From the NCBI GenBank assembly GCA_019118465.1, contig DWYX01000016.1:1-60982 (forward strand): a stretch of 60,982 nucleotides of DNA, in the 5' to 3' direction. This stretch comes from Candidatus Limosilactobacillus faecipullorum (GTDB lineage Bacteria > Bacillota > Bacilli > Lactobacillales > Lactobacillaceae). A model generated the notes under the pieces. It was not told where the DNA came from, made no database searches, and saw only the letters and a program-made list of their open reading frames with translations. Below are positions 1 to 60,982 of this stretch, one piece after another (within the stretch, counting starts at the first letter, position 1; each line of letters begins with the position of its first letter). The position numbers were made by a program, and so were the translations under genes.

Positions 1-2
1 AA

Positions 3-125
3 TTGAAACTCTTGGGAAGCGAACAGACTTATGCTCGTAGTTTGGTGGGATTGCAAGCACAGATCGAGGCACTTGTCATGACGAATAATCTAGCAAAATT
101 TGGAATGTTACAAACTAGCAATTGA
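3..125 (+). pseudogene. Out-of-frame upstream piece of the giant adhesin gene
   Basis: An open frame enters from the left edge and stops at TGA 123-125. It reads ...GSEQTYARSLVGLQAQIEAL... and overlaps the first codons of the adhesin frame, which has its own stop (TAG) at 91-93. If one base is removed near 100-112, the two frames join as ...AKFGMYKLAIDVIGT..., a smooth protein sequence. I infer that this is the preceding part of the same gene, separated by a +1 indel (a true frameshift or a sequencing error). The signal peptide must lie outside the window. Confidence 0.5.
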
Positions 126-3100
126 CGTTATTGGTACTATTGAAAGTCCTACCTTCTACTTTGTGTTACCTACAGGTTTTTACTACAATCCCACTAAATA
201 TGGTGATAACTGGGTTGCAACAGACGAAAAACAGTATCAAACTACAACCACCTACTATGCGAATGGTCACCAAGTAATTAAAGTAGCATTTCAGACAGGC
301 CATACCTTTGTGGGGACTGGAAATGCTGGACAAGTACAGTTTATTTTGAATGTTTCGGCTGATAGTACCGTTGTACCTGGTGAATATAAGGTTATGAGCT
401 ATATTTCTAGCCCTAATGTAAAATGGGCCAATATGGCCTCACTTACCAATACCGATCTTTCCTATTTAGATGTGGATGCTAATGCAAGTGATACCGGTAA
501 GTCTAAGAGCTTTGCTAATCGTAAAACTGATTACGTGACTTTAACTGTTAGCAACGTAGCTAAGTCTTTAAACAACAACTCTGGGATCGCCATTGATGGT
601 GAGGACGGAATCTTAAGTGCGGTAACTACCAACGGTCAAGTTGATGATCGTGGTGATGGCAAGACCACCTTGGGGATGAATGTTTATTCCACCCAGGCAG
701 AAACTACCGGTTTTGTTTATAAAGGTGCTTTACCCGTTAATGATATAACTGGTAAACAGGATATTGTCCTAACGGGTCCAGTCACGATTCCGTCATCAAT
801 TTCGGATACTGTGTCAATCCTTTACGCTACTGGTGATGTTGATCTCAATAATATTGAAACCACTAACTATGTAACGGCAAATAAGATTACTGACTGGAGT
901 AAGGTTACTGGGGTAGCTTTAATTGGTACCAAAATTGCTACTGGGGTCCACGCCCAGGTTAACTTACCAGTTCAAGTACTAAATGTCAGTGATAAGAGTG
1001 GTAAAAAATATAAATTTAATACGGCCTTATTCAAAAATAGCTTGCCAAACCAACCCCTTGATATGACGGCCACTTTGACTGTTACCGGGAAGAGTACCAT
1101 TAAGACCCGGGTTGAATACACGGATACGGATGGCACCACGAAGTACAAGGATCTTGAATATACCAAGACCTATACTGATGGGGAAGATACGCCAAAAGCG
1201 AGCGATTTTCCATCTTCGACCGGCGATACGAGTGCCTTAGCGCAATATAGCCCAACCTTTAGTCTAGATGATCAAAATACCTTAAAAGACTTACTCCAAA
1301 ACCGGATTATGCCAAATGATCCTAATATGGGGAGCATTAACCTGCGATCAACGGTAACCCCGAGTGAAGATGGCTACTACGTTACCTACGTGTTGGCAGA
1401 TAAGACGGAAACTACAACGAATACTAAGAACTTTACCCGGACGATCAATATTAAAAAACCAGATGGGGCAACTGAAACGGTTGCTCAAACCGCTCCAATT
1501 GGGCAACAAGTTACCAAGGACCTTATTACTGGTAAAACAACGACCTATCCTTGGGGGACCAGTTACTGGCAATCTTATACTATTCCGGTAGTTAATGGTT
1601 ATATCGGTAAGGCTGACACCACTGATGGCAAAATTGATCCACAAAAGATTGATGAAAATTCAAGTGATACCATCGTCAATATTACCTATACGAAGCTCGG
1701 CTCAATTTTACCAGTCGACGAAAGTGACAATTCATTAGGGAGTAATACTACCTATGCTAATGATCCGGATGATGGTTCAAAGGCGGCGACGACAAACGCG
1801 CCAACTATTCCCGGCTACCATGTTGCAAGTACGCAAACTAACTCCAATATTACCGTCAGTGGAAGTGGAAACAATACAACGGCAACGGTAACCCCAGTAG
1901 ATCAAACACAAAATACCCAAGTTGTCTATGAGCCAAATACTGAAACGGCAACGGTTAAGTTTATTGACAACGATAATAGTAGCCAAGAGATTTCTGGAAC
2001 GGCGATTACGTCTACGGGAAAGTACGGTCAAACTATTACTTTCACAATTAATCCCGAAACGGAATTAAAGACTTTAGAGGCTAGAGGCTACGAACTGGTT
2101 AGTGATGATTGGGCAGATAAAATAAACTCCACCTATAAAGATGGGAATAATATCTTTGAAATCCATTTGAAACACCAGATTAAGCAATTTGTACCAGCTA
2201 ACCCAACGAAGGGAGCGGATGATTCGAATAACATTTACCATGACCCAGTTAATGGTAAGGACTATCCGGCTTTTGAAGCTGCTGCTTTGACGGTTACTTA
2301 TACTGGGGCGGGCGATGCAACACCAAAGGCCCAAACAATTACTGTTCCAGGAGCCTTTTATAAGAACTTTACCTATGATGCGGTTACTGGTGCCGTGGTA
2401 AGTGAAGATTCAAATTGGACATCGACAAATAAACCTAGTTCTACTAGTAGCAATTTTGCTTTTGATTCAAGTATCTATGAAGCTTATGAAAATGGTGGAT
2501 ACGGAAATAATGATAACCGTAAGTTAATACCAAGTATTATTGGGTATAAAGCTGGCTATAAAAATGGTCCATTTATAGCTACTTTACCATTGATACAGTT
2601 GGGAGCAAATGCAGGTGGAAATACAGTAACATATACTTATTCGATTATCTATACTGCCAACGATGAAACTGCCATGATTAAATTCATTGACGACACAACT
2701 GGTAAAGCAGTTAGCGATAGCGCTTTGAATACAGATGGAGCCTTAACTACTACTGGTAAGTATGGTGAAACGATTAGCTTTACTACGGATCCGGAAACGG
2801 AATTAGCTAACCTTGAGAAGAAGGGATACACCCTAGTTAGCGATGGTTGGAAGAATAAGACATCAACTACCTATCAAGATGGGGACGTAAATAACACCTT
2901 TGAAATCCATCTGAAGCATTTATACGCAGCTGATTTAGTTTCAAAGTCAGTTACTCGGACGATTAACTATGTTGATGCGAAAGATACGAGCAAGCCAGTG
3001 GCGGATGCAGTTAAACAAAGGGCTACATTGACTCGCAATCACATCAAGGATAATGTAACTGGGGATTACGTTGGCTATGGTTCGATTGATGATAATAGTG

Positions 3101-6100
3101 ACTACGTAAGTAATGATGCTTGGAACGTCGAAAATCAAACTTGGGTAGCAGTTGCTTCACCAGACTTATCTGCCAAGGGCTACGAAGCTCCAGACCAAAC
3201 GAAAGTTGATGCGGTAACGGTGGATGGCAACACCCAAGATGCTACGATAACGGTGACGTACGACCATAAGACGGTTACTGTTCAACCGAATAATCCAAAG
3301 ACAACGACGGATCCTTTGCCAGACAATCCAACGTCCAATTATCCAAGCGGGGTCGACGAGAAGGACTTGAAAAAGACGATCACCCGGACGATTAAGCTCA
3401 CGACTCCTAATGGTAAAGAAACTGATGAAACTCAAACTGTTACCTTAAGTCGGACAGCGACGGTTGATGAAGTTAATGGAGGTGTTACTTACAGTTATTG
3501 GTCAACTGGGACTTGGGATAGTTATACGCCAAAGAGCGTAACTGGTTACACGCCAAAGATTACTATTGATGATACGTCAGCAAGTAGTATTGCTCAAACG
3601 ACGGTCAGCCATGATACAAATGATTCAACCGTCATAATTACCTACACCCCTGACTCACAAAAGCTCCAAATCCATATTTACGATGTTGATAAAAATGCAA
3701 CCATTAAGGATGACTTAGGGGCTGGTGAGTCTGGTGTCACGTTGGAAATCGATGGCGTTTCTAATCAAGCTTACGATGAAACAAGTGCAGTTCAAAAGCT
3801 TGAAGATTACTACAAAGGTCTCGGCTACAAGTTAGCGCCAGTCACAGCTGAACATCCATTACCAGTTGCTACTGGGACCTTTGATACTAATGATGCTGTG
3901 GATCAAGCCATTAATATTTACCTTGTCCACGATATCGAAGAACAAACTCAAAAGGTTACCCGGACGATTAATTATCAAACAACAGAGACCCACAAGCAGG
4001 TTGCCGGCCCATATACTAAGACAGTAACAGTAATAGCGATGGTTGATAGGGTTACGGGAAATGCGCTTAGCTACACGGGAACCGATGGGACGAGTGCGGT
4101 CACTGTTACACTAACGGGCACAAAGACAAAGGATGGTAAGAACGCTTATACCATCACTATCCCTGGGCAAAAATTACCAACTTATGCTGGTTACACCGCT
4201 CAAGCTCCAGAAGCTACTAGCTCAACCCAAGCTAAGATCTTTAATGAGACCTTGAGTGGTACTGATGACAGTCTAACCGAAACGGTAAATTACACACCTA
4301 ATGATCAACAACTCCAAATCCGGGTTTTCGATGACACAACTGATCCAGATAGTAAGACCGATCTCGGGGCCGGTCAGTCTGGTGATCAGGTCAACTTCTC
4401 AGGAAAGACGGATGAAACCGTTCCTGACGATGTTAAGGCAAAGGTTGATGATTTAATTAAATACTATGAAGGAAAGGGTTACGTCCTAGTTTCAACTGGA
4501 ACCATCCCAACCAAGTACGATAATACTGATAATACGGGTGATACGGACAGTGCGGTTCAACATGTGGATATTCACTTGAAGCATGGAACTAAGACGATCA
4601 CGGCTACCCAGACTAATATCACCTACACAGATCCAACGAATAATCAGCAATATCAGCTTACCTACGATGCAACCCGAACGATTACCTACCAAGGAGCAGG
4701 CAATCAAACGCCGGCAGAAAAGGCTGAAACAGTTCGAGGGGCCTTTACGCGCCAATTGACGGTTGATGCCGTAACAGGCAAAGTTCAAACAGTCGATTTA
4801 TGGACTGGCAGTTATGACTATGCTAGCGTATCGGTAACACCGGTAACTGGCTACGTGGCTGATAAAGTAACTGTCCCAGCGGTCACTGCAAGTGCTGATA
4901 ATCTAGATGAAAATGGAAACCCCAAGGCGGTTAGCCAGACGGTGGCCTACACTGCTGTCGGTCGGATCATTCCGGTTGATGCTAATGGTAAGCAACTTGC
5001 GGACCCACAAAACTACAAGAATGATTCGGCTGATCCAACTAAGGTTGCCGAAAACGAAACTTTACCAATGATTCCGGGTTACCACATAGTCAGTGGGGAT
5101 GGGGTCACAACGAGTGGAACTGGTAATAATACGACCGGAACTATTACGCCAACGAACGCTACAAGCGATACGAAGGTTACCTACGCACCAAATGCGGAGA
5201 CGATCACGGTGAAGTACGTCGACGCCGATGCCAAAGATCCAAGCAAAGCTACGTTGAAGACGGATCCCTTGAATGGTGATTTTGGAACGGATATTAACTA
5301 CACTACTAAGGATGAACTAGCTAAGCTTACTAACGAAGGCTACGTCCTTAGTCAAGCTAGCGATGACGGATTTACCTCCGCTAACCAAACGCAATACACC
5401 GTGGAAAACGATGGGAAGACTTACATCGTAACCTTGCACCACGGAACGGAAACGGTAACAACGAACCAACAAGTTGATGGCAAGACTAAGATTAACGAAA
5501 ACGATGACCGGGATAACGCCCCAGTTTGGACGGATGAAAACGGGATTGTTAGTGCTGCTTTCACGCGGACGATTAGCTATGTAGCTAGTGATGGGACAAA
5601 CCTAGGTCTAAGCACTCAAACTCAAAGTGCGCACTGGACCCGAGAGTTGACGGTCGACAAGGTCACTGGCGAAGTCGTTGACAGTACTGCTTGGACGACA
5701 ACTAACACTTACCCGGCAGTTACTAGTCCAACGGTAGCGGGTTACACTCCGGATATTGCTACGGTAGCGGAAGTAACGAGTCCGAAACAGACGGATACAA
5801 AGGTCACGGTAACCTACGCTCCAAATGACCAGAAACTCCATATCCGGGTCTTTGATGATACGGTAGATGCAACCAAGGATATCGGAGCTGGTGATTCTAA
5901 CCAGACTGTTGATTACACTGGGAAGACCAATACTAGCTTTGATGAATCAGACTCGGTTAGTGCGCTCGAAAAGTACTATGAGGGCAAGGGATATATCCTT
6001 GATCCAAAGTCCCCAGCGCCTACGACAACGGGGACGTACAATACTGATGACAACGATGTCCAATACATTGACATCCACTTGATTCACAATACTCACCAAC

Positions 6101-9100
6101 AAAGTCAAACTGTTATCCGGACGATTAACTACGTCACGACGACTAAGGATGCGGATGGCCAGCCAGTTCAAGTGGCAACGCCAACCACGGTGACGGTCAC
6201 AGTGAAGGCGACGATTGATGACGTAACAAAGGATGCAAGTGACTACACTGCTACGGACAGTAATGGTAAAAGTTATACGGTCACAAGGACTTCAACTGTT
6301 ACCAACGGGGGTAGCAACCAATATTCGGTTACGCTTCCTGGCCAAACGACCTTACCAACGAAGGAAGGTTACACGGCTGCCCCAACAAGTGCTGCGACTG
6401 CTAAAAGTGATCAAACTTACACCGTAACTTTAGCTGAAACGGTGAGTGATCATTCTGAAACGGTGACCTACACGCCTAACGCACAAGATTTAACCATTGT
6501 GGTTCACGACAATACCACGAATACGGATGTCGATGTCTCAACTTACGGGGATTCAACTAGCTTTACTGGGGTCTCCGATGGAAACGTATCAACGGACGTT
6601 ACAACCAATCGTGATAAACTTATCCAACAATTGAAGGATAAGGGCTATGACGTTACTGACGAAGGGAATATTCCGGCAAACTACGATCATGATGATAGTA
6701 ATGATCAAACGGTAACGATTAGGGTTACCCACAAGAAGGTCACGGTTACGCCAGACAAGCCAAAGACAACTGATGATACGATTGATGGGACGACGCAGAA
6801 GTACCCTGATGGAGTATCGGAAAGTGACTTGAATCACACGGTGACGCGGACAATTAACGTCACGAATCCAGATGGAACAACTCAACAAGCAGTTCAAACA
6901 GTTGCCTTTATCCGGGAGGCTACGATTGACGCTGTTACTGGACATGTTACCTATACTCCATGGGTGGTAAAAGGAACCACTGCTACTCAGGGCACTTGGT
7001 CTGAATACGATGGGCCAACTCATGCTGGTTACACGCCGGCTATTGATGGTAAGTCAGCTGATAGTGCAACGATTAGTGCTAATGATCAAGTCAGTGAAAG
7101 TGATTCGGATCAAACTATTAACATCACTTATACGGCTAATCCACAATCAACGAAGATTCAATATGTCGATGATGATGCAAAGGATGTCCAAGGTAATTCA
7201 ACGGTTGTAACATTAACTGATTTGACAGGGGAAACTGATGAAAAGGTTAACCCAACTTACGTGACGCCAACAGGATATGAATTGGTAGATTCAAATCAAG
7301 AAGTGCCATCATATACCTTTAAGGCCAGTGATAATCAACCAATCGTCGTTCACTTAAGGCATAAGACAGTTAAGGTTGATTCATTTGTACCGAAGACGTT
7401 AAGTGACAAGTTGCCAGATAATCCAGGGAAAGACTTCCCAAGTGGGGTTGGCGAGAGTGACTTAAACAAGACGATCACGCGGACAATTAACGTCACGAAG
7501 CCTGATGGCATGAAGATAACTACGACACAAACGGTTCACTTAACCCGGACCGCGACGGTCGATGAAGTAACCGGTGAAGTTACTTACAGTGACTGGACAA
7601 CCGGAAAGTGGGATGCATACACCCCAGATAACGTTGCTGGTTACACGCCAAACGGTACGGCTCCTAAGTCCCCGGTTAATGGTAATAGTCAAGATCAAAC
7701 CATTAACATCACCTACATCGCTAACCCACAAAAGGTTACGATTAACTATGTTGATGATGACGATCAAGGTAAAGTTGTTCACACGACGCCGTTGAGTGGG
7801 AAGACTGATCGAACAGTCCCAGTTACGAACGAAGTACCGGCTGGTTACCAATTAGCTACTGGTAGTACCGTTCCTAGTGATCATACCTTCACGCCAGATG
7901 GCCCGGCTACGATTACCGTCCACCTCGTTCACAAGCACGACCAAGACAGTGAAAACCACCAAGCAACGCGGACAATCACGGTCACGACGCCGGATGGGAT
8001 GACGCAAACGATCACCCAAACTGGGAAGATTAGTCGGTCGACCGATACCGATGAAGTTACTAAGACGACTACGTACGGTGATTGGAGTAAAGCAGATTGG
8101 CCGAAGTATGATGTCCCAGTTATTCCGGGTTACACGGCCAGTGTTAAGACGGTCGATGAGACCCCGCTTACCCCTAATACTCAGGACAGCCAGGTTGTGA
8201 TTACCTACACGGCAAATGCCCAAGCCACGACGATCCAGTACGTCGACGATGATGAAGGTGACCAGGTGGTTAACACGACTGTCTTAAATGGGCAAACCGG
8301 CCAAACGGTTACGCCAGCATACACGATTCCGGACCACTACGATTATGTTGGTGGCGAAGAAGCTAATTACACCTTTAAGGCCAGTGGCAACGTTCCAATC
8401 GTGGTTCACTTGAAGCACCACCATACAACGACGCCGGACCAAAAGACGGTTACCCGGACAATCACGGTCACGACGCCAGCTGGTAAGAAGACGACCACGA
8501 CGCAAACAGCCACAAGTACCCGGATGATCGATACCGATGAAGTCACCGGAACCAAGACGCCAGGAGCATGGCAACCGGCTACCTGGGACAACTTTGCCAC
8601 GCCAACGATTGCTGGTTATGTACCAACGGTTAGTCAAGTAGCAGCTAAGAAAGTCACGGGCGATACGCCAGATGAGCAGATCAACATCGCTTATAGCGCT
8701 AACCCACAAACCGCTACGGTAACCTACGTCGACGATGAAACCAGCAAGACCGTCCACGTGACGAATCTCCATGGGGACACAGCTACGACGGTCACGGTAC
8801 CAAACGAAGTTCCAGCTGGTTACGATCTGGTTGGCACCTTCCCAAGTGACTACACCTTTACCAGTGCTAGTCAACAGGGAATCACGGTTCACTTAAAGCA
8901 CCATCCAAACACGGTGCCGGAAACCAAGACGGTTACCCGGACGATTACAGTGGTTAATCCGAATGGGACGACCAAGACGGTTACTCAAACGGCAACGATC
9001 ACTCGCCAAGTTACAACCGATGCGGTTAATGGGAACCAAACCTTCACCCCGTGGACGATAGCGCTTTGGTCGAAGTTTGAAGTGCCAACCTTCAAGGGTT

Positions 9101-11067
9101 ATACGCCAAGTCAGATCACGGTTACGCCGGTCACAGTCGATGGTAATAGCCAAGACGAAACGGTGACGATCACTTACGCCGCGGATCCGGCCGCAATTGT
9201 TTACTTCTTAGATGAAGATCAATTGGATGCCAAGGGGCAACCGAGCCAAGTAGCCACGAGTGGTTACTTGAGTGGGAACTTCAATGGTCCGATTATCGAT
9301 CAAAGCTACGCCAAGACCTTAGCGGATTTGCAAGCGAAGGGCTACCTGCTTGATAATCAAAAGTCAACTTATCCAACCCAGGATAAGTTTGACACCGATC
9401 CGAAGACGCTCCAGACTTTCTACGTTTACCTCAAGCATCAGACAACGACTGCACCGGAGCAGAAGACGGCTACCCGGACGATCAAGGTTAATAACCCAGC
9501 TGGCACGACCAAGACGATTACTCAAACGGTTGCGATTAGCCGCCAAATCACAATCGATAAGGTCACTGGCAAGCAAACGGCTGGTGACTGGAGTTCAGCA
9601 AATTGGGCTGAATTTAAGGTACCGGCAATTTCTGGTTACACGCCAAGTCAAACGACGGTTCCAGTCACGACCGTTGATGGGACGGCGACTGACCAAACAG
9701 TAACGATTAATTACACAGCTAACCCACAAACAGTCACGATTAAGTACATCGATGATACAACTGGGACCACGGTTAAGGCCGAGTCAGTTCAAGGGGTCAC
9801 CGATCAAACGGTTACGATCCCGGCCGATGTGCCAAGTGGTTACCGAGTTGTTGGACAACTACCAGGGAAGTACACCTTAACGTCCGATGATGGGCAGACG
9901 ATTACCGTCCACTTGACCCACCAAACGACCACAGTGGCAGAAGCGAAGACGATTACCCGGACGATTACAGTGATTAATCCGAATGGGATGACCAAGACGG
10001 TTACCCAAACGGCGACGATCACGCGGCAAGTTACGACCGACCAAGCCACCGGGACGCAAACTTTCACGCCATGGAGCGCGGCTGATTGGCCCGCATTTAA
10101 CCTAACCAACTTAGCGGTAATTCCAGGTTACACGCCGATGGTGGTTAAGGGTTCAACCGCTCACGTGATGGTCGATGAGACAACCCAAGATGCTCAAACT
10201 CAGATCATTTACGTGGGTCAACCCCAAGGTACGACCATTCAATACGTTGATGATGAAACGGGAAAGGTTGTTCAAACCACTTCTTTGCAAGGTAGGACGG
10301 GCGAAACGGTCACGCCAAGTTACCAAACGCTAAGTGGCTATGATCTCGTTGATCCAAGTCAAGCGGTCACAAGCTATATCTTTAAGACTAGCGGTAATCA
10401 ACCAATCGTAATTCACTTAACGCACCACAAGAGTATCGTGCCGGAAACCAAGACGGTTACCCGGACGATTACAGTGGTTAATCCGAATGGGACGACTAAG
10501 ACGGTTACCCAAACGGCAACGATCACTCGCCAAGTTACGACGGATCAAGTCACCGGGGATCAAACGGCTACGGCTTGGACAACGGTTGAATGGCCAGCCT
10601 TCAATGTGCCAACGTTGACGGGTTACACTGCAAATATTGATGGGACGATTGATGCTGTGACTGTGGATGCAACAACGACTGATCAAGTGGTTACGATCAC
10701 TTACCTTAAGCAAACCACGCCAAATAAGCCAGTCGTAATTCCGGATAAGCCAAACAAGCCGAACAGGCCAACGGTTAACCCAACGCTGATTGAACCAACG
10801 AATGGCAACGATCAAACGTCAAGTCGGTCAACGAGTGACACACCGGTTAAGCCAAGCATCAGTGGTCAATCAAGTGCTGTAATATCACAAGGTACTGTAA
10901 GACCAACCAAGGCTACGGTTACTAATATCCCAACGGCAACAACTGGAACGTCCCGGTTACCACAAACTGGGAATGCCAATTCAAGGGCCATGTTGAGCCT
11001 TGGCTTGGCTTCCTTAGTGGCAACCTTGGGATTACTCATTGAGAAGAAACGTGAAGATCGGAAATAG
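100..11067 (+). CDS. Giant Mub-type mucus-binding LPxTG surface adhesin (N-terminus missing)
   Basis: This is a cell-wall-anchored adhesin expected to bind mucin glycans. The readable frame is 3655 residues from a TTG at 100, but there is no signal peptide and no ribosome site, so the real start lies upstream (see 3-125). After a non-repetitive head of about 430 residues there are about sixteen repeats. Each pairs a B2-like beta domain opening with a TRTI motif (residues near 444, 950, 1093, 1285, 1521, 1819, 2004, 2247, 2459, 2623, 2784, 2944, 3124, 3284, 3451; a degenerate one near 729) with a mucin-binding domain ending in VHLKH-like strands. C-terminal repeats are shorter and more alike than N-terminal ones. 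A Pro/Lys/Asn-rich wall-spanning stretch follows at about 3541, then the sortase motif LPQTG at 3620-3624, a hydrophobic segment and a KKREDRK tail. The family and the anchor are certain; ligand specificity is inferred. Confidence 0.93.
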   Translation: MECYKLAIDVIGTIESPTFYFVLPTGFYYNPTKYGDNWVATDEKQYQTTTTYYANGHQVIKVAFQTGHTFVGTGNAGQVQFILNVSADSTVVPGEYKVMSYISSPNVKWANMASLTNTDLSYLDVDANASDTGKSKSFANRKTDYVTLTVSNVAKSLNNNSGIAIDGEDGILSAVTTNGQVDDRGDGKTTLGMNVYSTQAETTGFVYKGALPVNDITGKQDIVLTGPVTIPSSISDTVSILYATGDVDLNNIETTNYVTANKITDWSKVTGVALIGTKIATGVHAQVNLPVQVLNVSDKSGKKYKFNTALFKNSLPNQPLDMTATLTVTGKSTIKTRVEYTDTDGTTKYKDLEYTKTYTDGEDTPKASDFPSSTGDTSALAQYSPTFSLDDQNTLKDLLQNRIMPNDPNMGSINLRSTVTPSEDGYYVTYVLADKTETTTNTKNFTRTINIKKPDGATETVAQTAPIGQQVTKDLITGKTTTYPWGTSYWQSYTIPVVNGYIGKADTTDGKIDPQKIDENSSDTIVNITYTKLGSILPVDESDNSLGSNTTYANDPDDGSKAATTNAPTIPGYHVASTQTNSNITVSGSGNNTTATVTPVDQTQNTQVVYEPNTETATVKFIDNDNSSQEISGTAITSTGKYGQTITFTINPETELKTLEARGYELVSDDWADKINSTYKDGNNIFEIHLKHQIKQFVPANPTKGADDSNNIYHDPVNGKDYPAFEAAALTVTYTGAGDATPKAQTITVPGAFYKNFTYDAVTGAVVSEDSNWTSTNKPSSTSSNFAFDSSIYEAYENGGYGNNDNRKLIPSIIGYKAGYKNGPFIATLPLIQLGANAGGNTVTYTYSIIYTANDETAMIKFIDDTTGKAVSDSALNTDGALTTTGKYGETISFTTDPETELANLEKKGYTLVSDGWKNKTSTTYQDGDVNNTFEIHLKHLYAADLVSKSVTRTINYVDAKDTSKPVADAVKQRATLTRNHIKDNVTGDYVGYGSIDDNSDYVSNDAWNVENQTWVAVASPDLSAKGYEAPDQTKVDAVTVDGNTQDATITVTYDHKTVTVQPNNPKTTTDPLPDNPTSNYPSGVDEKDLKKTITRTIKLTTPNGKETDETQTVTLSRTATVDEVNGGVTYSYWSTGTWDSYTPKSVTGYTPKITIDDTSASSIAQTTVSHDTNDSTVIITYTPDSQKLQIHIYDVDKNATIKDDLGAGESGVTLEIDGVSNQAYDETSAVQKLEDYYKGLGYKLAPVTAEHPLPVATGTFDTNDAVDQAINIYLVHDIEEQTQKVTRTINYQTTETHKQVAGPYTKTVTVIAMVDRVTGNALSYTGTDGTSAVTVTLTGTKTKDGKNAYTITIPGQKLPTYAGYTAQAPEATSSTQAKIFNETLSGTDDSLTETVNYTPNDQQLQIRVFDDTTDPDSKTDLGAGQSGDQVNFSGKTDETVPDDVKAKVDDLIKYYEGKGYVLVSTGTIPTKYDNTDNTGDTDSAVQHVDIHLKHGTKTITATQTNITYTDPTNNQQYQLTYDATRTITYQGAGNQTPAEKAETVRGAFTRQLTVDAVTGKVQTVDLWTGSYDYASVSVTPVTGYVADKVTVPAVTASADNLDENGNPKAVSQTVAYTAVGRIIPVDANGKQLADPQNYKNDSADPTKVAENETLPMIPGYHIVSGDGVTTSGTGNNTTGTITPTNATSDTKVTYAPNAETITVKYVDADAKDPSKATLKTDPLNGDFGTDINYTTKDELAKLTNEGYVLSQASDDGFTSANQTQYTVENDGKTYIVTLHHGTETVTTNQQVDGKTKINENDDRDNAPVWTDENGIVSAAFTRTISYVASDGTNLGLSTQTQSAHWTRELTVDKVTGEVVDSTAWTTTNTYPAVTSPTVAGYTPDIATVAEVTSPKQTDTKVTVTYAPNDQKLHIRVFDDTVDATKDIGAGDSNQTVDYTGKTNTSFDESDSVSALEKYYEGKGYILDPKSPAPTTTGTYNTDDNDVQYIDIHLIHNTHQQSQTVIRTINYVTTTKDADGQPVQVATPTTVTVTVKATIDDVTKDASDYTATDSNGKSYTVTRTSTVTNGGSNQYSVTLPGQTTLPTKEGYTAAPTSAATAKSDQTYTVTLAETVSDHSETVTYTPNAQDLTIVVHDNTTNTDVDVSTYGDSTSFTGVSDGNVSTDVTTNRDKLIQQLKDKGYDVTDEGNIPANYDHDDSNDQTVTIRVTHKKVTVTPDKPKTTDDTIDGTTQKYPDGVSESDLNHTVTRTINVTNPDGTTQQAVQTVAFIREATIDAVTGHVTYTPWVVKGTTATQGTWSEYDGPTHAGYTPAIDGKSADSATISANDQVSESDSDQTINITYTANPQSTKIQYVDDDAKDVQGNSTVVTLTDLTGETDEKVNPTYVTPTGYELVDSNQEVPSYTFKASDNQPIVVHLRHKTVKVDSFVPKTLSDKLPDNPGKDFPSGVGESDLNKTITRTINVTKPDGMKITTTQTVHLTRTATVDEVTGEVTYSDWTTGKWDAYTPDNVAGYTPNGTAPKSPVNGNSQDQTINITYIANPQKVTINYVDDDDQGKVVHTTPLSGKTDRTVPVTNEVPAGYQLATGSTVPSDHTFTPDGPATITVHLVHKHDQDSENHQATRTITVTTPDGMTQTITQTGKISRSTDTDEVTKTTTYGDWSKADWPKYDVPVIPGYTASVKTVDETPLTPNTQDSQVVITYTANAQATTIQYVDDDEGDQVVNTTVLNGQTGQTVTPAYTIPDHYDYVGGEEANYTFKASGNVPIVVHLKHHHTTTPDQKTVTRTITVTTPAGKKTTTTQTATSTRMIDTDEVTGTKTPGAWQPATWDNFATPTIAGYVPTVSQVAAKKVTGDTPDEQINIAYSANPQTATVTYVDDETSKTVHVTNLHGDTATTVTVPNEVPAGYDLVGTFPSDYTFTSASQQGITVHLKHHPNTVPETKTVTRTITVVNPNGTTKTVTQTATITRQVTTDAVNGNQTFTPWTIALWSKFEVPTFKGYTPSQITVTPVTVDGNSQDETVTITYAADPAAIVYFLDEDQLDAKGQPSQVATSGYLSGNFNGPIIDQSYAKTLADLQAKGYLLDNQKSTYPTQDKFDTDPKTLQTFYVYLKHQTTTAPEQKTATRTIKVNNPAGTTKTITQTVAISRQITIDKVTGKQTAGDWSSANWAEFKVPAISGYTPSQTTVPVTTVDGTATDQTVTINYTANPQTVTIKYIDDTTGTTVKAESVQGVTDQTVTIPADVPSGYRVVGQLPGKYTLTSDDGQTITVHLTHQTTTVAEAKTITRTITVINPNGMTKTVTQTATITRQVTTDQATGTQTFTPWSAADWPAFNLTNLAVIPGYTPMVVKGSTAHVMVDETTQDAQTQIIYVGQPQGTTIQYVDDETGKVVQTTSLQGRTGETVTPSYQTLSGYDLVDPSQAVTSYIFKTSGNQPIVIHLTHHKSIVPETKTVTRTITVVNPNGTTKTVTQTATITRQVTTDQVTGDQTATAWTTVEWPAFNVPTLTGYTANIDGTIDAVTVDATTTDQVVTITYLKQTTPNKPVVIPDKPNKPNRPTVNPTLIEPTNGNDQTSSRSTSDTPVKPSISGQSSAVISQGTVRPTKATVTNIPTATTGTSRLPQTGNANSRAMLSLGLASLVATLGLLIEKKREDRK
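8929..9030 (+). repeat. Nearly identical adhesin repeat segment, copy 1
   Basis: This stretch encodes TKTVTRTITVVNPNGTTKTV and its continuation. It matches the segment at 10447-10548 almost base for base, with only scattered third-position changes. A slightly more diverged copy lies near 9950-10040. The low silent divergence points to recent duplication or gene conversion inside the gene. Confidence 0.8.
10447..10548 (+). repeat. Nearly identical adhesin repeat segment, copy 2
   Basis: This is the partner of the segment at 8929-9030. It encodes the same peptide with only a few silent base differences. It opens the last, half-length repeat unit before the wall-spanning region. Confidence 0.8.
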
Positions 11068-11091
11068 TTTTTTCGATTGAGAATTAAAAAA

Positions 11092-11136
11092 ATAGGGGTT
11101 AAGTGGAAGTAAGTACTGCTACTTAGCCTCTTTTTT
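11092..11136 (+). terminator. Terminator of the adhesin gene
   Basis: An imperfect stem pairs GGGGTTAAGTGG (from 11095) with CTACTTAGCCTC, using several G-U pairs, and is followed by TTTTTT. It starts 25 bases after the adhesin stop codon. Confidence 0.75.
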
Positions 11137-11147
11137 GAGCAGAAACT

Positions 11148-11176
11148 TTGTTACTTTTAGTAAGCAGAAGTATAAT
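11148..11176 (+). promoter_or_regulatory. Sigma-A-type promoter of the HesB-like gene
   Basis: A -35 TTGTTA at 11148-11153 is followed by a 17-base spacer and a perfect -10 TATAAT at 11171-11176. This is about 28 bases upstream of the start codon. Confidence 0.7.
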
Positions 11177-11204
11177 CAAAACATCAAAGGAAGGGAGCGA
11201 TTAG

Positions 11205-11603
11205 ATGGAATTAACCTTTACGCCAGCGGCCCAAAAGCGGTTAGCTAAGTATCTTGATGATGGTAGTCAAAAGCGATTAATCCTAGACTTTGACGATGGG
11301 GTTGGCCCCTTTTCTGATATTGGAGACTGTTCCCTTGGGGTTAACTTTAAGTTGATTTTGCTAGATGTCGACAAGGAATTACCAAAGGACTTTGATGCCT
11401 ACTTTATTTCCAATTTGGGGAATGTGTACTACAAGAGCTACACAAAATCCCAATATGCAGAACACATGAAGCTTGATTTTGAAGCAAACTACTTTACAAT
11501 GCCCCTCAAGTCCGATTTCGAAACGTTGTGTGACAACGTTGAAGTTGTTGACCTAACTACCCGCGAACTTTCGCATGCCCCGATTGGGACGCATGATTGT
11601 TAG
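11205..11603 (+). CDS. HesB/IscA-like iron-sulfur biosynthesis family protein
   Basis: The protein has 132 residues. The opening MELTFTPAAQKRLAKYL, the later SLGVNFKLILLDVD and the compact size fit the lactobacillus branch of the Fe-S biosynthesis (HesB/IscA) fold. The ATG at 11205 follows a good ribosome site (AAGGAAGGGAG). The only cysteines are in GDCSLG, in LCDNV and at the very C-terminus (THDC). The classical three-cysteine A-type carrier pattern (C, then CGC near the end) is not present, so a real Fe-S carrier function is doubtful for this branch. The gene is single, with its own promoter and terminator. Family assignment is fairly secure; the role is unknown. Confidence 0.7.
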   Translation: MELTFTPAAQKRLAKYLDDGSQKRLILDFDDGVGPFSDIGDCSLGVNFKLILLDVDKELPKDFDAYFISNLGNVYYKSYTKSQYAEHMKLDFEANYFTMPLKSDFETLCDNVEVVDLTTRELSHAPIGTHDC

Positions 11604-11763
11604 TATAGTGTAGGGCGGCTTGTTGCTTACGATTTTTCCCTGGTGCACCAGTTACTGCTCGATGATTGAATAATGGCTCGTTACTCATTATTATTGGTAG
11701 TCTTTACCTTCGCAGGACAATGGTACCCTTTCGGTTGGGGAACTTTAAATATACTTAATTTTG
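11604..11763. other. Intergenic stretch without a recognisable gene
   Basis: There is no credible ORF. A perfect 12-base palindrome CTGGTGCACCAG lies at 11640-11651; its role is unknown. Confidence 0.5.
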
Positions 11764-11810
11764 AAAAATGACACCGTATAGATCTGGTGGATCTGTGCAG
11801 TGTCATTTTG
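11764..11810 (+). terminator. Strong hairpin terminator
   Basis: Perfect arms AAAATGACAC (11765-11774) and GTGTCATTTT (11800-11809) enclose a second small pairing, AGATC/GGATCT. The hairpin is flanked by A and T runs, so it could work in both directions. It probably ends the HesB-like transcript. Confidence 0.7.
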
Positions 11811-11940
11811 GCGTTTTGGGGGATTGTGAGTTCCCAAAGTTAGTTTTAATTCCTTGTTTGTGAAATTGAGTTGGAAAATAGAAAAAGTCATTTGAGGTTG
11901 GCTTTTGAATCTCCGTTAAACAAAACTAAAGAGGCCGTGG

Positions 11941-12002
11941 TTTCTGTGTAACATTCGGAGGTACGAGAAAGGCGGGGAAGAAATTTGACTTTCTTCCCCG
12001 CC
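11941..12002 (-). repeat. Intergenic repeat, terminator-hairpin module (copy R1)
   Basis: Read on the minus strand, this is a perfect 13-base hairpin (GGCGGGGAAGAAA paired with TTTCTTCCCCGCC) followed by a conserved tail, CTCGTACCTCCGAATGTTAC, then ACAGAAA. The same hairpin and tail occur at 18281-18343, 31732-31800 and 51402-51463. It begins 14 bases beyond the stop of the MFS gene and points the same way, so it probably also serves as that gene's terminator. Confidence 0.8.
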
Positions 12003-12015
12003 GCTTGCTTTCAAA

Positions 12016-13236
12016 TTAATTCAATTGCCGAATTCCTGGTAAGTTGAGCATAATCACAAAACTTAAGAGGTAGAGGGCGGCTAGGCACCCCATTGTAACG
12101 GCAAGGGTGTAGTGGTCCATCAAGAGGCCAATCACAACAGAGGAGAAACCCCCGATGGCCCGGCCAACGTTCATAATCATACTATTAGCCGTTGACCGGA
12201 TGGCAGTTGGGTAAAGGCGGCTAATGACGGCTCCGTAACCACCAAACATTCCGTTGGAGAAGAAACCGATCAAGGCACCGGCTAAGATTAAAGTTAATGA
12301 CGTCTTGGCAAAGAGGATTGAGAACATTACCAAGGCTGAACCAGGCAAGAAAATGCCGAAGGCCCAGCGAGGACCGAATTGATCCATTACCGTTCCAAAG
12401 ACAACCATCCCCAAGCTCATTCCCAGAATCGTCGCAATCATCCAGAGTGATGATCCGGAAACCGAAAGCCCCTGTTGCTTTTGAACGATTGAGGGGAGCC
12501 AGTTCATCAGACCAAAGTAACCAGCGATTTGAACAATCGTCATCACCATCAAGCCGAGGGTTTGAAGGGCTAATTTAGGACTAGCGAAGAGGCGACTGAT
12601 TGAGATCTTTTCGTGATTAGCTTTCGCCTTAGCGTGGGCGTTAATGAAGACCGCACTTTCGCTCAAGTGCCGGCGGATAAAGTAGGTCAAGATTACCGGA
12701 ATTACCCCAAGTAAGAAGAGGGCGTTCCAACCAAACTTCGGAATGATAACGGCAGCGGCAAGGGCAGCAAAGATCGCACCGATTTGACCACCGATTGCGG
12801 CAACCGAAGTTAACCGGCCAATCCGGTTAGCGGCAAAGTTTTCGGCAATCAAAGCCATCCCAACGCCGTATTCACCACCGGCCCCAATTCCGGCTAAAAA
12901 GCGGAAGAGGTAAACCATTGGTAAAGAGTGGACAAAGAACATGGCGGCGGTGGCGAAGGCAAAAATAAAGATCGTGTAAGAGAATGTCTTGACACGACCA
13001 ATGCGATCACCGACAAGGCCGAACGCCGCACCGCCTACTAACATTCCCAGGTTGGTGATTGAACCGATCCAACCAGCTGCGGCACTAGAAATGTGCAAGT
13101 CCGCAATCATTGGGGCAAGGGCAAACGAGAGAAACATGATATCCATGTTTTCCAGTGAGAACCCGGCGGCCGTTGAGGCGATCACCCAATGCTCGTTATT
13201 CGTTTGCGTTAAACGTTGACTACTTGTCTGTTCCAT
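12016..13236 (-). CDS. MFS transporter, aromatic-acid/sugar-acid symporter type
   Basis: This is a 406-residue inner-membrane carrier with about twelve hydrophobic segments. The MFS loop-2/3 signature is visible (GLVGDRIGRVK, near residues 75-85), as is the RFLAGIGAGGEYGVGMALIAE segment typical of the AAHS/shikimate-type symporters. The second half has a matching MDQFGPRWAFG loop. The ATG at 13234-13236 follows GGAGG on the minus strand. It stands alone, faces away from the transaldolase operon, and ends in repeat-type terminator R1. The substrate cannot be read from the sequence; an organic or aromatic acid is a guess from the subfamily. Confidence 0.85.
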   Translation of the reverse strand: MEQTSSQRLTQTNNEHWVIASTAAGFSLENMDIMFLSFALAPMIADLHISSAAAGWIGSITNLGMLVGGAAFGLVGDRIGRVKTFSYTIFIFAFATAAMFFVHSLPMVYLFRFLAGIGAGGEYGVGMALIAENFAANRIGRLTSVAAIGGQIGAIFAALAAAVIIPKFGWNALFLLGVIPVILTYFIRRHLSESAVFINAHAKAKANHEKISISRLFASPKLALQTLGLMVMTIVQIAGYFGLMNWLPSIVQKQQGLSVSGSSLWMIATILGMSLGMVVFGTVMDQFGPRWAFGIFLPGSALVMFSILFAKTSLTLILAGALIGFFSNGMFGGYGAVISRLYPTAIRSTANSMIMNVGRAIGGFSSVVIGLLMDHYTLAVTMGCLAALYLLSFVIMLNLPGIRQLN

Positions 13237-13255
13237 TATTTAATTCCTCCAAAAT

Positions 13256-13281
13256 GAAGGCTCACGGGCCTTCTTTATTTT
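13256..13281. promoter_or_regulatory. Small hairpin in the leader of the MFS gene
   Basis: GAAGGC and GCCTTC (13256-13261, 13268-13273) form a 6-bp stem just upstream of the minus-strand ribosome site. On the plus strand a T-rich run follows, so it could instead stop transcription coming from the other side. No function is established. Confidence 0.3.
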
Positions 13282-13371
13282 GTTGAGGCGATTATGGCAG
13301 ACTGGGGAGAAAAATGCAAGGCAAAAGGGAGAGCATTACGATGGTTGTATGACTATCTTTGGAATTGGTCT

Positions 13372-13411
13372 ATTTTAATTAGATGAAGAAATTAACATAT
13401 CTAATTAAAAT
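13372..13411. promoter_or_regulatory. Perfect 13-bp inverted repeat between divergent genes
   Basis: ATTTTAATTAGAT (13372-13384) and ATCTAATTAAAAT (13399-13411) are exact inverted copies separated by 14 bases. The repeat lies in the 457-base gap between the MFS gene and the transaldolase operon. It is a candidate operator or AT-rich stem. Confidence 0.45.
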
Positions 13412-13463
13412 GATTTATTTTTTGTGCTATCGTTTGCACAGACTTCGTACTAGCTTTTCTTAA

Positions 13464-13651
13464 TTTGGTATAGATAAAAATAATGCAATAAACTAGCTAT
13501 TTTGTTTCGACAAAAATTGAATTCAGCTGCTTAAGTTTATTAATGGTATAGTTCGATTTTAAATTGATTAAAACCAAATGATGATTGACTGTTTTAGAAT
13601 CTCCGAGCATGATATTAACCATGATTATTAAATCATTACAAATTGGTATAG
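13464..13651 (+). promoter_or_regulatory. Three GGTATAG motifs upstream of the transaldolase operon
   Basis: TTTGGTATAG (13464), TAATGGTATAG (13541) and AATTGGTATAG (13641) occur at spacings of about 79 and 100 bases in AT-rich DNA. The last may contain the -10 element (TATAGC preceded by TGG). Repetition of the same octamer suggests regulator half-sites; no regulator is identified. Confidence 0.35.
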
Positions 13652-13693
13652 CTGAAATAAACGATTAAAAATAATATCAAAGGAGCAATTCTT

Positions 13694-14428
13694 GTGAAAC
13701 AAAATCAAATTCAAATTTACGCTGATGGAGCAGATTTAACTGCCATGCGGGAGATGGCAAAACTCCCAGAAGTAACGGGTTTTACGACCAACCCAACCTT
13801 AATGAAACGGGCGGGAGTCACGGATTATTTGAACTTTGCCCAGACGGTCTTGGCGGAATTTCCCACCATGCCGGTCTCGTTTGAAGTCTTTGCGGCAGAT
13901 GAAGCGGGGATGGTAGCTGAAGCTGAATATCTTAGTCAATTAGGGGCCAACGTCTACGTCAAGATCCCGATTTTAGGCTTAGACGGAACGCCCCATTTAA
14001 ACTTGATTCGGAATTTATCTGCGGCCGGAATCAAACTCAACATCACAGCGGTAACCACGAAAGAACAAGTCCGCTGGGCCTTAAACGCTTTGGAGCCAAC
14101 GACGCCAGCGATTATTTCACTGTTTGTCGGCCGGGTGGCTGATACTGGAGAAGATCCAACTAGTTTTATTGTCTGCAGTTCAACCATGGCTTTTCGCTAT
14201 CCAAATGTCCAATTATTGTGGGCCTCCACGCGGGAAGTCGATAATATCCGCCAGGCCCAACAGCTTGGCTTGGATATTATTACCGTACCGCCAACAATTT
14301 TAACAAAGTGGTATGAACGGCGTGATCTTAGTGCCGCCGATGTTGCTTTGGATACAGTGCGGGGCTTTGCCGCTGACATTGCCCAACTCGGGTACCAAGT
14401 TCTGCCGGCAAATCGAAAGGAGGCCTAA
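13694..14428 (+). CDS. Transaldolase (small TalC/FSA-like family)
   Basis: The 244-residue TIM-barrel enzyme moves a dihydroxyacetone unit between sugar phosphates in the cytoplasmic pentose-phosphate pathway. The Schiff-base lysine is K90 in NVYVKIP, and the early TTNPTL motif (31-36) is present. Two residues separate true transaldolases from fructose-6-phosphate aldolases in this family. Here they are Glu64 (VSFEVFA) and Phe144 (SLFVGR), the transaldolase pattern, rather than the Gln and Tyr of FSA. The GTG start at 13694 sits 9 bases after AAAGGAG. The stop codon is 2 bases from the next ATG, so it is co-transcribed with transketolase. The substrate call is an inference from these residues. 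Confidence 0.85.
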   Translation: MKQNQIQIYADGADLTAMREMAKLPEVTGFTTNPTLMKRAGVTDYLNFAQTVLAEFPTMPVSFEVFAADEAGMVAEAEYLSQLGANVYVKIPILGLDGTPHLNLIRNLSAAGIKLNITAVTTKEQVRWALNALEPTTPAIISLFVGRVADTGEDPTSFIVCSSTMAFRYPNVQLLWASTREVDNIRQAQQLGLDIITVPPTILTKWYERRDLSAADVALDTVRGFAADIAQLGYQVLPANRKEA

Positions 14429-14430
14429 GG

Positions 14431-16464
14431 ATGATTAGTCAAGATCAAGTCGCTGTTAATGCCCTGCGGATGTTAGGGGTGGATATGATTAGCCGGGTCA
14501 AGAGTGGCCATCCTGGAATTACCCTCGGGGCGGCCCCGATGGCGTACACTCTTTTTGAAAAGGTAATGCAGTTTAATCCAGCAGATCCTAATTGGTTTAA
14601 CCGCGACCGTTTCGTTTTATCAGCTGGGCATGGGTCAGCTTTGCTATACGCTTTATTGCACTTAAATGAATTTCAATTGTCGATTGATGATTTAAAGGCC
14701 TTTCGGCAATTAGGTTCCAAAACCCCGGGTCACCCCGAATCTGGCTGGACGCCTGGTGTGGATGCCTCGACCGGCCCCCTGGGGCAAGGGATTGGGATGG
14801 CTGTTGGGATGGCAATGGCCGAACGACATTTAGCTGCCCTCTATAACCGGTCGGGATATCCTTTGATTGACCATTATACCTATGCCTTGGTTGGTGATGG
14901 TGACCTGATGGAAGGGGTTAGCCAAGAAGCGATCAATTTAGCTGGTAATTATCAACTAAGCAAGTTGATTGTTTTGCACGATGCTAATCACGTTTCCTTA
15001 GATGGTCCCTTGAGTGACGCTAGTTGTGAGAATCAAGAACAGCGCTTTCGGGCAGCTGGTTGGGATTACTTGACGGTGAAGGCCGGCGATACCGATTTGC
15101 GAGGGATTGAACAAGCCATTAAGCACGCTCAAACGACAGCCAAGCCAACTCTGATTGCAGTACAAACAACCCTTGGTTATGGAACGCCGCTGGCTGGCGA
15201 CCATCGGGTTCACGGGGCACCTTTAAAAGCGGCAGACCGGGCAGTGCTGGCAAAGTTTCTCAATTGGTCAGAGCGGCCGTTTGCCATCCCGGCCACTGTC
15301 CGGCAGACCTTTGCCGAAGTAGTTGCTAAAAAACAAGCGCGTTATCTAAAGTGGCAACACTTATTTACGGAGTATCAACGCCGTTTTCCACAAGCAGCCC
15401 GGGAATTAACCCAGGCAACATTAGCGGTTAACGGGGTGAAGAGTAACTATCAACCGGGTGAGTGGGTAGCAACCCGCCAAGCCAGCGCGGAGAATTTACA
15501 ACAAATCGCCAGCGCTAATCCCCAATTTTGGGGTGGAGCGGCTGATTTAGCGAGTTCAAATAAGACCAAACTGAGTGAGGGAGGTCGCTTTACATCAACC
15601 ACTCCGCAAGGGAAAAACGTCAGCTTTGGGGTTCGTGAATTTGGGATGGCAACCGCCCTTAATGGGATGATCCTGCATGGCGGGAGCCGAGTCTTTGGGA
15701 GTACCTTTTTAGTCTTTAGTGATTACTTCCGCTCAGCTGTCCGTTCAGCCGCTTTGATGAAGCTACCAACGATTTTTATTGGAAGTCATGATTCAATCGC
15801 AGTTGGCGAAGACGGCCCGACCCATGAACCGGTAGAACAACTAGCTAGTTTCCGGGCGATGCCAAACCTAGATGTGATTCGACCGGCAGATGCCAATGAA
15901 ACCGCAGCGGCTTGGCGGATGATGGCTCAGACCAAGCACCGGCCATCACTCTTGGTAACTTCCCGCCAGGCCCTACCGGTTTTAGAAGAAACAGTTGAGG
16001 CGCCGATCGAGCGGGGCGGTTATATTCTAGCGGAAGCCAAAAAACAAATTCCGGATGGGATTATCATCGCTACAGGCTCGGAAGTGCACTTAGCCTTAGC
16101 GGCGAAGGCAAAATTAATGGAGGAGGGGATCGACGTCCGGGTAGTTTCGATGCCATGCCCAAACCGCTTTGATGGACAGCCTGTGGCTTATCGGGAACGG
16201 ATCTTGCCATCCCAAATTGAAAACCGGCTAGCGGTTGAAATGGGGGCTAGTCAAGCCTGGGACAAATACGTCGGTTTGAAAGGAAAAGTTTTGGGGGTTG
16301 ATCGCTTTGGCCTCAGTGGCGATGGCGCTGAATTGACCAAGGCCTATGGCTTTACGGTTGAAAAGATTGTTGCCGCTGTTCGGGAATTGCCGGGGATGGT
16401 TATTCGAGGAGGTGGTGATGCCCTTGCCTTTGAGCGGCCACGGTACATGGCTAGTTTTATTTAA
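14431..16464 (+). CDS. tkt: Transketolase
   Basis: The 677-residue thiamine-diphosphate enzyme exchanges two-carbon units between ketose and aldose phosphates. The cofactor motif GDGDLMEG (155-162) is followed by the metal ligand Asn186. SGHPGITLGAAP (25-36) and TPGHPESG (98-105) are the expected phosphate and TPP contacts, and the activating glutamate is in GVREFGM. The C-terminal domain begins near IIIATGSEVHLAL. It directly follows transaldolase and overlaps its ribosome site (AAAGGAGG). Together they link pentose phosphates with hexose and triose phosphates without the oxidative branch, useful to an organism that otherwise relies on phosphoketolase. The HDANH variant of the usual YDSN segment keeps the essential Asn. 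Confidence 0.96.
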   Translation: MISQDQVAVNALRMLGVDMISRVKSGHPGITLGAAPMAYTLFEKVMQFNPADPNWFNRDRFVLSAGHGSALLYALLHLNEFQLSIDDLKAFRQLGSKTPGHPESGWTPGVDASTGPLGQGIGMAVGMAMAERHLAALYNRSGYPLIDHYTYALVGDGDLMEGVSQEAINLAGNYQLSKLIVLHDANHVSLDGPLSDASCENQEQRFRAAGWDYLTVKAGDTDLRGIEQAIKHAQTTAKPTLIAVQTTLGYGTPLAGDHRVHGAPLKAADRAVLAKFLNWSERPFAIPATVRQTFAEVVAKKQARYLKWQHLFTEYQRRFPQAARELTQATLAVNGVKSNYQPGEWVATRQASAENLQQIASANPQFWGGAADLASSNKTKLSEGGRFTSTTPQGKNVSFGVREFGMATALNGMILHGGSRVFGSTFLVFSDYFRSAVRSAALMKLPTIFIGSHDSIAVGEDGPTHEPVEQLASFRAMPNLDVIRPADANETAAAWRMMAQTKHRPSLLVTSRQALPVLEETVEAPIERGGYILAEAKKQIPDGIIIATGSEVHLALAAKAKLMEEGIDVRVVSMPCPNRFDGQPVAYRERILPSQIENRLAVEMGASQAWDKYVGLKGKVLGVDRFGLSGDGAELTKAYGFTVEKIVAAVRELPGMVIRGGGDALAFERPRYMASFI

Positions 16465-16501
16465 TTATTTTTACCATTTGATTTAACTTGACTTTAACGT
16501 G

Positions 16502-16548
16502 AAAAAACCAGTGATGCCGAAGTTTTTCGGTTCACTGGTTTATTTTTG
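16502..16548 (+). terminator. Terminator of the transaldolase-transketolase operon
   Basis: AAACCAGTGA (16505-16514) pairs with TCACTGGTTT (16532-16541), with an inner CCGAA/TTCGG stem, and is followed by TATTTTT. Confidence 0.85.
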
Positions 16549-16583
16549 CATATAATGGAAAGTAACGAAAGGAAGCGGATAAG

Positions 16584-17615
16584 ATGAGTGAAATAATTCC
16601 AACAACCATGCGGGCTTGGCAGGTGACGACACCGGGGCCAGTCGAAAATGATCCAGCACCGTTAGCCTTGGTTACTAAGCCAACCCCGATGCCAGAAGCC
16701 GGGGAAGTTTTGGTTAAGGTTTTAGCCTGCGGCGTGTGCCATACTGATTTACATGTTACGGAAGGTGATTTACCGGTTCACCACGAACATGTTACCCCAG
16801 GGCATGAAATTGTCGGCCGAGTCGTTAAACTTGGCGTAGGGGCCCGCCGGTTTAAAGTAGGCGATCGGATCGGAATTCCGTGGTTCCGTCACGCTTGTGG
16901 GGTTTGCCGTTTTTGCCGGTCCGGGAAGGAAAATCTTTGTCCCCATTCAATTTACACCGGCTGGGATCACGATGGTGGTTACGCCGAATACACAACGGTG
17001 CCGGAAGGCTTTGCCTATCGCTTACCAGACCAATTTGACGACGCGGTGGCTGCCCCGTTGCTTTGTGCCGGGATTATCGGGTATCGCTCCTATCGGCGGG
17101 CGAATATTCCGACCGGTGGAACCCTCGGCTTGTATGGTTTCGGGGGCTCAGCTCACTTAGTAGCCCAATTAGCGATTAAGCAAGGAATTGAAGTCCACGT
17201 CTTCACCCGGGGGAAAGATGCCCAAAAGTTTGCCCTAGAACTTGGCTGTGCTTCGGCCCAAGGGGCTTATGATCCGTCGCCAGTACCGTTAGATGCTTCA
17301 ATTCTTTTCTCTCCGGCAGGACAAATGGTCCCGAATGCGTTAGCTAATTTGGCTCCAGGTGGAACTTTAGCTTTGGCTGGGATTCACCTCTCTGATGTGC
17401 CGGTCCTCAATTATCAGCAACATCTTTTCCATGAAAAGGTCGTTACTAGCGTCGAAAGCAATACCCGGCGTGATGGGGAAGAATTCTTAACCTTAGCTGC
17501 CCGTCTTGGCATCAAAGCACAAGTTACGACTTACCCCTTTGAAGAAGCCTTAACGGCATTGCGGCGGGTAAAGCAAGGTAATCTAGATGGGGCTTGTGTT
17601 TTGACTTTTGCTTAG
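16584..17615 (+). CDS. Zinc-dependent alcohol dehydrogenase family protein
   Basis: A 343-residue medium-chain dehydrogenase/reductase. Catalytic zinc ligands are Cys49 (ACGVCHTD) and the GHE pair at 73-75. The four structural-zinc cysteines are at 105, 108, 111 and 119 (CGVCRFCRSGKENLC). The nucleotide fold carries GLYGFGGSAH, a variant of the usual GxGxxG. This pattern is typical of the bacterial 'AdhA/YjgB-like' branch that often acts on alcohols or aldehydes with NAD(P)H. A TATAAT at 16551-16556 and the site AAAGGAAG precede the ATG. The gene is single. Substrate is unknown. Confidence 0.85.
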   Translation: MSEIIPTTMRAWQVTTPGPVENDPAPLALVTKPTPMPEAGEVLVKVLACGVCHTDLHVTEGDLPVHHEHVTPGHEIVGRVVKLGVGARRFKVGDRIGIPWFRHACGVCRFCRSGKENLCPHSIYTGWDHDGGYAEYTTVPEGFAYRLPDQFDDAVAAPLLCAGIIGYRSYRRANIPTGGTLGLYGFGGSAHLVAQLAIKQGIEVHVFTRGKDAQKFALELGCASAQGAYDPSPVPLDASILFSPAGQMVPNALANLAPGGTLALAGIHLSDVPVLNYQQHLFHEKVVTSVESNTRRDGEEFLTLAARLGIKAQVTTYPFEEALTALRRVKQGNLDGACVLTFA

Positions 17616-17670
17616 TTAGTGGACCATGCTAAAATAGTAGGACAAACTGACTAGAAGAGGAGTAATTAAT

Positions 17671-18255
17671 ATGGCGTATCCACAATTAGCTTTGGATCAA
17701 GTTAAGGGTCCTAAAGCAACCATCAAAACTTCAATGGGGGAAATTGAAATCCAATTATTCCCAACCCAAGCCCCTAAGACGGTAAAAAACTTCGTTGAAT
17801 TAGCCAAAAAGGGTTACTACAACAGTGTTACTTTCCACCGCGTAATTCCGGACTTTATGGTTCAAACGGGGGATCCAACGGCAACGGGGGCTGGTGGCGA
17901 AAGTATCTATGGCCATCCTTTTGAAGATGAATTCTCCAAAGAGCTCTTTAACATCAAAGGGGCTGTTTCAATGGCCAATGCTGGTCCAAACACCAACGGA
18001 AGCCAATTCTTTATCGTTACTAACCGGAATTTAACCACTAACTTAATTGGCCAAATGGAAGCCGCGGGTTATCCAGCAGAAGTGATCGAAGCTTACAAGC
18101 AAGGGGGAACTCCTTGGTTAGACTTCCACCACACCGTATTCGGTCAAGTTACTAAGGGCTTAGACGTTGCGATTGCGATTAGCCAGGTAAAACGGAATGT
18201 GGAAGACCGTCCAGAAGAAGATGTGACGATCGATTCGATTGAAATTAGTGAATAG
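17671..18255 (+). CDS. Peptidyl-prolyl cis-trans isomerase, cyclophilin type
   Basis: A 194-residue cytoplasmic foldase with no signal peptide. Cyclophilin landmarks are present: [15 protein letters not shown] with the catalytic Arg, the glycine-rich loop, NGSQFFI with the active-site Gln and Phe, and a histidine-containing HTVFGQV near the end. There is an insertion around residues 117-150 ([21 protein letters not shown]) that is common in lactobacillus cyclophilins. The ATG at 17671 follows AGAGGAG. A TAAAAT -10 with an extended TG lies at about 17630. It is monocistronic and ends in the repeat-type hairpin at 18281. Confidence 0.93.
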
Positions 18256-18280
18256 GAACGGAAAAGGGATTTTTGTTGTT

Positions 18281-18532
18281 AAGGCTGGGAAGAAAGTCAA
18301 ATTTCTTCCCAGCCTTTCTCGTACCTCCAAATATTGCACAGTATACTCCCTCCAGTCGGAACGATCCGCCTTGGCCTTGCGTGGGCGCACAAACGCCAAG
18401 CAAGTTGGCTGGTTCGATCCCAACCATGGCTTAGAGGATAAGTTAGAACGAAAGACCGCTGCTTGCGAATCAATCTTCGTTCTCTTACTAGGCCGTTGAG
18501 AAAATTTTCTTCCGACCTCGCTTATCTAAAAT
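18281..18532 (+). repeat. Composite intergenic repeat (hairpin + core), copies R2 and K1
   Basis: The hairpin AAGGCTGGGAAGAAA / TTTCTTCCCAGCCTT (18281-18316) is followed by the conserved tail starting TCTCGTACCTCC. The core module lies at 18375-18420 (contains GCCAAGCAAGTTGGCT), and a third module around AGGCCGTTGAGAAAA lies at 18490-18530, also seen at 31850. The unit points away from the cyclophilin gene and fills the whole gap up to mleR. No gene is visible in it. Confidence 0.8.
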
Positions 18533-19426
18533 TTACTTCGCCGCCGTCAGTAATCCATCCCATAAAGCTTGCTTAGTCGAATTCATTGGGGTGGTTGTCC
18601 GGCTGACAGATGAAACCATGAAAACGGGGGCGTCGGGGTCAGTTAAAGGCACCCGGACGACATTATCGGAGTCGAGAACGGCGAGATCCGTTAAGTAGGC
18701 AATGCCTAGGTTGTCAGCAACCATTGACTTGAGGATATGGACATCATTGGTTTGATAACTGATTTGGGCCCGGAAATGATTTTGCTGGGTCATGGCCCGG
18801 AAGGCTTGCTGGTGGATGAACTCAGCTTCTTTGGCGAGGGCTAAGAAGGGTTCGTTCTTTAAATCGGCAAAGGCAACGCCTGTGTCCTTTTTAATCGCCA
18901 GAGGATGCTTTTTAGAAACGATAATATTAATCGGAAAAGTGGCTAAGACTCGCGTCCGTAAGCGAGGATAATTAATGGGCTTGAGTGAACCTAAAAGTGC
19001 CATGTCAAGGTCGCCACGTTGTACCATTTTAAGCAAGTGGGCTGATCCATATTCATAGGTTTCTAACCGTTGTAGGATCCCTTTTTTCATTAGGCCAGGT
19101 GAGAGCGGAGGAAAGTAGTAATTTCCGATGATTGGTGGTAAGCCAAAGCGGATTTTCCCTTCCTGAGCCGAGATTATTTCCTTTCTGGCAACTTCGATTT
19201 CGGTCAAAATTGCTTGGGCGTGCATGTAGAACTGTTCACCGGCTGTGGTAATTCGGAGCTCGCGGTGAGATTGGTCGCGGATAAAGAAGGGGGCGTCAAA
19301 CTCTTTTTCTAGCCGTTTGATGGCCATAGTAATGGTGGGCTGACTAACCTTAAAAATTTCCGCAACTTTGGAAAAATTTTTTTCTTCAACCAGGGAACAA
19401 TAATATTTAATGTCTTTGATATTCAT
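18533..19426 (-). CDS. mleR: LysR-family regulator of malolactic fermentation
   Basis: A 297-residue DNA-binding regulator. The N-terminal winged helix-turn-helix covers about residues 1-60 (NFSKVAEIFKVSQPTITMAIKRLEKEF), and the remainder is the LysR co-inducer domain. It is transcribed away from the adjacent malolactic enzyme gene across a 138-base gap, the classical mleR-mleS arrangement. Malate is the co-inducer in characterised MleR proteins; that it is so here is inferred from family and position. On the minus strand a TATAAT at 19474-19479 is a plausible -10. Confidence 0.85.
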   Translation of the reverse strand: MNIKDIKYYCSLVEEKNFSKVAEIFKVSQPTITMAIKRLEKEFDAPFFIRDQSHRELRITTAGEQFYMHAQAILTEIEVARKEIISAQEGKIRFGLPPIIGNYYFPPLSPGLMKKGILQRLETYEYGSAHLLKMVQRGDLDMALLGSLKPINYPRLRTRVLATFPINIIVSKKHPLAIKKDTGVAFADLKNEPFLALAKEAEFIHQQAFRAMTQQNHFRAQISYQTNDVHILKSMVADNLGIAYLTDLAVLDSDNVVRVPLTDPDAPVFMVSSVSRTTTPMNSTKQALWDGLLTAAK

Positions 19427-19473
19427 CCTAAAATGCCTTTCTGATCAATTTTTGAATCCTCATATTAATTTCA

Positions 19474-19522
19474 ATTATACTACCTTTAACGTTTGACTAT
19501 CATTAGTTTTTGGCACTAGACT
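19474..19522. promoter_or_regulatory. Divergent mleR / mleS promoter region
   Basis: For mleS, TTGACT (19493-19498), an 18-base spacer and TAGACT (19517-19522) form a promoter. For mleR, TATAAT on the minus strand lies at 19474-19479 with a weak -35. The two overlap, so binding of the LysR protein between them could control both. Confidence 0.55.
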
Positions 19523-19564
19523 AGGGGCGTTTAAATTTGAGAGATTTGAAAAGAGGGACTCACG

Positions 19565-21190
19565 ATGTCAAAAGCAATTGAAATTTTAAATAATCCATAT
19601 GTCAATAAGGGAACCGCCTTTACCTTGGACGAACGGAAAGAACTTGGCTTGATCGGAGCGTTACCACCAAAGATTCGGACGCTAGAAGAACAAGCCGAAG
19701 AAACCTATGGCCAATTCAAGACCAAGGCCAAGGGGATTGAACAACGGGAATTCTTGATGGAAATCTTTAACACCAACCGGACCTTGTTCTTCTACCTAAT
19801 GGGCCAACACATTGTGGAATTTATGCCGATTGTTTATGACCCAGTCATTGCCGACTCAATTGAAAACTACAGTGAACTTTTCATTCAACCGCAACAAGCG
19901 GCGTTTCTTTCCATCGATGATCCGGATGACGTCAAGGAACGGTTAACAAACGCCGCTGATGGCCGGGACATTAAGTTAATCGTTGTTACCGACGGGGAAG
20001 GGATTCTCGGTATTGGTGACTGGGGAGTTAACGGGGTTGACATCGCCGTTGGAAAGTTGATGGTTTATACAGCAGCGGCCGGGATTGACCCGGCCCAAGT
20101 TTTGCCAGTTGGCATTGACACCGGAACAAATAATGAAACCCTCTTGAATGATCCGGAATACCTCGGTCTTAAGCACAAGCGGGTAACTGGAGATAAGTAC
20201 TATGAGCTGGTTGATAAGTTTGTCAAGGCAGCTAAGGACCTCTTTCCCGATGCTTTATTGCACTTTGAAGACTTTGGTCGGAGCAACGCCGCTAATATTT
20301 TGAACAAGTACAAGGATGACATGGCAATCTTTAATGATGATATCCAAGGAACAGGGATCATTTGCTTAGCTGGGGTTCTGGGGGCTTTGAACATCTCCAA
20401 GCAAAAGTTAGCTGATCAAAAGTTCTTGACCTTTGGGGCCGGAACTGCCGGGATGGGAATTGCCAAGATGTTATTCGATGAAATGGTACGGCAGGGGATG
20501 GAACCTGCCGAAGCCAAGAAGCACTTCTACTTAGTTGACGTTCAAGGCTTACTTTTTGATGACACGGAAGGCTTGACGCCGGAACAAAAGCAATTTACCC
20601 GCCAACGAAGTGAATTCGCTAACGCTGATAAATTAACGGACTTGTTAAGTATCGTTAAGGCGGTTCAACCAACGGTTATGATCGGAACGTCCAAGCAACC
20701 AGGGGCCTTTACGGAAGCCGTTGTTAAGGAAATGGCTACCCACACGGAACGACCAATTATCTTCCCAATTTCTAATCCAACGAAGTTAATTGAAGCCATG
20801 CCCGCCGACATTTTGAAGTGGACAAATGGGAAAGCCTTAACCGCCGCCGGAATTCCGGTTGCTGATGTTGATCTTGATGGTATTCACTACCAAATTGGCC
20901 AAGCTAACAACGCTTTGGTTTATCCAGGGGTTGGTTTTGGGGCCATCGCCGCTAAGGCAAAGGTCGTTAACGAAAAGATGTTATCCGCCGCTGCTCATGC
21001 CTTAGGGGGGATTGTTGATCCCGACCAACTGGGTGCCGCTGTTTTACCACCAGTGGCGAAGTTGCAAGAATTTACCACTAAGGTTGCCGAAGTTGTTGCC
21101 CAATCTGCTATTGATCAAGGCCTTGCTGATCCTTCCATTACCGATGCCAAGAAGGCTGTTGCTGATTTGAAGTGGGAGGCTAAGTACTAA
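19565..21190 (+). CDS. mleS: Malolactic enzyme
   Basis: The 541-residue NAD- and Mn-dependent enzyme converts L-malate to L-lactate and CO2 in the cytoplasm. It belongs to the malic-enzyme fold but has the malolactic length and signatures: [23 protein letters not shown] near the N-terminus, the metal-binding HFEDFG...NDDIQGTG segment, the NAD fold [11 protein letters not shown] and SNPTKL. The ATG at 19565 follows an AGAGGG site. The regulator MleR lies divergently upstream. No mleP-type (AEC) malate carrier follows; the next transporter is the DASS protein at 21822. Given the citrate genes downstream, it may also consume malate made internally from oxaloacetate (inference). Confidence 0.93.
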
Positions 21191-21381
21191 AAAGTTTTCC
21201 AGGTTTGGGGCGATGATAAGAACGAAACAATTGTAAAAGTTATCATTAGTTAGATTTGAGATATTTTGAGCGCCAACCCCAGAAAAATGGGTGGTGCGGG
21301 ATGTAGCCTAGAATGAAGTTGGCGCTAGCCAAGTTCAAAGTGGTTAACTTATTTAGATTTTGTAAGATGTAGAAGGAAAAT
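21191..21381. other. Intergenic stretch after mleS
   Basis: No gene, RNA or clear repeat is recognised here. The sequence is ordinary intergenic DNA leading to the terminator at 21382. Confidence 0.5.
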
Positions 21382-21431
21382 AAAAAAGCAAACTTAACTT
21401 GGGGATTTTCTAAGCTAAGTTTGCTTTTTTT
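21382..21431 (+). terminator. mleS terminator
   Basis: AAAAGCAAACTTA pairs with TAAGTTTGCTTTT (the latter from 21416), with A and T runs on each side. A typical rho-independent terminator, though nearly 200 bases after the stop codon. Confidence 0.8.
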
Positions 21432-21516
21432 ATTGATGGGTTAAACAGTTAGTTTTTAACGATGCTAATGGCAACAGAAAAATTTGATTGTGTAAATTCA
21501 CACTTGAAATTGAATT

Positions 21517-21564
21517 AAAAGCGAATCACTTGTTTTAATTAATTAAAATAAGTGATTCGCTTTT
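21517..21564. terminator. Long near-perfect palindrome, bidirectional terminator candidate
   Basis: AAAAGCGAATCACTT (21517-21531) is exactly inverted as AAGTGATTCGCTTTT (21550-21564). The middle, TTTTAATTAATTAAAA, is itself palindromic, so almost all of the 48 bases can pair. A second terminator only 86 bases after the first would insulate the citrate carrier promoter. Confidence 0.65.
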
Positions 21565-21617
21565 TAAAAATTATAAAAAGTAAGAGTGGAGATAGGAAAC
21601 GTGCTGATCAAACTTAA

Positions 21618-21681
21618 TTTTTTAATTAATTTAAAAAAATCTATATATTTTAAAGAATTAAAAGTCAATTTAAGATATAAT
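21618..21681 (+). promoter_or_regulatory. Promoter and putative CitI operators of the carboxylate carrier
   Basis: A -10 TATAAT lies at 21676-21681 with no good -35, which suggests activator dependence. Upstream is the palindrome TTTAATTAATTTAAA (21621-21635), and a degenerate second copy TTTAAAGAATTAAAA is at 21649-21663. The same palindrome and similar spacing recur before citC, and one copy occurs before the dehydrogenase at 30769. Confidence 0.6.
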
Positions 21682-21821
21682 GATCTTGTAAATTAATGAG
21701 ACAATTCACAAACTAATTTTACCGCGGAAAGTTAGAAACTTTGTCTACTAGCCATTGTCCTTTTGGGGACTCAATGTGAATATTTACACGCACTTATTCT
21801 ACTTGATTAGTAGGTTTTAAT

Positions 21822-23252
21822 TTGGAGAAAGATATGGAACTTGAAAAAATAAACTATAAGAAATTTATCTGGCCAGTAGTAATTGGGTTGGTTCTTTGGT
21901 TTACTACCCCAATTCGGCCAAGCGGAGTTTCAGCACAAGCCTGGCAGATGTTGGCCTTATTCGTAGCGACTATCGTAGGTTGTATTACTCAACCATTGGG
22001 AATTGCTGGGGTAACCTTAATTGGTTTTGCCTTAACTGTTGGTCTTGGCTTTGTGCCAATGAAAGTTGCCTTGACTGCTTTCAGTAATTCAGCAGCATGG
22101 TTAATTGCTATGGCCTTCTTAATTTCTCGGGGTATCGTAAAAACTGGCCTCGGGCAACGGATTGCCTTATTATTTGTTCGCTGGTTTGGTAAAAAAACAC
22201 TTGGCTTAGCCTATGCGATTGCGGGGATTGATTTAATCACCGCTCCTGCGACGCCAAGTAATACGGCCCGGGCAGGAGGAATTGTTTTTCCATTAATCCA
22301 ATCCTTGGCCGAAACATTTGAATCAACGCCAGAAAAGGGGACACAGGATAAGATTGGTTCATATTTGGTATTCACTGAATTTCATGCCAACACGATTACT
22401 TCTGCTCTCTTTATGACAGCAATGGCTCCAAACCTGGTAGCGGTTCAAATGGCTGATAAATTAGGCGTTCACATTACGTGGATTGGCTGGTTTATCGCAG
22501 CATCAGTTCCAAGTATTTTAGCCTTCGTTATTGTTCCATGGCTAATTTACAAGCTGTTCCCACCAAAGATTAAGGAAACGCCAAATGCTAAGGAATGGGC
22601 TGATAGTGAATTAGCAAAGATGGGGAAAATGAAACTTTCTGAAAAGATAATGTCATTTGCTTTTATCTTAACGTTGGTTCTCTGGATGCTAACTAGTATT
22701 ACTGGCATGGATGCAACCTTTATCGCCTTGATGGCTATTGACATCTTATTAGTTACTGGGGTTTTGTCTGTTCAAGACGTTTTGAAGGAAAAAGGTGCTT
22801 GGAACGTGCTGGTTTGGTTGTCAGTCTTGGTCTACATGGCTGGGCTGCTTACCCAGTTTGGTTTAATTAAGTGGCTTTCAGACGCTATTGCTCATGAAAT
22901 GCATGGAATTGGTTGGTTAACGGTTCTAATTGTCCTAGGAATCGTGCTCTTTTACACCCACTACTTCTTTGCCAGTGCAACTGCCCATGTTACGGCAATG
23001 TTTGCTCCTTTCCTTGGAGTAGCAATTTCTGCTGGGGCACCGCACTATTTAGCAGCCATGTTCTTAGCCATGATCTCAGCAGTAATGGCTTCAACTACTC
23101 ACTACGCAAATGGACCCGCTTCAATTTTAGCAACGTCCGGCTATGTTAAGCAGGGAACTTGGTGGAAGTTGAACTTTATCTTAGGGATCTTCTATATTCT
23201 GGTAATTAGTGTTATCGGAATCGTATGGCTAAAGCTAATTGGATTAAACTAA
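21822..23252 (+). CDS. DASS-family (CitT-like) di/tricarboxylate transporter
   Basis: A membrane carrier of up to 476 residues with about twelve hydrophobic segments, of the divalent-anion:sodium symporter family (CitT/SLC13 relatives). Visible family features are the early KFIWPVVIGLVLWFTTPI helix, SNSAAWLIAMAFLISRGIVKTGLG, the first binding loop APATPSNTARAGG, and the second half-repeat region STTHYANGPASILATSGYV. The first Met sits just after GGAG; an internal ATG 12 bases on (MELEKINY, 21834, after TTGGAGAAAG) is the better start. The position between mleS and citI and the shared operator suggest citrate, possibly exchanged for another carboxylate. Most lactic-acid-bacterial cit clusters use CitP, CitM or CitH types instead. 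Confidence 0.82.
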   Translation: MEKDMELEKINYKKFIWPVVIGLVLWFTTPIRPSGVSAQAWQMLALFVATIVGCITQPLGIAGVTLIGFALTVGLGFVPMKVALTAFSNSAAWLIAMAFLISRGIVKTGLGQRIALLFVRWFGKKTLGLAYAIAGIDLITAPATPSNTARAGGIVFPLIQSLAETFESTPEKGTQDKIGSYLVFTEFHANTITSALFMTAMAPNLVAVQMADKLGVHITWIGWFIAASVPSILAFVIVPWLIYKLFPPKIKETPNAKEWADSELAKMGKMKLSEKIMSFAFILTLVLWMLTSITGMDATFIALMAIDILLVTGVLSVQDVLKEKGAWNVLVWLSVLVYMAGLLTQFGLIKWLSDAIAHEMHGIGWLTVLIVLGIVLFYTHYFFASATAHVTAMFAPFLGVAISAGAPHYLAAMFLAMISAVMASTTHYANGPASILATSGYVKQGTWWKLNFILGIFYILVISVIGIVWLKLIGLN

Positions 23253-23272
23253 ACAAAACATCGTGAATCTCA

Positions 23273-23309
23273 AAAGGCGTCATCAACATGTCCAGTTGAT
23301 GGCGCCTTT
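23273..23309. terminator. Shared terminator of the carrier and citI
   Basis: AAAGGCGTCATCAAC (23273-23287) and GTTGATGGCGCCTTT (23295-23309) pair with a single G-U. It sits between the two convergent genes and can serve both. Confidence 0.8.
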
Positions 23310-23326
23310 GTATTCCATTTATTTAG

Positions 23327-24268
23327 TTACTTTAACTCGTTTAAAATTCGAATGGCAGTTGCTTCATTGATGACAAGATCGGTAAAGAAGCCACCGCGCA
23401 GGGCTCCTAGGGTAGCACGATATTTACTTTTTCCTTGAACAATTCCAAATCTTCTTGGAATTGCTTTTATTTCTTCTATTGGTAACGAAAGTGTCTTGTC
23501 AGCAGCTGGATTCAAAAAATTACCATTAATATCATAAGGCCGACCAAAAATCATCCCAGCAACTTGTTTTAAGTCAACATTTGGAAAAATCTCATCTTCA
23601 TGTTCATCCCATAAAGTAATCGAATGGAACGATTCAATAGTACCAATTCCACACAATAATAAGTCGGCCTTTTTGGCAACGTCTAATGCCCGGCTAATCG
23701 AAGGCTCTTTGATAAACCCCTTCCGAATTTTATCATTAATAATGTAGAGCGGTCCCGGAATTGTATAGTAGTGGGCGTTATATTTGGAAGCTGCGCGCTG
23801 AACCATTCGCATTGAGCCGGTTGAAGAGCGGTACTTCATATTTTCACCCATGAATTGAACAAAACGTAAGTCATTACGTTCTGTTTTGACAAAATGATCG
23901 ATGACTTCGAAAACGGTTTCTCCCCATGCAAGAGTAACAATTTTACATTGCTTGATAAGCGCTTGAACTTGAGTAGCAGCAAATGCAGCGATCCGATCAT
24001 CCCGTTTAGCTAAATTTTCTGGATCTTGAATTACGTATAGATGCTCAATATCAAATTGCTCTTTTAATTGTTTTTCTAACTCTACTCGTCTTTCATAGTC
24101 AGAGTGAACAGTGATTTCAACAATTCCACTGGCTAAAGCCTCATCTAGATATTTAAGAATCAGATAGCGACTTAGTGAATACTTTTCAACCATCTTGTTA
24201 ATTGGCATTTTACTGAAATAATAATCCTGGGCCAAATTACCTAGGAGTAGTGTATGTTCAGCATCCAT
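23327..24268 (-). CDS. citI: SorC-family transcriptional regulator of citrate metabolism
   Basis: A 313-residue regulator with an N-terminal helix-turn-helix (about residues 15-45, FSKMPINKMVEKYSLSRYLI) and the large SorC/DeoR effector domain (GIGTIESFHSITLWDEHE). It is divergent from citC, separated by about 315 bases carrying two AT-rich palindromes. In Weissella paramesenteroides the SorC-type activator CitI binds AT-rich sites in the same divergent arrangement and responds to citrate. The assignment here follows from family and context. Confidence 0.85.
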   Translation of the reverse strand: MDAEHTLLLGNLAQDYYFSKMPINKMVEKYSLSRYLILKYLDEALASGIVEITVHSDYERRVELEKQLKEQFDIEHLYVIQDPENLAKRDDRIAAFAATQVQALIKQCKIVTLAWGETVFEVIDHFVKTERNDLRFVQFMGENMKYRSSTGSMRMVQRAASKYNAHYYTIPGPLYIINDKIRKGFIKEPSISRALDVAKKADLLLCGIGTIESFHSITLWDEHEDEIFPNVDLKQVAGMIFGRPYDINGNFLNPAADKTLSLPIEEIKAIPRRFGIVQGKSKYRATLGALRGGFFTDLVINEATAIRILNELK

Positions 24269-24390
24269 ATTTTTAACCTACCTTTTAAATATTCAAGATT
24301 AGCTATCTTTAATAAAGCTATTTTACAGATAATTTTCTTGATTTATTCTTCATAATTGTATCAATATTTGAGGTTCTGGACAAACTTATT

Positions 24391-24450
24391 ATTTTTAAAT
24401 AATTTAAAAACAGATCAACTATTTTAATTTATTTAAAAAAGTGCTATAGT
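24391..24450 (+). promoter_or_regulatory. citC promoter with two putative CitI operators
   Basis: Two palindromes, TTTAAATAATTTAAA (24394-24408) and TTTAATTTATTTAAA (24423-24437), have centres 29 bases apart. An extended -10, TGCTATAGT, ends at 24450. The proximal site covers the -35 position, which has no good -35 match. Compare 21621 and 30685. Confidence 0.65.
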
Positions 24451-24478
24451 TAACAAGGAGAGATTTGGAGGTAAGAAA

Positions 24479-24594
24479 ATGGAAAAGGTAAGGCTTTACC
24501 ACTAACAGTTAACCAAGTTTCTTCAGATGAAATAGTTGATACGCTCAAAAATGTTAGTCAATCATTTGCGCAAAGGAAAAATAATGCAAATTAA
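24479..24594 (+). pseudogene. Small frameshifted or recoded ORF overlapping the citC start
   Basis: ATG at 24479 follows a strong site (TTGGAGG) but the frame stops after eight codons (MEKVRLYH). A -1 shift at GAAAAG gives a 38-residue frame reading MEKGKALPLTVNQVSSDEIV and onward to TAA at 24592-24594, which overlaps the citC start. That second frame has no start codon of its own. This looks like a small leader gene with a frameshift, or a translated coupler. I do not recognise the product. Confidence 0.4.
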
Positions 24595-25615
24595 GGAATT
24601 TAACATTCACATCTCCCGTTATCGGAAACGGTGGCAAAGCTTTATGGAGAAAAATGGCATTACTGGCTTTGCTTCCTCCGATGTGGGGGCTGTTGAGAAA
24701 ACATATGTCTGGTTAGCTGACGATGGTGAAATAGCTGCAAGTGGCTCAATTGCTGGTAACGTTTTAAAGTATGTCGCTGTTTGCAGTAAGTACAAGGGAG
24801 GCGGCTCTTTGTTTAACGAAGTGGTTTCCCAATTGGTAAACGAAGAAGCCAGTCGGGGCCGTTTCCATCTCTTTGTCTTTACGAAACCAAAATATGTAAC
24901 TAGTTTTGGTTATGTTGGTTTTAAGCTACTCGGACAAACCGATCAAGCGGCTTTACTAGAAACAGGTACGCCGGGGATACAAGATTTCTTGCAACAATTA
25001 CCAAGGTTTGGTTCCGGGATAACCGGGGCAATCGTAATGAACGCTAATCCTTTTACCAAAGGTCATCGGGCCTTAGTGGAAAAGGCTAGTCAAGAATGCG
25101 ACCACGTTTACTTATTCGTGGTTCAAGCAGAACGCTCGCTGTTCACATTTCAAGAACGATTTGCCCTAGTTAAGGCAGGGGTTAAGGATTTAGCGAATGT
25201 TGTCGTAGTACCAGGTGGCGAATACATGGTTTCATCGGCCACCTTCCCGGCCTATTTCTTAAAGTCTGACCAAGATATCGGCCAATATCAAGCCAAACTA
25301 GATGCGGCAATTTTCTTGAATTCAATTGCCACGCCCCTCAATATTACGCGCCGGTACTTGGGAGAAGAGCCAAATTCGAAAACAACGGCTAGTTACAATC
25401 AAATGCTACAAGCTGTTTTACCACCAGAAGTTACCGTTGAGGTTATGCCACGGAAAACATTTAATGGTGAGGTTATTTCAGCAACCAAGGTGCGGCAGGC
25501 AATCACTGAAGATCGCCAGAAACTCATTGCGCAGTTTCTTCCAGTGTCCACCGCTGAATTTGTGAAAGCTCATTTCACAGAATTAAAAAATCGTATTTCA
25601 ACAGAAGGGAAGTAA
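24584..25615 (+). CDS. citC: Citrate lyase ligase ([citrate (pro-3S)-lyase] ligase)
   Basis: The 343-residue enzyme acetylates the prosthetic group of citrate lyase, using acetate and ATP, to make it active. The N-terminal part has an acetyltransferase-like fold (SKYKGGGSLFNEVVSQLV). The C-terminal part is a nucleotidyltransferase fold with the phosphate-binding AIVMNANPFTKGHRALVEKA. I chose the ATG at 24584 (MQIKEFNIH) because AAAGGA precedes it at the proper distance; an upstream TTG at 24536 has no ribosome site. First full gene of the citCDEF operon; it is followed 6 bases later by citD. Confidence 0.92.
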   Translation: MQIKEFNIHISRYRKRWQSFMEKNGITGFASSDVGAVEKTYVWLADDGEIAASGSIAGNVLKYVAVCSKYKGGGSLFNEVVSQLVNEEASRGRFHLFVFTKPKYVTSFGYVGFKLLGQTDQAALLETGTPGIQDFLQQLPRFGSGITGAIVMNANPFTKGHRALVEKASQECDHVYLFVVQAERSLFTFQERFALVKAGVKDLANVVVVPGGEYMVSSATFPAYFLKSDQDIGQYQAKLDAAIFLNSIATPLNITRRYLGEEPNSKTTASYNQMLQAVLPPEVTVEVMPRKTFNGEVISATKVRQAITEDRQKLIAQFLPVSTAEFVKAHFTELKNRISTEGK

Positions 25616-25621
25616 GTAAGC

Positions 25622-25915
25622 ATGGAAATTAAGCAAACTGCCTTGGCAGGAACTTTGGAATCCTCGGATATCCAAATCACCTTAAGTCAAGGAATTGATG
25701 GAATTCAAATTGATTTGGATTCTTCCGTTGAAGCCCTTTATGGGCCTCAAATTAAGAAGGTAATTACCGATACCTTAGCGGCTTATGACATTGATAATGC
25801 CAAGGTTAAGGCGGTTGACAAAGGAGCGCTTGATTGTGTGATTAAGGCGCGGACAATGGCGGCTGCACAGCGGGCACTTGGGACGGTTGATGAACCAAAC
25901 TGGGAGGTATTGTAA
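25622..25915 (+). CDS. citD: Citrate lyase acyl carrier protein (gamma subunit)
   Basis: The 97-residue carrier subunit has the prosthetic-group attachment Ser14 in the GTLESSD motif. The 2'-(5''-triphosphoribosyl)-3'-dephospho-CoA arm on that serine carries acetyl and citryl groups between CitF and CitE. The size is typical of the family. It is preceded by AGAAGGGAAG and separated from citE by two bases. Confidence 0.95.
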   Translation: MEIKQTALAGTLESSDIQITLSQGIDGIQIDLDSSVEALYGPQIKKVITDTLAAYDIDNAKVKAVDKGALDCVIKARTMAAAQRALGTVDEPNWEVL

Positions 25916-25917
25916 TC

Positions 25918-26823
25918 ATGGAAGAACGCTTACGGCGGACGATGATGTTTGTCCCGGGTAACAACGCTGGGATGGTTAAGGATGCCGGAATTTACGGGGC
26001 TGATTCAATTATGTTCGACCTTGAAGATTCGGTTTCAATGGACCAAAAAGATGCAGCACGGATGTTGGTTTACGAAGCTTTGCAAACCCAAGATTACGGG
26101 GATGCGGAACTGGTTGTCCGGGTTAACGGGATTGATACCCCATACTTCCGGAATGACGTCTTTGCTATGGTTAAGGCTGGGATTGAAGTTGTTCGGTTGC
26201 CAAAGGTTGAATCAGCAAAAATGATGTTAGACCTAGTAAAGGTAATTGAAGAAGCTGAAAAGAAGTTTAACATTCCAGTTGGGACAACCCATGTCATGGC
26301 GGCTATCGAAAGTGCTCGGGGAGTTATGAAGGCCTTAGAAATTGCCGAAAGTACAGATCGGATGATTGGGCTAGCTCTTTCAGCCGAAGACTACACGACT
26401 GACATGAAGACTCACCGTTATCCAGATGGAGCAGAACTTGAATTTGCCCGGAACATGATCTTACACGCTGCGCGGGCTGCTGGGATTGCGGCCTTTGATA
26501 CGGTCTTCACGAACATGAACGACATCGCAGGTTTCCAACGCGAAACGGAACACATTCACCAACTTGGGTTTGACGGAAAGTCCTTGGTTAACCCACGGCA
26601 AATTGATTGGGTTAACAAGGTTTACGAACCAACGAAGGCAGAAATTGAAAATGCCTTGGATGTGGAAGCAGCCATTGAAGAAGCTCATGAAAAGGGTTCT
26701 GGGGTTATTTCCATGAACGGGCAAATGGTTGACCGCCCAGTTGTTCTCCGGGCTCAACGGGTAATTCGCTTAGCAAAGGCGTCAGGTTTGATTAATGAGG
26801 ATGGTGAATACATTGAAGAATAA
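25918..26823 (+). CDS. citE: Citrate lyase beta subunit (citryl-ACP lyase)
   Basis: The 301-residue TIM-barrel subunit cleaves citryl-ACP to acetyl-ACP and oxaloacetate. It shows the family opening [18 protein letters not shown], the metal-binding [11 protein letters not shown] region and [11 protein letters not shown]. The ATG follows TGGGAGG. Its last codons overlap the start of citF by 29 bases, which indicates translational coupling. Confidence 0.95.
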
Positions 26824-28345
26824 TGCAGGGCGGGAGATTCCCGCAGAATTCTTAAACGATCGGAAAGCATTTGAAACCACGGAAATTGGACATCCTGAAA
26901 TTCAACGGACGGCTCCTGAAGTTCGGGTTTCTACCGGTGATGACAAGATTATTGAATCAATCGAAGACGTTGTTAAGGCCACGGTTAAAGATGGCATGAC
27001 GATCTCCTTCCACCACCACTTACGGGAAGGGGACTTCATCTTTAACAAGGTGATGGATTGCATCATTAACTTGGGCATTAAGGACTTAACTTTAGCCCCA
27101 TCTTCATTAACCAACACCATGAATGACAAGGTAGTTGAAGCTATTAAGGCTGGTACGATTACCAATATTACTTCTTCCGGGATGCGGGGAAGTCTTGGGG
27201 AAGCCGTTTCGCATGGTTTGCTTAAGAACCCCGTTATCTTCCGGTCCCATGGTAATCGGGCACGTTCGATTGAAAATGGTGAAATTAAGATTGATGTTGC
27301 CTTCTTAGGGGTACCAAATGCTGACCGCTTAGGGAACGCTAATGGGATGACGGGGGATGCCGCCTTCGGTTCGCTTGGTTACGCTTTGATGGATGCTAAC
27401 TACGCTAACAAGGTGGTCTTGTTAACTGACAACCTAGTAGATTATCCAAACACCCCAGCTTCTATTAAGCAAACGCAAGTTGATTACGTGGTTAAGGTTG
27501 ACCAAGTTGGGGACCCTGATCGGATCGGGACTGGGGCAACTCGGTTTACTAAAAACCCAAAGGACTTGAAGATTGCTAAGATGGTTAATGACGTCATTGT
27601 ACATTCTCCATATTTCAAGCAAGGCTTCTCCTTCCAAACTGGTTCTGGTGGTTCGGCCTTGGCCGTTGCACGGTTCTTGCGGCAATCCATGATTGACAAC
27701 AACATTACCGCTTCCTTTGCCCTTGGTGGAATTACGAAGCCAATTGTCGACTTACTTGAAGAAGGACTCGTTCAAAAGGTGATGGACGTGCAAGACTTTG
27801 ACAAGGGGGCCGCTGCTTCCATGAAGAATAACAAGGACCAGCAAGAAATTGATGCTTCCTGGTATGCTGACCCTGAAAACAAGGGAGCTATGGTTGACCA
27901 ACTTGACATTGCTATTCTTTCGGCCCTTGAAATTGATACCAACTTTAACGTTAACGTTATGACTGGTTCAAACGGGGTTATCCGGGGAGCAATTGGTGGT
28001 CACCAAGACGCTGCAACCTCTAAGATGACAATCATCTGTGCTCCATTAACCCGGGGGCGGATTGCTACGGTTGTTCCTGCTGTAAGTACGGTGGTTACTC
28101 CAGGTGCTTCAATTGATGTGTTGGTTACGGAAGCCGGGATTGCGGTTAATCCAAAGCGGCAAGACCTAGTGGAAGCCTTCAAGAAGGTGCCGGGATTGCC
28201 ACTTGTATCAATTGAAGAACTTCAACAACGGGCCGAAAAGATCGTTGGTAAGCCTCAACCACTTCAATTTACTGATCGGACAGTTGCCTTAGTAACTTAC
28301 CGTGACGGTAGTTTAATCGACGTCATCAAGCAAGTTAAGGATTAG
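26795..28345 (+). CDS. citF: Citrate lyase alpha subunit (citrate:acetyl-ACP transferase)
   Basis: A 516-residue subunit of the CoA-transferase fold that moves citrate onto the acyl carrier in exchange for acetate. Visible features are GREIPAEFL near the start, the [10 protein letters not shown] segment, [11 protein letters not shown] and the long [16 protein letters not shown] region. The start is not settled: ATG 26795 and ATG 26801 (MVNTLKNN) both lie inside the end of citE; AGG at 26784-26786 favours the first. It completes citrate lyase. A hairpin follows before citXG. Confidence 0.93.
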
Positions 28346-28384
28346 GCGAAAATAACACTCTCTCAATAAAAACCAAATCAAAAT

Positions 28385-28420
28385 AAATGAGGCTAGTTTG
28401 GACCATAGCTAGCCTCATTT
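28385..28420 (+). terminator. Hairpin between citF and citXG (partial terminator)
   Basis: Perfect 12-base arms AAATGAGGCTAG (28385-28396) and CTAGCCTCATTT (28409-28420) are followed by TGTACAT, with only a short T run. It probably reduces, rather than ends, transcription into citXG. Confidence 0.6.
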
Positions 28421-28467
28421 TGTACATATGAGTAAAATTAAGTTATTTCTAACAGTGAGGTAAGAAT

Positions 28468-29871
28468 ATGGCAGGCCAAATTTTCGCAGACGGCAAACAG
28501 GTAGACATTCCAGCAGTATTAATGAATCGCGATCGGCGGGTGGCAGTGCAAAACCAACTGTTAACAGCTTCGCCGGAAGCAACAATTGTGGCAGCAAAGT
28601 TAAATATTCCTGGACCAATCAAAAATAATGTAAAGATCCAAGCTTTCTTTACCGCTGAGTTGGAATGTTTTGAAGCCAGACTTTTGGAACGGGGTCTCAC
28701 TTTTTTAGTGAAAAAAGAATGGTTGCCGGCGTTGACGGGCCCAGAACGTTTCTACTTGATTTTTGCTCCTGGACAGGCGGTTAAGCGGACTACTACCGAA
28801 TTTGAAGAGGCGACCGCATTTCGACGGTTATTCGACCTCGATGTATTAATCCGAACTAACGGACAAGTCCACTCTTTATCCCGAACCGAGATTGGTTATC
28901 CGGTTAGGACTTGTTTGATCTGTGGTCGGCCGGCAAAAGAATGCGGTCGGGCCCGAACCCATACGGTTAACGAACTTCAAGCGAAGGTTGCGGAACTAAT
29001 CAATTCAGCTAATCAGCAAGCCCAAAATCAACAGCTAGTAAAACGATTGGTTACTAACGGTCTGCGCGCTTTAACGTATGAAGTTGTTACGTGGCCTAAA
29101 CCTGGCTTGGTTGATCCGGTTGAACACGCTGCTCATCCGGATATGGATGCCTATCTATTTATGGACAGCAGTATTACCCTGCGCACTTATTTAGAACAGT
29201 GTGCCCAGGCTGGGATTAATTTCACTGATAATCAGCCTGAATTATTATTTAATGAAATTCGGCGCTTTGGGGTAGCTGCCGAACGGGCGATGTTTGCAAT
29301 TACCAAAGGAGTTAATACTCACAAGGGAGCAATTTTCTCACTGGGAATTCTTATAGCGGCCTATGCAACAACGATGGTTAACCAAGATAGCATCACAGAT
29401 GAAAAGCTCCGTATGACTATCCGACAAATGTTACAAAACTTGGTTAAGAAGGATTTTACTAATCTTAAACAAAAACCTACGTTAACAGCGGGGGAAAAAG
29501 AATACTTAAGATACGGAGTTACCGGGATTCGCGGCGAAGCGATGGCGGCATACCCGACGGTTTTTGAACATGGGCTACCAGCTTTTCGACAAGCTAACGG
29601 GGCTTTGAACGAACGAATTTTAACGACCTTTGTTAATTTAGCTTTGCATACTGAAGATACGACTTTAATTAAGCGGGCGGGGACACCAACAATTTTGAAA
29701 GAAAAGGATCGGTTATTCAACGAGCTTCAAAAGCTAGGAGTTAACACCCTTGCAGGAATGAAACGCCTGCAAGAAATTCAAGCTGATTATGCAAAGCGAC
29801 ATTTGAGCCTTGGCGGAACGGCTGATTTGTTAATTATTACGATTTTTCTAGGTTTAATGGAGGAAAAGTAA
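28468..29871 (+). CDS. citXG: Fused CitX-CitG, citrate lyase prosthetic-group synthesis and transfer
   Basis: The 467-residue bifunctional protein makes and attaches the citrate lyase prosthetic group. The N-terminal part (about 1-175) is CitX, the holo-citrate lyase synthase that transfers the group to CitD, with the end signature CLICGRPAKECGRARTH. The C-terminal part (about 185-467) is CitG, the triphosphoribosyl-dephospho-CoA synthase, with TWPKPGLVDPVEHAAHPDMD and THKGAIFSLG. Fused forms are known in other bacteria. The ATG at 28468 follows a GTGAGG-type site. The stop codon is immediately followed by the hydrolase ATG. Confidence 0.92.
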   Translation: MAGQIFADGKQVDIPAVLMNRDRRVAVQNQLLTASPEATIVAAKLNIPGPIKNNVKIQAFFTAELECFEARLLERGLTFLVKKEWLPALTGPERFYLIFAPGQAVKRTTTEFEEATAFRRLFDLDVLIRTNGQVHSLSRTEIGYPVRTCLICGRPAKECGRARTHTVNELQAKVAELINSANQQAQNQQLVKRLVTNGLRALTYEVVTWPKPGLVDPVEHAAHPDMDAYLFMDSSITLRTYLEQCAQAGINFTDNQPELLFNEIRRFGVAAERAMFAITKGVNTHKGAIFSLGILIAAYATTMVNQDSITDEKLRMTIRQMLQNLVKKDFTNLKQKPTLTAGEKEYLRYGVTGIRGEAMAAYPTVFEHGLPAFRQANGALNERILTTFVNLALHTEDTTLIKRAGTPTILKEKDRLFNELQKLGVNTLAGMKRLQEIQADYAKRHLSLGGTADLLIITIFLGLMEEK

Positions 29872-30660
29872 ATGCATATTCAAACGCGGGATCAAAAAGA
29901 GCTTAATTACTATCATTATGGTAAAGGGCAACCCCTAATTTTTATCCATGGGTTTGGTGGCTACCAACAAATCTGGTATTTGCAAGTTGATTTCTTTGTT
30001 AACCGGGGTTATGAAGTTTGGACTTATGACCAGCGAGATCATGGTGCTTCGAGTAAGGACAAAGAACTTGCTTCAGTGGATACCTTAATTGATGATTTAG
30101 CTGATTTTATCCAAGGTTTAAAAATTAAAGCACCAGTTTTGATTGGTCACTCCATGGGGGCAAGCGTTTGTTATGGTTTTTTACAACGATATCCTGAAAT
30201 TCCGGTTAAAGCAGTGATCGGGGTGGATCAATCACCCAAAATGCTTAACACACCAAGTTGGCACTTCGGTTACATGGATATTACGCGGGCTAATTACCGG
30301 GCGGCCCTTGCGAGTCATGGCAATGTCCGCGAAACGCTTAATGGCGTAGATAAGCGCTTGCTTTGGAAATTGAATCCAGTTAAGGAGCAGTTTCCTTTCG
30401 TTCGCACAGAGCATTTGTCCTTACTTTATGACCACGCTAAACGGGATTGGCGAAAATCACTTTTAAATGCCAAAGTCCCGGTGCTCTTAGTTACAGCTAA
30501 CCAAAGTCCGTATTTTAATCCCAGGTTTGCTGAAGTTTTAGCAAATGAAAATCCAATGATTCAAACTCAACGGATTGATCAAACGGGCCATGTGGTAATG
30601 GGGGAACAACCAACTACCTTTAATCAATACTTACAAGCGTACTTAAAAAGCTTGAGTTGA
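29872..30660 (+). CDS. Alpha/beta hydrolase
   Basis: A 262-residue cytoplasmic alpha/beta-hydrolase with the oxyanion segment HGFGGYQQIW (about 25-34), nucleophile elbow GHSMGAS, and a C-terminal catalytic histidine in DQTGHVVMGEQP. It has no signal peptide. It begins on the base after the citXG stop codon, so it is the last gene of the cit operon. No role in citrate breakdown is known to me. A thioesterase, hydrolase of a CoA-type side product, or unrelated esterase are all possible; the substrate is unknown. Confidence 0.8.
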   Translation: MHIQTRDQKELNYYHYGKGQPLIFIHGFGGYQQIWYLQVDFFVNRGYEVWTYDQRDHGASSKDKELASVDTLIDDLADFIQGLKIKAPVLIGHSMGASVCYGFLQRYPEIPVKAVIGVDQSPKMLNTPSWHFGYMDITRANYRAALASHGNVRETLNGVDKRLLWKLNPVKEQFPFVRTEHLSLLYDHAKRDWRKSLLNAKVPVLLVTANQSPYFNPRFAEVLANENPMIQTQRIDQTGHVVMGEQPTTFNQYLQAYLKSLS

Positions 30661-30684
30661 AATATTTTAAAAAGTAAGTTCATT

Positions 30685-30726
30685 TTTTAAATTATTTAAA
30701 GCAAGACGTCCTGAATATGGTATAAT
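30685..30726 (+). promoter_or_regulatory. Promoter and putative CitI operator of the LDH-like gene
   Basis: The perfect palindrome TTTAAATTATTTAAA (30685-30699) lies just upstream of an extended -10, TGGTATAAT (30718-30726). The -35 position reads AAAGCA, a poor match, so activation is likely. The palindrome shares its core with those before citC and the carrier gene. Confidence 0.6.
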
Positions 30727-30768
30727 AATGTTGAAAAGTTATTAAGATCACAAAAGGGATGGAATTAA

Positions 30769-31719
30769 ATGATGACACGTCAAAATAACAAGGTTGTATT
30801 AGTTGGGGATGGCGCAGTTGGTTCAGCCTTTGCCTTTTCGCTATTGCAACGCACTACGGCGCTTGATGAATTAGTGATTGTTGACAGAAAGCCAGAAGTA
30901 ACGATTGGTGACTCACTGGATTTGGAAGATGTTACTTGCTTTGATTATCCAACGAACGTGCATACTGGGACTTACTTTGATGCTAGAGATGCGACGATCG
31001 TGGTAATTACGGCCGGTGTTCCGCGGAAAGAAGGGGAAACCCGGTTAGACTTAATTAACAAAAACGAAAAGATTTTGCGGTCAATTTTGGAACCAATTAT
31101 GGCTTCTGGCTTTGATGGAATTTTTGTTATTTCGGCTAATCCGGTTGATATCTTAACCACGTTGACCCAAAAGATCACGGGCTTCCCAAAGAAGCGGGTC
31201 ATTGGGACTGGGACTTCTTTGGATACCGCACGGTTACGGGTTTTATTAGCGCAAAAGAATCACGTGCCAGTTTCTGAAGTGAATGCTTACGTGATGGGTG
31301 AACATGGGGATACTTCTTTCGTTAACTTTGAAGAGGCTAAGTTAGGTTCTAAGCAACTCACTCGGGTAATGCCGATGGATGAAGAAGACAAGAAGAATAT
31401 TTTGATGGCAGTTCGTAAAAAAGGTGGCGAAATCATTAAGCATAAAGGCGCTACTTATTATGGGGTGGCTCGTTGCTTAAGCCAAATCTGTGAAGCAATT
31501 TTGACAAACCGGGATTTGTCGTTACCAGTATCTGCCCCAGTTACTGGTTTCTACGGAATTGAAAATGACCTTTATATTGGAACACCAGCGATTATTAACC
31601 GTTCTGGAATTCAACATGTTATTGAAACGAAGCTTTCTGAAAGTGAATTGGCTCAATTCCAAGAATCAGCTAACAAGATGCAAGAAGTCCTCGACTCTTT
31701 GGAAGCAAGTAAAAAGTAA
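30769..31719 (+). CDS. LDH-fold 2-hydroxyacid dehydrogenase, probable malate dehydrogenase
   Basis: A 316-residue NAD enzyme of the lactate/malate dehydrogenase superfamily. GDGAVGSA (13-20) binds NAD. The catalytic set is complete: Arg92, Asp152, Arg155, and His179 in GEHGDT. The specificity loop reads GVPRKEGETR: residue 86, equivalent to position 102 of LDH, is Arg where lactate dehydrogenases have Gln. Gln102Arg is the classical change that turns LDH into an oxaloacetate reductase. The LDH-like Thr of the KGATYYG segment is kept, so the enzyme is a mixture. It follows the cit operon behind its own promoter with the same palindrome. I infer that it reduces oxaloacetate from citrate lyase to malate; lactate or another 2-oxoacid remains possible. 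Confidence 0.8.
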   Translation: MMTRQNNKVVLVGDGAVGSAFAFSLLQRTTALDELVIVDRKPEVTIGDSLDLEDVTCFDYPTNVHTGTYFDARDATIVVITAGVPRKEGETRLDLINKNEKILRSILEPIMASGFDGIFVISANPVDILTTLTQKITGFPKKRVIGTGTSLDTARLRVLLAQKNHVPVSEVNAYVMGEHGDTSFVNFEEAKLGSKQLTRVMPMDEEDKKNILMAVRKKGGEIIKHKGATYYGVARCLSQICEAILTNRDLSLPVSAPVTGFYGIENDLYIGTPAIINRSGIQHVIETKLSESELAQFQESANKMQEVLDSLEASKK

Positions 31720-31731
31720 GATTAAAATTCA

Positions 31732-31876
31732 AAAGGCTGGGAAGAAATTGGTGTTTCTTCCCAGCCTTTCTCGTATCTCCGAATGTTACATAGAAACTAC
31801 GGTCAAAAATCATTCTTCGTTCGAACTTATCCCTTCCAGGCCGTTGAGAAGGTTTTCTCCCGACCTCTTATTTTTT
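31732..31876 (+). repeat. Composite intergenic repeat, copy R3
   Basis: The hairpin AAAGGCTGGGAAGAAA / TTTCTTCCCAGCCTTT (31732-31769) and the tail starting TCTCGTATCTCC are followed by the module AGGCCGTTGAGAAGG (from about 31850), shared with 18490. Compared with the copy at 18281, the central core is deleted. It lies just after the dehydrogenase gene and in the same direction, probably also ending its transcript. Confidence 0.8.
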
Positions 31877-31923
31877 ACAGAAATGGAAGAGATAAGCGTT
31901 TTGTTAATTAGAGAATTAGTAAA

Positions 31924-32946
31924 TTATGCAATATGAACAAAGTCAACCACGTTCCGGCCGACGACTTGACCATCTTTTAATTCTTGGATCATGTCGTTAA
32001 TTTCGTCTAAACGACGGGTGTGAACGATTGGGTGAACTTTACCTTCAGCCCCAAATTGGAAACATTCGGCAAGGTCAGCACGGGTTCCAACTAAGGAGCC
32101 AGCGACGATAATCCCGTCAAGAACCGTCTTGGCGATATTTAATTGCATATTTCCTTGTGGAAGGGCGATTGCCACCATTTTTCCACCTGGCCGGAGGGAA
32201 TCAACGGCTTGATCAAAGGCAGATGGGGCAACGGCCGTTACAACAGCGGCATGGACCCCACCGGTTTTAGCTTGAATTTGTTCGGCTACGTTACCATCGT
32301 GCCAGTCAACGAGGACTTCGGCTCCATTTTCCTTAGCGGCTTGTAGTTTATCCGCATTCCCATCAACAACAGCAACGTGAGCGTTGAAAACATTATGGGC
32401 AAATTGGACAGCAAGGTTACCAAGCCCACCAGCACCGGCAATGGAAACCCATTGACCAGGCTTAACGCCGGATTCTTTTAGTCCTTTGTAGACAGTTACC
32501 CCAGCACAAGCGAGGGAAGAGGCTTCGACTGGATCTAAACCTTCTGGTACTTTCACGGCATAGTCAGCAGTTACGATACATTGTTCCGCCATTGCTCCGT
32601 CAACATTGTAACCAGCGTTTAAAACTTCACGACAGAAAGTTTCCCGACCGGTTAAACAATATTCACAGTGCCCACACCCTTGGAAGAACCAAGCGATTGA
32701 TACCCGGTCGCCGACTTTCAAACTCGTTACTCCTGGAGCAACTTTTGAGACTCGGCCAATGCCTTCGTGACCAATAATTCGATTTGGCTCTTCACCAAAT
32801 TCACCAGCAGCGACGTGCAAATCAGTGTGGCAAAGGCCACAGTATTCCATATCAACTAAAGCTTCACCGGGGCGGAGGTCCCGAAGCGTCACATCTTTAA
32901 CATCTACGTACCCATCAGCCGGGATATGCATGACAGCAGCTTTCAT
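31924..32946 (-). CDS. adhP: Zinc-dependent alcohol dehydrogenase AdhP
   Basis: A 340-residue medium-chain NAD-dependent alcohol dehydrogenase that regenerates NAD by reducing acetaldehyde to ethanol. Catalytic zinc is held by Cys36/Cys39-His40 (EYCGLCHTD) and the GHE motif at 59-61. The structural zinc cysteines are 91, 94, 97 and 105. The NAD fold is [16 protein letters not shown]. The ATG at 32944-32946 follows AAGGAGG on the minus strand. Six TTGTGA half-sites cluster upstream (32983-33153), which suggests control by the redox sensor Rex. Monocistronic. Confidence 0.92.
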
Positions 32947-32978
32947 AGTATCCTCCTTAATTATGTTGTCCGATAATC

Positions 32979-33153
32979 AACTTTGTGAAATTATCATATC
33001 ACAAAGTTATAAATCCTGTGGTGATATTCGTCAAATTGTGAATAATAAAAACAGTTAATGGTTTTATTAGACATTATTTAAAACTTTTAACCGATTAACA
33101 TATTAATAAAAATAAGACGATTCAATTTTGTGAATTTGTGAAAATGATTGTGA
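32979..33153 (-). promoter_or_regulatory. Cluster of six Rex-like TTGTGA half-sites upstream of adhP
   Basis: AACTTTGTGA (32979-32988) and TCACAAAGTT (32999-33008) form a perfect inverted repeat with a 10-base spacer. Further TTGTGA copies lie at 33036-33041, 33128-33133, 33136-33141 and 33148-33153. The Rex consensus is TTGTGA-N6-TCACAA, so the inverted pair has four extra bases. Site content and the NAD-linked target fit Rex; the spacing does not fit exactly. No gene is seen in 32947-33298. Confidence 0.5.
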
Positions 33154-33234
33154 AAATAAGATGATATTTAAGGACGATACGGCAGCATTTAAATGCCAAC
33201 CAAATTGAAATTTAGCACACGTTCTTTCATTTTT

Positions 33235-33264
33235 TTGAGCCATTTTTAAAATTTTCAGTATAAT
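33235..33264 (+). promoter_or_regulatory. Promoter of the threonine/serine exporter gene
   Basis: TTGAGC (33235-33240), an 18-base spacer and TATAAT (33259-33264), 35 bases before the start codon. Confidence 0.6.
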
Positions 33265-33298
33265 AGAGGCTAGTTATACGAAAGGGAGAAAAGAAAAA

Positions 33299-34633
33299 AT
33301 GGCGGATGAAACAGCAAATAGTTACCATCATCATATGGCGATTCCGTGGCACGATTTTGTGACCGATGATAACGTCACCCCGGCTCGGTACGCCAACTTA
33401 GTGGAACGGGCAAGCATTGTCGGGCGGATCGGCTTGATGATGTTAGCCTGTGGGACGGGAGCTTGGCGGGTCCGTAATTCGATGAACGTTGCCGCTCAAA
33501 CTCTCGGGATTACTTGTTCAGCGGATATCGGTTTGGTTTCGATTGAATACACTTGTATGGATGAACACCGGAGTTACACTCAAGCCCTCTCAATTCCAAG
33601 TACGGGAGTTAATACGGCCCGTTTAAATGCCTTAGAAAATTATATGGAGAAATTTGAACAAAACGGGAAAAACTGGACTACTGGTGAAATTCATAAGGAA
33701 CTAAATCGGATTGAACATATTGGGGGCTTATACGCACCGTGGATGGTTGGTTTAGCAGCTGCTTTAGCATGTAGCGCCTTCGTTTTCTTACTGGGTGGGG
33801 GCCCAGTAGAAATGTTATGTTCTTTCTTTGGGGCTGGCATAGGGAATTATGTCCGCCGGAAGATGGGCGATAAGTCGATCACCCTTTTTGCCGGGATCGC
33901 GGTGGCAGTTGCCGTAGCTTGTTTGTGTTACGACCTCTTGTTTAACGTTGTCATTTACTTCTTCCATGTTAATTCCCATCACGAAGCTGGCTACATTGGG
34001 GCAATGCTCTTTGTGATCCCGGGATTCCCATTTATCACGAGTGGTCTGGACTTGTCCAAGCTTGATATGCGGTCGGGCTTGGAGCGGGGGGCCTTTGCCC
34101 TGGTTGTGATTACCGTGGCGACCCTGGTTGGTTGGGTAGTGGCGATGATCGTTAACCTCCAACCGGAAAATTTTATTCCGTTAGCCTTGTCACCAATGAC
34201 TTACTTAGTTTTACGGTTAATTGCCTCCTTCTGTGGGGTCTTTGGCTTTTCGATCATGTTTAATAGTAGTATCAAAATGGCGGCGACTGCTGGAATCATT
34301 GGGGCCTTTGCCAATACTTTACGGTTGGAAATGGTCGATTTTCTTCATGTTCCGGCCGGCCCAGCAGCCTTTACCGGGGCCCTTTTAGCGGGTTTGCTGT
34401 CTTCACTGGCCCGGAGTCGGGTTGGTTATCCGCGGATTGCCATCACGGTACCTTCGATCGTGATCATGGTTCCCGGTTTGTATATGTACTCAGCGGTTTA
34501 CAACATTGGCCTTAACTCCCTTAGTGTTGGGGGAATGTGGGCTGCCAAAGCCGCATTAATTGTCGTATTCTTGCCATTAGGATTAATCGCTGCCCGGATT
34601 ATTGCCGATCCAAAGTGGCGTTACAAGAGTTAA
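33299..34633 (+). CDS. Threonine/serine exporter family protein (ThrE-like)
   Basis: A 444-residue membrane protein combining both halves of the ThrE family. The N-terminal DUF1212-like part holds the conserved LACGTGAWRVRNSM motif (about 50-63) on a soluble segment. About ten hydrophobic helices follow, the last group forming the DUF3815-like part (PSIVIMVPGLYMYSAVYNIG). Characterised members export L-threonine and L-serine driven by the membrane potential; the substrate here is inferred. The ATG at 33299 follows AAAGGGAG. The stop is followed after one base by the glycosylase ATG, so the two are co-transcribed. Confidence 0.87.
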   Translation: MADETANSYHHHMAIPWHDFVTDDNVTPARYANLVERASIVGRIGLMMLACGTGAWRVRNSMNVAAQTLGITCSADIGLVSIEYTCMDEHRSYTQALSIPSTGVNTARLNALENYMEKFEQNGKNWTTGEIHKELNRIEHIGGLYAPWMVGLAAALACSAFVFLLGGGPVEMLCSFFGAGIGNYVRRKMGDKSITLFAGIAVAVAVACLCYDLLFNVVIYFFHVNSHHEAGYIGAMLFVIPGFPFITSGLDLSKLDMRSGLERGAFALVVITVATLVGWVVAMIVNLQPENFIPLALSPMTYLVLRLIASFCGVFGFSIMFNSSIKMAATAGIIGAFANTLRLEMVDFLHVPAGPAAFTGALLAGLLSSLARSRVGYPRIAITVPSIVIMVPGLYMYSAVYNIGLNSLSVGGMWAAKAALIVVFLPLGLIAARIIADPKWRYKS

Positions 34634-34634
34634 G

Positions 34635-35288
34635 ATGCAAATTCAATATCCCAAATCACTGGTGGACCAAGTCCAAGCAGTCACGAAACAAAATCGCCTG
34701 GAAGGCTTTGTTCCAGGGGAAGGGGTAGCTCATCCCCGGGTAATGTTAGTTGGGGAAGCCCCCGGCCAAACTGAAATCGAAACCGGGCATCCCTTTGTTG
34801 GGGCTTCCGGAAAAGAGTTAACAAAAATGTTAGCTTTGGCTGGTTTGACCAGGGAAGAGGTTTACATCACTAGTGTTGTTCGCAGTCGGCCCTTTGCCAT
34901 TCGTCAGGTAGTTGATAAAAAGACCGGACAGCCGATTGAAAAACGGCCCAACCGGACCCCGACTAAACGAGAAGTAGCGGCTTTTGCGCCCTTATTTGAC
35001 TGGGAATTAGCCGCTGTTGATCCAGAAGTTATCGTCCCCTTAGGCAACACAGCGCTCCAACGGCTCCTCGGTAAGACTGCTTTAATCGGTGATTTACATG
35101 GCCAAGTTTTACGCCAACCAGTTTTAACGATGGTTGATGGAAAATATTGCCCGGGAAATAAAACCTATGTTGTCATCCCAATGTATCACCCAGCTGCTTA
35201 TTTATATGCCCGGCGACTTGAGCCCACGGTCCAGGAGGACTGGCGGGAGTTCGGTCAGTGGCTAAATCGTAATTCAAAGGAGAGTTAG
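34635..35288 (+). CDS. Family-4-like uracil-DNA glycosylase without iron-sulfur cysteines
   Basis: About 217 residues from ATG 34635, which directly follows the exporter stop (an in-frame ATG at 34602 would overlap the exporter). The two catalytic regions of the family are clear: GEAPGQTEIETGHPFVG (motif 1) and MYHPAAYLY (motif 2), with VPLGNTALQRLLG between. Members excise uracil from DNA. Classical family-4 enzymes hold a 4Fe-4S cluster on four cysteines; this protein has a single Cys (KYCPGN), and both N-terminal positions and the usual KCRPP are changed (VVRSRPF). It is therefore a cluster-free variant; catalytic activity is likely but not proven. Confidence 0.82.
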   Translation: MQIQYPKSLVDQVQAVTKQNRLEGFVPGEGVAHPRVMLVGEAPGQTEIETGHPFVGASGKELTKMLALAGLTREEVYITSVVRSRPFAIRQVVDKKTGQPIEKRPNRTPTKREVAAFAPLFDWELAAVDPEVIVPLGNTALQRLLGKTALIGDLHGQVLRQPVLTMVDGKYCPGNKTYVVIPMYHPAAYLYARRLEPTVQEDWREFGQWLNRNSKES

Positions 35289-35296
35289 TTAAATCA

Positions 35297-36784
35297 ATGA
35301 AAATTGCTCATCGTCCATTAATTACCTTTGCCCTCCTCCTTTCCAATATTATGGCGGGAATGGACGGGACGATTGTTAATACCGCCTTACCCGCCATTAC
35401 CAGCGACCTGCATGGTTTGCAATATACCGGCTGGATTGTCGCGACCTTCTTATTTGGGATGTCGGTGGCGACACCTTTTTGGAGTAAGTATGGGGAACAC
35501 AAAGGGAACCGGATGGCTTATGTAATGGCGACCACCCTCTTTGCGATCGGGGCCCTTTTTCAGGCGATCGCCCCATCAATCATCTGGTTTATCATCGCCC
35601 GGACGGTGATGGGAATCGGTGCTGGGGGGATGAATACGATCCCCTTCATTGTCTTTGCTAACCTCTATCCAGATTTAAAACAACGGTCCCAGGTGGTTGG
35701 CTTGGCTAGTGCTTGTTTTGGGACCGCTTCGATCATCGGGCCTTTACTTGGTGGCTGGATCGTCGATAATTTAACCTGGCACTGGGTCTTTTACGTTAAC
35801 TTACCGGTTGCTTTAATTGCGATTGTTATCATCGGTGTTTGCTACCATGGGACCAAAGCGGCTGCCGGACGGCAAATTGATTATCTTGGTGGCAGTCTTT
35901 TAATTGCTGGGTTAGGGTTAATCTTGGTTGCGATCCAATTAATTGGAGTTGTCAACGGCTGGCTTGATCTGGCCCTCTTTGTAGTGGGCGCAATCCTAAT
36001 TGCCTGGATGTACCGGGTTGATAAAATTGCTGAAGATCCGATTATTCCGAGTCGCCTTTTCCAAAACCGGGAATTAGTAACCGATTTAATCCTCTTTGTG
36101 ATTATTTGGGGCTCCTTTATCGCCTTTATTACCTACATTCCAATGTGGGCGCAAGGAATTTTAGGGCTTTCAGCCTTAGTTGGGGGCTTGACCCAAATTC
36201 CAGGGGCCGTTACCAATTTCTTAGGCTCTGAAATGGTACCATATGTGCAACACAAGATCAGTAAGTACGGCCTAGTTTCGATTGGGGTAATAACCATTTT
36301 GATTGCTATTGCTGGATTGCTAATCTTTGGTCAAGGGACGCCGTTTTGGGTCTTGTTAATCCTCGGGTCCTTTGAAGGTTTTGGGGTTGGTCTAATCTTT
36401 AACGTCTTGCAAGTAAGTGTTCAAACGGATGTCGAATTAAATGATGTCCCGATCGCCACCTCCTTAGCCTACTTAGTCCGGATCTTAAGCCAGACCTTGA
36501 TGTCAGCGATCTACGGGGTCATCTTAAACCTAGCTTTGATGCAAGGCGTCCGCCAACACCACGGGATTACGCTCAAAATGTTAAACCAGTTAAGTAATGC
36601 CAAGACGGCCTGGCACTTACCAAGTGCGCAATTACCGCTAATGCGTCGGATTCTTTATCATGGTTACCACAACATTATGGTGGCGGCTTTTGTTTTAATT
36701 GTGATTGCCCTAATTTTGGTGGTGATAGTGATGCTCAAACATGGATGGTTGAGAAAGAAAAGTGCACCCGTTGCCCGGACGTGA
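35297..36784 (+). CDS. DHA2-family MFS multidrug transporter (14 TM)
   Basis: A 495-residue drug:proton antiporter of the EmrB/QacA group with about fourteen helices. The first helix has MAGMDGTIVNTALPAI, the family signature placing Asp in helix 1. The loop FWSKYGEHKGNRMAY replaces motif A, and GPLLGGWIVDNLTWHWVFYVN is motif C. The gene is 8 bases after the glycosylase stop with an AAAGGAGAG site, so it may be the third gene of that operon. The drug spectrum cannot be predicted. Confidence 0.88.
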   Translation: MKIAHRPLITFALLLSNIMAGMDGTIVNTALPAITSDLHGLQYTGWIVATFLFGMSVATPFWSKYGEHKGNRMAYVMATTLFAIGALFQAIAPSIIWFIIARTVMGIGAGGMNTIPFIVFANLYPDLKQRSQVVGLASACFGTASIIGPLLGGWIVDNLTWHWVFYVNLPVALIAIVIIGVCYHGTKAAAGRQIDYLGGSLLIAGLGLILVAIQLIGVVNGWLDLALFVVGAILIAWMYRVDKIAEDPIIPSRLFQNRELVTDLILFVIIWGSFIAFITYIPMWAQGILGLSALVGGLTQIPGAVTNFLGSEMVPYVQHKISKYGLVSIGVITILIAIAGLLIFGQGTPFWVLLILGSFEGFGVGLIFNVLQVSVQTDVELNDVPIATSLAYLVRILSQTLMSAIYGVILNLALMQGVRQHHGITLKMLNQLSNAKTAWHLPSAQLPLMRRILYHGYHNIMVAAFVLIVIALILVVIVMLKHGWLRKKSAPVART

Positions 36785-36810
36785 TACGATGATGGCAAAG
36801 GATGGTAATT

Positions 36811-37800
36811 ATGAAGAAAAAGTACCAATTTGACCAGCAAATGTTACGGGAAATGGTCCATAATCTAAAAAACAGCGTGGTTGAATTAACCCGGTGTGGG
36901 GATCATCTATCACGGCAAGCAACGATGGTTGGGCTGGGACTGCAACTGTCTGGCCTCAAGCGGCAGTTGCAGGATCCTCAAAAGCGAGAAGTTTTATTAC
37001 AAGCCGCCACAAAGATGAAATTAACGATCCCCAAAGACATTGATCTTATTAGTGAAGTTGCAGAACGAAATCTTGGTGGCCGTCAAGGAGTGGTCTTAAA
37101 TCCGCAGGTTAATCCACGCACCGTGGTTCTAGCTTTATATGGGGGTGCCTTGGTTTTACCCCCATCAAAAGAACACTGGCAATTTTATGATCGTCTGGCT
37201 CAAGCCAGTGGGGCGGAGATTGTGGTTCCGGATTACCCCCATTTACCAACGGGGACAGTTGAACAAGCAGTGGCCTACCTGCAAACGGTATATGAAAGTT
37301 TGTATAATCAAACGCCGGCCAGTGAAATTACCGTTCTCGGAGATTCAGCTGGTGGCGGCTTAGCCACGGTCCTCGTTGAAGAACTTGCCAAGTTGGGCTT
37401 ACCTGTTCCTGGACACTTAGTCTTGCTTTCCCCGTGGCTTGATTTTCAATTAAAAAATCCGGCTTTGACGACCTATAACCAGGCAGATTTGGTGTTAGAT
37501 TTACTAGGATTGCAGACTTTTGGCAAGCAGTTTGGGGGAAAGTTAACCGCAGAAGATTACCGGGTTAATCCACTGAAGGGGCCGGTTACTGGTCTGCGGG
37601 ATGTTCACCTTTTTGTTGGAACGAAGGAACTGATGTGTTTAGACACCATTGAATTTGCCAATCATCTTGCTCAAGCGAAAGTCCCGGCCACCCTGGTAAT
37701 TGGGCGGGGCTTGTATCATGCTTATCCCCTCTATTCAACGCCAGAAGGGAAGGCAGCGCTAGCAAAAATTGCTGAAGTTGTGAAAGGAGCCCAAAAATGA
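36811..37800 (+). CDS. Esterase/lipase of the hormone-sensitive lipase family
   Basis: About 329 residues of alpha/beta hydrolase. The nucleophile elbow is GDSAGGG, the following LLSPWLDF is typical of the HSL (family IV) esterases, and the late GLYHAYPLY supplies the histidine. The usual oxyanion HGGG is replaced by LYGGAL. ATG 36811 is preferred over ATG 36802 because AAAGG lies 9 bases before it. The stop codon overlaps the next start (ATGA), so it is coupled to the DJ-1 gene. Substrate unknown. Confidence 0.82.
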   Translation: MKKKYQFDQQMLREMVHNLKNSVVELTRCGDHLSRQATMVGLGLQLSGLKRQLQDPQKREVLLQAATKMKLTIPKDIDLISEVAERNLGGRQGVVLNPQVNPRTVVLALYGGALVLPPSKEHWQFYDRLAQASGAEIVVPDYPHLPTGTVEQAVAYLQTVYESLYNQTPASEITVLGDSAGGGLATVLVEELAKLGLPVPGHLVLLSPWLDFQLKNPALTTYNQADLVLDLLGLQTFGKQFGGKLTAEDYRVNPLKGPVTGLRDVHLFVGTKELMCLDTIEFANHLAQAKVPATLVIGRGLYHAYPLYSTPEGKAALAKIAEVVKGAQK

Positions 37801-38369
37801 TAAAAGTAGCCGTTATTTTCGCTGATGGATGTGAAGAAATTGAAGCCTTAACCCCCGTTGATGTAATGCGGCGGCTGGGGATTGAGGTTACCATGGTTGG
37901 CTTGGATAAGCTCCATATCATGGGCGCCCATGAGATTCCCTTGAAGATGCAGACGACGATTAGCCCAGCCTTGCTTGATTATGATGCTGTTGTTTTCCCT
38001 GGTGGGTCAACTGGGGCAGCGAACCTTCGGGATAGTGATGAATTGATGGCAATCATGCAAGCACGACAAGCTAACGGTCAGTGGAACGCTGCTATGTGTG
38101 CAGCGCCGTTAGCCTTTGCTCGGTATGGATTGTTAGACGGTCATCAATTTACCTGCTTCCCGGGAGTTGAAAAAGAAATCGTTCAAACCAATTCCACCGC
38201 AAACTTCTCACCAGCAATTACGGTGGTTGATGAAGCTGGCCATCTAATTACTAGTCGCGGACCCGCAACTGCCATGGCCTTCGCTTTTAAGATTGCCCAA
38301 GTCCTCGGCGTCGCAACCACCGACATGCAAGATGCCATGCTCTATACTTATCTAAAACAAGAAATTTAG
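37797..38369 (+). CDS. DJ-1/PfpI family protein
   Basis: A 190-residue protein of the ThiJ/DJ-1 branch. The reactive cysteine is Cys101 in MCAAPLAFARYG, with Glu14/15 (GCEEIEA) as the partner residue. SRGPATAMAFAFKI near the end is also conserved. Relatives act as glyoxalase III or deglycase, or as redox-sensing chaperones; which applies here is unknown. It overlaps the esterase by four bases (ATGA). Confidence 0.9.
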   Translation: MIKVAVIFADGCEEIEALTPVDVMRRLGIEVTMVGLDKLHIMGAHEIPLKMQTTISPALLDYDAVVFPGGSTGAANLRDSDELMAIMQARQANGQWNAAMCAAPLAFARYGLLDGHQFTCFPGVEKEIVQTNSTANFSPAITVVDEAGHLITSRGPATAMAFAFKIAQVLGVATTDMQDAMLYTYLKQEI

Positions 38370-38374
38370 AAGAA

Positions 38375-38525
38375 GTCCCAGCCATTAGCTAGGGAACGTG
38401 GTGGGGATGATTTTGAGCCGCTATCAAGGCTTAAAATTCACGCTTGATGTTTAATCCAGTTTCACCACTTGGAGCGAATCAGCCAACTTGTTTGGCGTTT
38501 GTGAGCCCATGCAAGGTCGAATGGA
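38375..38525 (-). repeat. Intergenic repeat, core copy K2
   Basis: On the minus strand the core at 38471-38516 (contains GCCAAACAAGTTGGCT) leads, after about 80 divergent bases, into the end module GTTCCCTAGCTAATGGCTGG at 38375-38400. This is the same order as in the copies at 43283, 44466 and 59567. It lies beyond mprF and in its direction of transcription. Confidence 0.75.
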
Positions 38526-38583
38526 AGGTAATGGTACTCGCCTACTGCTCTGGCACGACTGGTTAATAAATTTCAATTACAAC

Positions 38584-38632
38584 GAAAGACCACTAATAAA
38601 GGTTACGTTTCAACCTTTATTAGTGGTCTTTC
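38584..38632. terminator. Long perfect bidirectional terminator
   Basis: A 21-base arm starting GAAAGACCACTAATAAAGG (38584-38604) is exactly inverted at 38612-38632, with a 7-base loop and A/T flanks. It separates the convergent DJ-1 gene and mprF. Confidence 0.85.
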
Positions 38633-38679
38633 ATTGTTTTTAATCTCAAATATATATTATTAAGAAGGATTTCTCACTA

Positions 38680-41274
38680 CTACTTCTTCCACCACAGCAT
38701 CCAATCCAGGACAGGTTTGGGAGTGGCTTGATCAACGCGTTGGTTAACCACTGCAACAACCGCAATCATGGCGGCAATTAAGGAACCTTGCTTAAAGTAA
38801 ACGGTGTACTTTGGCCGCCACAGGGAGGCGTATTTTTCTTTGTATCGCCGTAAGCCTTGGAAGGAGTACAGTTCAGAACCATATTCGTAAATGAAGTGGG
38901 CGATCTTTTCAGCGTTGAAAGCATATTGGGAGTGCCCCACATTGGCGAGCGGGGCCATGCCGAGGTCAAAGTATTGATAATTATTGGCTTGCCCGTATTC
39001 AAACATGGAGATAAAGATCTTATCCATGATTCCTGAAGGAGCGGCTTTCGTGTGCCGCATTAGGTCAATGGTTAGAATCTCCTTACCGCCAGTTGGCATG
39101 AAGGTCGCAAAGGCTACCATTTTTCCGTCAGCGCCTTTAACGACCCCTATGGGAGCAGTGTTTAAATAATTCGGATCAAAGTAGCCCAAAGAAAAGCCTT
39201 TTTCAACTTGATTTCCCAACCATTCGTCAGAAATTTTCTTTAACTCGGCCATCGTTGCTTGATCAAATGGTGGTTGAAGGATTTCAAAGGTGTAGCCTTC
39301 CCGGTCAAACTTATGCATTAAGGCCCGTTGTGATCGTTGCTTTTTCCCGGCGAGGGTGAAGTCAGCTAATTTCACCATCCCATCTTCCCCGGTCTTTAAG
39401 AAGTCAAAGCCGTACTCGTGAAGGAGAAGGGTCATTTCTTCACCAACTTCGTAGAAAACAAGTTGGTAGTTAAAGCGATCGGCATCAACCATGAATTGGT
39501 GAACGGCGTCGTGCCAGACGTCGCGGTTCCCAACCGGATCGCCCATCACTACCAACCGGCCATTTTTGGCTTGATACATAAAGAAGAGTTGGTCTTTTCC
39601 ATCGGCTTTGTAATAGTAAATATTTTTGTCCCCTAAGAAGGCGAGGTGGCAGGTTTCATTACCACCGTATTCATCAATAATTGCTTGCACCCGGTCAGTA
39701 GCTAAGGGTTGGCGGATGCCAAAGGGATCACTTCCGCGCATAAAGTAGCGGATAATCAGGATCATGATTATCAACCCTAGTAGCATCCCAATAAAGCCGG
39801 AGAGCCAAATTTTTTCTCCCTGGAAGAAGAAAAAGGTTGGGACCCTGTGTTTTTCAGCATAGTTAGGGGAATTTACTAACCCGACAATGGAGTAAAGAAT
39901 CAGGCTCCCCGCATAAATTGAACCATCAAAGATTAACTTTCCAATTGAGTATTGAAGCTTTTCCCGGTAAATAGTGTTCCGCATTAAGAACATTAAAACC
40001 AAGAGCACAACCAGGTAGATAGCTAACGACGGTGTCCCGAGATTAATGAAGGTGTTGATGATGCCGATTAACAAGAGAATAACGGTTGGCCAATAAGCTT
40101 TTTTAACCTTGGCTTGAATTCCGCGGGCGCAAGCTAGCATAGCAATTGCAAAAAGGATCGTTGTTAACTGATGAAGGAAGAAGAAGGTAAAGGGGTAGAA
40201 GCGTTGTAAGAACCGATTTGACGCCGTTAGGTCCGGGACAGAAGCAGCCAGGAGCATGAAAATTCCTGAAACATACATAAAGATGGTGATGATGATCTGG
40301 GAGCCTTGTCGAATCATCGCTGCTGGAATGTGGTCAAAGAAATCATTAACCCGATCAAATAAGTAGTGGACAAAGAAGACCAGGGCCAAGAAAAGGGGGA
40401 TGATGTAGTAAAAGACTCGGAATAAAAGGAGCCAAACGATGGCTGATGACCGGGGAACTCCTAACAAAGAGAGCTCAAGGAGCATCATGACATCGAAGGA
40501 CCCAATCGCCCCTGGCAACATGGACACGACCCCAAGGACCTGGGCAACAACGTATAGAGTAAAAACCGCCCAGTAGTTAGTTTTGATCCCAGTTGCCATC
40601 CCAACTAAGATGAAGAAGCCGGCGATAAATAACCATTCAAAGGTTGAAGTGACGGAAACAAAAATCTTAAACCGCAAGGACATCTCGCCAAAAAGCTTGC
40701 CTTCTTGCCGGTGAGTTAGCCAAAGGGCCAATGGGAAATATAACCCACCGCTGACAAGCCAGATGGCGTAACGATTAAAGTGGCCGCCTTGGTGAAAAGC
40801 AAACATAATAATTAGAGCTAACCAACAGAGCAGGGAAAGTCCGGCTAATAGGAAGACCGCAATTTTAGCAATTGCCCCAATAATTTGACTTCGGCTAGCT
40901 TGTTTACCATAAAAATGAGCCCGCAACGTGGCCCCTAATAAGCCGCCAAATCCAGCAACGTTGGTTAAAGTATTGGTAATCCAACCACTTCGGAAAATAT
41001 AGAAGAGGTTAAATTTACCAGGTAAAAGATGGGTAATGGCAATGTCATACCCCGTCATTGGTAAGATCGCAATTAGACCTCCCAAAGTTAAGAGTAGGAG
41101 CTTTCCGAGGGGGAGAGTGGTTAACTCTGTGCTAACCGCTCCCCAATCAACGGTTTTAAAGAAATTTCCCAGTGTAATTACGACAAAAAGAATGACTGAG
41201 GTAATAAAGATAAGCTTTAAGATCCGGGCATAACGTTGCCAAAAACGTTGTGCGGTTTGCCAAAAGGTTTGCAT
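38680..41274 (-). CDS. mprF: Phosphatidylglycerol lysyltransferase, MprF family
   Basis: About 864 residues from the ATG at 41272-41274, which follows TGGGGG; a TTG further upstream (41322) lacks a ribosome site. The N-terminal 500 residues hold about fourteen transmembrane helices (the lipid flippase). The C-terminal cytosolic part is the DUF2156/acyltransferase-like synthase (MGDPVGNRDVWHDAVHQF, then FYEVGEEMTLLLHEYGF). The family transfers lysine (or alanine) from tRNA to phosphatidylglycerol and moves the product outward, reducing the negative charge and the sensitivity to cationic peptides. Length and both domains are complete. Amino-acid choice is not readable. Confidence 0.93.
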   Translation of the reverse strand: MQTFWQTAQRFWQRYARILKLIFITSVILFVVITLGNFFKTVDWGAVSTELTTLPLGKLLLLTLGGLIAILPMTGYDIAITHLLPGKFNLFYIFRSGWITNTLTNVAGFGGLLGATLRAHFYGKQASRSQIIGAIAKIAVFLLAGLSLLCWLALIIMFAFHQGGHFNRYAIWLVSGGLYFPLALWLTHRQEGKLFGEMSLRFKIFVSVTSTFEWLFIAGFFILVGMATGIKTNYWAVFTLYVVAQVLGVVSMLPGAIGSFDVMMLLELSLLGVPRSSAIVWLLLFRVFYYIIPLFLALVFFVHYLFDRVNDFFDHIPAAMIRQGSQIIITIFMYVSGIFMLLAASVPDLTASNRFLQRFYPFTFFFLHQLTTILFAIAMLACARGIQAKVKKAYWPTVILLLIGIINTFINLGTPSLAIYLVVLLVLMFLMRNTIYREKLQYSIGKLIFDGSIYAGSLILYSIVGLVNSPNYAEKHRVPTFFFFQGEKIWLSGFIGMLLGLIIMILIIRYFMRGSDPFGIRQPLATDRVQAIIDEYGGNETCHLAFLGDKNIYYYKADGKDQLFFMYQAKNGRLVVMGDPVGNRDVWHDAVHQFMVDADRFNYQLVFYEVGEEMTLLLHEYGFDFLKTGEDGMVKLADFTLAGKKQRSQRALMHKFDREGYTFEILQPPFDQATMAELKKISDEWLGNQVEKGFSLGYFDPNYLNTAPIGVVKGADGKMVAFATFMPTGGKEILTIDLMRHTKAAPSGIMDKIFISMFEYGQANNYQYFDLGMAPLANVGHSQYAFNAEKIAHFIYEYGSELYSFQGLRRYKEKYASLWRPKYTVYFKQGSLIAAMIAVVAVVNQRVDQATPKPVLDWMLWWKK

Positions 41275-41385
41275 AGCTACCCCCAAAAGTGAAGTATAGG
41301 AAGAAGGAAAAGCTTCCTTCAAAACGATTTATTCTCTTCTAAGTTACATTTTTTTCGAAAAATTAGCAAGAAATCCTAAAAATGG

Positions 41386-41414
41386 TTGACGTCCAAAGCA
41401 ACTTACGGTATATT
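41386..41414 (+). promoter_or_regulatory. Promoter of the tRNA-Asp gene
   Basis: TTGACG (41386-41391), a 17-base spacer, and TATATT (41409-41414), 17 bases before the mature tRNA. Confidence 0.7.
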
Positions 41415-41431
41415 ATTACTTGTGCTTAATT

Positions 41432-41506
41432 GGTCCATTGGTCTAGTTGGTTTAGGACGCATCCCTGTCACGGATGAGATCGCGGGTTCGAGTCCCGCAT
41501 GGACCG
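41432..41506 (+). tRNA. tRNA-Asp (GTC)
   Basis: The acceptor arms GGTCCAT (41432-41438) and ATGGACC (41499-41505) pair perfectly. The anticodon loop is CTGTCAC, with anticodon GTC reading Asp codons. The T arm is GCGGGTTCGAGTCCCGC, and G41506 is the discriminator base. CCA is not encoded (CTAA follows). Confidence 0.97.
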
Positions 41507-41513
41507 CTAATTA

Positions 41514-41554
41514 AAGAGCCCGGAAGGAAGCGATCGTTTCTTTCCGGGCTTTCT
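41514..41554 (+). terminator. Terminator of the tRNA gene
   Basis: GAGCCCGGAAGGAA pairs with TTTCTTTCCGGGCTTTC around a short loop, ending in a T-rich run. Confidence 0.75.
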
Positions 41555-41581
41555 TGTATGGATTTATAAATGGAGGAAAAT

Positions 41582-42466
41582 ATGGAAAATACTTGGTATT
41601 ACCACGGAAATGAACCGATCAAGATTAAACGGTATCTCCAAAGTTTGGGGATGGGACACCGCCTTTTTAACGATATTAAAAATGGGGCCGGGGTGTTAAT
41701 GGTTGACCATCGTGAAGTTCGGCCTACGACGAAGATTTTGCCCAACCAACCTTTAACGATTAAGGTTGATCCAGAACCAGTTGATCCCACGGTTGCCGTG
41801 TCTGAGGGTCCCTTAAACATTGTCTATGAAGACGATAACTGGTTGGTAATTAACAAACCAGCTGGCTTATCTTCCGTCCCGGGACCAACGGAACAGGAAG
41901 ATACGGTACTCAATCGGGTAAAGGGATACTTAATTCAAAAAGCCGCTGAAGATCAGCGGCCCCATTTAATTACCCGGCTGGATCGCTTTACGAGTGGCTT
42001 AATGCTCATTGCCAAGCACCGGGTAGCTTCTAGTATGATTAGCCATCAAGTGCAAACTCACCGAGTTAAGAAGGAATACTTGGCGATTGTAAGTGGGCAC
42101 TTACCGGCTGAACATGGGCTGATTGATCAGCCAATTGCCCGGGTTAAGGATCAAATTTCCCGGGAAATAAGTCCGGATGGTCAACCTGCCAAAACCGAAT
42201 ACTGGGTGGAAGCAGTTAAGGACCAATATAGTCTCGTTCGCCTACGGCTTCATTCTGGGCGGACTCACCAAATTCGAGTTCATCTTAGTTGGCTAGGGAA
42301 TCCTTTAGTAGGCGACCACTTGTATGGCGGTGAGTTGGACCAAGTTGAACACCAAGCTTTGCATGCTACCCGGCTAGAATTTTTGAATCCTTTTACTGAG
42401 AAAGAACTTTCATTTAAGGTAACTTTACCCCAAGCTTTACAAGGATTGTGGGATCAACTAAATTAA
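41582..42466 (+). CDS. RluA-family RNA pseudouridine synthase
   Basis: About 294 residues from ATG 41582, chosen because GGAGG (41572-41576) is at the right distance; an ATG at 41570 overlaps that site. The family core is present: EDDNWLVINKPAGL, then ITRLDRFTSGLMLIAK with the catalytic Asp, and GRTHQIRVHLSWLGNPLVGDHLYG. The N-terminal 80 residues form an S4-like segment. It isomerises uridine to pseudouridine in rRNA or tRNA; the exact target site is not readable. Monocistronic; the downstream element is a TPP riboswitch. Confidence 0.9.
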   Translation: MENTWYYHGNEPIKIKRYLQSLGMGHRLFNDIKNGAGVLMVDHREVRPTTKILPNQPLTIKVDPEPVDPTVAVSEGPLNIVYEDDNWLVINKPAGLSSVPGPTEQEDTVLNRVKGYLIQKAAEDQRPHLITRLDRFTSGLMLIAKHRVASSMISHQVQTHRVKKEYLAIVSGHLPAEHGLIDQPIARVKDQISREISPDGQPAKTEYWVEAVKDQYSLVRLRLHSGRTHQIRVHLSWLGNPLVGDHLYGGELDQVEHQALHATRLEFLNPFTEKELSFKVTLPQALQGLWDQLN

Positions 42467-42479
42467 AAGCAGATTAATT

Positions 42480-42570
42480 GTAACTGGAGTGCTCGTGAGC
42501 CGAGCTGAGATGCGTGCAAACACGGCGGATCCTTGGAACCTGTGAGTTAGAACTCGCGTAGGGACGTTAC
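42480..42570 (+). promoter_or_regulatory. TPP riboswitch (THI element)
   Basis: The conserved blocks occur in order: GGAGTGCTC with AGCTGAGA, then ATCCTTGGAACCTG, then GCGTAGGGA. P1 closes by GTAAC (42480-42484) with GTTAC (42566-42570). It binds thiamine diphosphate and controls the terminator that follows and thus tenA. Confidence 0.92.
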
Positions 42571-42572
42571 GG

Positions 42573-42606
42573 AAGGCGTTATCTAGCGAGGATAGCGCCT
42601 TTTTTC
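42573..42606 (+). terminator. Riboswitch-controlled terminator
   Basis: AAGGCGTTATC pairs with GATAGCGCCTT around TAGCGAG and ends in TTTTTT. It lies directly after the riboswitch, so TPP binding should favour termination. Confidence 0.85.
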
Positions 42607-42624
42607 GTCCGGAAAGGGAGAAAA

Positions 42625-43266
42625 ATGAAGTTTACTGATACTCTTAAAGCAACTATTAAGGAATGTCACAAGCAAAGTGTGCGCCATCCCTTTATTCAGC
42701 AACTTGCTGATGGTAGCTTACCCAAAGAAACTTTCCGATACTACCTATGCCAAGATCACCAATATTTAAGTAATTTTCAACACCTCCATGAACTAATTGC
42801 CAAGTAGTTGCCGGCCGATGACGCTAAGCTATTGTTAAGCTTGGGAGAAGGGGAAGATCAAGCTCGCAAGGTCTTGCACCAAGCTTTGCAAATCACTCCC
42901 GCTGAGTTAGATCAAACTAGCCCTGCGCCAACCAACTACGCTTATGTTACCCGTATGGATTACCAACTGACTAAGTTCGGGGTAGCCCCAGCATCGGCAG
43001 GGCTTTTACCATGTTATTGGCTTTATAACGAAATCGGCAAAGAACTTGCTCAAAAACAAAGCCCGGATCCAATTTACCAGACCTTCTTTGATGGCTATGC
43101 CGGAGAGGATTTTACGACTAGTACCACCCAAATACGGGAAATTGTTGATCGGCTAGCCGCGCAAGTTGATGAACCAACGCAAGCTTTGATGAGCGAAGCC
43201 TTTGCGAAGTCTTGTTACTACGAAGTTCATTTCTGGCAAATGGCTTTGATGAAGGAAAATTGGTAA
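42625..43266 (+). pseudogene. tenA: tenA (aminopyrimidine aminohydrolase) interrupted by one TAG
   Basis: The thiaminase-II/TenA family salvages the pyrimidine part of thiamine. The frame is complete from ATG 42625 (after GGAAAGGGAG) to TAA at 43264, about 213 codons, the normal family length, but codon 61 is TAG (42805-42807). Before it, LCQDHQYLSNFQHLHELIAK is normal. After it the sequence continues in the same frame with all expected motifs, including the active cysteine in LLPCYWLYNEIG and the late CYYEVHFWQMA. One base change explains the loss. A restart at the TTG right after the stop would lack the first helices, so activity is unlikely unless the amber codon is read through. Confidence 0.9.
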
Positions 43267-43282
43267 TAAAAGAGGAAGAAAA

Positions 43283-43536
43283 AAGTGCCAGCCATTAGCC
43301 AGGTAACTTTGGAGTGAACCAGCCAATTTGCTTGGCGTCTGTGAGCCTATGCAAGACCGAAAAAGGATAGTACCAACTACAAGCAAGGCAGGGTCCACTT
43401 GATTACCGTAGCCCAATTATCGTTTGTAGTTTAGCGACTTACGATAAGACCAAGTTTTGAAAAAGAAAACAGCCGGAGTGAAATTTGCAAAGAAAATTTT
43501 CTCCGGCTGTTTTATCTATAAGGACTATACTTGGAA
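43283..43536 (-). repeat. Composite intergenic repeat, copy K3 with long-hairpin module
   Basis: Read on the minus strand: the long-hairpin module (43462-43536, AGCCGGAGAAAATTTTC ... CACTCCGGCTGTTTT), a middle part with TTGGTCTTATCGTAAG and ACGATAATTGGGCTACGG, the core K3 (43311-43356) and the end module GCTAATGGCTGG followed by CACTTTTTTC. The order matches the copy at 59567-60035. It fills the gap after the aldo/keto reductase and points the same way. Confidence 0.8.
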
Positions 43537-43557
43537 AGAGTTAGCCAACTTACTTGT

Positions 43558-44409
43558 TTACCGTTGATACTGTTCGTTATTTTCAAAGACAAGTTCCGGT
43601 TCCCGACCAGTCCGCATAAAATGGTTTAGTTGGTTGATTTGATCCATTTCGGTAGTAGAAAGTTCAAAGTCATAGAGGTCCGCATTCGCTTGAATTCGTT
43701 CAAGGTGAGATGATTTAGGGATGATTGTCACGCCGCCTTGTAAGTGCCAACGTAAGATAACTTGGGCAACTGACTTGTGGTGGTGTTCGGCGATCGCCTT
43801 GAGGACGGGATCATCTTGAAACTTTCCCCGGGCAAGTGGTGACCAGGCTTGGGTAACGATCCCATGATTCTTGTGATAGTTCAAGAGAGCGAGTTGGTTT
43901 AAACCAGGATGGCGTTCAACTTGGTTAACAACCGGCCGTTCGTTAGCTTGGGTAGCTAAGAGTTCGAGGTGAGCAATTCCAAAGTTTGATACCCCAATTG
44001 ACTTGGTTAAACCTTGCTTTTTCATGTCTTCAAAAGCCCGCCAAGTTTCAAAGAAATGGCTTTGAATTGGCCAGTGAACCAATAAGAGGTCAACGTGGTC
44101 GAGTTGGAGTTTCCGTAAAGATTCTTTAACAGAGTCAATGGCTGTTTGGTAACCTTGGTTCTTTTCGGCTACCTTGGTAGTTACAAAGTATTGATCTCGG
44201 GGTGCATTTAGCCTTTGTAAGGCGTTTCCAAGGACAGCTTCGTTTTCATAAAGTTGGGCGGTATCGATAAGACGGTAACCAGAGTCGTAAGCTCCTTGAA
44301 CAGCCTGAGTCATAGCTGCTTGATCAGTTAGCTTGTATGTCCCTAACCCTTCTTGGGGCATTTTGTTGCCATCCGCAAGGGTTAACCAATTATTTTGAAT
44401 GGTTGTCAT
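43558..44409 (-). CDS. Aldo/keto reductase
   Basis: 283 residues from ATG 44407-44409, which follows GGAGGGATT on the minus strand; longer readings extend into repeat DNA without a ribosome site. The (beta/alpha)8 barrel carries the catalytic set Asp-Tyr-Lys-His: LIDTAQLYENE, FVTTKVAEK and LLLVHWP. The NADPH-binding end IIPKSSHLERIQAN is present. It reduces carbonyl compounds with NADPH; relatives reduce methylglyoxal and diketogulonate. Substrate unknown. It stands alone between two intergenic repeats. Confidence 0.93.
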   Translation of the reverse strand: MTTIQNNWLTLADGNKMPQEGLGTYKLTDQAAMTQAVQGAYDSGYRLIDTAQLYENEAVLGNALQRLNAPRDQYFVTTKVAEKNQGYQTAIDSVKESLRKLQLDHVDLLLVHWPIQSHFFETWRAFEDMKKQGLTKSIGVSNFGIAHLELLATQANERPVVNQVERHPGLNQLALLNYHKNHGIVTQAWSPLARGKFQDDPVLKAIAEHHHKSVAQVILRWHLQGGVTIIPKSSHLERIQANADLYDFELSTTEMDQINQLNHFMRTGREPELVFENNEQYQR

Positions 44410-44465
44410 TGAAATCCCTCCAATTAATTTGATGCCTTCAGTATACAATAGGGGGATAATAAAGA

Positions 44466-44640
44466 AAAAGCCCCAGCCATTAGCCAGGGAACGTTGGAAC
44501 TGGCCAACTGGTTTGACGTCTACAAACCCATGCAAGGCCAAGTAGGATTAAGGAAGGTAACCATCGTAGCCAAATTATCATTAGCAATTTGGCTAATCCG
44601 GCTCCACTAAGAACTCTCTCTAGATAAGAGCTACAATCTC
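44466..44640 (-). repeat. Composite intergenic repeat, copy K4
   Basis: On the minus strand: the module CTTATCTAGAGAGAG to GTGGAGCCGGATTAG (about 44595-44620; also at 59837-59878), GATAATTTGGCTACG, the shortened core K4 (44496-44537) and the end module GTTCCCTGGCTAATGGCTGG followed by GGCTTTTTC (44466-44495). It follows the DUF4811 gene in the same direction. The rest of the gap, 44641-44756, shows nothing clear. Confidence 0.75.
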
Positions 44641-44756
44641 AAATCTAACTAAAGTTAGCTTCCATGGTTGTTTACTCTTATTCATTGTAAGATTTCTGGT
44701 GGAGGCTTTTTACTTACGATAAGACTAAACTTTAAATTAATAATTTCTGCTTAACT

Positions 44757-45458
44757 TTATTTAGCCAATTGTTCGATTGCCCGGGCCTTAGCTTCATTCG
44801 TTAATTGAATTTGAAGCTTGCCTTGGTCGGTAGTTGACATTTGAGGGTTCTTCTTCATGGCTTGCATTAATTCAGCCTTAACTTGACTTGCGACCATTTG
44901 CTTGAGCTTCATTTGCGTAGCGGGTTGCTTTAAAGCCGTTTGTAACTTAGCAGCTTGGTCAGTGCTTAGGACAGACCAAGTTGGATTAACTTCGAACCGG
45001 TAGTCGATGGACTTAGTTTCGTGGTTGTCACCTAAGATTCCAAACATTGCCTTGGATAGAGCACTATCGTAAACGTATTGGTGCTTCTTAATGACTAACT
45101 TTGGTTGGTTCTTGGTGGTTACAACCTTGGACTTTGCTTTGTAATCGATCCAAGTATGCTTAGCTTTGCTTTGGTGGATATCAGTCTTGTAGACGTAAAC
45201 CTTTTCTGATCCTGTCCCCAATTGCTTGTATAACAAGAGGTTAGCTTTGTCACTAGTTGAAGCTAGGGACATGGTTTCGGTTTTAGTTTCAACCTTCATC
45301 CCCAAGTGATTAACGTCGTGCAAGGCGAAAACCGTTACGGAAAGGACAAGCACGATCAATGAAATGATTGACCAGAAAGTGTGGCCCTTCTTTTCAACGT
45401 AAACCGCCCCGAAAAGGTAGAAACAAACGGCACTTAAAACTACTAATAAGATAATCAT
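44757..45458 (-). CDS. DUF4811 membrane-anchored protein
   Basis: A 233-residue protein with two N-terminal hydrophobic helices (ILLVVLSAVCFYLFGAVYV and SIISLIVLVLSVTVFAL), followed by a soluble part rich in Lys and Gln and an amphipathic end. It belongs to the lactobacillus DUF4811 group, which is commonly found next to a DHA2 exporter, as here: the exporter stop is 3 bases upstream. The soluble part probably faces outside. Function unknown; an accessory role to the exporter is a context inference. Confidence 0.8.
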   Translation of the reverse strand: MIILLVVLSAVCFYLFGAVYVEKKGHTFWSIISLIVLVLSVTVFALHDVNHLGMKVETKTETMSLASTSDKANLLLYKQLGTGSEKVYVYKTDIHQSKAKHTWIDYKAKSKVVTTKNQPKLVIKKHQYVYDSALSKAMFGILGDNHETKSIDYRFEVNPTWSVLSTDQAAKLQTALKQPATQMKLKQMVASQVKAELMQAMKKNPQMSTTDQGKLQIQLTNEAKARAIEQLAK

Positions 45459-45461
45459 CGT

Positions 45462-46946
45462 TTAATCCTCCTTTTCGGTTTTAAAGCTGACAACCCGGGT
45501 AGTGTTACCCTTCTTTAAGAAGTAGGCCAAGGCTAAGGCAATCACTGCGAAGAGGGCCGAAACCCCGAAGGCGGCGTGGAAACCACCTAAAGCTGCGTTA
45601 ATGGCGTGATCCTTGTAAACCAGTGGACTAGTTGTTAAGAGATGGTGGGCTGGCTTCATGGCGTCTTGGACGTTGGTTAAAATCGTAGTCATGATGGCTG
45701 TTCCGATTGAACTCATCGTTTGCCGGAAGGTGTTGTTAACGGCTGTCCCGTGAGACATTTCGTCAAGCGGTAAGACGTTCATCCCAGAAGTTGTAACCGG
45801 CATAAAGACCATTGAAACCCCAAAGAGCCGAATGGCGTAAAAGACAATGATTGAAAGAATTGGGGTTTGTTGGGTCAAAGTTAAGAATGGCACCGTCCCA
45901 ATTAAAAGGAGGGCTAACCCCACAACGGCTAACCGCCGGGCCCCATACTTATCGAAGAGCCGCCCAGTCAATGGTTGCATGAATCCCATCATTAAAGCCC
46001 CTGGTAAAAGCATTAACCCAGAATGGAAGGCCGTTTCACCCCGAATATTTTGGATGTAAGTTGGTAGAAGCATTTCCACCCCGATCATCGCTAAGTTAAC
46101 CGTGGATGAAAGAACCGCAGCAATCGCAAATTCAGGGTGCTTGAAGACCCGAATATCCAAGAACGGATCATCAAGCTTCAATTGCCGGTGGGCAAATAGG
46201 ATGATGAAAATAATCCCGACGATCATAAAACCAAGGACTAAGGAGTCACCCCAGCCTCGACTTGATGCTTCAGAAACCCCGTAGAGTAAGCCTCCAAAAC
46301 CAATCGTAGAAGTAATAATCGACCAAACATCCATTGGTTGTTGGTGGACATGAAGAACGGGCTTCATGACGATAAAGGCCAAGATTAAGATGATGGCAAT
46401 AAATGGAATGATAATCCCAAAAAGGTCTCGCCAGGAATAGTTATCAACGATAATTCCGGAAAGGGTTGGCCCAACGGCTGGGGCTAACCCCATGGCGATC
46501 CCAACCATCCCCATGGCACTCCCCCGTTGTTCTGGTGGGAAGACCGAGAGCATGATCGTTTGGTTAAGCGGCATCGTCACCCCAACCGCGAGCGCTTGGA
46601 TGATCCGCCCAACGATTAAAATCGCAAAAGTTGGGGCGAAGAATGATACCACCGTTCCTAAAAGGAAAACGGCCATGGCACCAATGTACATCATCCGTGA
46701 GTTAAACTTGTTAATTAACCAAGCAGAAACTGGAATCATGATCCCGTTAGTTAACATAAAGGAAGTAGTTAACCACTGAACGGTAGCAGTAGAAACATCA
46801 AAGGACTTCATGATGGCCGGGTAAGCCGTTGCTAAGAACGTCCCGGTTAACATGGTAAAGAAGGAACCAATCGTTAAAACCGTGACCAGTAAAGTCCGGT
46901 TATAAGGGTTCCCGTGAATGTCCAAAATTGCGTCTTCGGACGACAT
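45462..46946 (-). CDS. DHA2-family MFS drug exporter
   Basis: A 494-residue transporter with about fourteen helices, of the EmrB/LmrB group. Features: TGTFLATAYPAIMKSF in helix 1, INKFNSRMMYIGAMAVFLLG (motif A region), GLAPAVGPTLSGIIVDNYSWRDLF (motif C) and a second-half loop DKYGARRLAVVG. It is the first gene of a two-gene unit with DUF4811 and is divergent from a MerR regulator across a 160-base gap with a palindromic operator. Probably a regulated multidrug or stress exporter; the inducer is unknown. Confidence 0.9.
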   Translation of the reverse strand: MSSEDAILDIHGNPYNRTLLVTVLTIGSFFTMLTGTFLATAYPAIMKSFDVSTATVQWLTTSFMLTNGIMIPVSAWLINKFNSRMMYIGAMAVFLLGTVVSFFAPTFAILIVGRIIQALAVGVTMPLNQTIMLSVFPPEQRGSAMGMVGIAMGLAPAVGPTLSGIIVDNYSWRDLFGIIIPFIAIILILAFIVMKPVLHVHQQPMDVWSIITSTIGFGGLLYGVSEASSRGWGDSLVLGFMIVGIIFIILFAHRQLKLDDPFLDIRVFKHPEFAIAAVLSSTVNLAMIGVEMLLPTYIQNIRGETAFHSGLMLLPGALMMGFMQPLTGRLFDKYGARRLAVVGLALLLIGTVPFLTLTQQTPILSIIVFYAIRLFGVSMVFMPVTTSGMNVLPLDEMSHGTAVNNTFRQTMSSIGTAIMTTILTNVQDAMKPAHHLLTTSPLVYKDHAINAALGGFHAAFGVSALFAVIALALAYFLKKGNTTRVVSFKTEKED

Positions 46947-46990
46947 TAAGACCCCTTCTTTCTTTTTATAAGTAAATTCAAGCAGGAACT

Positions 46991-47034
46991 AATGTAACCC
47001 TTTCTTACGTTTTTGTCAAATAATTTGACAAAAA
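46991..47034 (-). promoter_or_regulatory. Exporter promoter with 25-bp perfect palindrome
   Basis: On the minus strand TTGACA (47014-47019), a 17-base spacer and TACATT (46991-46996) form the exporter promoter. A perfect 25-bp palindrome centred on A47022 (47010-47034, arm TTTTTGTCAAAT) supplies this -35 and also a TTGACA facing the MerR gene (47025-47030). A regulator bound there would control both genes. Confidence 0.65.
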
Positions 47035-47106
47035 TATCAAAAAATGTAACACTACCTATTGTGATTTGAGAACTAGAATTGTGAATGTGGAAAAGGGGGC
47101 ATCGTT

Positions 47107-47550
47107 GTGCGGGCATTACCGAATATTTTTAAGGAAGCCATGGCTCAGATTCAAATCCCATTATCTGAAATTTCCCGAGTCACTGGCGTTTCTCCCCGCC
47201 AGATCCGTTACTGGGAAGAAAAGGGCTTTTTAAATTCGCATCAAGCACAGAAAAATCAGAACCATAAATTTAACTTTTTCGCCTTAACGAAGGTCTTGGA
47301 GATCAAAAATTATCTTGACCAAGGCTTTACCCTCCAAGCGGCGGTTGAAAAACAAAAGAAACGGAAAAATATCGGTCGTAGTATCTATCGCTTTATTGCT
47401 GAGCGATTGCTTGCGACTGAAGAAAAGGGTAAGACGGTTGAAATTAACCTTGGCCCGTTAGATAACGATGAAACCAAAGTTGTGGTAGCCAAAGTTGAGA
47501 CTGGTCAACCCGTGAAAATAATTTTGAAAAAACATCAACCTTTAGATTAA
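47107..47550 (+). CDS. MerR-family transcriptional regulator
   Basis: A 147-residue protein. The winged helix-turn-helix is at about 18-85 (LSEISRVTGVSPRQIRYWEEKGFL, then FNFFALTKVLEIKNYLDQGFTLQAA). The C-terminal half, about 60 residues, has no cysteine cluster, so a metal-sensing role is unlikely. The GTG start at 47107 follows AAAGGGGG. It faces away from the MFS-DUF4811 pair and shares a palindrome with it, so it is probably the local regulator. Effector unknown. Confidence 0.87.
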   Translation: MRALPNIFKEAMAQIQIPLSEISRVTGVSPRQIRYWEEKGFLNSHQAQKNQNHKFNFFALTKVLEIKNYLDQGFTLQAAVEKQKKRKNIGRSIYRFIAERLLATEEKGKTVEINLGPLDNDETKVVVAKVETGQPVKIILKKHQPLD

Positions 47551-47610
47551 CGAAAACGCTCCCGGAGTGCTATCCTAAAGTTATAGAAATAGAAGAGGAT
47601 GGAGAAACTC

Positions 47611-47940
47611 ATGGTAGCATATCAATCATTATCTGCAGAAGCACAAGATCGGGCGCAACAAGGTTTCATGACTTTTTACATTGATCACTTTAAGCACGAC
47701 GATTTGGAAGTTTTGACTGAATTGGGTTCTGATAGTGAAATGGCAATGATTAATCACGTTTTGCGGAAGTACAACTTCTTAACGGTTGATCGCTTAGTGA
47801 AAATTAGCCAACGGTTGACGCAATCCATTTTCGTTAACTTATTGGAAAAAACGGAAATGGAATTTGATGCTAACGGGGTGCCAGCTGAAAGTTGGGAAAC
47901 TTGGATGGCTAAGCGACACGTCGTTTTGCGGACGTTCTAA
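47611..47940 (+). CDS. Hypothetical small protein
   Basis: About 109 residues from ATG 47611 (GGAG lies 7 bases before it; an earlier ATG at 47599 overlaps the ribosome site). Predicted soluble, helical and acidic, with EVLTELGSDSEMAMINHVL and a final WETWMAKRHVVLRTF. No membrane segment, cysteine or known motif. I do not recognise the family. It has its own terminator and lies between the MerR gene and rnjA, without clear operon partners. Confidence 0.7.
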   Translation: MVAYQSLSAEAQDRAQQGFMTFYIDHFKHDDLEVLTELGSDSEMAMINHVLRKYNFLTVDRLVKISQRLTQSIFVNLLEKTEMEFDANGVPAESWETWMAKRHVVLRTF

Positions 47941-47991
47941 GGCAGTTGGGAAAAATTCGCGACAGTCGGAATTTCTGTAGTATTTAAAATT

Positions 47992-48030
47992 AAAAAGAGC
48001 TGGGAAGAATTTTCTTCCTGGCTTTTTTTA
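47992..48030 (+). terminator. Terminator of the hypothetical gene
   Basis: AAAGAGCTGGGAAG pairs (with two G-U) with CTTCCTGGCTTTT, ending in seven Ts. Confidence 0.7.
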
Positions 48031-48070
48031 TCATTCCAACATATGATTAATGGACGATTCCTTTTACAAT

Positions 48071-48264
48071 GTGCTAAAATGTTTCCAGATTACTCTGAAC
48101 GTATAAAATAACGAGCCCTGTTGGTTACCGAAACCGACGGGTAAAATTGGTGATTTTTACCATGATCATCAGAAAAGATAATATTTAACCCAAAATTATC
48201 ATTAACTTTGTCGGGAAGTGACAGGACCGTTATCGAAATAAAATGAAGGAAAAGAAAGGGACTT
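48071..48264 (+). promoter_or_regulatory. Promoter and long structured leader of RNase J
   Basis: An extended -10, TGCTAAAAT (48072-48080), predicts a leader of about 178 bases. Two adjacent stems can form: CCTGTTGGTT with AACCGACGGG (about 48118-48142) and GGTAAAA with TTTTTACC (about 48140-48162). A long structured leader before a ribonuclease gene suggests post-transcriptional self-control. No known riboswitch is recognised. Confidence 0.45.
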
Positions 48265-50079
48265 ATGACAAAGCTAAATATTAAGAATAATGAAGTGGCT
48301 TTCTATGCGGTAGGGGGCCTTGGCGAAATTGGAAAGAACATGTACTGTGTGCAATTCCAAGATGAAATTGTAATTATCGACTGTGGGGTACTTTTCCCTG
48401 AAGACGAACTTCTCGGGGTAGACTACGTAATCCAAAACTATGATTACTTGGTTGAAAACAAGGATAAGATTAAGGCGATTTTTATCACCCACGGTCACGA
48501 AGACCATATTGGGGGCTTGCCATTCTTCTTACAAAAGGTGAACGTGCCGATCTATGCCGGACCATTTGCGATGTCCTTAATTAAAGGAAAACTCGATGAA
48601 AAGCACCTTTTGCGGGATGCGGAACTCCATGAAATTAACGAATTTGATACGGTTCACTTTAAGAAGCTTTGGGTTAGCTTCTTTAGGACGACGCACTCAA
48701 TTCCTGATACCTTAGGGGTGGCAGTGCACACCCCACAAGGGACGATTGTTCAAACTGGGGACTTTAAGTTTGACTTGACTCCGGTTGGTAATTTACCAGC
48801 GCCAAACTTCCAACAAATGGCTAAGTTAGGGGAAGATGGGGTCCTCCTTTTGACGTCTGACTCCACGAACGCTGAACGACCACAATTTACCAAATCAGAA
48901 CGGTGGGTTGATATTCATATTCGGCGGATTTTTGAGCGGATTAAGGGCCGGATTATCTTCGCTTCGTTTGCTTCAAACGTTTACCGGCTCCGGGAAGCGA
49001 GTGACGCAGCAATTAAGCAAGGTCGGAAGATTGCGGTATTTGGCCGGAGTATGGAAAATGCGATTGCGGCAGGGCAAGCTCTCGGTTACTTGAAGATTCC
49101 AGAAGACTCATTAATTGATCCAAATGAAATTAATTCCTACCCACCGGAACAAGTGATGATTATGTGTACTGGGTCACAGGGGGAACCGATGGCCGCCCTT
49201 TCCCGGATCGCTAACGGAACCCACCGGCAAATTAGCATCCAGCCGGGTGATACGGTTGTCTTTTCTTCTAACCCAATTCCAGGGAATACGACGTCCGTTA
49301 ATGCTTTGATTAACAAGTTGGAAGAAGGCGGTGCCGAGGTTATTCACGGTTACGTTAACAACATCCACACTTCTGGTCACGGGGGTCAAATTGATGAAGA
49401 ATTAATGCTTCGGTTAATGAAGCCGAAATTCTTCGCTCCGGTCCATGGTGAATACCGGATGCAAAAGATCCACACGAAGTTAGCTGAATTGACGGGGGTT
49501 CCTCAGGAAAACTCCTTTATCTTGGCAAATGGGGATGTTTTAGCCCTTACCAAGGATACTTGTCGGGTTGCTGACCACATTGATTCCATGGGGGATGTTT
49601 ATATTGATGGTCGCGATGTCGATGATGCGGTGGGGAGCCCTGAAATTCGGGAACGGCGTCTTCTTTCTGAAGAGGGGGTTGTAACGGCGATTGCAGTCGT
49701 TGACTTAAAGGACTTCCAAATTGTCGCTGGTCCAGACATTGTATCTCGCGGTTTCGTTTACATGCATGAATCCCAGGAGTTGATCAAGGCCGCTAACCAC
49801 GAAGTCTTCTGGGCGATCTTAAATACTTTTAAGAACCACAAGAAGGTTGACCGGCGGGCCATTAACCGGACGATCGTTTCCCGACTTCAACGGTTACTTT
49901 ACGAACGAACGGGACGGCGCCCAGTCATTATTCCAATGGTGACGATCTTAAATGCGGATAGTCAATCAAAGAATGATGACCATGAAGAACACACTAAGAA
50001 TGAACACCGGCCACACCGGAACCGGAATAACCGCCGAAAGCACAAGCCAGCGCCTAAAGAGACGGTTGCGGCTAAATAA
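48265..50079 (+). CDS. rnjA: Ribonuclease J
   Basis: A 604-residue metallo-beta-lactamase/beta-CASP ribonuclease with endonuclease and 5'-exonuclease activity in mRNA decay and rRNA maturation. The zinc motif HGHEDH at 76-81 is intact, so this is the active J1 type and not the degenerate J2. SDSTNAERP, GRSMENAI and TSGHGG mark the beta-CASP domain. The C-terminal 50 residues (about 555-604) are a basic Asn/His/Arg tail. The ATG at 48265 follows AAAGAAAGGG. It ends in the hairpin at 50129. Confidence 0.95.
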   Translation: MTKLNIKNNEVAFYAVGGLGEIGKNMYCVQFQDEIVIIDCGVLFPEDELLGVDYVIQNYDYLVENKDKIKAIFITHGHEDHIGGLPFFLQKVNVPIYAGPFAMSLIKGKLDEKHLLRDAELHEINEFDTVHFKKLWVSFFRTTHSIPDTLGVAVHTPQGTIVQTGDFKFDLTPVGNLPAPNFQQMAKLGEDGVLLLTSDSTNAERPQFTKSERWVDIHIRRIFERIKGRIIFASFASNVYRLREASDAAIKQGRKIAVFGRSMENAIAAGQALGYLKIPEDSLIDPNEINSYPPEQVMIMCTGSQGEPMAALSRIANGTHRQISIQPGDTVVFSSNPIPGNTTSVNALINKLEEGGAEVIHGYVNNIHTSGHGGQIDEELMLRLMKPKFFAPVHGEYRMQKIHTKLAELTGVPQENSFILANGDVLALTKDTCRVADHIDSMGDVYIDGRDVDDAVGSPEIRERRLLSEEGVVTAIAVVDLKDFQIVAGPDIVSRGFVYMHESQELIKAANHEVFWAILNTFKNHKKVDRRAINRTIVSRLQRLLYERTGRRPVIIPMVTILNADSQSKNDDHEEHTKNEHRPHRNRNNRRKHKPAPKETVAAK

Positions 50080-50128
50080 AGAGGCTATAATTGCGACTGT
50101 AGTTTTTGGGTGACAGTTGGAGATGTGA

Positions 50129-50170
50129 AAAAGACCAGAGAGAAGTTTAAGTTTCTCTCTGGCCTCTTTT
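50129..50170 (+). terminator. RNase J terminator
   Basis: AAAGACCAGAGAGAA pairs with TTCTCTCTGGCCTCTTTT. Confidence 0.85.
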
Positions 50171-50234
50171 AGTTATCTTGTTCTGGCAAAAAGGCTATAA
50201 TGGAAACGACGGCGATAAAAAGGAGGACATGGTT

Positions 50235-50882
50235 ATGAAAAAAGTAGCAATTATTGGTGCTTCTGGAATGGCTGGTCAGGAGATTTATCGGCTAGCGGAC
50301 CAGGAAGCTGACTGGGTAACAACGGGAATTGTTCGGGATGAGCGCAAGGCCCACAAGGTCCTAGGGCGGACTGCGCATTTGTTTGTTGCGGATGTTTTGA
50401 CAATGCCAATTGAACAATTAACTGGCTTTGATGTCATTGTGGATGCCTTCGGGACAGCACCAGTCTATGCTGGGGATCAGGTCGTTTTAGCTAAGAAATT
50501 AGTTGAAGTTGCCCGGCAATCTCACGCTAAGTTAATCTTTATTCTAGGTGCCGGAAGTTTGCATACGGGTGAAGATCACCACTTAGTAATGGAAGATTTG
50601 GCGAAGACGCCGAATGCAGAAACTTGGATCAATATTCCGCGACAGCAAAAGCGTGAACTCGACTTCTTACAAGGAGTTGACGATGTTGACTGGCTGGGGA
50701 TTTCCCCATCAATGACCTTTAAGGAAGGTCCGGCAACGGATTATGAACTTGGTCAAGATGACTTGTTAGGTGCAACCCCTGAAGAATCAGTTACAACGGC
50801 TGGTACGATGGCAAAATTAATTGTTAGCGAAATTAAGGACCCTGTTCACCATGGTCGGATTACGGTGGTTAATAAGGCCTAA
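50235..50882 (+). CDS. NAD(P)-binding SDR-like protein
   Basis: About 215 residues from ATG 50235, eight bases after AAAAAGGAGG; earlier ATGs are too close to that site. The Rossmann start is KKVAIIGASGMAGQEIYRLA. The protein is of the atypical short-chain dehydrogenase type (NmrA/YwnB-like), with VADVLTMPIEQLTGFDVIVDAFG. There is no Tyr-x-x-x-Lys catalytic pair, so it may be a redox sensor or isomerase-like protein. Relatives are stress-induced in lactobacilli. Function unknown. Confidence 0.8.
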   Translation: MKKVAIIGASGMAGQEIYRLADQEADWVTTGIVRDERKAHKVLGRTAHLFVADVLTMPIEQLTGFDVIVDAFGTAPVYAGDQVVLAKKLVEVARQSHAKLIFILGAGSLHTGEDHHLVMEDLAKTPNAETWINIPRQQKRELDFLQGVDDVDWLGISPSMTFKEGPATDYELGQDDLLGATPEESVTTAGTMAKLIVSEIKDPVHHGRITVVNKA

Positions 50883-51074
50883 GCTTGGTGCAATTATTGA
50901 TATTGACAATTGTGGACCTTATTATAAAATAACAAGTAAATATTAGAGGCTTATACTATTAAGAGATAGGGAGAAAACTACTCGATGGCTTGGTCGGGAT
51001 AAAGAGAATGAAGGTTGATTTGTAGCGGTTAGCGTAACTGTGAGAATATCTCTGTTACTATGATATTGTGGTAA

Positions 51075-51466
51075 GAAGCAGTAGCTAAATGACAGTTGCT
51101 TCCCTAACGGTCGAACCAACCTATTCAGCCTTGCATGGGTTCGCAGACACCGAGCAAGTTGGCTAGTTCTCTTCAAGTACAGTCCTTATAGATAAGTCAG
51201 CCGGAGAAAATTTACTTTGCAAACTTTACCCCGGCCTTTTCTTATCTCACAGGACCTTCTAGGAGCTTTCTTACTAACTAACTTTATCCTCTAAGGCCGG
51301 GGGTTGGAGCGAACTAGACAGGTTCCCTGTCGTTCGTAAACCTACGCAAGGACAAGTAGGATAGTGACGACCGGAAGACCTGGTTACTGTCTTGACCTAA
51401 GTTTCTGTGTAACATTTATAAATACGAAAAGGCTGGGGTAAATTTCTCAGCCTCTTTTTTTGAAAA
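51075..51466. repeat. Composite intergenic repeat with two opposite cores (K5, K6) and hairpins
   Basis: From 51075: GTAAGAAGCAGTAGCT (also at 59583), core K5 on plus (51129-51172), the long-hairpin module (51182-51255), then core K6 on minus (51305-51350) and the terminator-hairpin module R4 on minus (51402-51463). K5 and K6 face each other. The 600-base gap 50883-51479 contains no gene; 50883-51070 shows nothing recognisable. Confidence 0.8.
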
Positions 51467-51479
51467 CGGGGAGAAGATT

Positions 51480-52172
51480 ATGCTTGGAACACTTGCAAAT
51501 GTTTGTGCAATTTTAATCGGTACTTCGATTGGGTGCTTGTTAAAGGGTGGTATTAACAAGCAATACGAGAATGCGCTTTTTACGGCAATGGGATTAGCGG
51601 CCCTGGGAATTGGTCTGGAAAATGCAATTAATAATTTACCGAAGAGTCACTATCCAGTGCTTTTTATTGTCAGTTTAGCAATTGGCACTGTCCTTGGGAC
51701 CTACTGGCAAGTTGACACTCATTTTAATCAATTGGTTGCTAGTCATGGGGGAAAGTCACAATTAGGTAAGGGCTTGGCAACTGGGATTCTTCTTTACTGT
51801 ATTGGGGCCTTATCAATTGTAGGGCCGGTGATGGCGGCGGTTAAGGGTGACCAAACGATGCTCTTTACCAATGCGACCCTTGATTTTGTTAGTTCAATGG
51901 TCTTTGGCGCTAGTTTTGGTTGGGGGATGCTTTTTTGTGCCCCAGTCTTATTCTGTTGGCAAGGGGGAATTTACTTAGTTGCTAAGTACCTTTCAGCCGA
52001 CTTTTTCAGCGCTTCTTTAGTTACTGAAATTTCAATTGTCGGCGGTTTTTTAATCGCGACGACTGGGATTTCGCTATTAAAATTACGCGATCTTAAGACG
52101 TTGGACTTCTTACCTTCCCTACTAGTCCCGGTTGTATTTTTCCTTGTTAAGGACCTTACTGGATGGTTCTGA
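51480..52172 (+). CDS. DUF554 family membrane protein
   Basis: A 230-residue integral membrane protein with about six to seven helices. The opening LGTLANVCAILIGTSIGCLLKGG and the later GLATGILLYCIGALSIVGPVMAAVKGD are diagnostic of DUF554 (YqgA/YdfK-like). It is thought to be a transporter-like protein; function is not established. The ATG at 51480 follows ACGGGGAG, and the R4 repeat hairpin lies just upstream. 72-102 bases separate it from the next gene in the same direction. Confidence 0.88.
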   Translation: MLGTLANVCAILIGTSIGCLLKGGINKQYENALFTAMGLAALGIGLENAINNLPKSHYPVLFIVSLAIGTVLGTYWQVDTHFNQLVASHGGKSQLGKGLATGILLYCIGALSIVGPVMAAVKGDQTMLFTNATLDFVSSMVFGASFGWGMLFCAPVLFCWQGGIYLVAKYLSADFFSASLVTEISIVGGFLIATTGISLLKLRDLKTLDFLPSLLVPVVFFLVKDLTGWF

Positions 52173-52274
52173 TGTAAGCAAAAGCAATCTTTATTATTTT
52201 TGCGGATCCCTTTTTTCAAGTCCGCGAGTTTGGTAACATAAACAGTGAATAACTTTTTGACTGGAGGAAATAAG

Positions 52275-53495
52275 ATGTCTGGGACAGACTATCTCCAAAT
52301 TTGGTATCGGGCACAGATTTCAATCGCTCTTTTCTGTGTTCTCGTGATCGGTGGCTGGGAAACGTTTCATCAACTACCCTATGTTAGCTGGATGGCAGTA
52401 ATGGCGTTAGTCCTTATCTTCGCCTGGCTTGATGAAGGGTTAACCTTACCGTCATGGTTAACAGCGGTTAATCGGTGGCTCCAATGTTTAGTTCAACCCA
52501 TTATTTTAACTGTGGTTTGGTCAATTATGACCCGGGAAATAATTGTCCGCCTCCAATTGCCAGCTCGGGGAGTGATGGTAATTACCATGGCGTACTTTAT
52601 TGTTATGTTTGCTCCGATGGCAGGGATTGTGGGTGGTAAGTTAAAGACTCCGTTTGCCCGGATCTTTTATCCCGCCTGGTGGTTTGTGATTGTTATTCCC
52701 TTAGTTGGGAGTATCTATCCGGCCAAGTTTGCGGGTCCCCGGACCTTTGACTTAATTTTAACGACCGGGGCTTTAGGAGCGGTTGCTTTCTTCTTGATGA
52801 TGGTGGCTGTGATGCGGGCTTGGCATTTGTCGTGGCCTGGGATTAACCCTCAATTTGGCCGCGGCTTTAGTTGGCTAAGCTTAATTATTTTATTGGGACT
52901 CGGTTGCCTCTTTATTTTTATTAATTCGTTTTCAACGGGTGACCGCTGGAGTAATATTTTAACGAGCTATGATTTACACTTAGCTTATTCTTCCCGGGAG
53001 TATCTGTTAACAGCTTTTGAAGCTGGGGTGGCCGAAGAAACGCTTTGTCGGTTTGCTTTCTTAGGGGTCTTACTCTATGTCTTCCGGAATTTTCGGAACC
53101 AAGCACTATGGGCAATTTTAGTAAGTTCATTTTTGTTTGGACTCTTGCATTTTGGTAATGCCTTAGTGCAACCGTTTATGATTACTCTCCTACAAGCTGT
53201 TTCAGCAATGGCATTAGGGCTTTACTTTGCGGTAATATATCTGTATACCGGTCAATTATGGTTATCAATGTTAATGCACTTTTTGTTAGACTGGCTGGCT
53301 TTTTCGGCCAGTGGTTCAGTTGTCATGACTGGTTCACCAACGATTGCCGATTGGTACTTGCTTACTGTTGAAGTTCTCTTCTTCGGTGGGATAACGGCAT
53401 GGATGATGTTTGGTGATCGCCGGCAAGTGATCGATCGGCATGCCCGTCGCTTTGCTGGGGATGAACAACGGTTTAACTTCCGGTTGGAATTTTAG
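52275..53495 (+). CDS. CPBP-family intramembrane metalloprotease
   Basis: About 406 residues from ATG 52275, which follows CTGGAGG; an earlier ATG at 52245 has no ribosome site. Roughly ten hydrophobic segments. The CPBP/Abi motifs are complete: motif 1 EAGVAEETLCRFAFLG (EExxxR), motif 2 SFLFGLLHFGNAL (FxxxH) and motif 3 MLMHFLLDWLAF (HxxxD). Relatives cleave membrane substrates or protect against self bacteriocins; no bacteriocin gene is near. Role here unknown. Confidence 0.87.
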   Translation: MSGTDYLQIWYRAQISIALFCVLVIGGWETFHQLPYVSWMAVMALVLIFAWLDEGLTLPSWLTAVNRWLQCLVQPIILTVVWSIMTREIIVRLQLPARGVMVITMAYFIVMFAPMAGIVGGKLKTPFARIFYPAWWFVIVIPLVGSIYPAKFAGPRTFDLILTTGALGAVAFFLMMVAVMRAWHLSWPGINPQFGRGFSWLSLIILLGLGCLFIFINSFSTGDRWSNILTSYDLHLAYSSREYLLTAFEAGVAEETLCRFAFLGVLLYVFRNFRNQALWAILVSSFLFGLLHFGNALVQPFMITLLQAVSAMALGLYFAVIYLYTGQLWLSMLMHFLLDWLAFSASGSVVMTGSPTIADWYLLTVEVLFFGGITAWMMFGDRRQVIDRHARRFAGDEQRFNFRLEF

Positions 53496-53555
53496 CCAGT
53501 AGGTAGGGAGAAAAAACTGCCTTGACCAAAATTTTGAATAATATTTGGAGATGAT

Positions 53556-53602
53556 AAAAGGCGCAAGCTTTGGAATTTAGTTCCATATGCTTGCGCTTTT
53601 TT
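53556..53602. terminator. Shared bidirectional terminator
   Basis: AAAAGGCGCAAGC with GCTTGCGCTTTTTT and an inner TTGGAA/TTCCAT stem, flanked by A and T runs. It separates the convergent protease and multicopper oxidase genes. Confidence 0.85.
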
Positions 53603-53628
53603 GGTTTTAGCACTAATTTTTAAAGGAT

Positions 53629-55158
53629 CTACATCTCCATGCCCATCTTCTTGTAGGAGTCCATGCCACCAAGCCAAAGATGATCCATGTCAACGCCCCG
53701 TTCCTTAGCGAAGGCCATCATCAGATCCATATGGTTAAGGAGGGGATATTCTTTGTCTGGATCAGCCGGATCAATAACCTTTAATTGGGCCATCATTCCG
53801 CCGTCTTCGTGTTCAATGATATGGCAGTGGTACATGAAGACGCCGGCAACATTAAACCAGACCTTAATTCGAACGTGCTCACCAGGATTAATGGCAACCG
53901 TATCTTTAAGTCCAGTTTCAGTTGGGAGAGGAGCTTGGCCGTTCCGGGAGATTACCTTAAAGGTAGTTCCATGCATGTGGTAAGGGTGGATCATCCCGGG
54001 TTTACCATTCGTATTGTAAATGTCCCAGATTTGAACTTGGCCCTTTCGCATGGTGTAATCAATCCGGTCCATTTGGAACTTCTTGCCGTTCATTGCGACC
54101 ATTTCGTCCATCCCGTCAAGAGTAACGTGGTGAATTGGCAGTCCTGGAGTGACTTTGGGATCAGGAACATCAAAGAGTTTAGTTGGGAGTTTTTGTTGAT
54201 CAGGCTTAAATTCGTGGATTCGGAATTGGACCAGTGGCGTTTGATCGGTATAAAGAGTAACCACATCACCAGGCTTGCAATCCCCAAAGTCAACAATAAC
54301 TTCAGCCCGTTCAGCACAGGTTAACATCAATTTGGTTAACTTAATCGGTTTTGGTAACAGACTGAGGTCACCAGCGATTTGGGTCATGATCCGATCATTA
54401 TCAAAGTGGAGGCGCCATTCCCGTCGGTTAGCCCCGTTAAGGAACCGAAGTCGGAGCTTTGGAGTGGTAACATCAAAGTAAGGATTAATCGTCCCGTTAA
54501 TCATTGGGGTTGGCCCAGCAACTCCGTCTGGATCATAATCAGCTCGATAATCCCACTGGTTGTTTTCGTGGAAGCGCCGGTCTTGGAGAATAACTGGAAT
54601 GTCATCAACCCCGTAATTCCGTGGAAGTGGTAATTTGGCTTCAATTTGGTCGGTAACAATTGCCCCAGTTGCGAGGCCATGCCAAACTTGGGCCGCCGTT
54701 TCCGGACATGGGTGCGCATGGAGCCAGGTAAAGGCAGCTGGCTGGTTAATTTTAAAACTAACGTCCCGGCTTTGCCCTGGATAGACAGGGGCGTGACATC
54801 CGCCGTCTTCAATTGGACCGGGAATGGCTAAACCATGCCAGTGAAAAGTAGTTAATTCGGGCAAGTGGTTAACCAGATGTAAGTGATAGGTCTTGCCCCG
54901 TTCATAGCGAACGATTGGCCCTAGTAAACTTCCGTTGTAACCCCAGGTCGTGGTCTTATCACCGGGGAGTAATTGGGTCTCGCTAGCTTGGGCAGTCAAA
55001 GTGTACCAAGTTTCGGTGGCAGTTTGCTTGTCTGGTTCCAAAAGTGGCGGAATCGTCAGTGGCTTGGCGGGTGCATCAGCAACTTCAAGCGGAACATAAC
55101 CACCGTCGTGATAGTCGTAGGCACTTTCGTTATAGAAGTAATGATCAATTGTTGTCAT
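53629..55158 (-). CDS. Multicopper oxidase
   Basis: 509 residues from ATG 55156-55158, after GGAGGCATTTTT on the minus strand. Three cupredoxin domains and all four copper motifs are visible: TTFHWHGLAIPG, WLHAHPC, HPYHMHGTTF and MYHCHIIEHEDGGMM (the HCH that joins type-1 and type-3 coppers, with axial Met). No signal peptide or Tat motif is visible, so it is probably cytoplasmic. It resembles the CueO/SufI/spore-coat A branch of lactobacillus laccase-like enzymes, which oxidise phenols, amines or Cu(I). The promoter (TTGTAA-17-TATAAA) is on the minus strand at 55204-55232. Confidence 0.92.
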   Translation of the reverse strand: MTTIDHYFYNESAYDYHDGGYVPLEVADAPAKPLTIPPLLEPDKQTATETWYTLTAQASETQLLPGDKTTTWGYNGSLLGPIVRYERGKTYHLHLVNHLPELTTFHWHGLAIPGPIEDGGCHAPVYPGQSRDVSFKINQPAAFTWLHAHPCPETAAQVWHGLATGAIVTDQIEAKLPLPRNYGVDDIPVILQDRRFHENNQWDYRADYDPDGVAGPTPMINGTINPYFDVTTPKLRLRFLNGANRREWRLHFDNDRIMTQIAGDLSLLPKPIKLTKLMLTCAERAEVIVDFGDCKPGDVVTLYTDQTPLVQFRIHEFKPDQQKLPTKLFDVPDPKVTPGLPIHHVTLDGMDEMVAMNGKKFQMDRIDYTMRKGQVQIWDIYNTNGKPGMIHPYHMHGTTFKVISRNGQAPLPTETGLKDTVAINPGEHVRIKVWFNVAGVFMYHCHIIEHEDGGMMAQLKVIDPADPDKEYPLLNHMDLMMAFAKERGVDMDHLWLGGMDSYKKMGMEM

Positions 55159-55203
55159 AAAAATGCCTCCTAAAGGATTTTTTTGCATTAACTATAACGC
55201 GAT

Positions 55204-55232
55204 TTTATAATTTCCACTAGGGAGAATTACAA
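55204..55232 (-). promoter_or_regulatory. Promoter of the multicopper oxidase
   Basis: Minus strand: TTGTAA (55227-55232), a 17-base spacer and TATAAA (55204-55209), about 46 bases before the ATG. Confidence 0.55.
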
Positions 55233-55362
55233 TAAATAAAATAAATTTAGGATAAGCTAAAAAATATTCTTTACAATTAAAAAATCTGGAGTAGTATAGA
55301 AATTGAAGCACGAGGAGGTCGAAAGCAAACCTTGCGGCCTTCACAAGAGAGGGGAAAAATTA

Positions 55363-55830
55363 ATGTTTAAAATTAAGCCAAAAAAATTCCATCGCATTTT
55401 GGTTGGGGTGGACGATGCACCAGATGCCCGGGCAGCCTTTTCTTACGCTGTTGATAAGGCAAAGCGAGATGGTTCTGAATTGGGGATTGTCTCAATTTAT
55501 GAAACCAACGGGGTGAATGTTTACCAAATTTTAGACCGCGATTTTACTCACTCAAGTCGGGATGAAATGGAAAAGCGGATTGACCAATATGTTCAAGCAG
55601 CAATCGATTATGGAATTGATCCGAAGAAGATTACCGCAATCGTGGACCAAGGGGAACGCCCAGCAGAACGGATTTGTAACCACGTGATTCCAGAATTTGA
55701 ACCGGATTTGTTGATTATTGGTTCAATTGGGAAACCCGGGAGCCGGAAGACGGTGGGTTCGCAAGCTTCGTACATGGTTAAGCATTCTGGGACTTCTGTC
55801 TTCGTTATTCAAACGACTGATGAAAATTAA
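55363..55830 (+). CDS. Universal stress protein UspA family
   Basis: About 155 residues from ATG 55363, preceded by AGAGAGGGGA; an earlier ATG at 55303 has no ribosome site and would add an unlikely head. The alpha/beta UspA fold shows FHRILVGVDDAPDARAAFSYA and the ATP-type loop IIGSIGKPGSRKTVGSQASYMVKHSGTSV. The long leader (55290-55362) can form a stem between AGGTCG and CGGCCT. It is stress-related; the precise partner is unknown. A terminator follows at 55864. Confidence 0.9.
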   Translation: MFKIKPKKFHRILVGVDDAPDARAAFSYAVDKAKRDGSELGIVSIYETNGVNVYQILDRDFTHSSRDEMEKRIDQYVQAAIDYGIDPKKITAIVDQGERPAERICNHVIPEFEPDLLIIGSIGKPGSRKTVGSQASYMVKHSGTSVFVIQTTDEN

Positions 55831-55863
55831 AATTACTTCGGCTCTAAATTACTAAACCAGCTT

Positions 55864-55910
55864 AAAAGGGTGGGACAACGAAGTCAGCGATGACGGTTGT
55901 GTCACCCTTT
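55864..55910 (+). terminator. UspA terminator
   Basis: AAAGGGTG with CACCCTTT and an inner CAAC/GTTG pairing around a loop. Confidence 0.75.
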
Positions 55911-55964
55911 AGTTTTATAATATATATTGATTCTAAATAATATTGGAATATTAAGTTTAAACAG

Positions 55965-56000
55965 TTGATTTCATTTTCTTCTAGTTTATAATGATTATAA
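55965..56000 (+). promoter_or_regulatory. VIT operon promoter with a perfect PerR-type box
   Basis: TTGATT (55965-55970), 16 bases, TATAAT (55987-55992). The -10 is embedded in TTATAATGATTATAA (55986-56000), a perfect match to the Bacillus PerR consensus TTATAATNATTATAA and close to Fur boxes. Repression of the two metal transporters by PerR (or Fur) is inferred. Confidence 0.7.
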
Positions 56001-56023
56001 ATAACTAGAAAGGAAGAATGACG

Positions 56024-56707
56024 ATGGCAAAGAAAATGTCACTTGCACAAAAAGTTAATGTTATTCGGGCTAGTGTTATGGGCGCGAATGATGGCATTAT
56101 TTCAGTAGCTGGAATTGTCATTGGGGTCGCGGCGGCAACCAACAATGCTTATGCAATTCTAATTGCGGGTCTTTCCGGTAGCTTAGCCGGAATGATCTCA
56201 ATGTGTATGGGGGAGTACGTTTCGGTAAGTACCCAAAAGGATTCACAACAACGCGCGATTTTAGATGAACAACAAAAGATCAAGGAAAATTTCCAAGCTG
56301 AATTTGACTACGTTAAGGGAAAATATCTTGACCAAGGAATCGCTCCGGCTTTAGCTTATCAAGCGACCCAAGAACTAATGACTGATGATCCCTTAAATAC
56401 GGCGGTTCAAGAACGGTATGGCTTTAATCCAAAAGATTTTACCAGTCCGTATGATGCTGCAGTAGCTTCATTTATCTCCTTCCCGCTAGGTTCGATTTTA
56501 CCAATGGTGGCAGTCACGATGACTCCACCAGCGGTTCGGATTTTAGGAACGATGGTCGCGGTTTTGGTTGCTTTATTAATTACGGGTTACCTAGCCGCAG
56601 TCCTTGGTGGTAATCCAAAACGTGGAAAAGCAATGCTTCGCAACGTGGCCGCTGGTTTACTAACGATGGGAGTAACCTTCTTAATTGGGCAACTCTTTCG
56701 TGCTTAA
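56024..56707 (+). CDS. VIT-family metal ion transporter, copy 1
   Basis: About 227 residues from ATG 56024 (AAAGGAAG eight bases before; an ATG at 56018 is too close). A member of the CCC1/VIT1 family with about five helices. Family features: VIRASVMGANDGIISVAGIVIGVAAA in the first helix and MCMGEYVSVSTQKDSQQRAILDEQQ, followed by a long hydrophilic Gln/Glu-rich metal-binding segment. Family members export Fe2+ or Mn2+ from the cytoplasm. The operon is with copy 2 (25 bases apart). Confidence 0.88.
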   Translation: MAKKMSLAQKVNVIRASVMGANDGIISVAGIVIGVAAATNNAYAILIAGLSGSLAGMISMCMGEYVSVSTQKDSQQRAILDEQQKIKENFQAEFDYVKGKYLDQGIAPALAYQATQELMTDDPLNTAVQERYGFNPKDFTSPYDAAVASFISFPLGSILPMVAVTMTPPAVRILGTMVAVLVALLITGYLAAVLGGNPKRGKAMLRNVAAGLLTMGVTFLIGQLFRA

Positions 56708-56732
56708 TGAGTATTGAAGGGAGAAAGTAAAC

Positions 56733-57434
56733 GTGACGAATGTAAAAGTAAAGCGGGTTGATAAGACAACCCAAACCATGGAGGAAAAGCTGAATGTTTT
56801 ACGGGCCGGGGTCTTAGGCTCAAATGATGGGATCTTAACCGTTGTTGGGGTTTTGGTTTCGGTTGCGGCTGCCACGACCAATCATTTCACGATCTTTATT
56901 GCTGGCTTATCTGATTTATTGGCCTGTGCCTTTTCAATGGCGGCTGGTGAATATGCTTCCGTTTCGGCGCAAAAGGAGACTGAGAAAGCAGCGGTTGCTA
57001 AAGAAGCGGCTCTCCTAAAAACGGATTGGCATGGGCAAATGCAAGCCGTTAAGGACTTCTATGTTCAACGGGGAGTCCGAGCTGATACGGCTGAGGCAAT
57101 TGCTAAAGACCTCTTACAAAAAAAGCCGTTAGCCACGGTGGTTCGGGTGAAATATGATATTGAACTTGGTCACTACTTAAATCCTTGGGATGCTTCTTTT
57201 GCCTCTCTTTTTTCGGCAGCCTTGGGTGGCTTACTGCCTTTGATGGCGATGACCTTTGTTAATGGAAACTTAAAATGGTATGCAACGATTTTAGCGGTCG
57301 CCGTTACTTCTGCCTTGACGGGATACTTATCCGCTAAGCTTGGTGATGGTTTAACCCGCCGGGCAGTGATTCGGAACATCATCATTGGGTTAATTACGAT
57401 TACCATCCACTACGGGGTCGGTAAACTCTTCTAG
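56733..57434 (+). CDS. VIT-family metal ion transporter, copy 2
   Basis: A 233-residue second copy in tandem with the first, with similar layout: VLRAGVLGSNDGILTVVGVLVSVAAA and MAAGEYASVSAQKETEKAAVAKEAA. The two are clear paralogues but share less than half of their residues by eye, so the duplication is old. The GTG start at 56733 follows GAAGGGAG. Tandem VIT pairs are common in lactobacilli. A stem ending at 57508 closes the operon. Confidence 0.88.
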   Translation: MTNVKVKRVDKTTQTMEEKLNVLRAGVLGSNDGILTVVGVLVSVAAATTNHFTIFIAGLSDLLACAFSMAAGEYASVSAQKETEKAAVAKEAALLKTDWHGQMQAVKDFYVQRGVRADTAEAIAKDLLQKKPLATVVRVKYDIELGHYLNPWDASFASLFSAALGGLLPLMAMTFVNGNLKWYATILAVAVTSALTGYLSAKLGDGLTRRAVIRNIIIGLITITIHYGVGKLF

Positions 57435-57450
57435 AGAATTTTAATGAGGG

Positions 57451-57508
57451 CTAATCTCTTGCTTTATCAAGGCTTTTGAACTTGGTGAAGGAAGAGGTTA
57501 GTTTTTTT
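57451..57508 (+). terminator. VIT operon terminator
   Basis: CTAATCTCTT (57451-57460) pairs with AAGAGGTTAG (57492-57501) and is followed by TTTTTTT. Confidence 0.75.
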
Positions 57509-57521
57509 GTTGCTTTTTTCC

Positions 57522-57559
57522 TTAGTTAGTTATATAGTTAGTTACATAAGTAACTAACT
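57522..57559 (+). promoter_or_regulatory. Operator palindrome of the GntR/YtrA regulator
   Basis: AGTTAGTTAC (57536-57545) and GTAACTAACT (57550-57559) are perfect inverted arms with ATAA between. A further direct copy, TTAGTTAGTTA, lies at 57522-57532. Located just before the regulator gene, so self-control is likely. Confidence 0.6.
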
Positions 57560-57585
57560 AATGAAGCGGTTGAGGTGGTGAAAAA

Positions 57586-57963
57586 ATGAATTTTGAATTT
57601 GATCAATCTGCACCGTTATATCAACAACTTGCGGACCAACTTGCGGAAATGATTTTTACCGGAATTTTTAAGGAGGGAGAACAAGTGCCATCAACAACGC
57701 AACTTTCTCAAGAACTAAATATGAATCCGGCAACGATCTTAAAGGGGATGAACCAGCTAGTTGATCAGCACTTGCTGGAGAAACGGCGGGGACGGGGGCT
57801 GTTCGTCCTCCCAGGAGCGCAAGAACGGCTTGCTCATCAACATCGGGAAGATTTTTATCAGGATTATGTTGCGAGTTTAGTTACTGAAGCACAACGCTTA
57901 GGCATCGAAGAAGAACAACTATTAGCATTGATTAAACGGGGGTACCAAAATGGAAAAGCTTAA
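57586..57963 (+). CDS. GntR-family (YtrA subfamily) regulator
   Basis: A 125-residue short GntR regulator. The winged helix-turn-helix spans about 10-75 (YQQLADQLAEMIFTGIFKEGEQVPSTTQLSQELNMNPATILKGMN) with only a short C-terminal dimer segment, as in YtrA. YtrA-type regulators control an adjacent ABC transporter, often in response to cell-envelope antibiotics. GAGGTGG precedes the ATG. Its end overlaps the ATPase gene by 14 bases. Confidence 0.9.
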   Translation: MNFEFDQSAPLYQQLADQLAEMIFTGIFKEGEQVPSTTQLSQELNMNPATILKGMNQLVDQHLLEKRRGRGLFVLPGAQERLAHQHREDFYQDYVASLVTEAQRLGIEEEQLLALIKRGYQNGKA

Positions 57964-58819
57964 GGTGCAAGCAATTACGAAGCGCTACGGCCGAAAAATG
58001 ATCCTTAACGGGGTTAGTTTCGAATTACAGCCCGCTAAAATTTATGGCTTGCTGGGGCGTAATGGGGCGGGGAAGAGTACCCTGTTAAATATCATTACTA
58101 ACCGGATTTTCGCCACTCAAGGGGAAGTTAAGCTTGGTGATCAAAACGTGAATAATCATCAAGCTAGCCTCGGGCAGTTCTATTTAATGAGTGAAGCCGA
58201 GCTTAGTTTAAAACACATAAAGATTAAGGAACTTTTTGACGGTGCAGAGTTAGCCTATGGCAACTTTGACTTTGTAAATGCCCGGCGGATGTTAACGGCT
58301 TTTGGGATCAGCGAAGACCAAACGTTGGCAAAACTTTCAACGGGACTGAAAACCGCTGCCAAATTAACGGTCGCTTTAAACGTCAATGCAAACTATATTT
58401 TCCTTGATGAACCGACTTTAGGTCTAGACGCTAATCACCGAGAATTGTTCTACCAGGAATTAATGCGGACGTATGGTGAACGGCCCCGGACATTTGTGAT
58501 TTCCACTCACTTAATTAATGAAGTCCAACAACTTTTAGAAGATGTTATCATCTTGAATCAAGGTAAAATCACGGTTGATGAGCCGGTGGCGGATTTGTTA
58601 GCCCGGGCGTATGAAATTAGTGGGCCAGCTGATTTAGTTGACCAATACACGCAAGGTTTAAAGATCCTAACTAGTCATAATTTTGGTCGGATTAAAACAG
58701 TCACGGTTGTTGAAAAACTAGCGGAACAGCGGGTTTTACCAGATCAAGTTAAGATTGATCACCTTGACTTACAAAAGACTTTTACAGCGTTAACGAATGG
58801 AGGGATTGAAGGTGAATAA
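57950..58819 (+). CDS. ABC transporter ATP-binding protein
   Basis: A 289-residue ATPase with Walker A GRNGAGKSTLLN, a degenerate signature LSTGLKTAAKL, Walker B YIFLDEPTLGLDAN and the H-loop ISTHLI. The last 80 residues form a tail common in BcrA/YtrB-like exporters. Works with the permease that follows. Overlaps both neighbours. Confidence 0.93.
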   Translation: MEKLKVQAITKRYGRKMILNGVSFELQPAKIYGLLGRNGAGKSTLLNIITNRIFATQGEVKLGDQNVNNHQASLGQFYLMSEAELSLKHIKIKELFDGAELAYGNFDFVNARRMLTAFGISEDQTLAKLSTGLKTAAKLTVALNVNANYIFLDEPTLGLDANHRELFYQELMRTYGERPRTFVISTHLINEVQQLLEDVIILNQGKITVDEPVADLLARAYEISGPADLVDQYTQGLKILTSHNFGRIKTVTVVEKLAEQRVLPDQVKIDHLDLQKTFTALTNGGIEGE

Positions 58820-59516
58820 ACGAGTTAGCGGTTTAATGCATTGGACCATGAAATTGTCAGCCTGGAGCTTATTAATTGTGGCTGGCGTCGATCTGGTTTT
58901 TTGGGTTTTAGGAATCATTTTGAAATTTTTAACCCAAAGTCACAGGAGTCTTGCTGGTGAACTAACAGATTTTGTTGTGAATTTTGGAACATCAATTGAA
59001 GTCTGGGGCGTCATTTTACCATTGTTTGTTGCCTATCCATTATTCAAGTGGGGGATTCAATATGGCTATTCTCGCCGGAATATCTGGTTGGCTAATATTG
59101 CCTCTTTAGTAATTTGGATGGCTGTAATTTGGCTGGCCCACTTGTTAATGAATCTCGTTGCTTATCGCCAAATGGGACTCCAACACGCGACGGATGGTTT
59201 AGGTTGGGATCTGGTTGCGGTGATCGAGAGAGTTTTAACCTTAGCGGCGATCGGAGCTGGCTTTGCCCTCTTAAACCGGCGGTGGAAATGGATCATTGGG
59301 ATTGGAGGACCGGTCTTACTATTCTTCATGCTCGGGAGCCTAATTCACCTGATCTTTGTTACTTTGCGTGTCAATCCACAAGATTTAGCTAACTTCTTTA
59401 TGGCCCTAAATCTTAATAGTATGGGAACCCTTTACGGTGTTCTTCTTATCTGGGCGCTCTTAATGTTTGGCCTTATCTATGTCTTCTTTATGCGGATGCA
59501 ATTGCGGCGTGATTAA
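58812..59516 (+). CDS. ABC transporter permease (YtrC/BcrB-like)
   Basis: About 235 residues from GTG 58812, seven bases after GGAGGG; an ATG at 58797 is upstream of that site. About six hydrophobic helices, no soluble domain. Membrane partner of the ATPase, with which it overlaps by eight bases. With the YtrA-type regulator it forms a three-gene unit; the exported molecule is unknown, perhaps envelope-active. Confidence 0.82.
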   Translation: MNKRVSGLMHWTMKLSAWSLLIVAGVDLVFWVLGIILKFLTQSHRSLAGELTDFVVNFGTSIEVWGVILPLFVAYPLFKWGIQYGYSRRNIWLANIASLVIWMAVIWLAHLLMNLVAYRQMGLQHATDGLGWDLVAVIERVLTLAAIGAGFALLNRRWKWIIGIGGPVLLFFMLGSLIHLIFVTLRVNPQDLANFFMALNLNSMGTLYGVLLIWALLMFGLIYVFFMRMQLRRD

Positions 59517-59566
59517 GAGGGGAGAAAGTAACTGCTAAGGCCACTAAGTTAAAGGTTGGAACAACT

Positions 59567-60035
59567 TTGACTCGGATATCGTGGCAAGAAGCAGTAGCTG
59601 AATGGCAGTTGCTTGCACCAACCTATTCAGCCTTTTATGATTTCGCGGACGCTAAGTAAGTTGGCTAGCTCTCTGCAAGCACAGCCATTATAGATAAATC
59701 AGCCGGAGAAAATTTGCCAAGCAAATTTCACTCCGGCTATTTCCTTATCTCACAGGACCGGCTGAAAGCTTTCTTGCCAACTCACTTTTCAAAGCTTGGT
59801 CTTATCGTAAGCAAAAAGGCTCCGCCAGGAATCTTACTCTTATCTAGAGGGGGATTTCTGAGTGGAGCCGGATTAGACAAGCTACCAACGATAATTTGGC
59901 TACGGTAGCCAAATGGACATTACCATGCTTACGTCGACGCGATCCTACTTGGCCGCGCGTGGGATCACAAACGCCAAACAAGTTGGCTGGTTTGCTCCCA
60001 GCGTTCCTTTGCTAAGGGATGGGACTTTTTCGTTC
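59567..60035 (+). repeat. Longest copy of the composite intergenic repeat (K7, K8)
   Basis: The most complete element. In order: GCAAGAAGCAGTAGCT (59584), core K7 (59630-59674), long-hairpin module (59681-59760), AGCTTGGTCTTATCGTAAGC (59795-59814), a stem closed by GGCTCC/GGAGCC (59819-59874), GATAATTTGGCTACGG, core K8 (59951-60000) and an end module with GCTAAGGGATGGGAC then TTTTTC. It lies downstream of the ABC operon, pointing the same way, and contains no protein-coding frame that looks real. Confidence 0.82.
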
Positions 60036-60050
60036 TCTTCCCTTCTAATG

Positions 60051-60086
60051 TTAGGCTCGCCAAATAAGCGGTTTTAGTGGTATGAT
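60051..60086 (+). promoter_or_regulatory. mntR promoter with a possible metal-regulator operator
   Basis: An extended -10, TGGTATGAT, ends at 60086. TTAGGCTCGCCAAA (60051-60064) overlaps the -35 and resembles the TTAGG-rich palindromes bound by MntR/DtxR-type repressors. Self-control by the protein at 60152 is inferred. Confidence 0.4.
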
Positions 60087-60151
60087 ATCATTAGTTTATT
60101 CTGAGCAAAGCTTAGAAGAGAAAAGATAGAAAGAGGGTTTCGGGCGACAAG

Positions 60152-60811
60152 ATGACGCCGATGAAGGAAGACTATTTAAAAATTATTTTTGAACTTGGTG
60201 GAATGAAGAAACAAGTTTCTAATAAACAAATCTCACTAGGTCTGGGAATTGCAGCTGGTTCAGTAACGGAAATGATTACCAAGTTAGATGACGAAGGCTT
60301 AGTTTCTCATCAACCATATGCCGGAATTCAATTAACGGAACGGGGTTTTAAATTTGCGGCGGAATTAGTCCGTAAACACCGCCTTTGGGAAACCTTTTTA
60401 GTTGACAAACTGGGGTATAGTGTTGCGGATGTTCACCCGGAAGCCGAGGTTCTCGAACATGAAACGAGTGACCGGTTAGCAACGGCTTTGGACAACTTTT
60501 TGGGTCATCCAGAAAGTTGTCCCCATGGCGGGATGATTCCAAATGCGGCGGGGGAATTTAAAAACGTTAGTCATCGCCTTTTGTCAGATGCTAAAGACGG
60601 CGAGACAATCATGATTGAACGTTTTTTGGATAATCATGAATTGCTTACCTACCTTAGTGAACTTGGCGTCCAACTTCATGATCGCTTTGAAGTTGTCAAG
60701 CACGAACCTTTTGAAGGACCCTTGGTAGTTAAGCGTCTTAGTGATCAAAAAACGATCAGTATTTCTTTTAAGGCTTCTCACAATATTTTTATTAATGAAA
60801 CAAAGTCTTAA
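60152..60811 (+). CDS. mntR: MntR/DtxR-family metal-dependent repressor
   Basis: A 219-residue regulator. The N-terminal DNA-binding domain covers about 1-65 (MKEDYLKIIFELGG, then GLGIAAGSVTEMITKLDDEGLV). The metal-binding and dimer domain contains HRLWETFLVDKLGYSVADVHPEAEVLEH, with the His and Glu ligands of the family, and CPHGGMIP. A C-terminal FeoA-like SH3 domain (about 145-219) is present. It is expected to repress Mn or Fe uptake genes; those genes are not in the window. Confidence 0.88.
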   Translation: MTPMKEDYLKIIFELGGMKKQVSNKQISLGLGIAAGSVTEMITKLDDEGLVSHQPYAGIQLTERGFKFAAELVRKHRLWETFLVDKLGYSVADVHPEAEVLEHETSDRLATALDNFLGHPESCPHGGMIPNAAGEFKNVSHRLLSDAKDGETIMIERFLDNHELLTYLSELGVQLHDRFEVVKHEPFEGPLVVKRLSDQKTISISFKASHNIFINETKS

Positions 60812-60982
60812 AATTTTGGTAAAAGCTAATGAAGAGCGAGTAACAACATGAAAACGCGATTTGCTAGTTCGTAACATTTAACAAAAAAAGCCTAACAAGG
60901 TTAGACTCAAAGTAGACTAAAAAAGGAGTCTTTGCCTTGTTAAGCTACTTTAAGTCTAGTTATGATCGCCATGATTTTCAAG
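60812..60982. other. Window end: possible mobile-element edge
   Basis: GCCTAACAAGG (60890-60900) is partly inverted as CCTTGTTA with GACTCAAAGTAG/CTACTTTAAGTC further in. It could be the end of an insertion sequence or an imperfect terminator; too little sequence remains to decide. Confidence 0.3.

Follow-up and report, generated by a model that had tools for sequence, protein, structure and literature searches.

Along a stretch of 60,982 nucleotides from Candidatus Limosilactobacillus faecipullorum, referred to here as the window, repeated sequences recur at the 3' ends of genes, which raises the question of what they are and how they came to occupy such positions. They form a family that extends through both genome and genus, has a covarying fold, lies at gene 3' ends, has a species-specific sequence, and differs between species by presence, absence and inversion at individual sites. 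On balance, we lean towards regarding the copies as non-autonomous interspersed elements that occupy transcription terminators, probably spread in this way and now serve as putative terminators.

A sequence-only reading had described three repeated modules in the window, and alignment recovered each of them at agreeing coordinates: a core (alignment pairs D7, D8, D12, I6 and I8-I13), a hairpin with tail (D11, D18, D19, I3, I4 and I14) and a longer hairpin (I1, I2 and D7), together with one hairpin-tail copy (50102-50164) beyond those listed before. The copies are given here with strand and supporting alignment pairs or searches:

11938-12005, minus: terminator hairpin (11968-12002) with 5' tail, a truncated copy at the 3' end of a minus-strand MFS gene (MFS_1); alignment
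18281-18317, plus: terminator hairpin of the window's best full-order copy, after a cyclophilin gene (Pro_isomerase); alignment, BLAST
18318-18518, plus: tail, core (18375-18420) and right-hand domain ending in CGACCT, near the stop of a convergent LysR gene; alignment
31732-31866, plus: hairpin, tail and right end of a copy with an internal deletion, flanked by a lactate/malate dehydrogenase gene and, convergent to it, an alcohol dehydrogenase gene; alignment, covariance model R1 at E 0.04
38363-38399, no strand assigned: module CCCAGCCATTAGC(T/C)AGGGAACGT, common to 43273 and 44458; D16
38471-38516, minus: core; I9, I10
43273-43309, no strand assigned: module CCAGCCATTAGCCAGG; D16
43308-43358, minus: core; I8
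43458-43555, minus: longer hairpin (second terminator type); I1, I2
44458-44736, minus: mosaic copy with the CCAGCCATTAGC module, core (44497-44546) and shared blocks 44565-44621 and 44687-44736; D16, I5, I7, I11-I13
50102-50164, minus: hairpin and tail, after the RNase J gene (RNase_J) and antisense to it; D11, D18
51109-51176, plus: core; D7, D8
51153-51249, plus: longer hairpin (second terminator type); I2, D7
51284-51453, minus: inverted copy with core, tail and terminator hairpin, terminator-like site at 51430-51453; D12, D18
59617-59746, plus: core and longer hairpin; D7, I1
59788-59904, plus: two further shared blocks, 59788-59837 and 59848-59904; I5, I7
59933-60021, plus: core and terminator-like right end, terminator-like site at 60002-60021; D8, I10, I12

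Assessed copy by copy in the window, the repeats lie between called genes apart from 44497-44541, which overlaps the start of an open reading frame called on the minus strand at 43558-44541; the Pfam domain of that frame does not start until residue 65. The description of a non-coding family with terminator hairpins at gene 3' ends holds. BLAST searches of two window stretches against the whole genome (G000; assembly of 1.52 Mb, 88% complete) gave 63 and 52 matches with best non-self E values of 3.6e-31 and 1.2e-50, far above chance, and these together with 30 pieces from a further search make 145 matched pieces that fall into 61 sites on 29 contigs. The longest copies keep one module order, as had been proposed: full copies in this genome measure about 260-290 nt, in internally deleted forms query position 290 is joined directly to 390, and L. 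alvi carries a full copy at the site of the deleted window copy 31732.

The unit as a whole begins with an intrinsic terminator hairpin, followed by a 5' tail that is TCTCCGAATATTACACAGTAATCG-like and often a short palindrome, and then by a rod-like hairpin of about 135 nt with five stacked helices and a 6-nt bulge on the 3' side, the closing arm of which is often similar to the reverse complement of the terminator's left arm. What had been called the core turns out to be optional: a domain of about 100 nt in the window species' version, inserted in the outer stem at a point where other species, judged by eye, have another insert, some 22-25 nt long. A predicted intrinsic terminator, taken as a GC-rich hairpin followed by a T-rich tract, is found at 18281-18317 (fold of 18270-18330 at -25.9 kcal/mol, z -6.65), 50135-50162 and 51430-51453. 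Terminator-like sites in the scanned stretch 42000-60982 number 25 versus 22.0 in shuffles, no excess, and neither the core alone (z -0.85) nor the longer hairpin at 51165-51250 as a single strand (z -1.23) folds better than shuffles.

Evidence for the fold comes from comparing copies, which are alike within a species and between species chiefly keep the fold. Compensated changes were found in 25 of 31 base pairs of alignment A5. Its 20 copies, for which L294, L307, L308 and L310-L316 among the R1 loci L294-L319 were set aside, came from searches with a model that scores this same structure, so that the choice of rows leans towards it. Paired cells make up 93.2% of this alignment versus 71.0% after shuffling (0 of 500 shuffles reach the observed value) and 29-45% in slid controls, and the 6-nt bulge is present in 20/20 rows, as CGAGRA in 10. 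Double changes also occur in 13 of 32 pairs of alignment A1, made from 28 of the 64 elements with a right end and picked for similar length, and five elements fold at z -3.2 to -7.0. Even copies of one genome (G061) differ by compensated pairs, at 3 of 39 (e.g. columns 29-127). The covariation rests on other species and two intact short-form copies, because RNAalifold on 14 right-hand domains from the window's genome gave no long hairpin and 8 pairs only. Copies in that genome are decayed, and R1, which was built from four other genomes, scores those of the window weakly (best 0.012, on a plain hairpin); it matches short-form copies elsewhere in G000 at 61 bits (C15:3572) and 53 bits (C28:21421). 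This conservation of shape through covariation strongly supports the unit as a predicted structured 3' element.

R1 matches 32 of 50 Limosilactobacillus genomes, led by G008, a single contig with 61 matches, and by G050 and G051 with 50 and 40; under strict filters and with some genomes incomplete, the other 18 show no match at E <= 0.001. Ten genomes of other Lactobacillaceae genera are matched as well, mostly once each. In a plasmid collection, the element is present in three L. fermentum records (760, 252 and 32 kb) and one L. panis plasmid, and a query of the asnB end with the L309 array is at least 80% covered in 30 of 37 matching records, mostly from Latilactobacillus and Lactiplantibacillus; in all three of those examined, part of an element was confirmed by R1 at 34-39 bits. 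Two Limosilactobacillus plasmid records have no gene annotated at the element, in a gene table that contains no RNA genes. Carriage by phages or viruses was rejected, with no match to one G051 element in a phage collection and no exact match to one narrow apex pattern in viral contigs. Pattern matches were examined for 21 of 29 in G051, 22 of 33 in G050 and 3 of 8 in G013.

Copies adjoin gene 3' ends, often between convergent genes. At 35 of the 43 sites with a same-strand upstream gene, the copy starts 43-97 nt past its stop, and at 33 of the 42 sites with an opposing gene the right end lies within 15 nt of that gene's stop or overlaps it by at most 10 nt. These contexts come from a caller stricter than the first one (70 aa), applied to four other genomes with 79 tail matches, 64 with a right end and 63 classified (one of two L204 copies was left out), and the counts for G050 and G051, which share sites, are not independent. 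Five of the 63 are in a divergent setting, some with doubtful gene calls. The sequence-only reading had placed most copies directly downstream of a gene and in its direction; the position stands and the direction does not, because copies between tandem genes are 14 sense and 13 antisense in the four genomes and 6 sense and 11 antisense in the window's own. Random orientation, which the earlier reading had named as a refuting outcome, is therefore borne out for direction but not for position, which is at 3' ends.

Comparison of 24 sites between two related species (G050 and G051) found 14 shared and 10 differing, where the 12 and 13 sites searched across the two had been chosen for lack of an earlier-seen counterpart, which favours differences, two of the shared sites (L171/L244 and L172/L263) rest on one-sided alignments, and the one-sided alignments L174, L229, L233, L237, L239 and L245 were left out of the differing-site count. 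Eight differing sites lack the element in one species, one carries it inverted (L236/L280) and one holds another version. Sites without the element often have an unrelated terminator instead (a simple one at L241/L278, L242/L287 and L235/L281), so that filled and empty sites both carry a hairpin and T-tract. L162/L275 differ by one unit, between the hairpin foot and its T-tract, and the "empty" site of L232/L279 keeps possible end remnants. Absence in further species was followed at two sites: R1 finds no element at the L162 site in G050, G013, G038 and G061, with G008 carrying its own version, and none at the L173 site in five genomes. The L161 site holds another partial version in G050. Other sites are common to species, with both flanks matching (G000 C28:16534 and G061 L211) or one (L164/L213, L174/L212). 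Since 14 of 24 sites are shared and differing ones were sought on purpose, turnover is not fast everywhere, and because the sequence flanking the differing sites is often 85-97% alike, some of the exchanges could have come about by recombination of whole stretches. With these limits, the element appears to take the place of genes' usual stop signals.

How copies might have spread can be outlined from these patterns. They would have inserted into, or replaced, terminators, presumably with the aid of an enzyme that acts in trans and recognises the folded unit; we propose that the host tolerates them because the unit would still terminate transcription, in both directions where genes converge, and long hairpins may later decay by internal deletion. 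It is possible, if rather doubtful, that we are instead dealing with a host-encoded 3'-end RNA structure, such as an mRNA 3' protector, a double terminator or a 3'-UTR-derived RNA, selected at many genes and kept species-specific by recombination between copies (concerted evolution) rather than by transposition. The strong covariation, including that within G061, and the sites common to species, the L. alvi site among them, fit such a structure, but 18 of 50 congeneric genomes without a match, orthologous intergenic regions with unrelated terminators or an inverted unit, and the lack of an orientation preference do not. G-U versus A-C cells likewise show no consistent strand bias (29/21 in A1, 9/25 in A5, 57/15 in A2).

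Two readings that also invoke movement fare worse than the interspersed family occupying terminators. A classical MITE would be a DNA transposon with terminal inverted repeats that has lost internal sequence and is mobilised by a DDE transposase encoded at another place in the genome. It would agree with the size of 135-340 nt, the intergenic location, a tandem dimer at L198, and a right end whose match to the upstream terminator stretch exceeds, at 38 of 62 sites, that of 95% of local control stretches. We nevertheless consider it improbable: no target-site duplication is visible in the aligned filled and empty pairs, where the earlier reading had suggested looking, position is tied to terminators, a covarying internal rod is not expected of a MITE, and no autonomous copy or longer relative appeared around the 15 tail loci with no right end nearby, in the 146 to 2500 nt available at each (under 200 at some). 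Group IIC introns insert behind intrinsic terminator hairpins. Descent from them or from their reverse transcriptase is more improbable still, even though the target is the same, an intron that we take to be group IIC sits at the same junction between terminator and element in L172, and the reverse-transcriptase family TIGR04416 is matched 25 times in G051; the carriers G000, G061 and the single-contig, element-rich G008 have none, by which a group II reverse transcriptase was rejected as a requirement, and the elements match no group II Rfam model. Maintenance by a REP-associated transposase, as had been considered, is unlikely as a general rule because the element-rich G050 and G051 have no match to the Y1 transposase family PF01797, and a RAYT-type enzyme was rejected as the general mover; matches are present in carriers G000, G008, G013, G038 and G061. 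No mover enzyme was found in these searches.

The earlier reading had recognised no described family, and the searches agree: Rfam 15, run on the window and 32 further source entries, placed no family above its gathering threshold on the elements, and the literature searched yielded no description. Above threshold in these entries were tRNA, TPP and, in L172, group II intron parts outside the element; the sub-threshold matches touching copies (mir-3155 at 18281-18316, E 2.4; asX6 at 11942-12007, E 4.8) or lying beside the L200 element (MIR8562, E 0.11) are taken as chance. A covarying element (25 of 31 pairs) in 32 of 50 Limosilactobacillus genomes and an L. fermentum record stays below every Rfam threshold. 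It connects terminators with mobile repeats, subjects that are usually treated apart, and suggests that ordinary genes have their stop signals swapped as units during species divergence. Termination, mRNA stability and movement are all open to experiment in L. fermentum.

Integron attC sites are long imperfect hairpins 3' of genes with extrahelical bases on one side, near-identical within species and chiefly keeping the fold between species. The element shares the long hairpin 3' of genes, the one-sided unpaired bases and the same pattern within and between species, but is dispersed at ordinary genes in both orientations and not in a cassette array. A more speculative reading, which we regard as unlikely, is that the rod with its one-sided 6-nt bulge is a single-stranded substrate of recombination or retro-insertion, which some recombinase or reverse transcriptase would recognise and place at terminator hairpins, an attC-like strategy that would have arisen independently in Lactobacillaceae and trade terminators between genes. 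With group IIC introns (Rfam RF00029, RF02001), the element has the target behind terminator hairpins in common but neither ribozyme domains nor a reverse transcriptase, and its length is about 135 nt versus about 1.9 kb for the intron in L172. REP/BIME repeats with RAYT (PMC2817692) are extragenic palindromes in mosaic arrangement, as here, whereas the present rod is much longer and covaries, and G050 and G051 lack a Y1 transposase match. Also comparable are BOX, RUP and SPRITE of Streptococcus pneumoniae (PMC3049150), which are likewise small, non-coding, intergenic and over-represented between convergent genes, BOX being modular and SPRITE terminator-like near gene 3' ends. BOX and RUP are reported there to cause target-site duplications, of which none were visible here. 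Compared by description, the present family also differs from all three in that its fold is kept across many species by covariation, its unit is attached to, or replaces, a gene's terminator, and its range spans a genus and further genera.

The modules that a sequence-only reading had named at gene 3' ends (a core, a hairpin with tail and a longer hairpin) were all recovered by alignment at the places it had given. They compose an element that also occurs outside the window: BLAST, queried with two stretches of the window plus a full copy taken from contig 21, returned 145 pieces, which resolve into 61 sites on 29 contigs of the same genome (59 contigs, 1.52 Mb; the window is contig 47). Full copies run from a terminator hairpin (AGGCTGGGAAGAAA...) through a tail (CTCGTACCTCCGAATGTTACACAGAAAC) and the core domain to a right-hand hairpin domain whose last letters are CGACCTC, and many copies lack the core at one same junction, giving a short form of 123-135 nt. 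The window copy at 31732 is internally deleted; the copy at that site in L. alvi, the nearest named relative by a single protein (97% identity), is complete and includes the core. Within the window, repeats occupy 5 of 7 convergent intergenic regions versus 4 of 23 others (Fisher p 0.014; regions of at least 50 bp, genes taken as ORFs of at least 100 aa). Other features seen in the window are the following:

100-11067: 3655-aa open frame with many diverged internal repeats; looks like a putative large repeat-built surface protein
38579-38637: inverted repeat of 26 bp, nearly perfect, around a 7-nt loop; it adjoins a copy of the core and may be a terminator in its own right
42475-42582: TPP riboswitch (RF00059), preceding a gene of the TENA/THI-4 family at 42808

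Tail-motif matches were clustered in the window's genome (G000) and in the Limosilactobacillus genomes G013, G038, G050, G051 and G061, more weakly in G008. In most loci read (20 in G051, 18 in G038, 16 in G061, 3 each in G008 and G013) the element lies directly behind a terminator hairpin, which by eye is gene-specific in several copies, e.g., L181, L200, L215 and L171. A covariance model of the element, R1, trained on 28 elements from four genomes with G000 left out, matched 32 of 50 Limosilactobacillus genomes (E <= 0.001), including 8 matches in G000. The largest counts (at least 61 in G008, 50 in G050, 40 in G051, 35 in G061, 27 in G038 and 26 in G059) are lower bounds because at most 66 candidates were scored per genome. 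With at most 8 candidates scored per genome, R1 matched 25 of 397 Lactobacillaceae genomes: 15 were Limosilactobacillus, of which 8 further genomes in the list gave no match, and 10 came from six other genera, 8 of them with a single match.

Tail matches in four genomes numbered 79, of which 64 had the right end and 63 could be classified as convergent (29), tandem sense (14), tandem antisense (13), divergent (5) or unknown (2); 31 sites classified in the window's genome were 12 convergent, 6 sense, 11 antisense and 2 unknown. The element often occupies the interval between a pair of stop codons, with the tail starting 43-97 nt past the upstream stop at 35 of 43 sites and the right end, at 33 of 42, either no more than 15 nt from the opposing stop or overlapping it by up to 10 nt.

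Compared with shuffled sequences, all 5 intact single elements examined, including 2 of the window's genome, fold more stably, by 3.2 to 7.0 standard deviations; the window's core (z -0.85) and longer hairpin (z -1.23) show no such advantage. Among the alignments of element copies, A1 has 96.7% of cells paired and both sides changed in 13 of 32 pairs. A5 (20 copies, drawn from 18 genomes of Limosilactobacillus and one of another genus) has 93.2% of cells paired and covariation in 25 of 31 pairs, its rows having been picked by R1, which itself scores this structure, and aligned by sequence alone. Its paired fraction, doubly changed pairs and covariation score were each reached by 0 of 500 shuffles, and slid controls paired in 29-45% of cells; further pair types were not above shuffled alignments (244 of 500 in A5, 499 of 500 in A1). 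A4, an alignment of 14 decayed copies, all from the window's genome, supported no long hairpin. Since the balance of G-U to A-C cells (29/21 in A1, 9/25 in A5, 57/15 in A2) indicates no consistent strand, the element may act as RNA of either strand or as single-stranded DNA.

Comparison of G050 with G051 gave 14 shared and 10 different sites, the later ones having been chosen because no counterpart had been seen earlier, which favours differences. Nine sites were already matched in place in the first comparison. With the flanks of 12 more G051 sites as queries, G050 and other genomes were searched, and among the ten pairs aligned the element is common to 5, absent from G050 at L162, L169 and L173, and present there in a diverged partial version at L161/L276; the L174 pair could be aligned on just one side. 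In the opposite direction, G051 was searched with the flanks of 13 more G050 sites, and of the 11 loci aligned, 6 on both sides, the two-sided ones lack the element in G051 at 5 (L232, L234, L235, L241 and L242) and carry it inverted at L236. Judged from the aligned sequences, L162/L275 would be the clearest insertion and L241/L278 the clearest replacement, an unrelated terminator stem occupying the element's exact place between near-identical flanks. R1 finds no match at the L162 site in G050, G013, G038 or G061, and G008 has its own version there; the L173 site has none in G050, G013, G038, G008 or G061, the G008 and G061 alignments beginning only beyond the first 40 bases. At one gene pair the orientation in G000 is opposite to that in G051, and G000 and G061 have one site in common, in the same orientation. 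By eye, the element at L162 (G051) was added next to another palindromic intergenic repeat of GGGAGTG-GACAGAACT type, also seen at L175, L177 and L217, perhaps a second terminator-linked repeat family.

Two protein families were considered as candidate movers. Searches for TIGR04416, the family of group II reverse transcriptases, gave nothing in G000, G061 or G008; PF01797, the Y1 transposase family, gave nothing in G050 or G051 and matched in G000, G008, G013, G038 and G061. No longer relative of the element was seen in the stretches read. The single genome G051 has 25 matches to the reverse transcriptase family, and at its locus L172 a group II intron (2034-3950, minus strand) sits exactly between terminator and element.

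Named carriers include an L. fermentum DR9 record and an L. panis plasmid, with no gene at either element in the plasmid gene table, which lists no RNA genes. In Latilactobacillus sakei and Lactiplantibacillus plantarum, partial elements lie beside asnB on plasmids. Related elements thus placed, directly after asnB, occupy one and the same site in two genomes of two other genera (L309 and L312) and occur on plasmids of further genera (L322-L324). This shared site across genera and plasmids suggests transfer together with asnB.

The elements score below the threshold of every Rfam 15 family. Full-text searching, in a collection without most subscription papers and bioRxiv preprints, gave no paper whose title or abstract opening describes such a family in lactobacilli; the family may have been described elsewhere. 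The main text of PMC12306157 mentions neither Lactobacillus nor Limosilactobacillus. For Lactobacillus johnsonii, three clusters of stem-loops are tabulated in PMC2267715.
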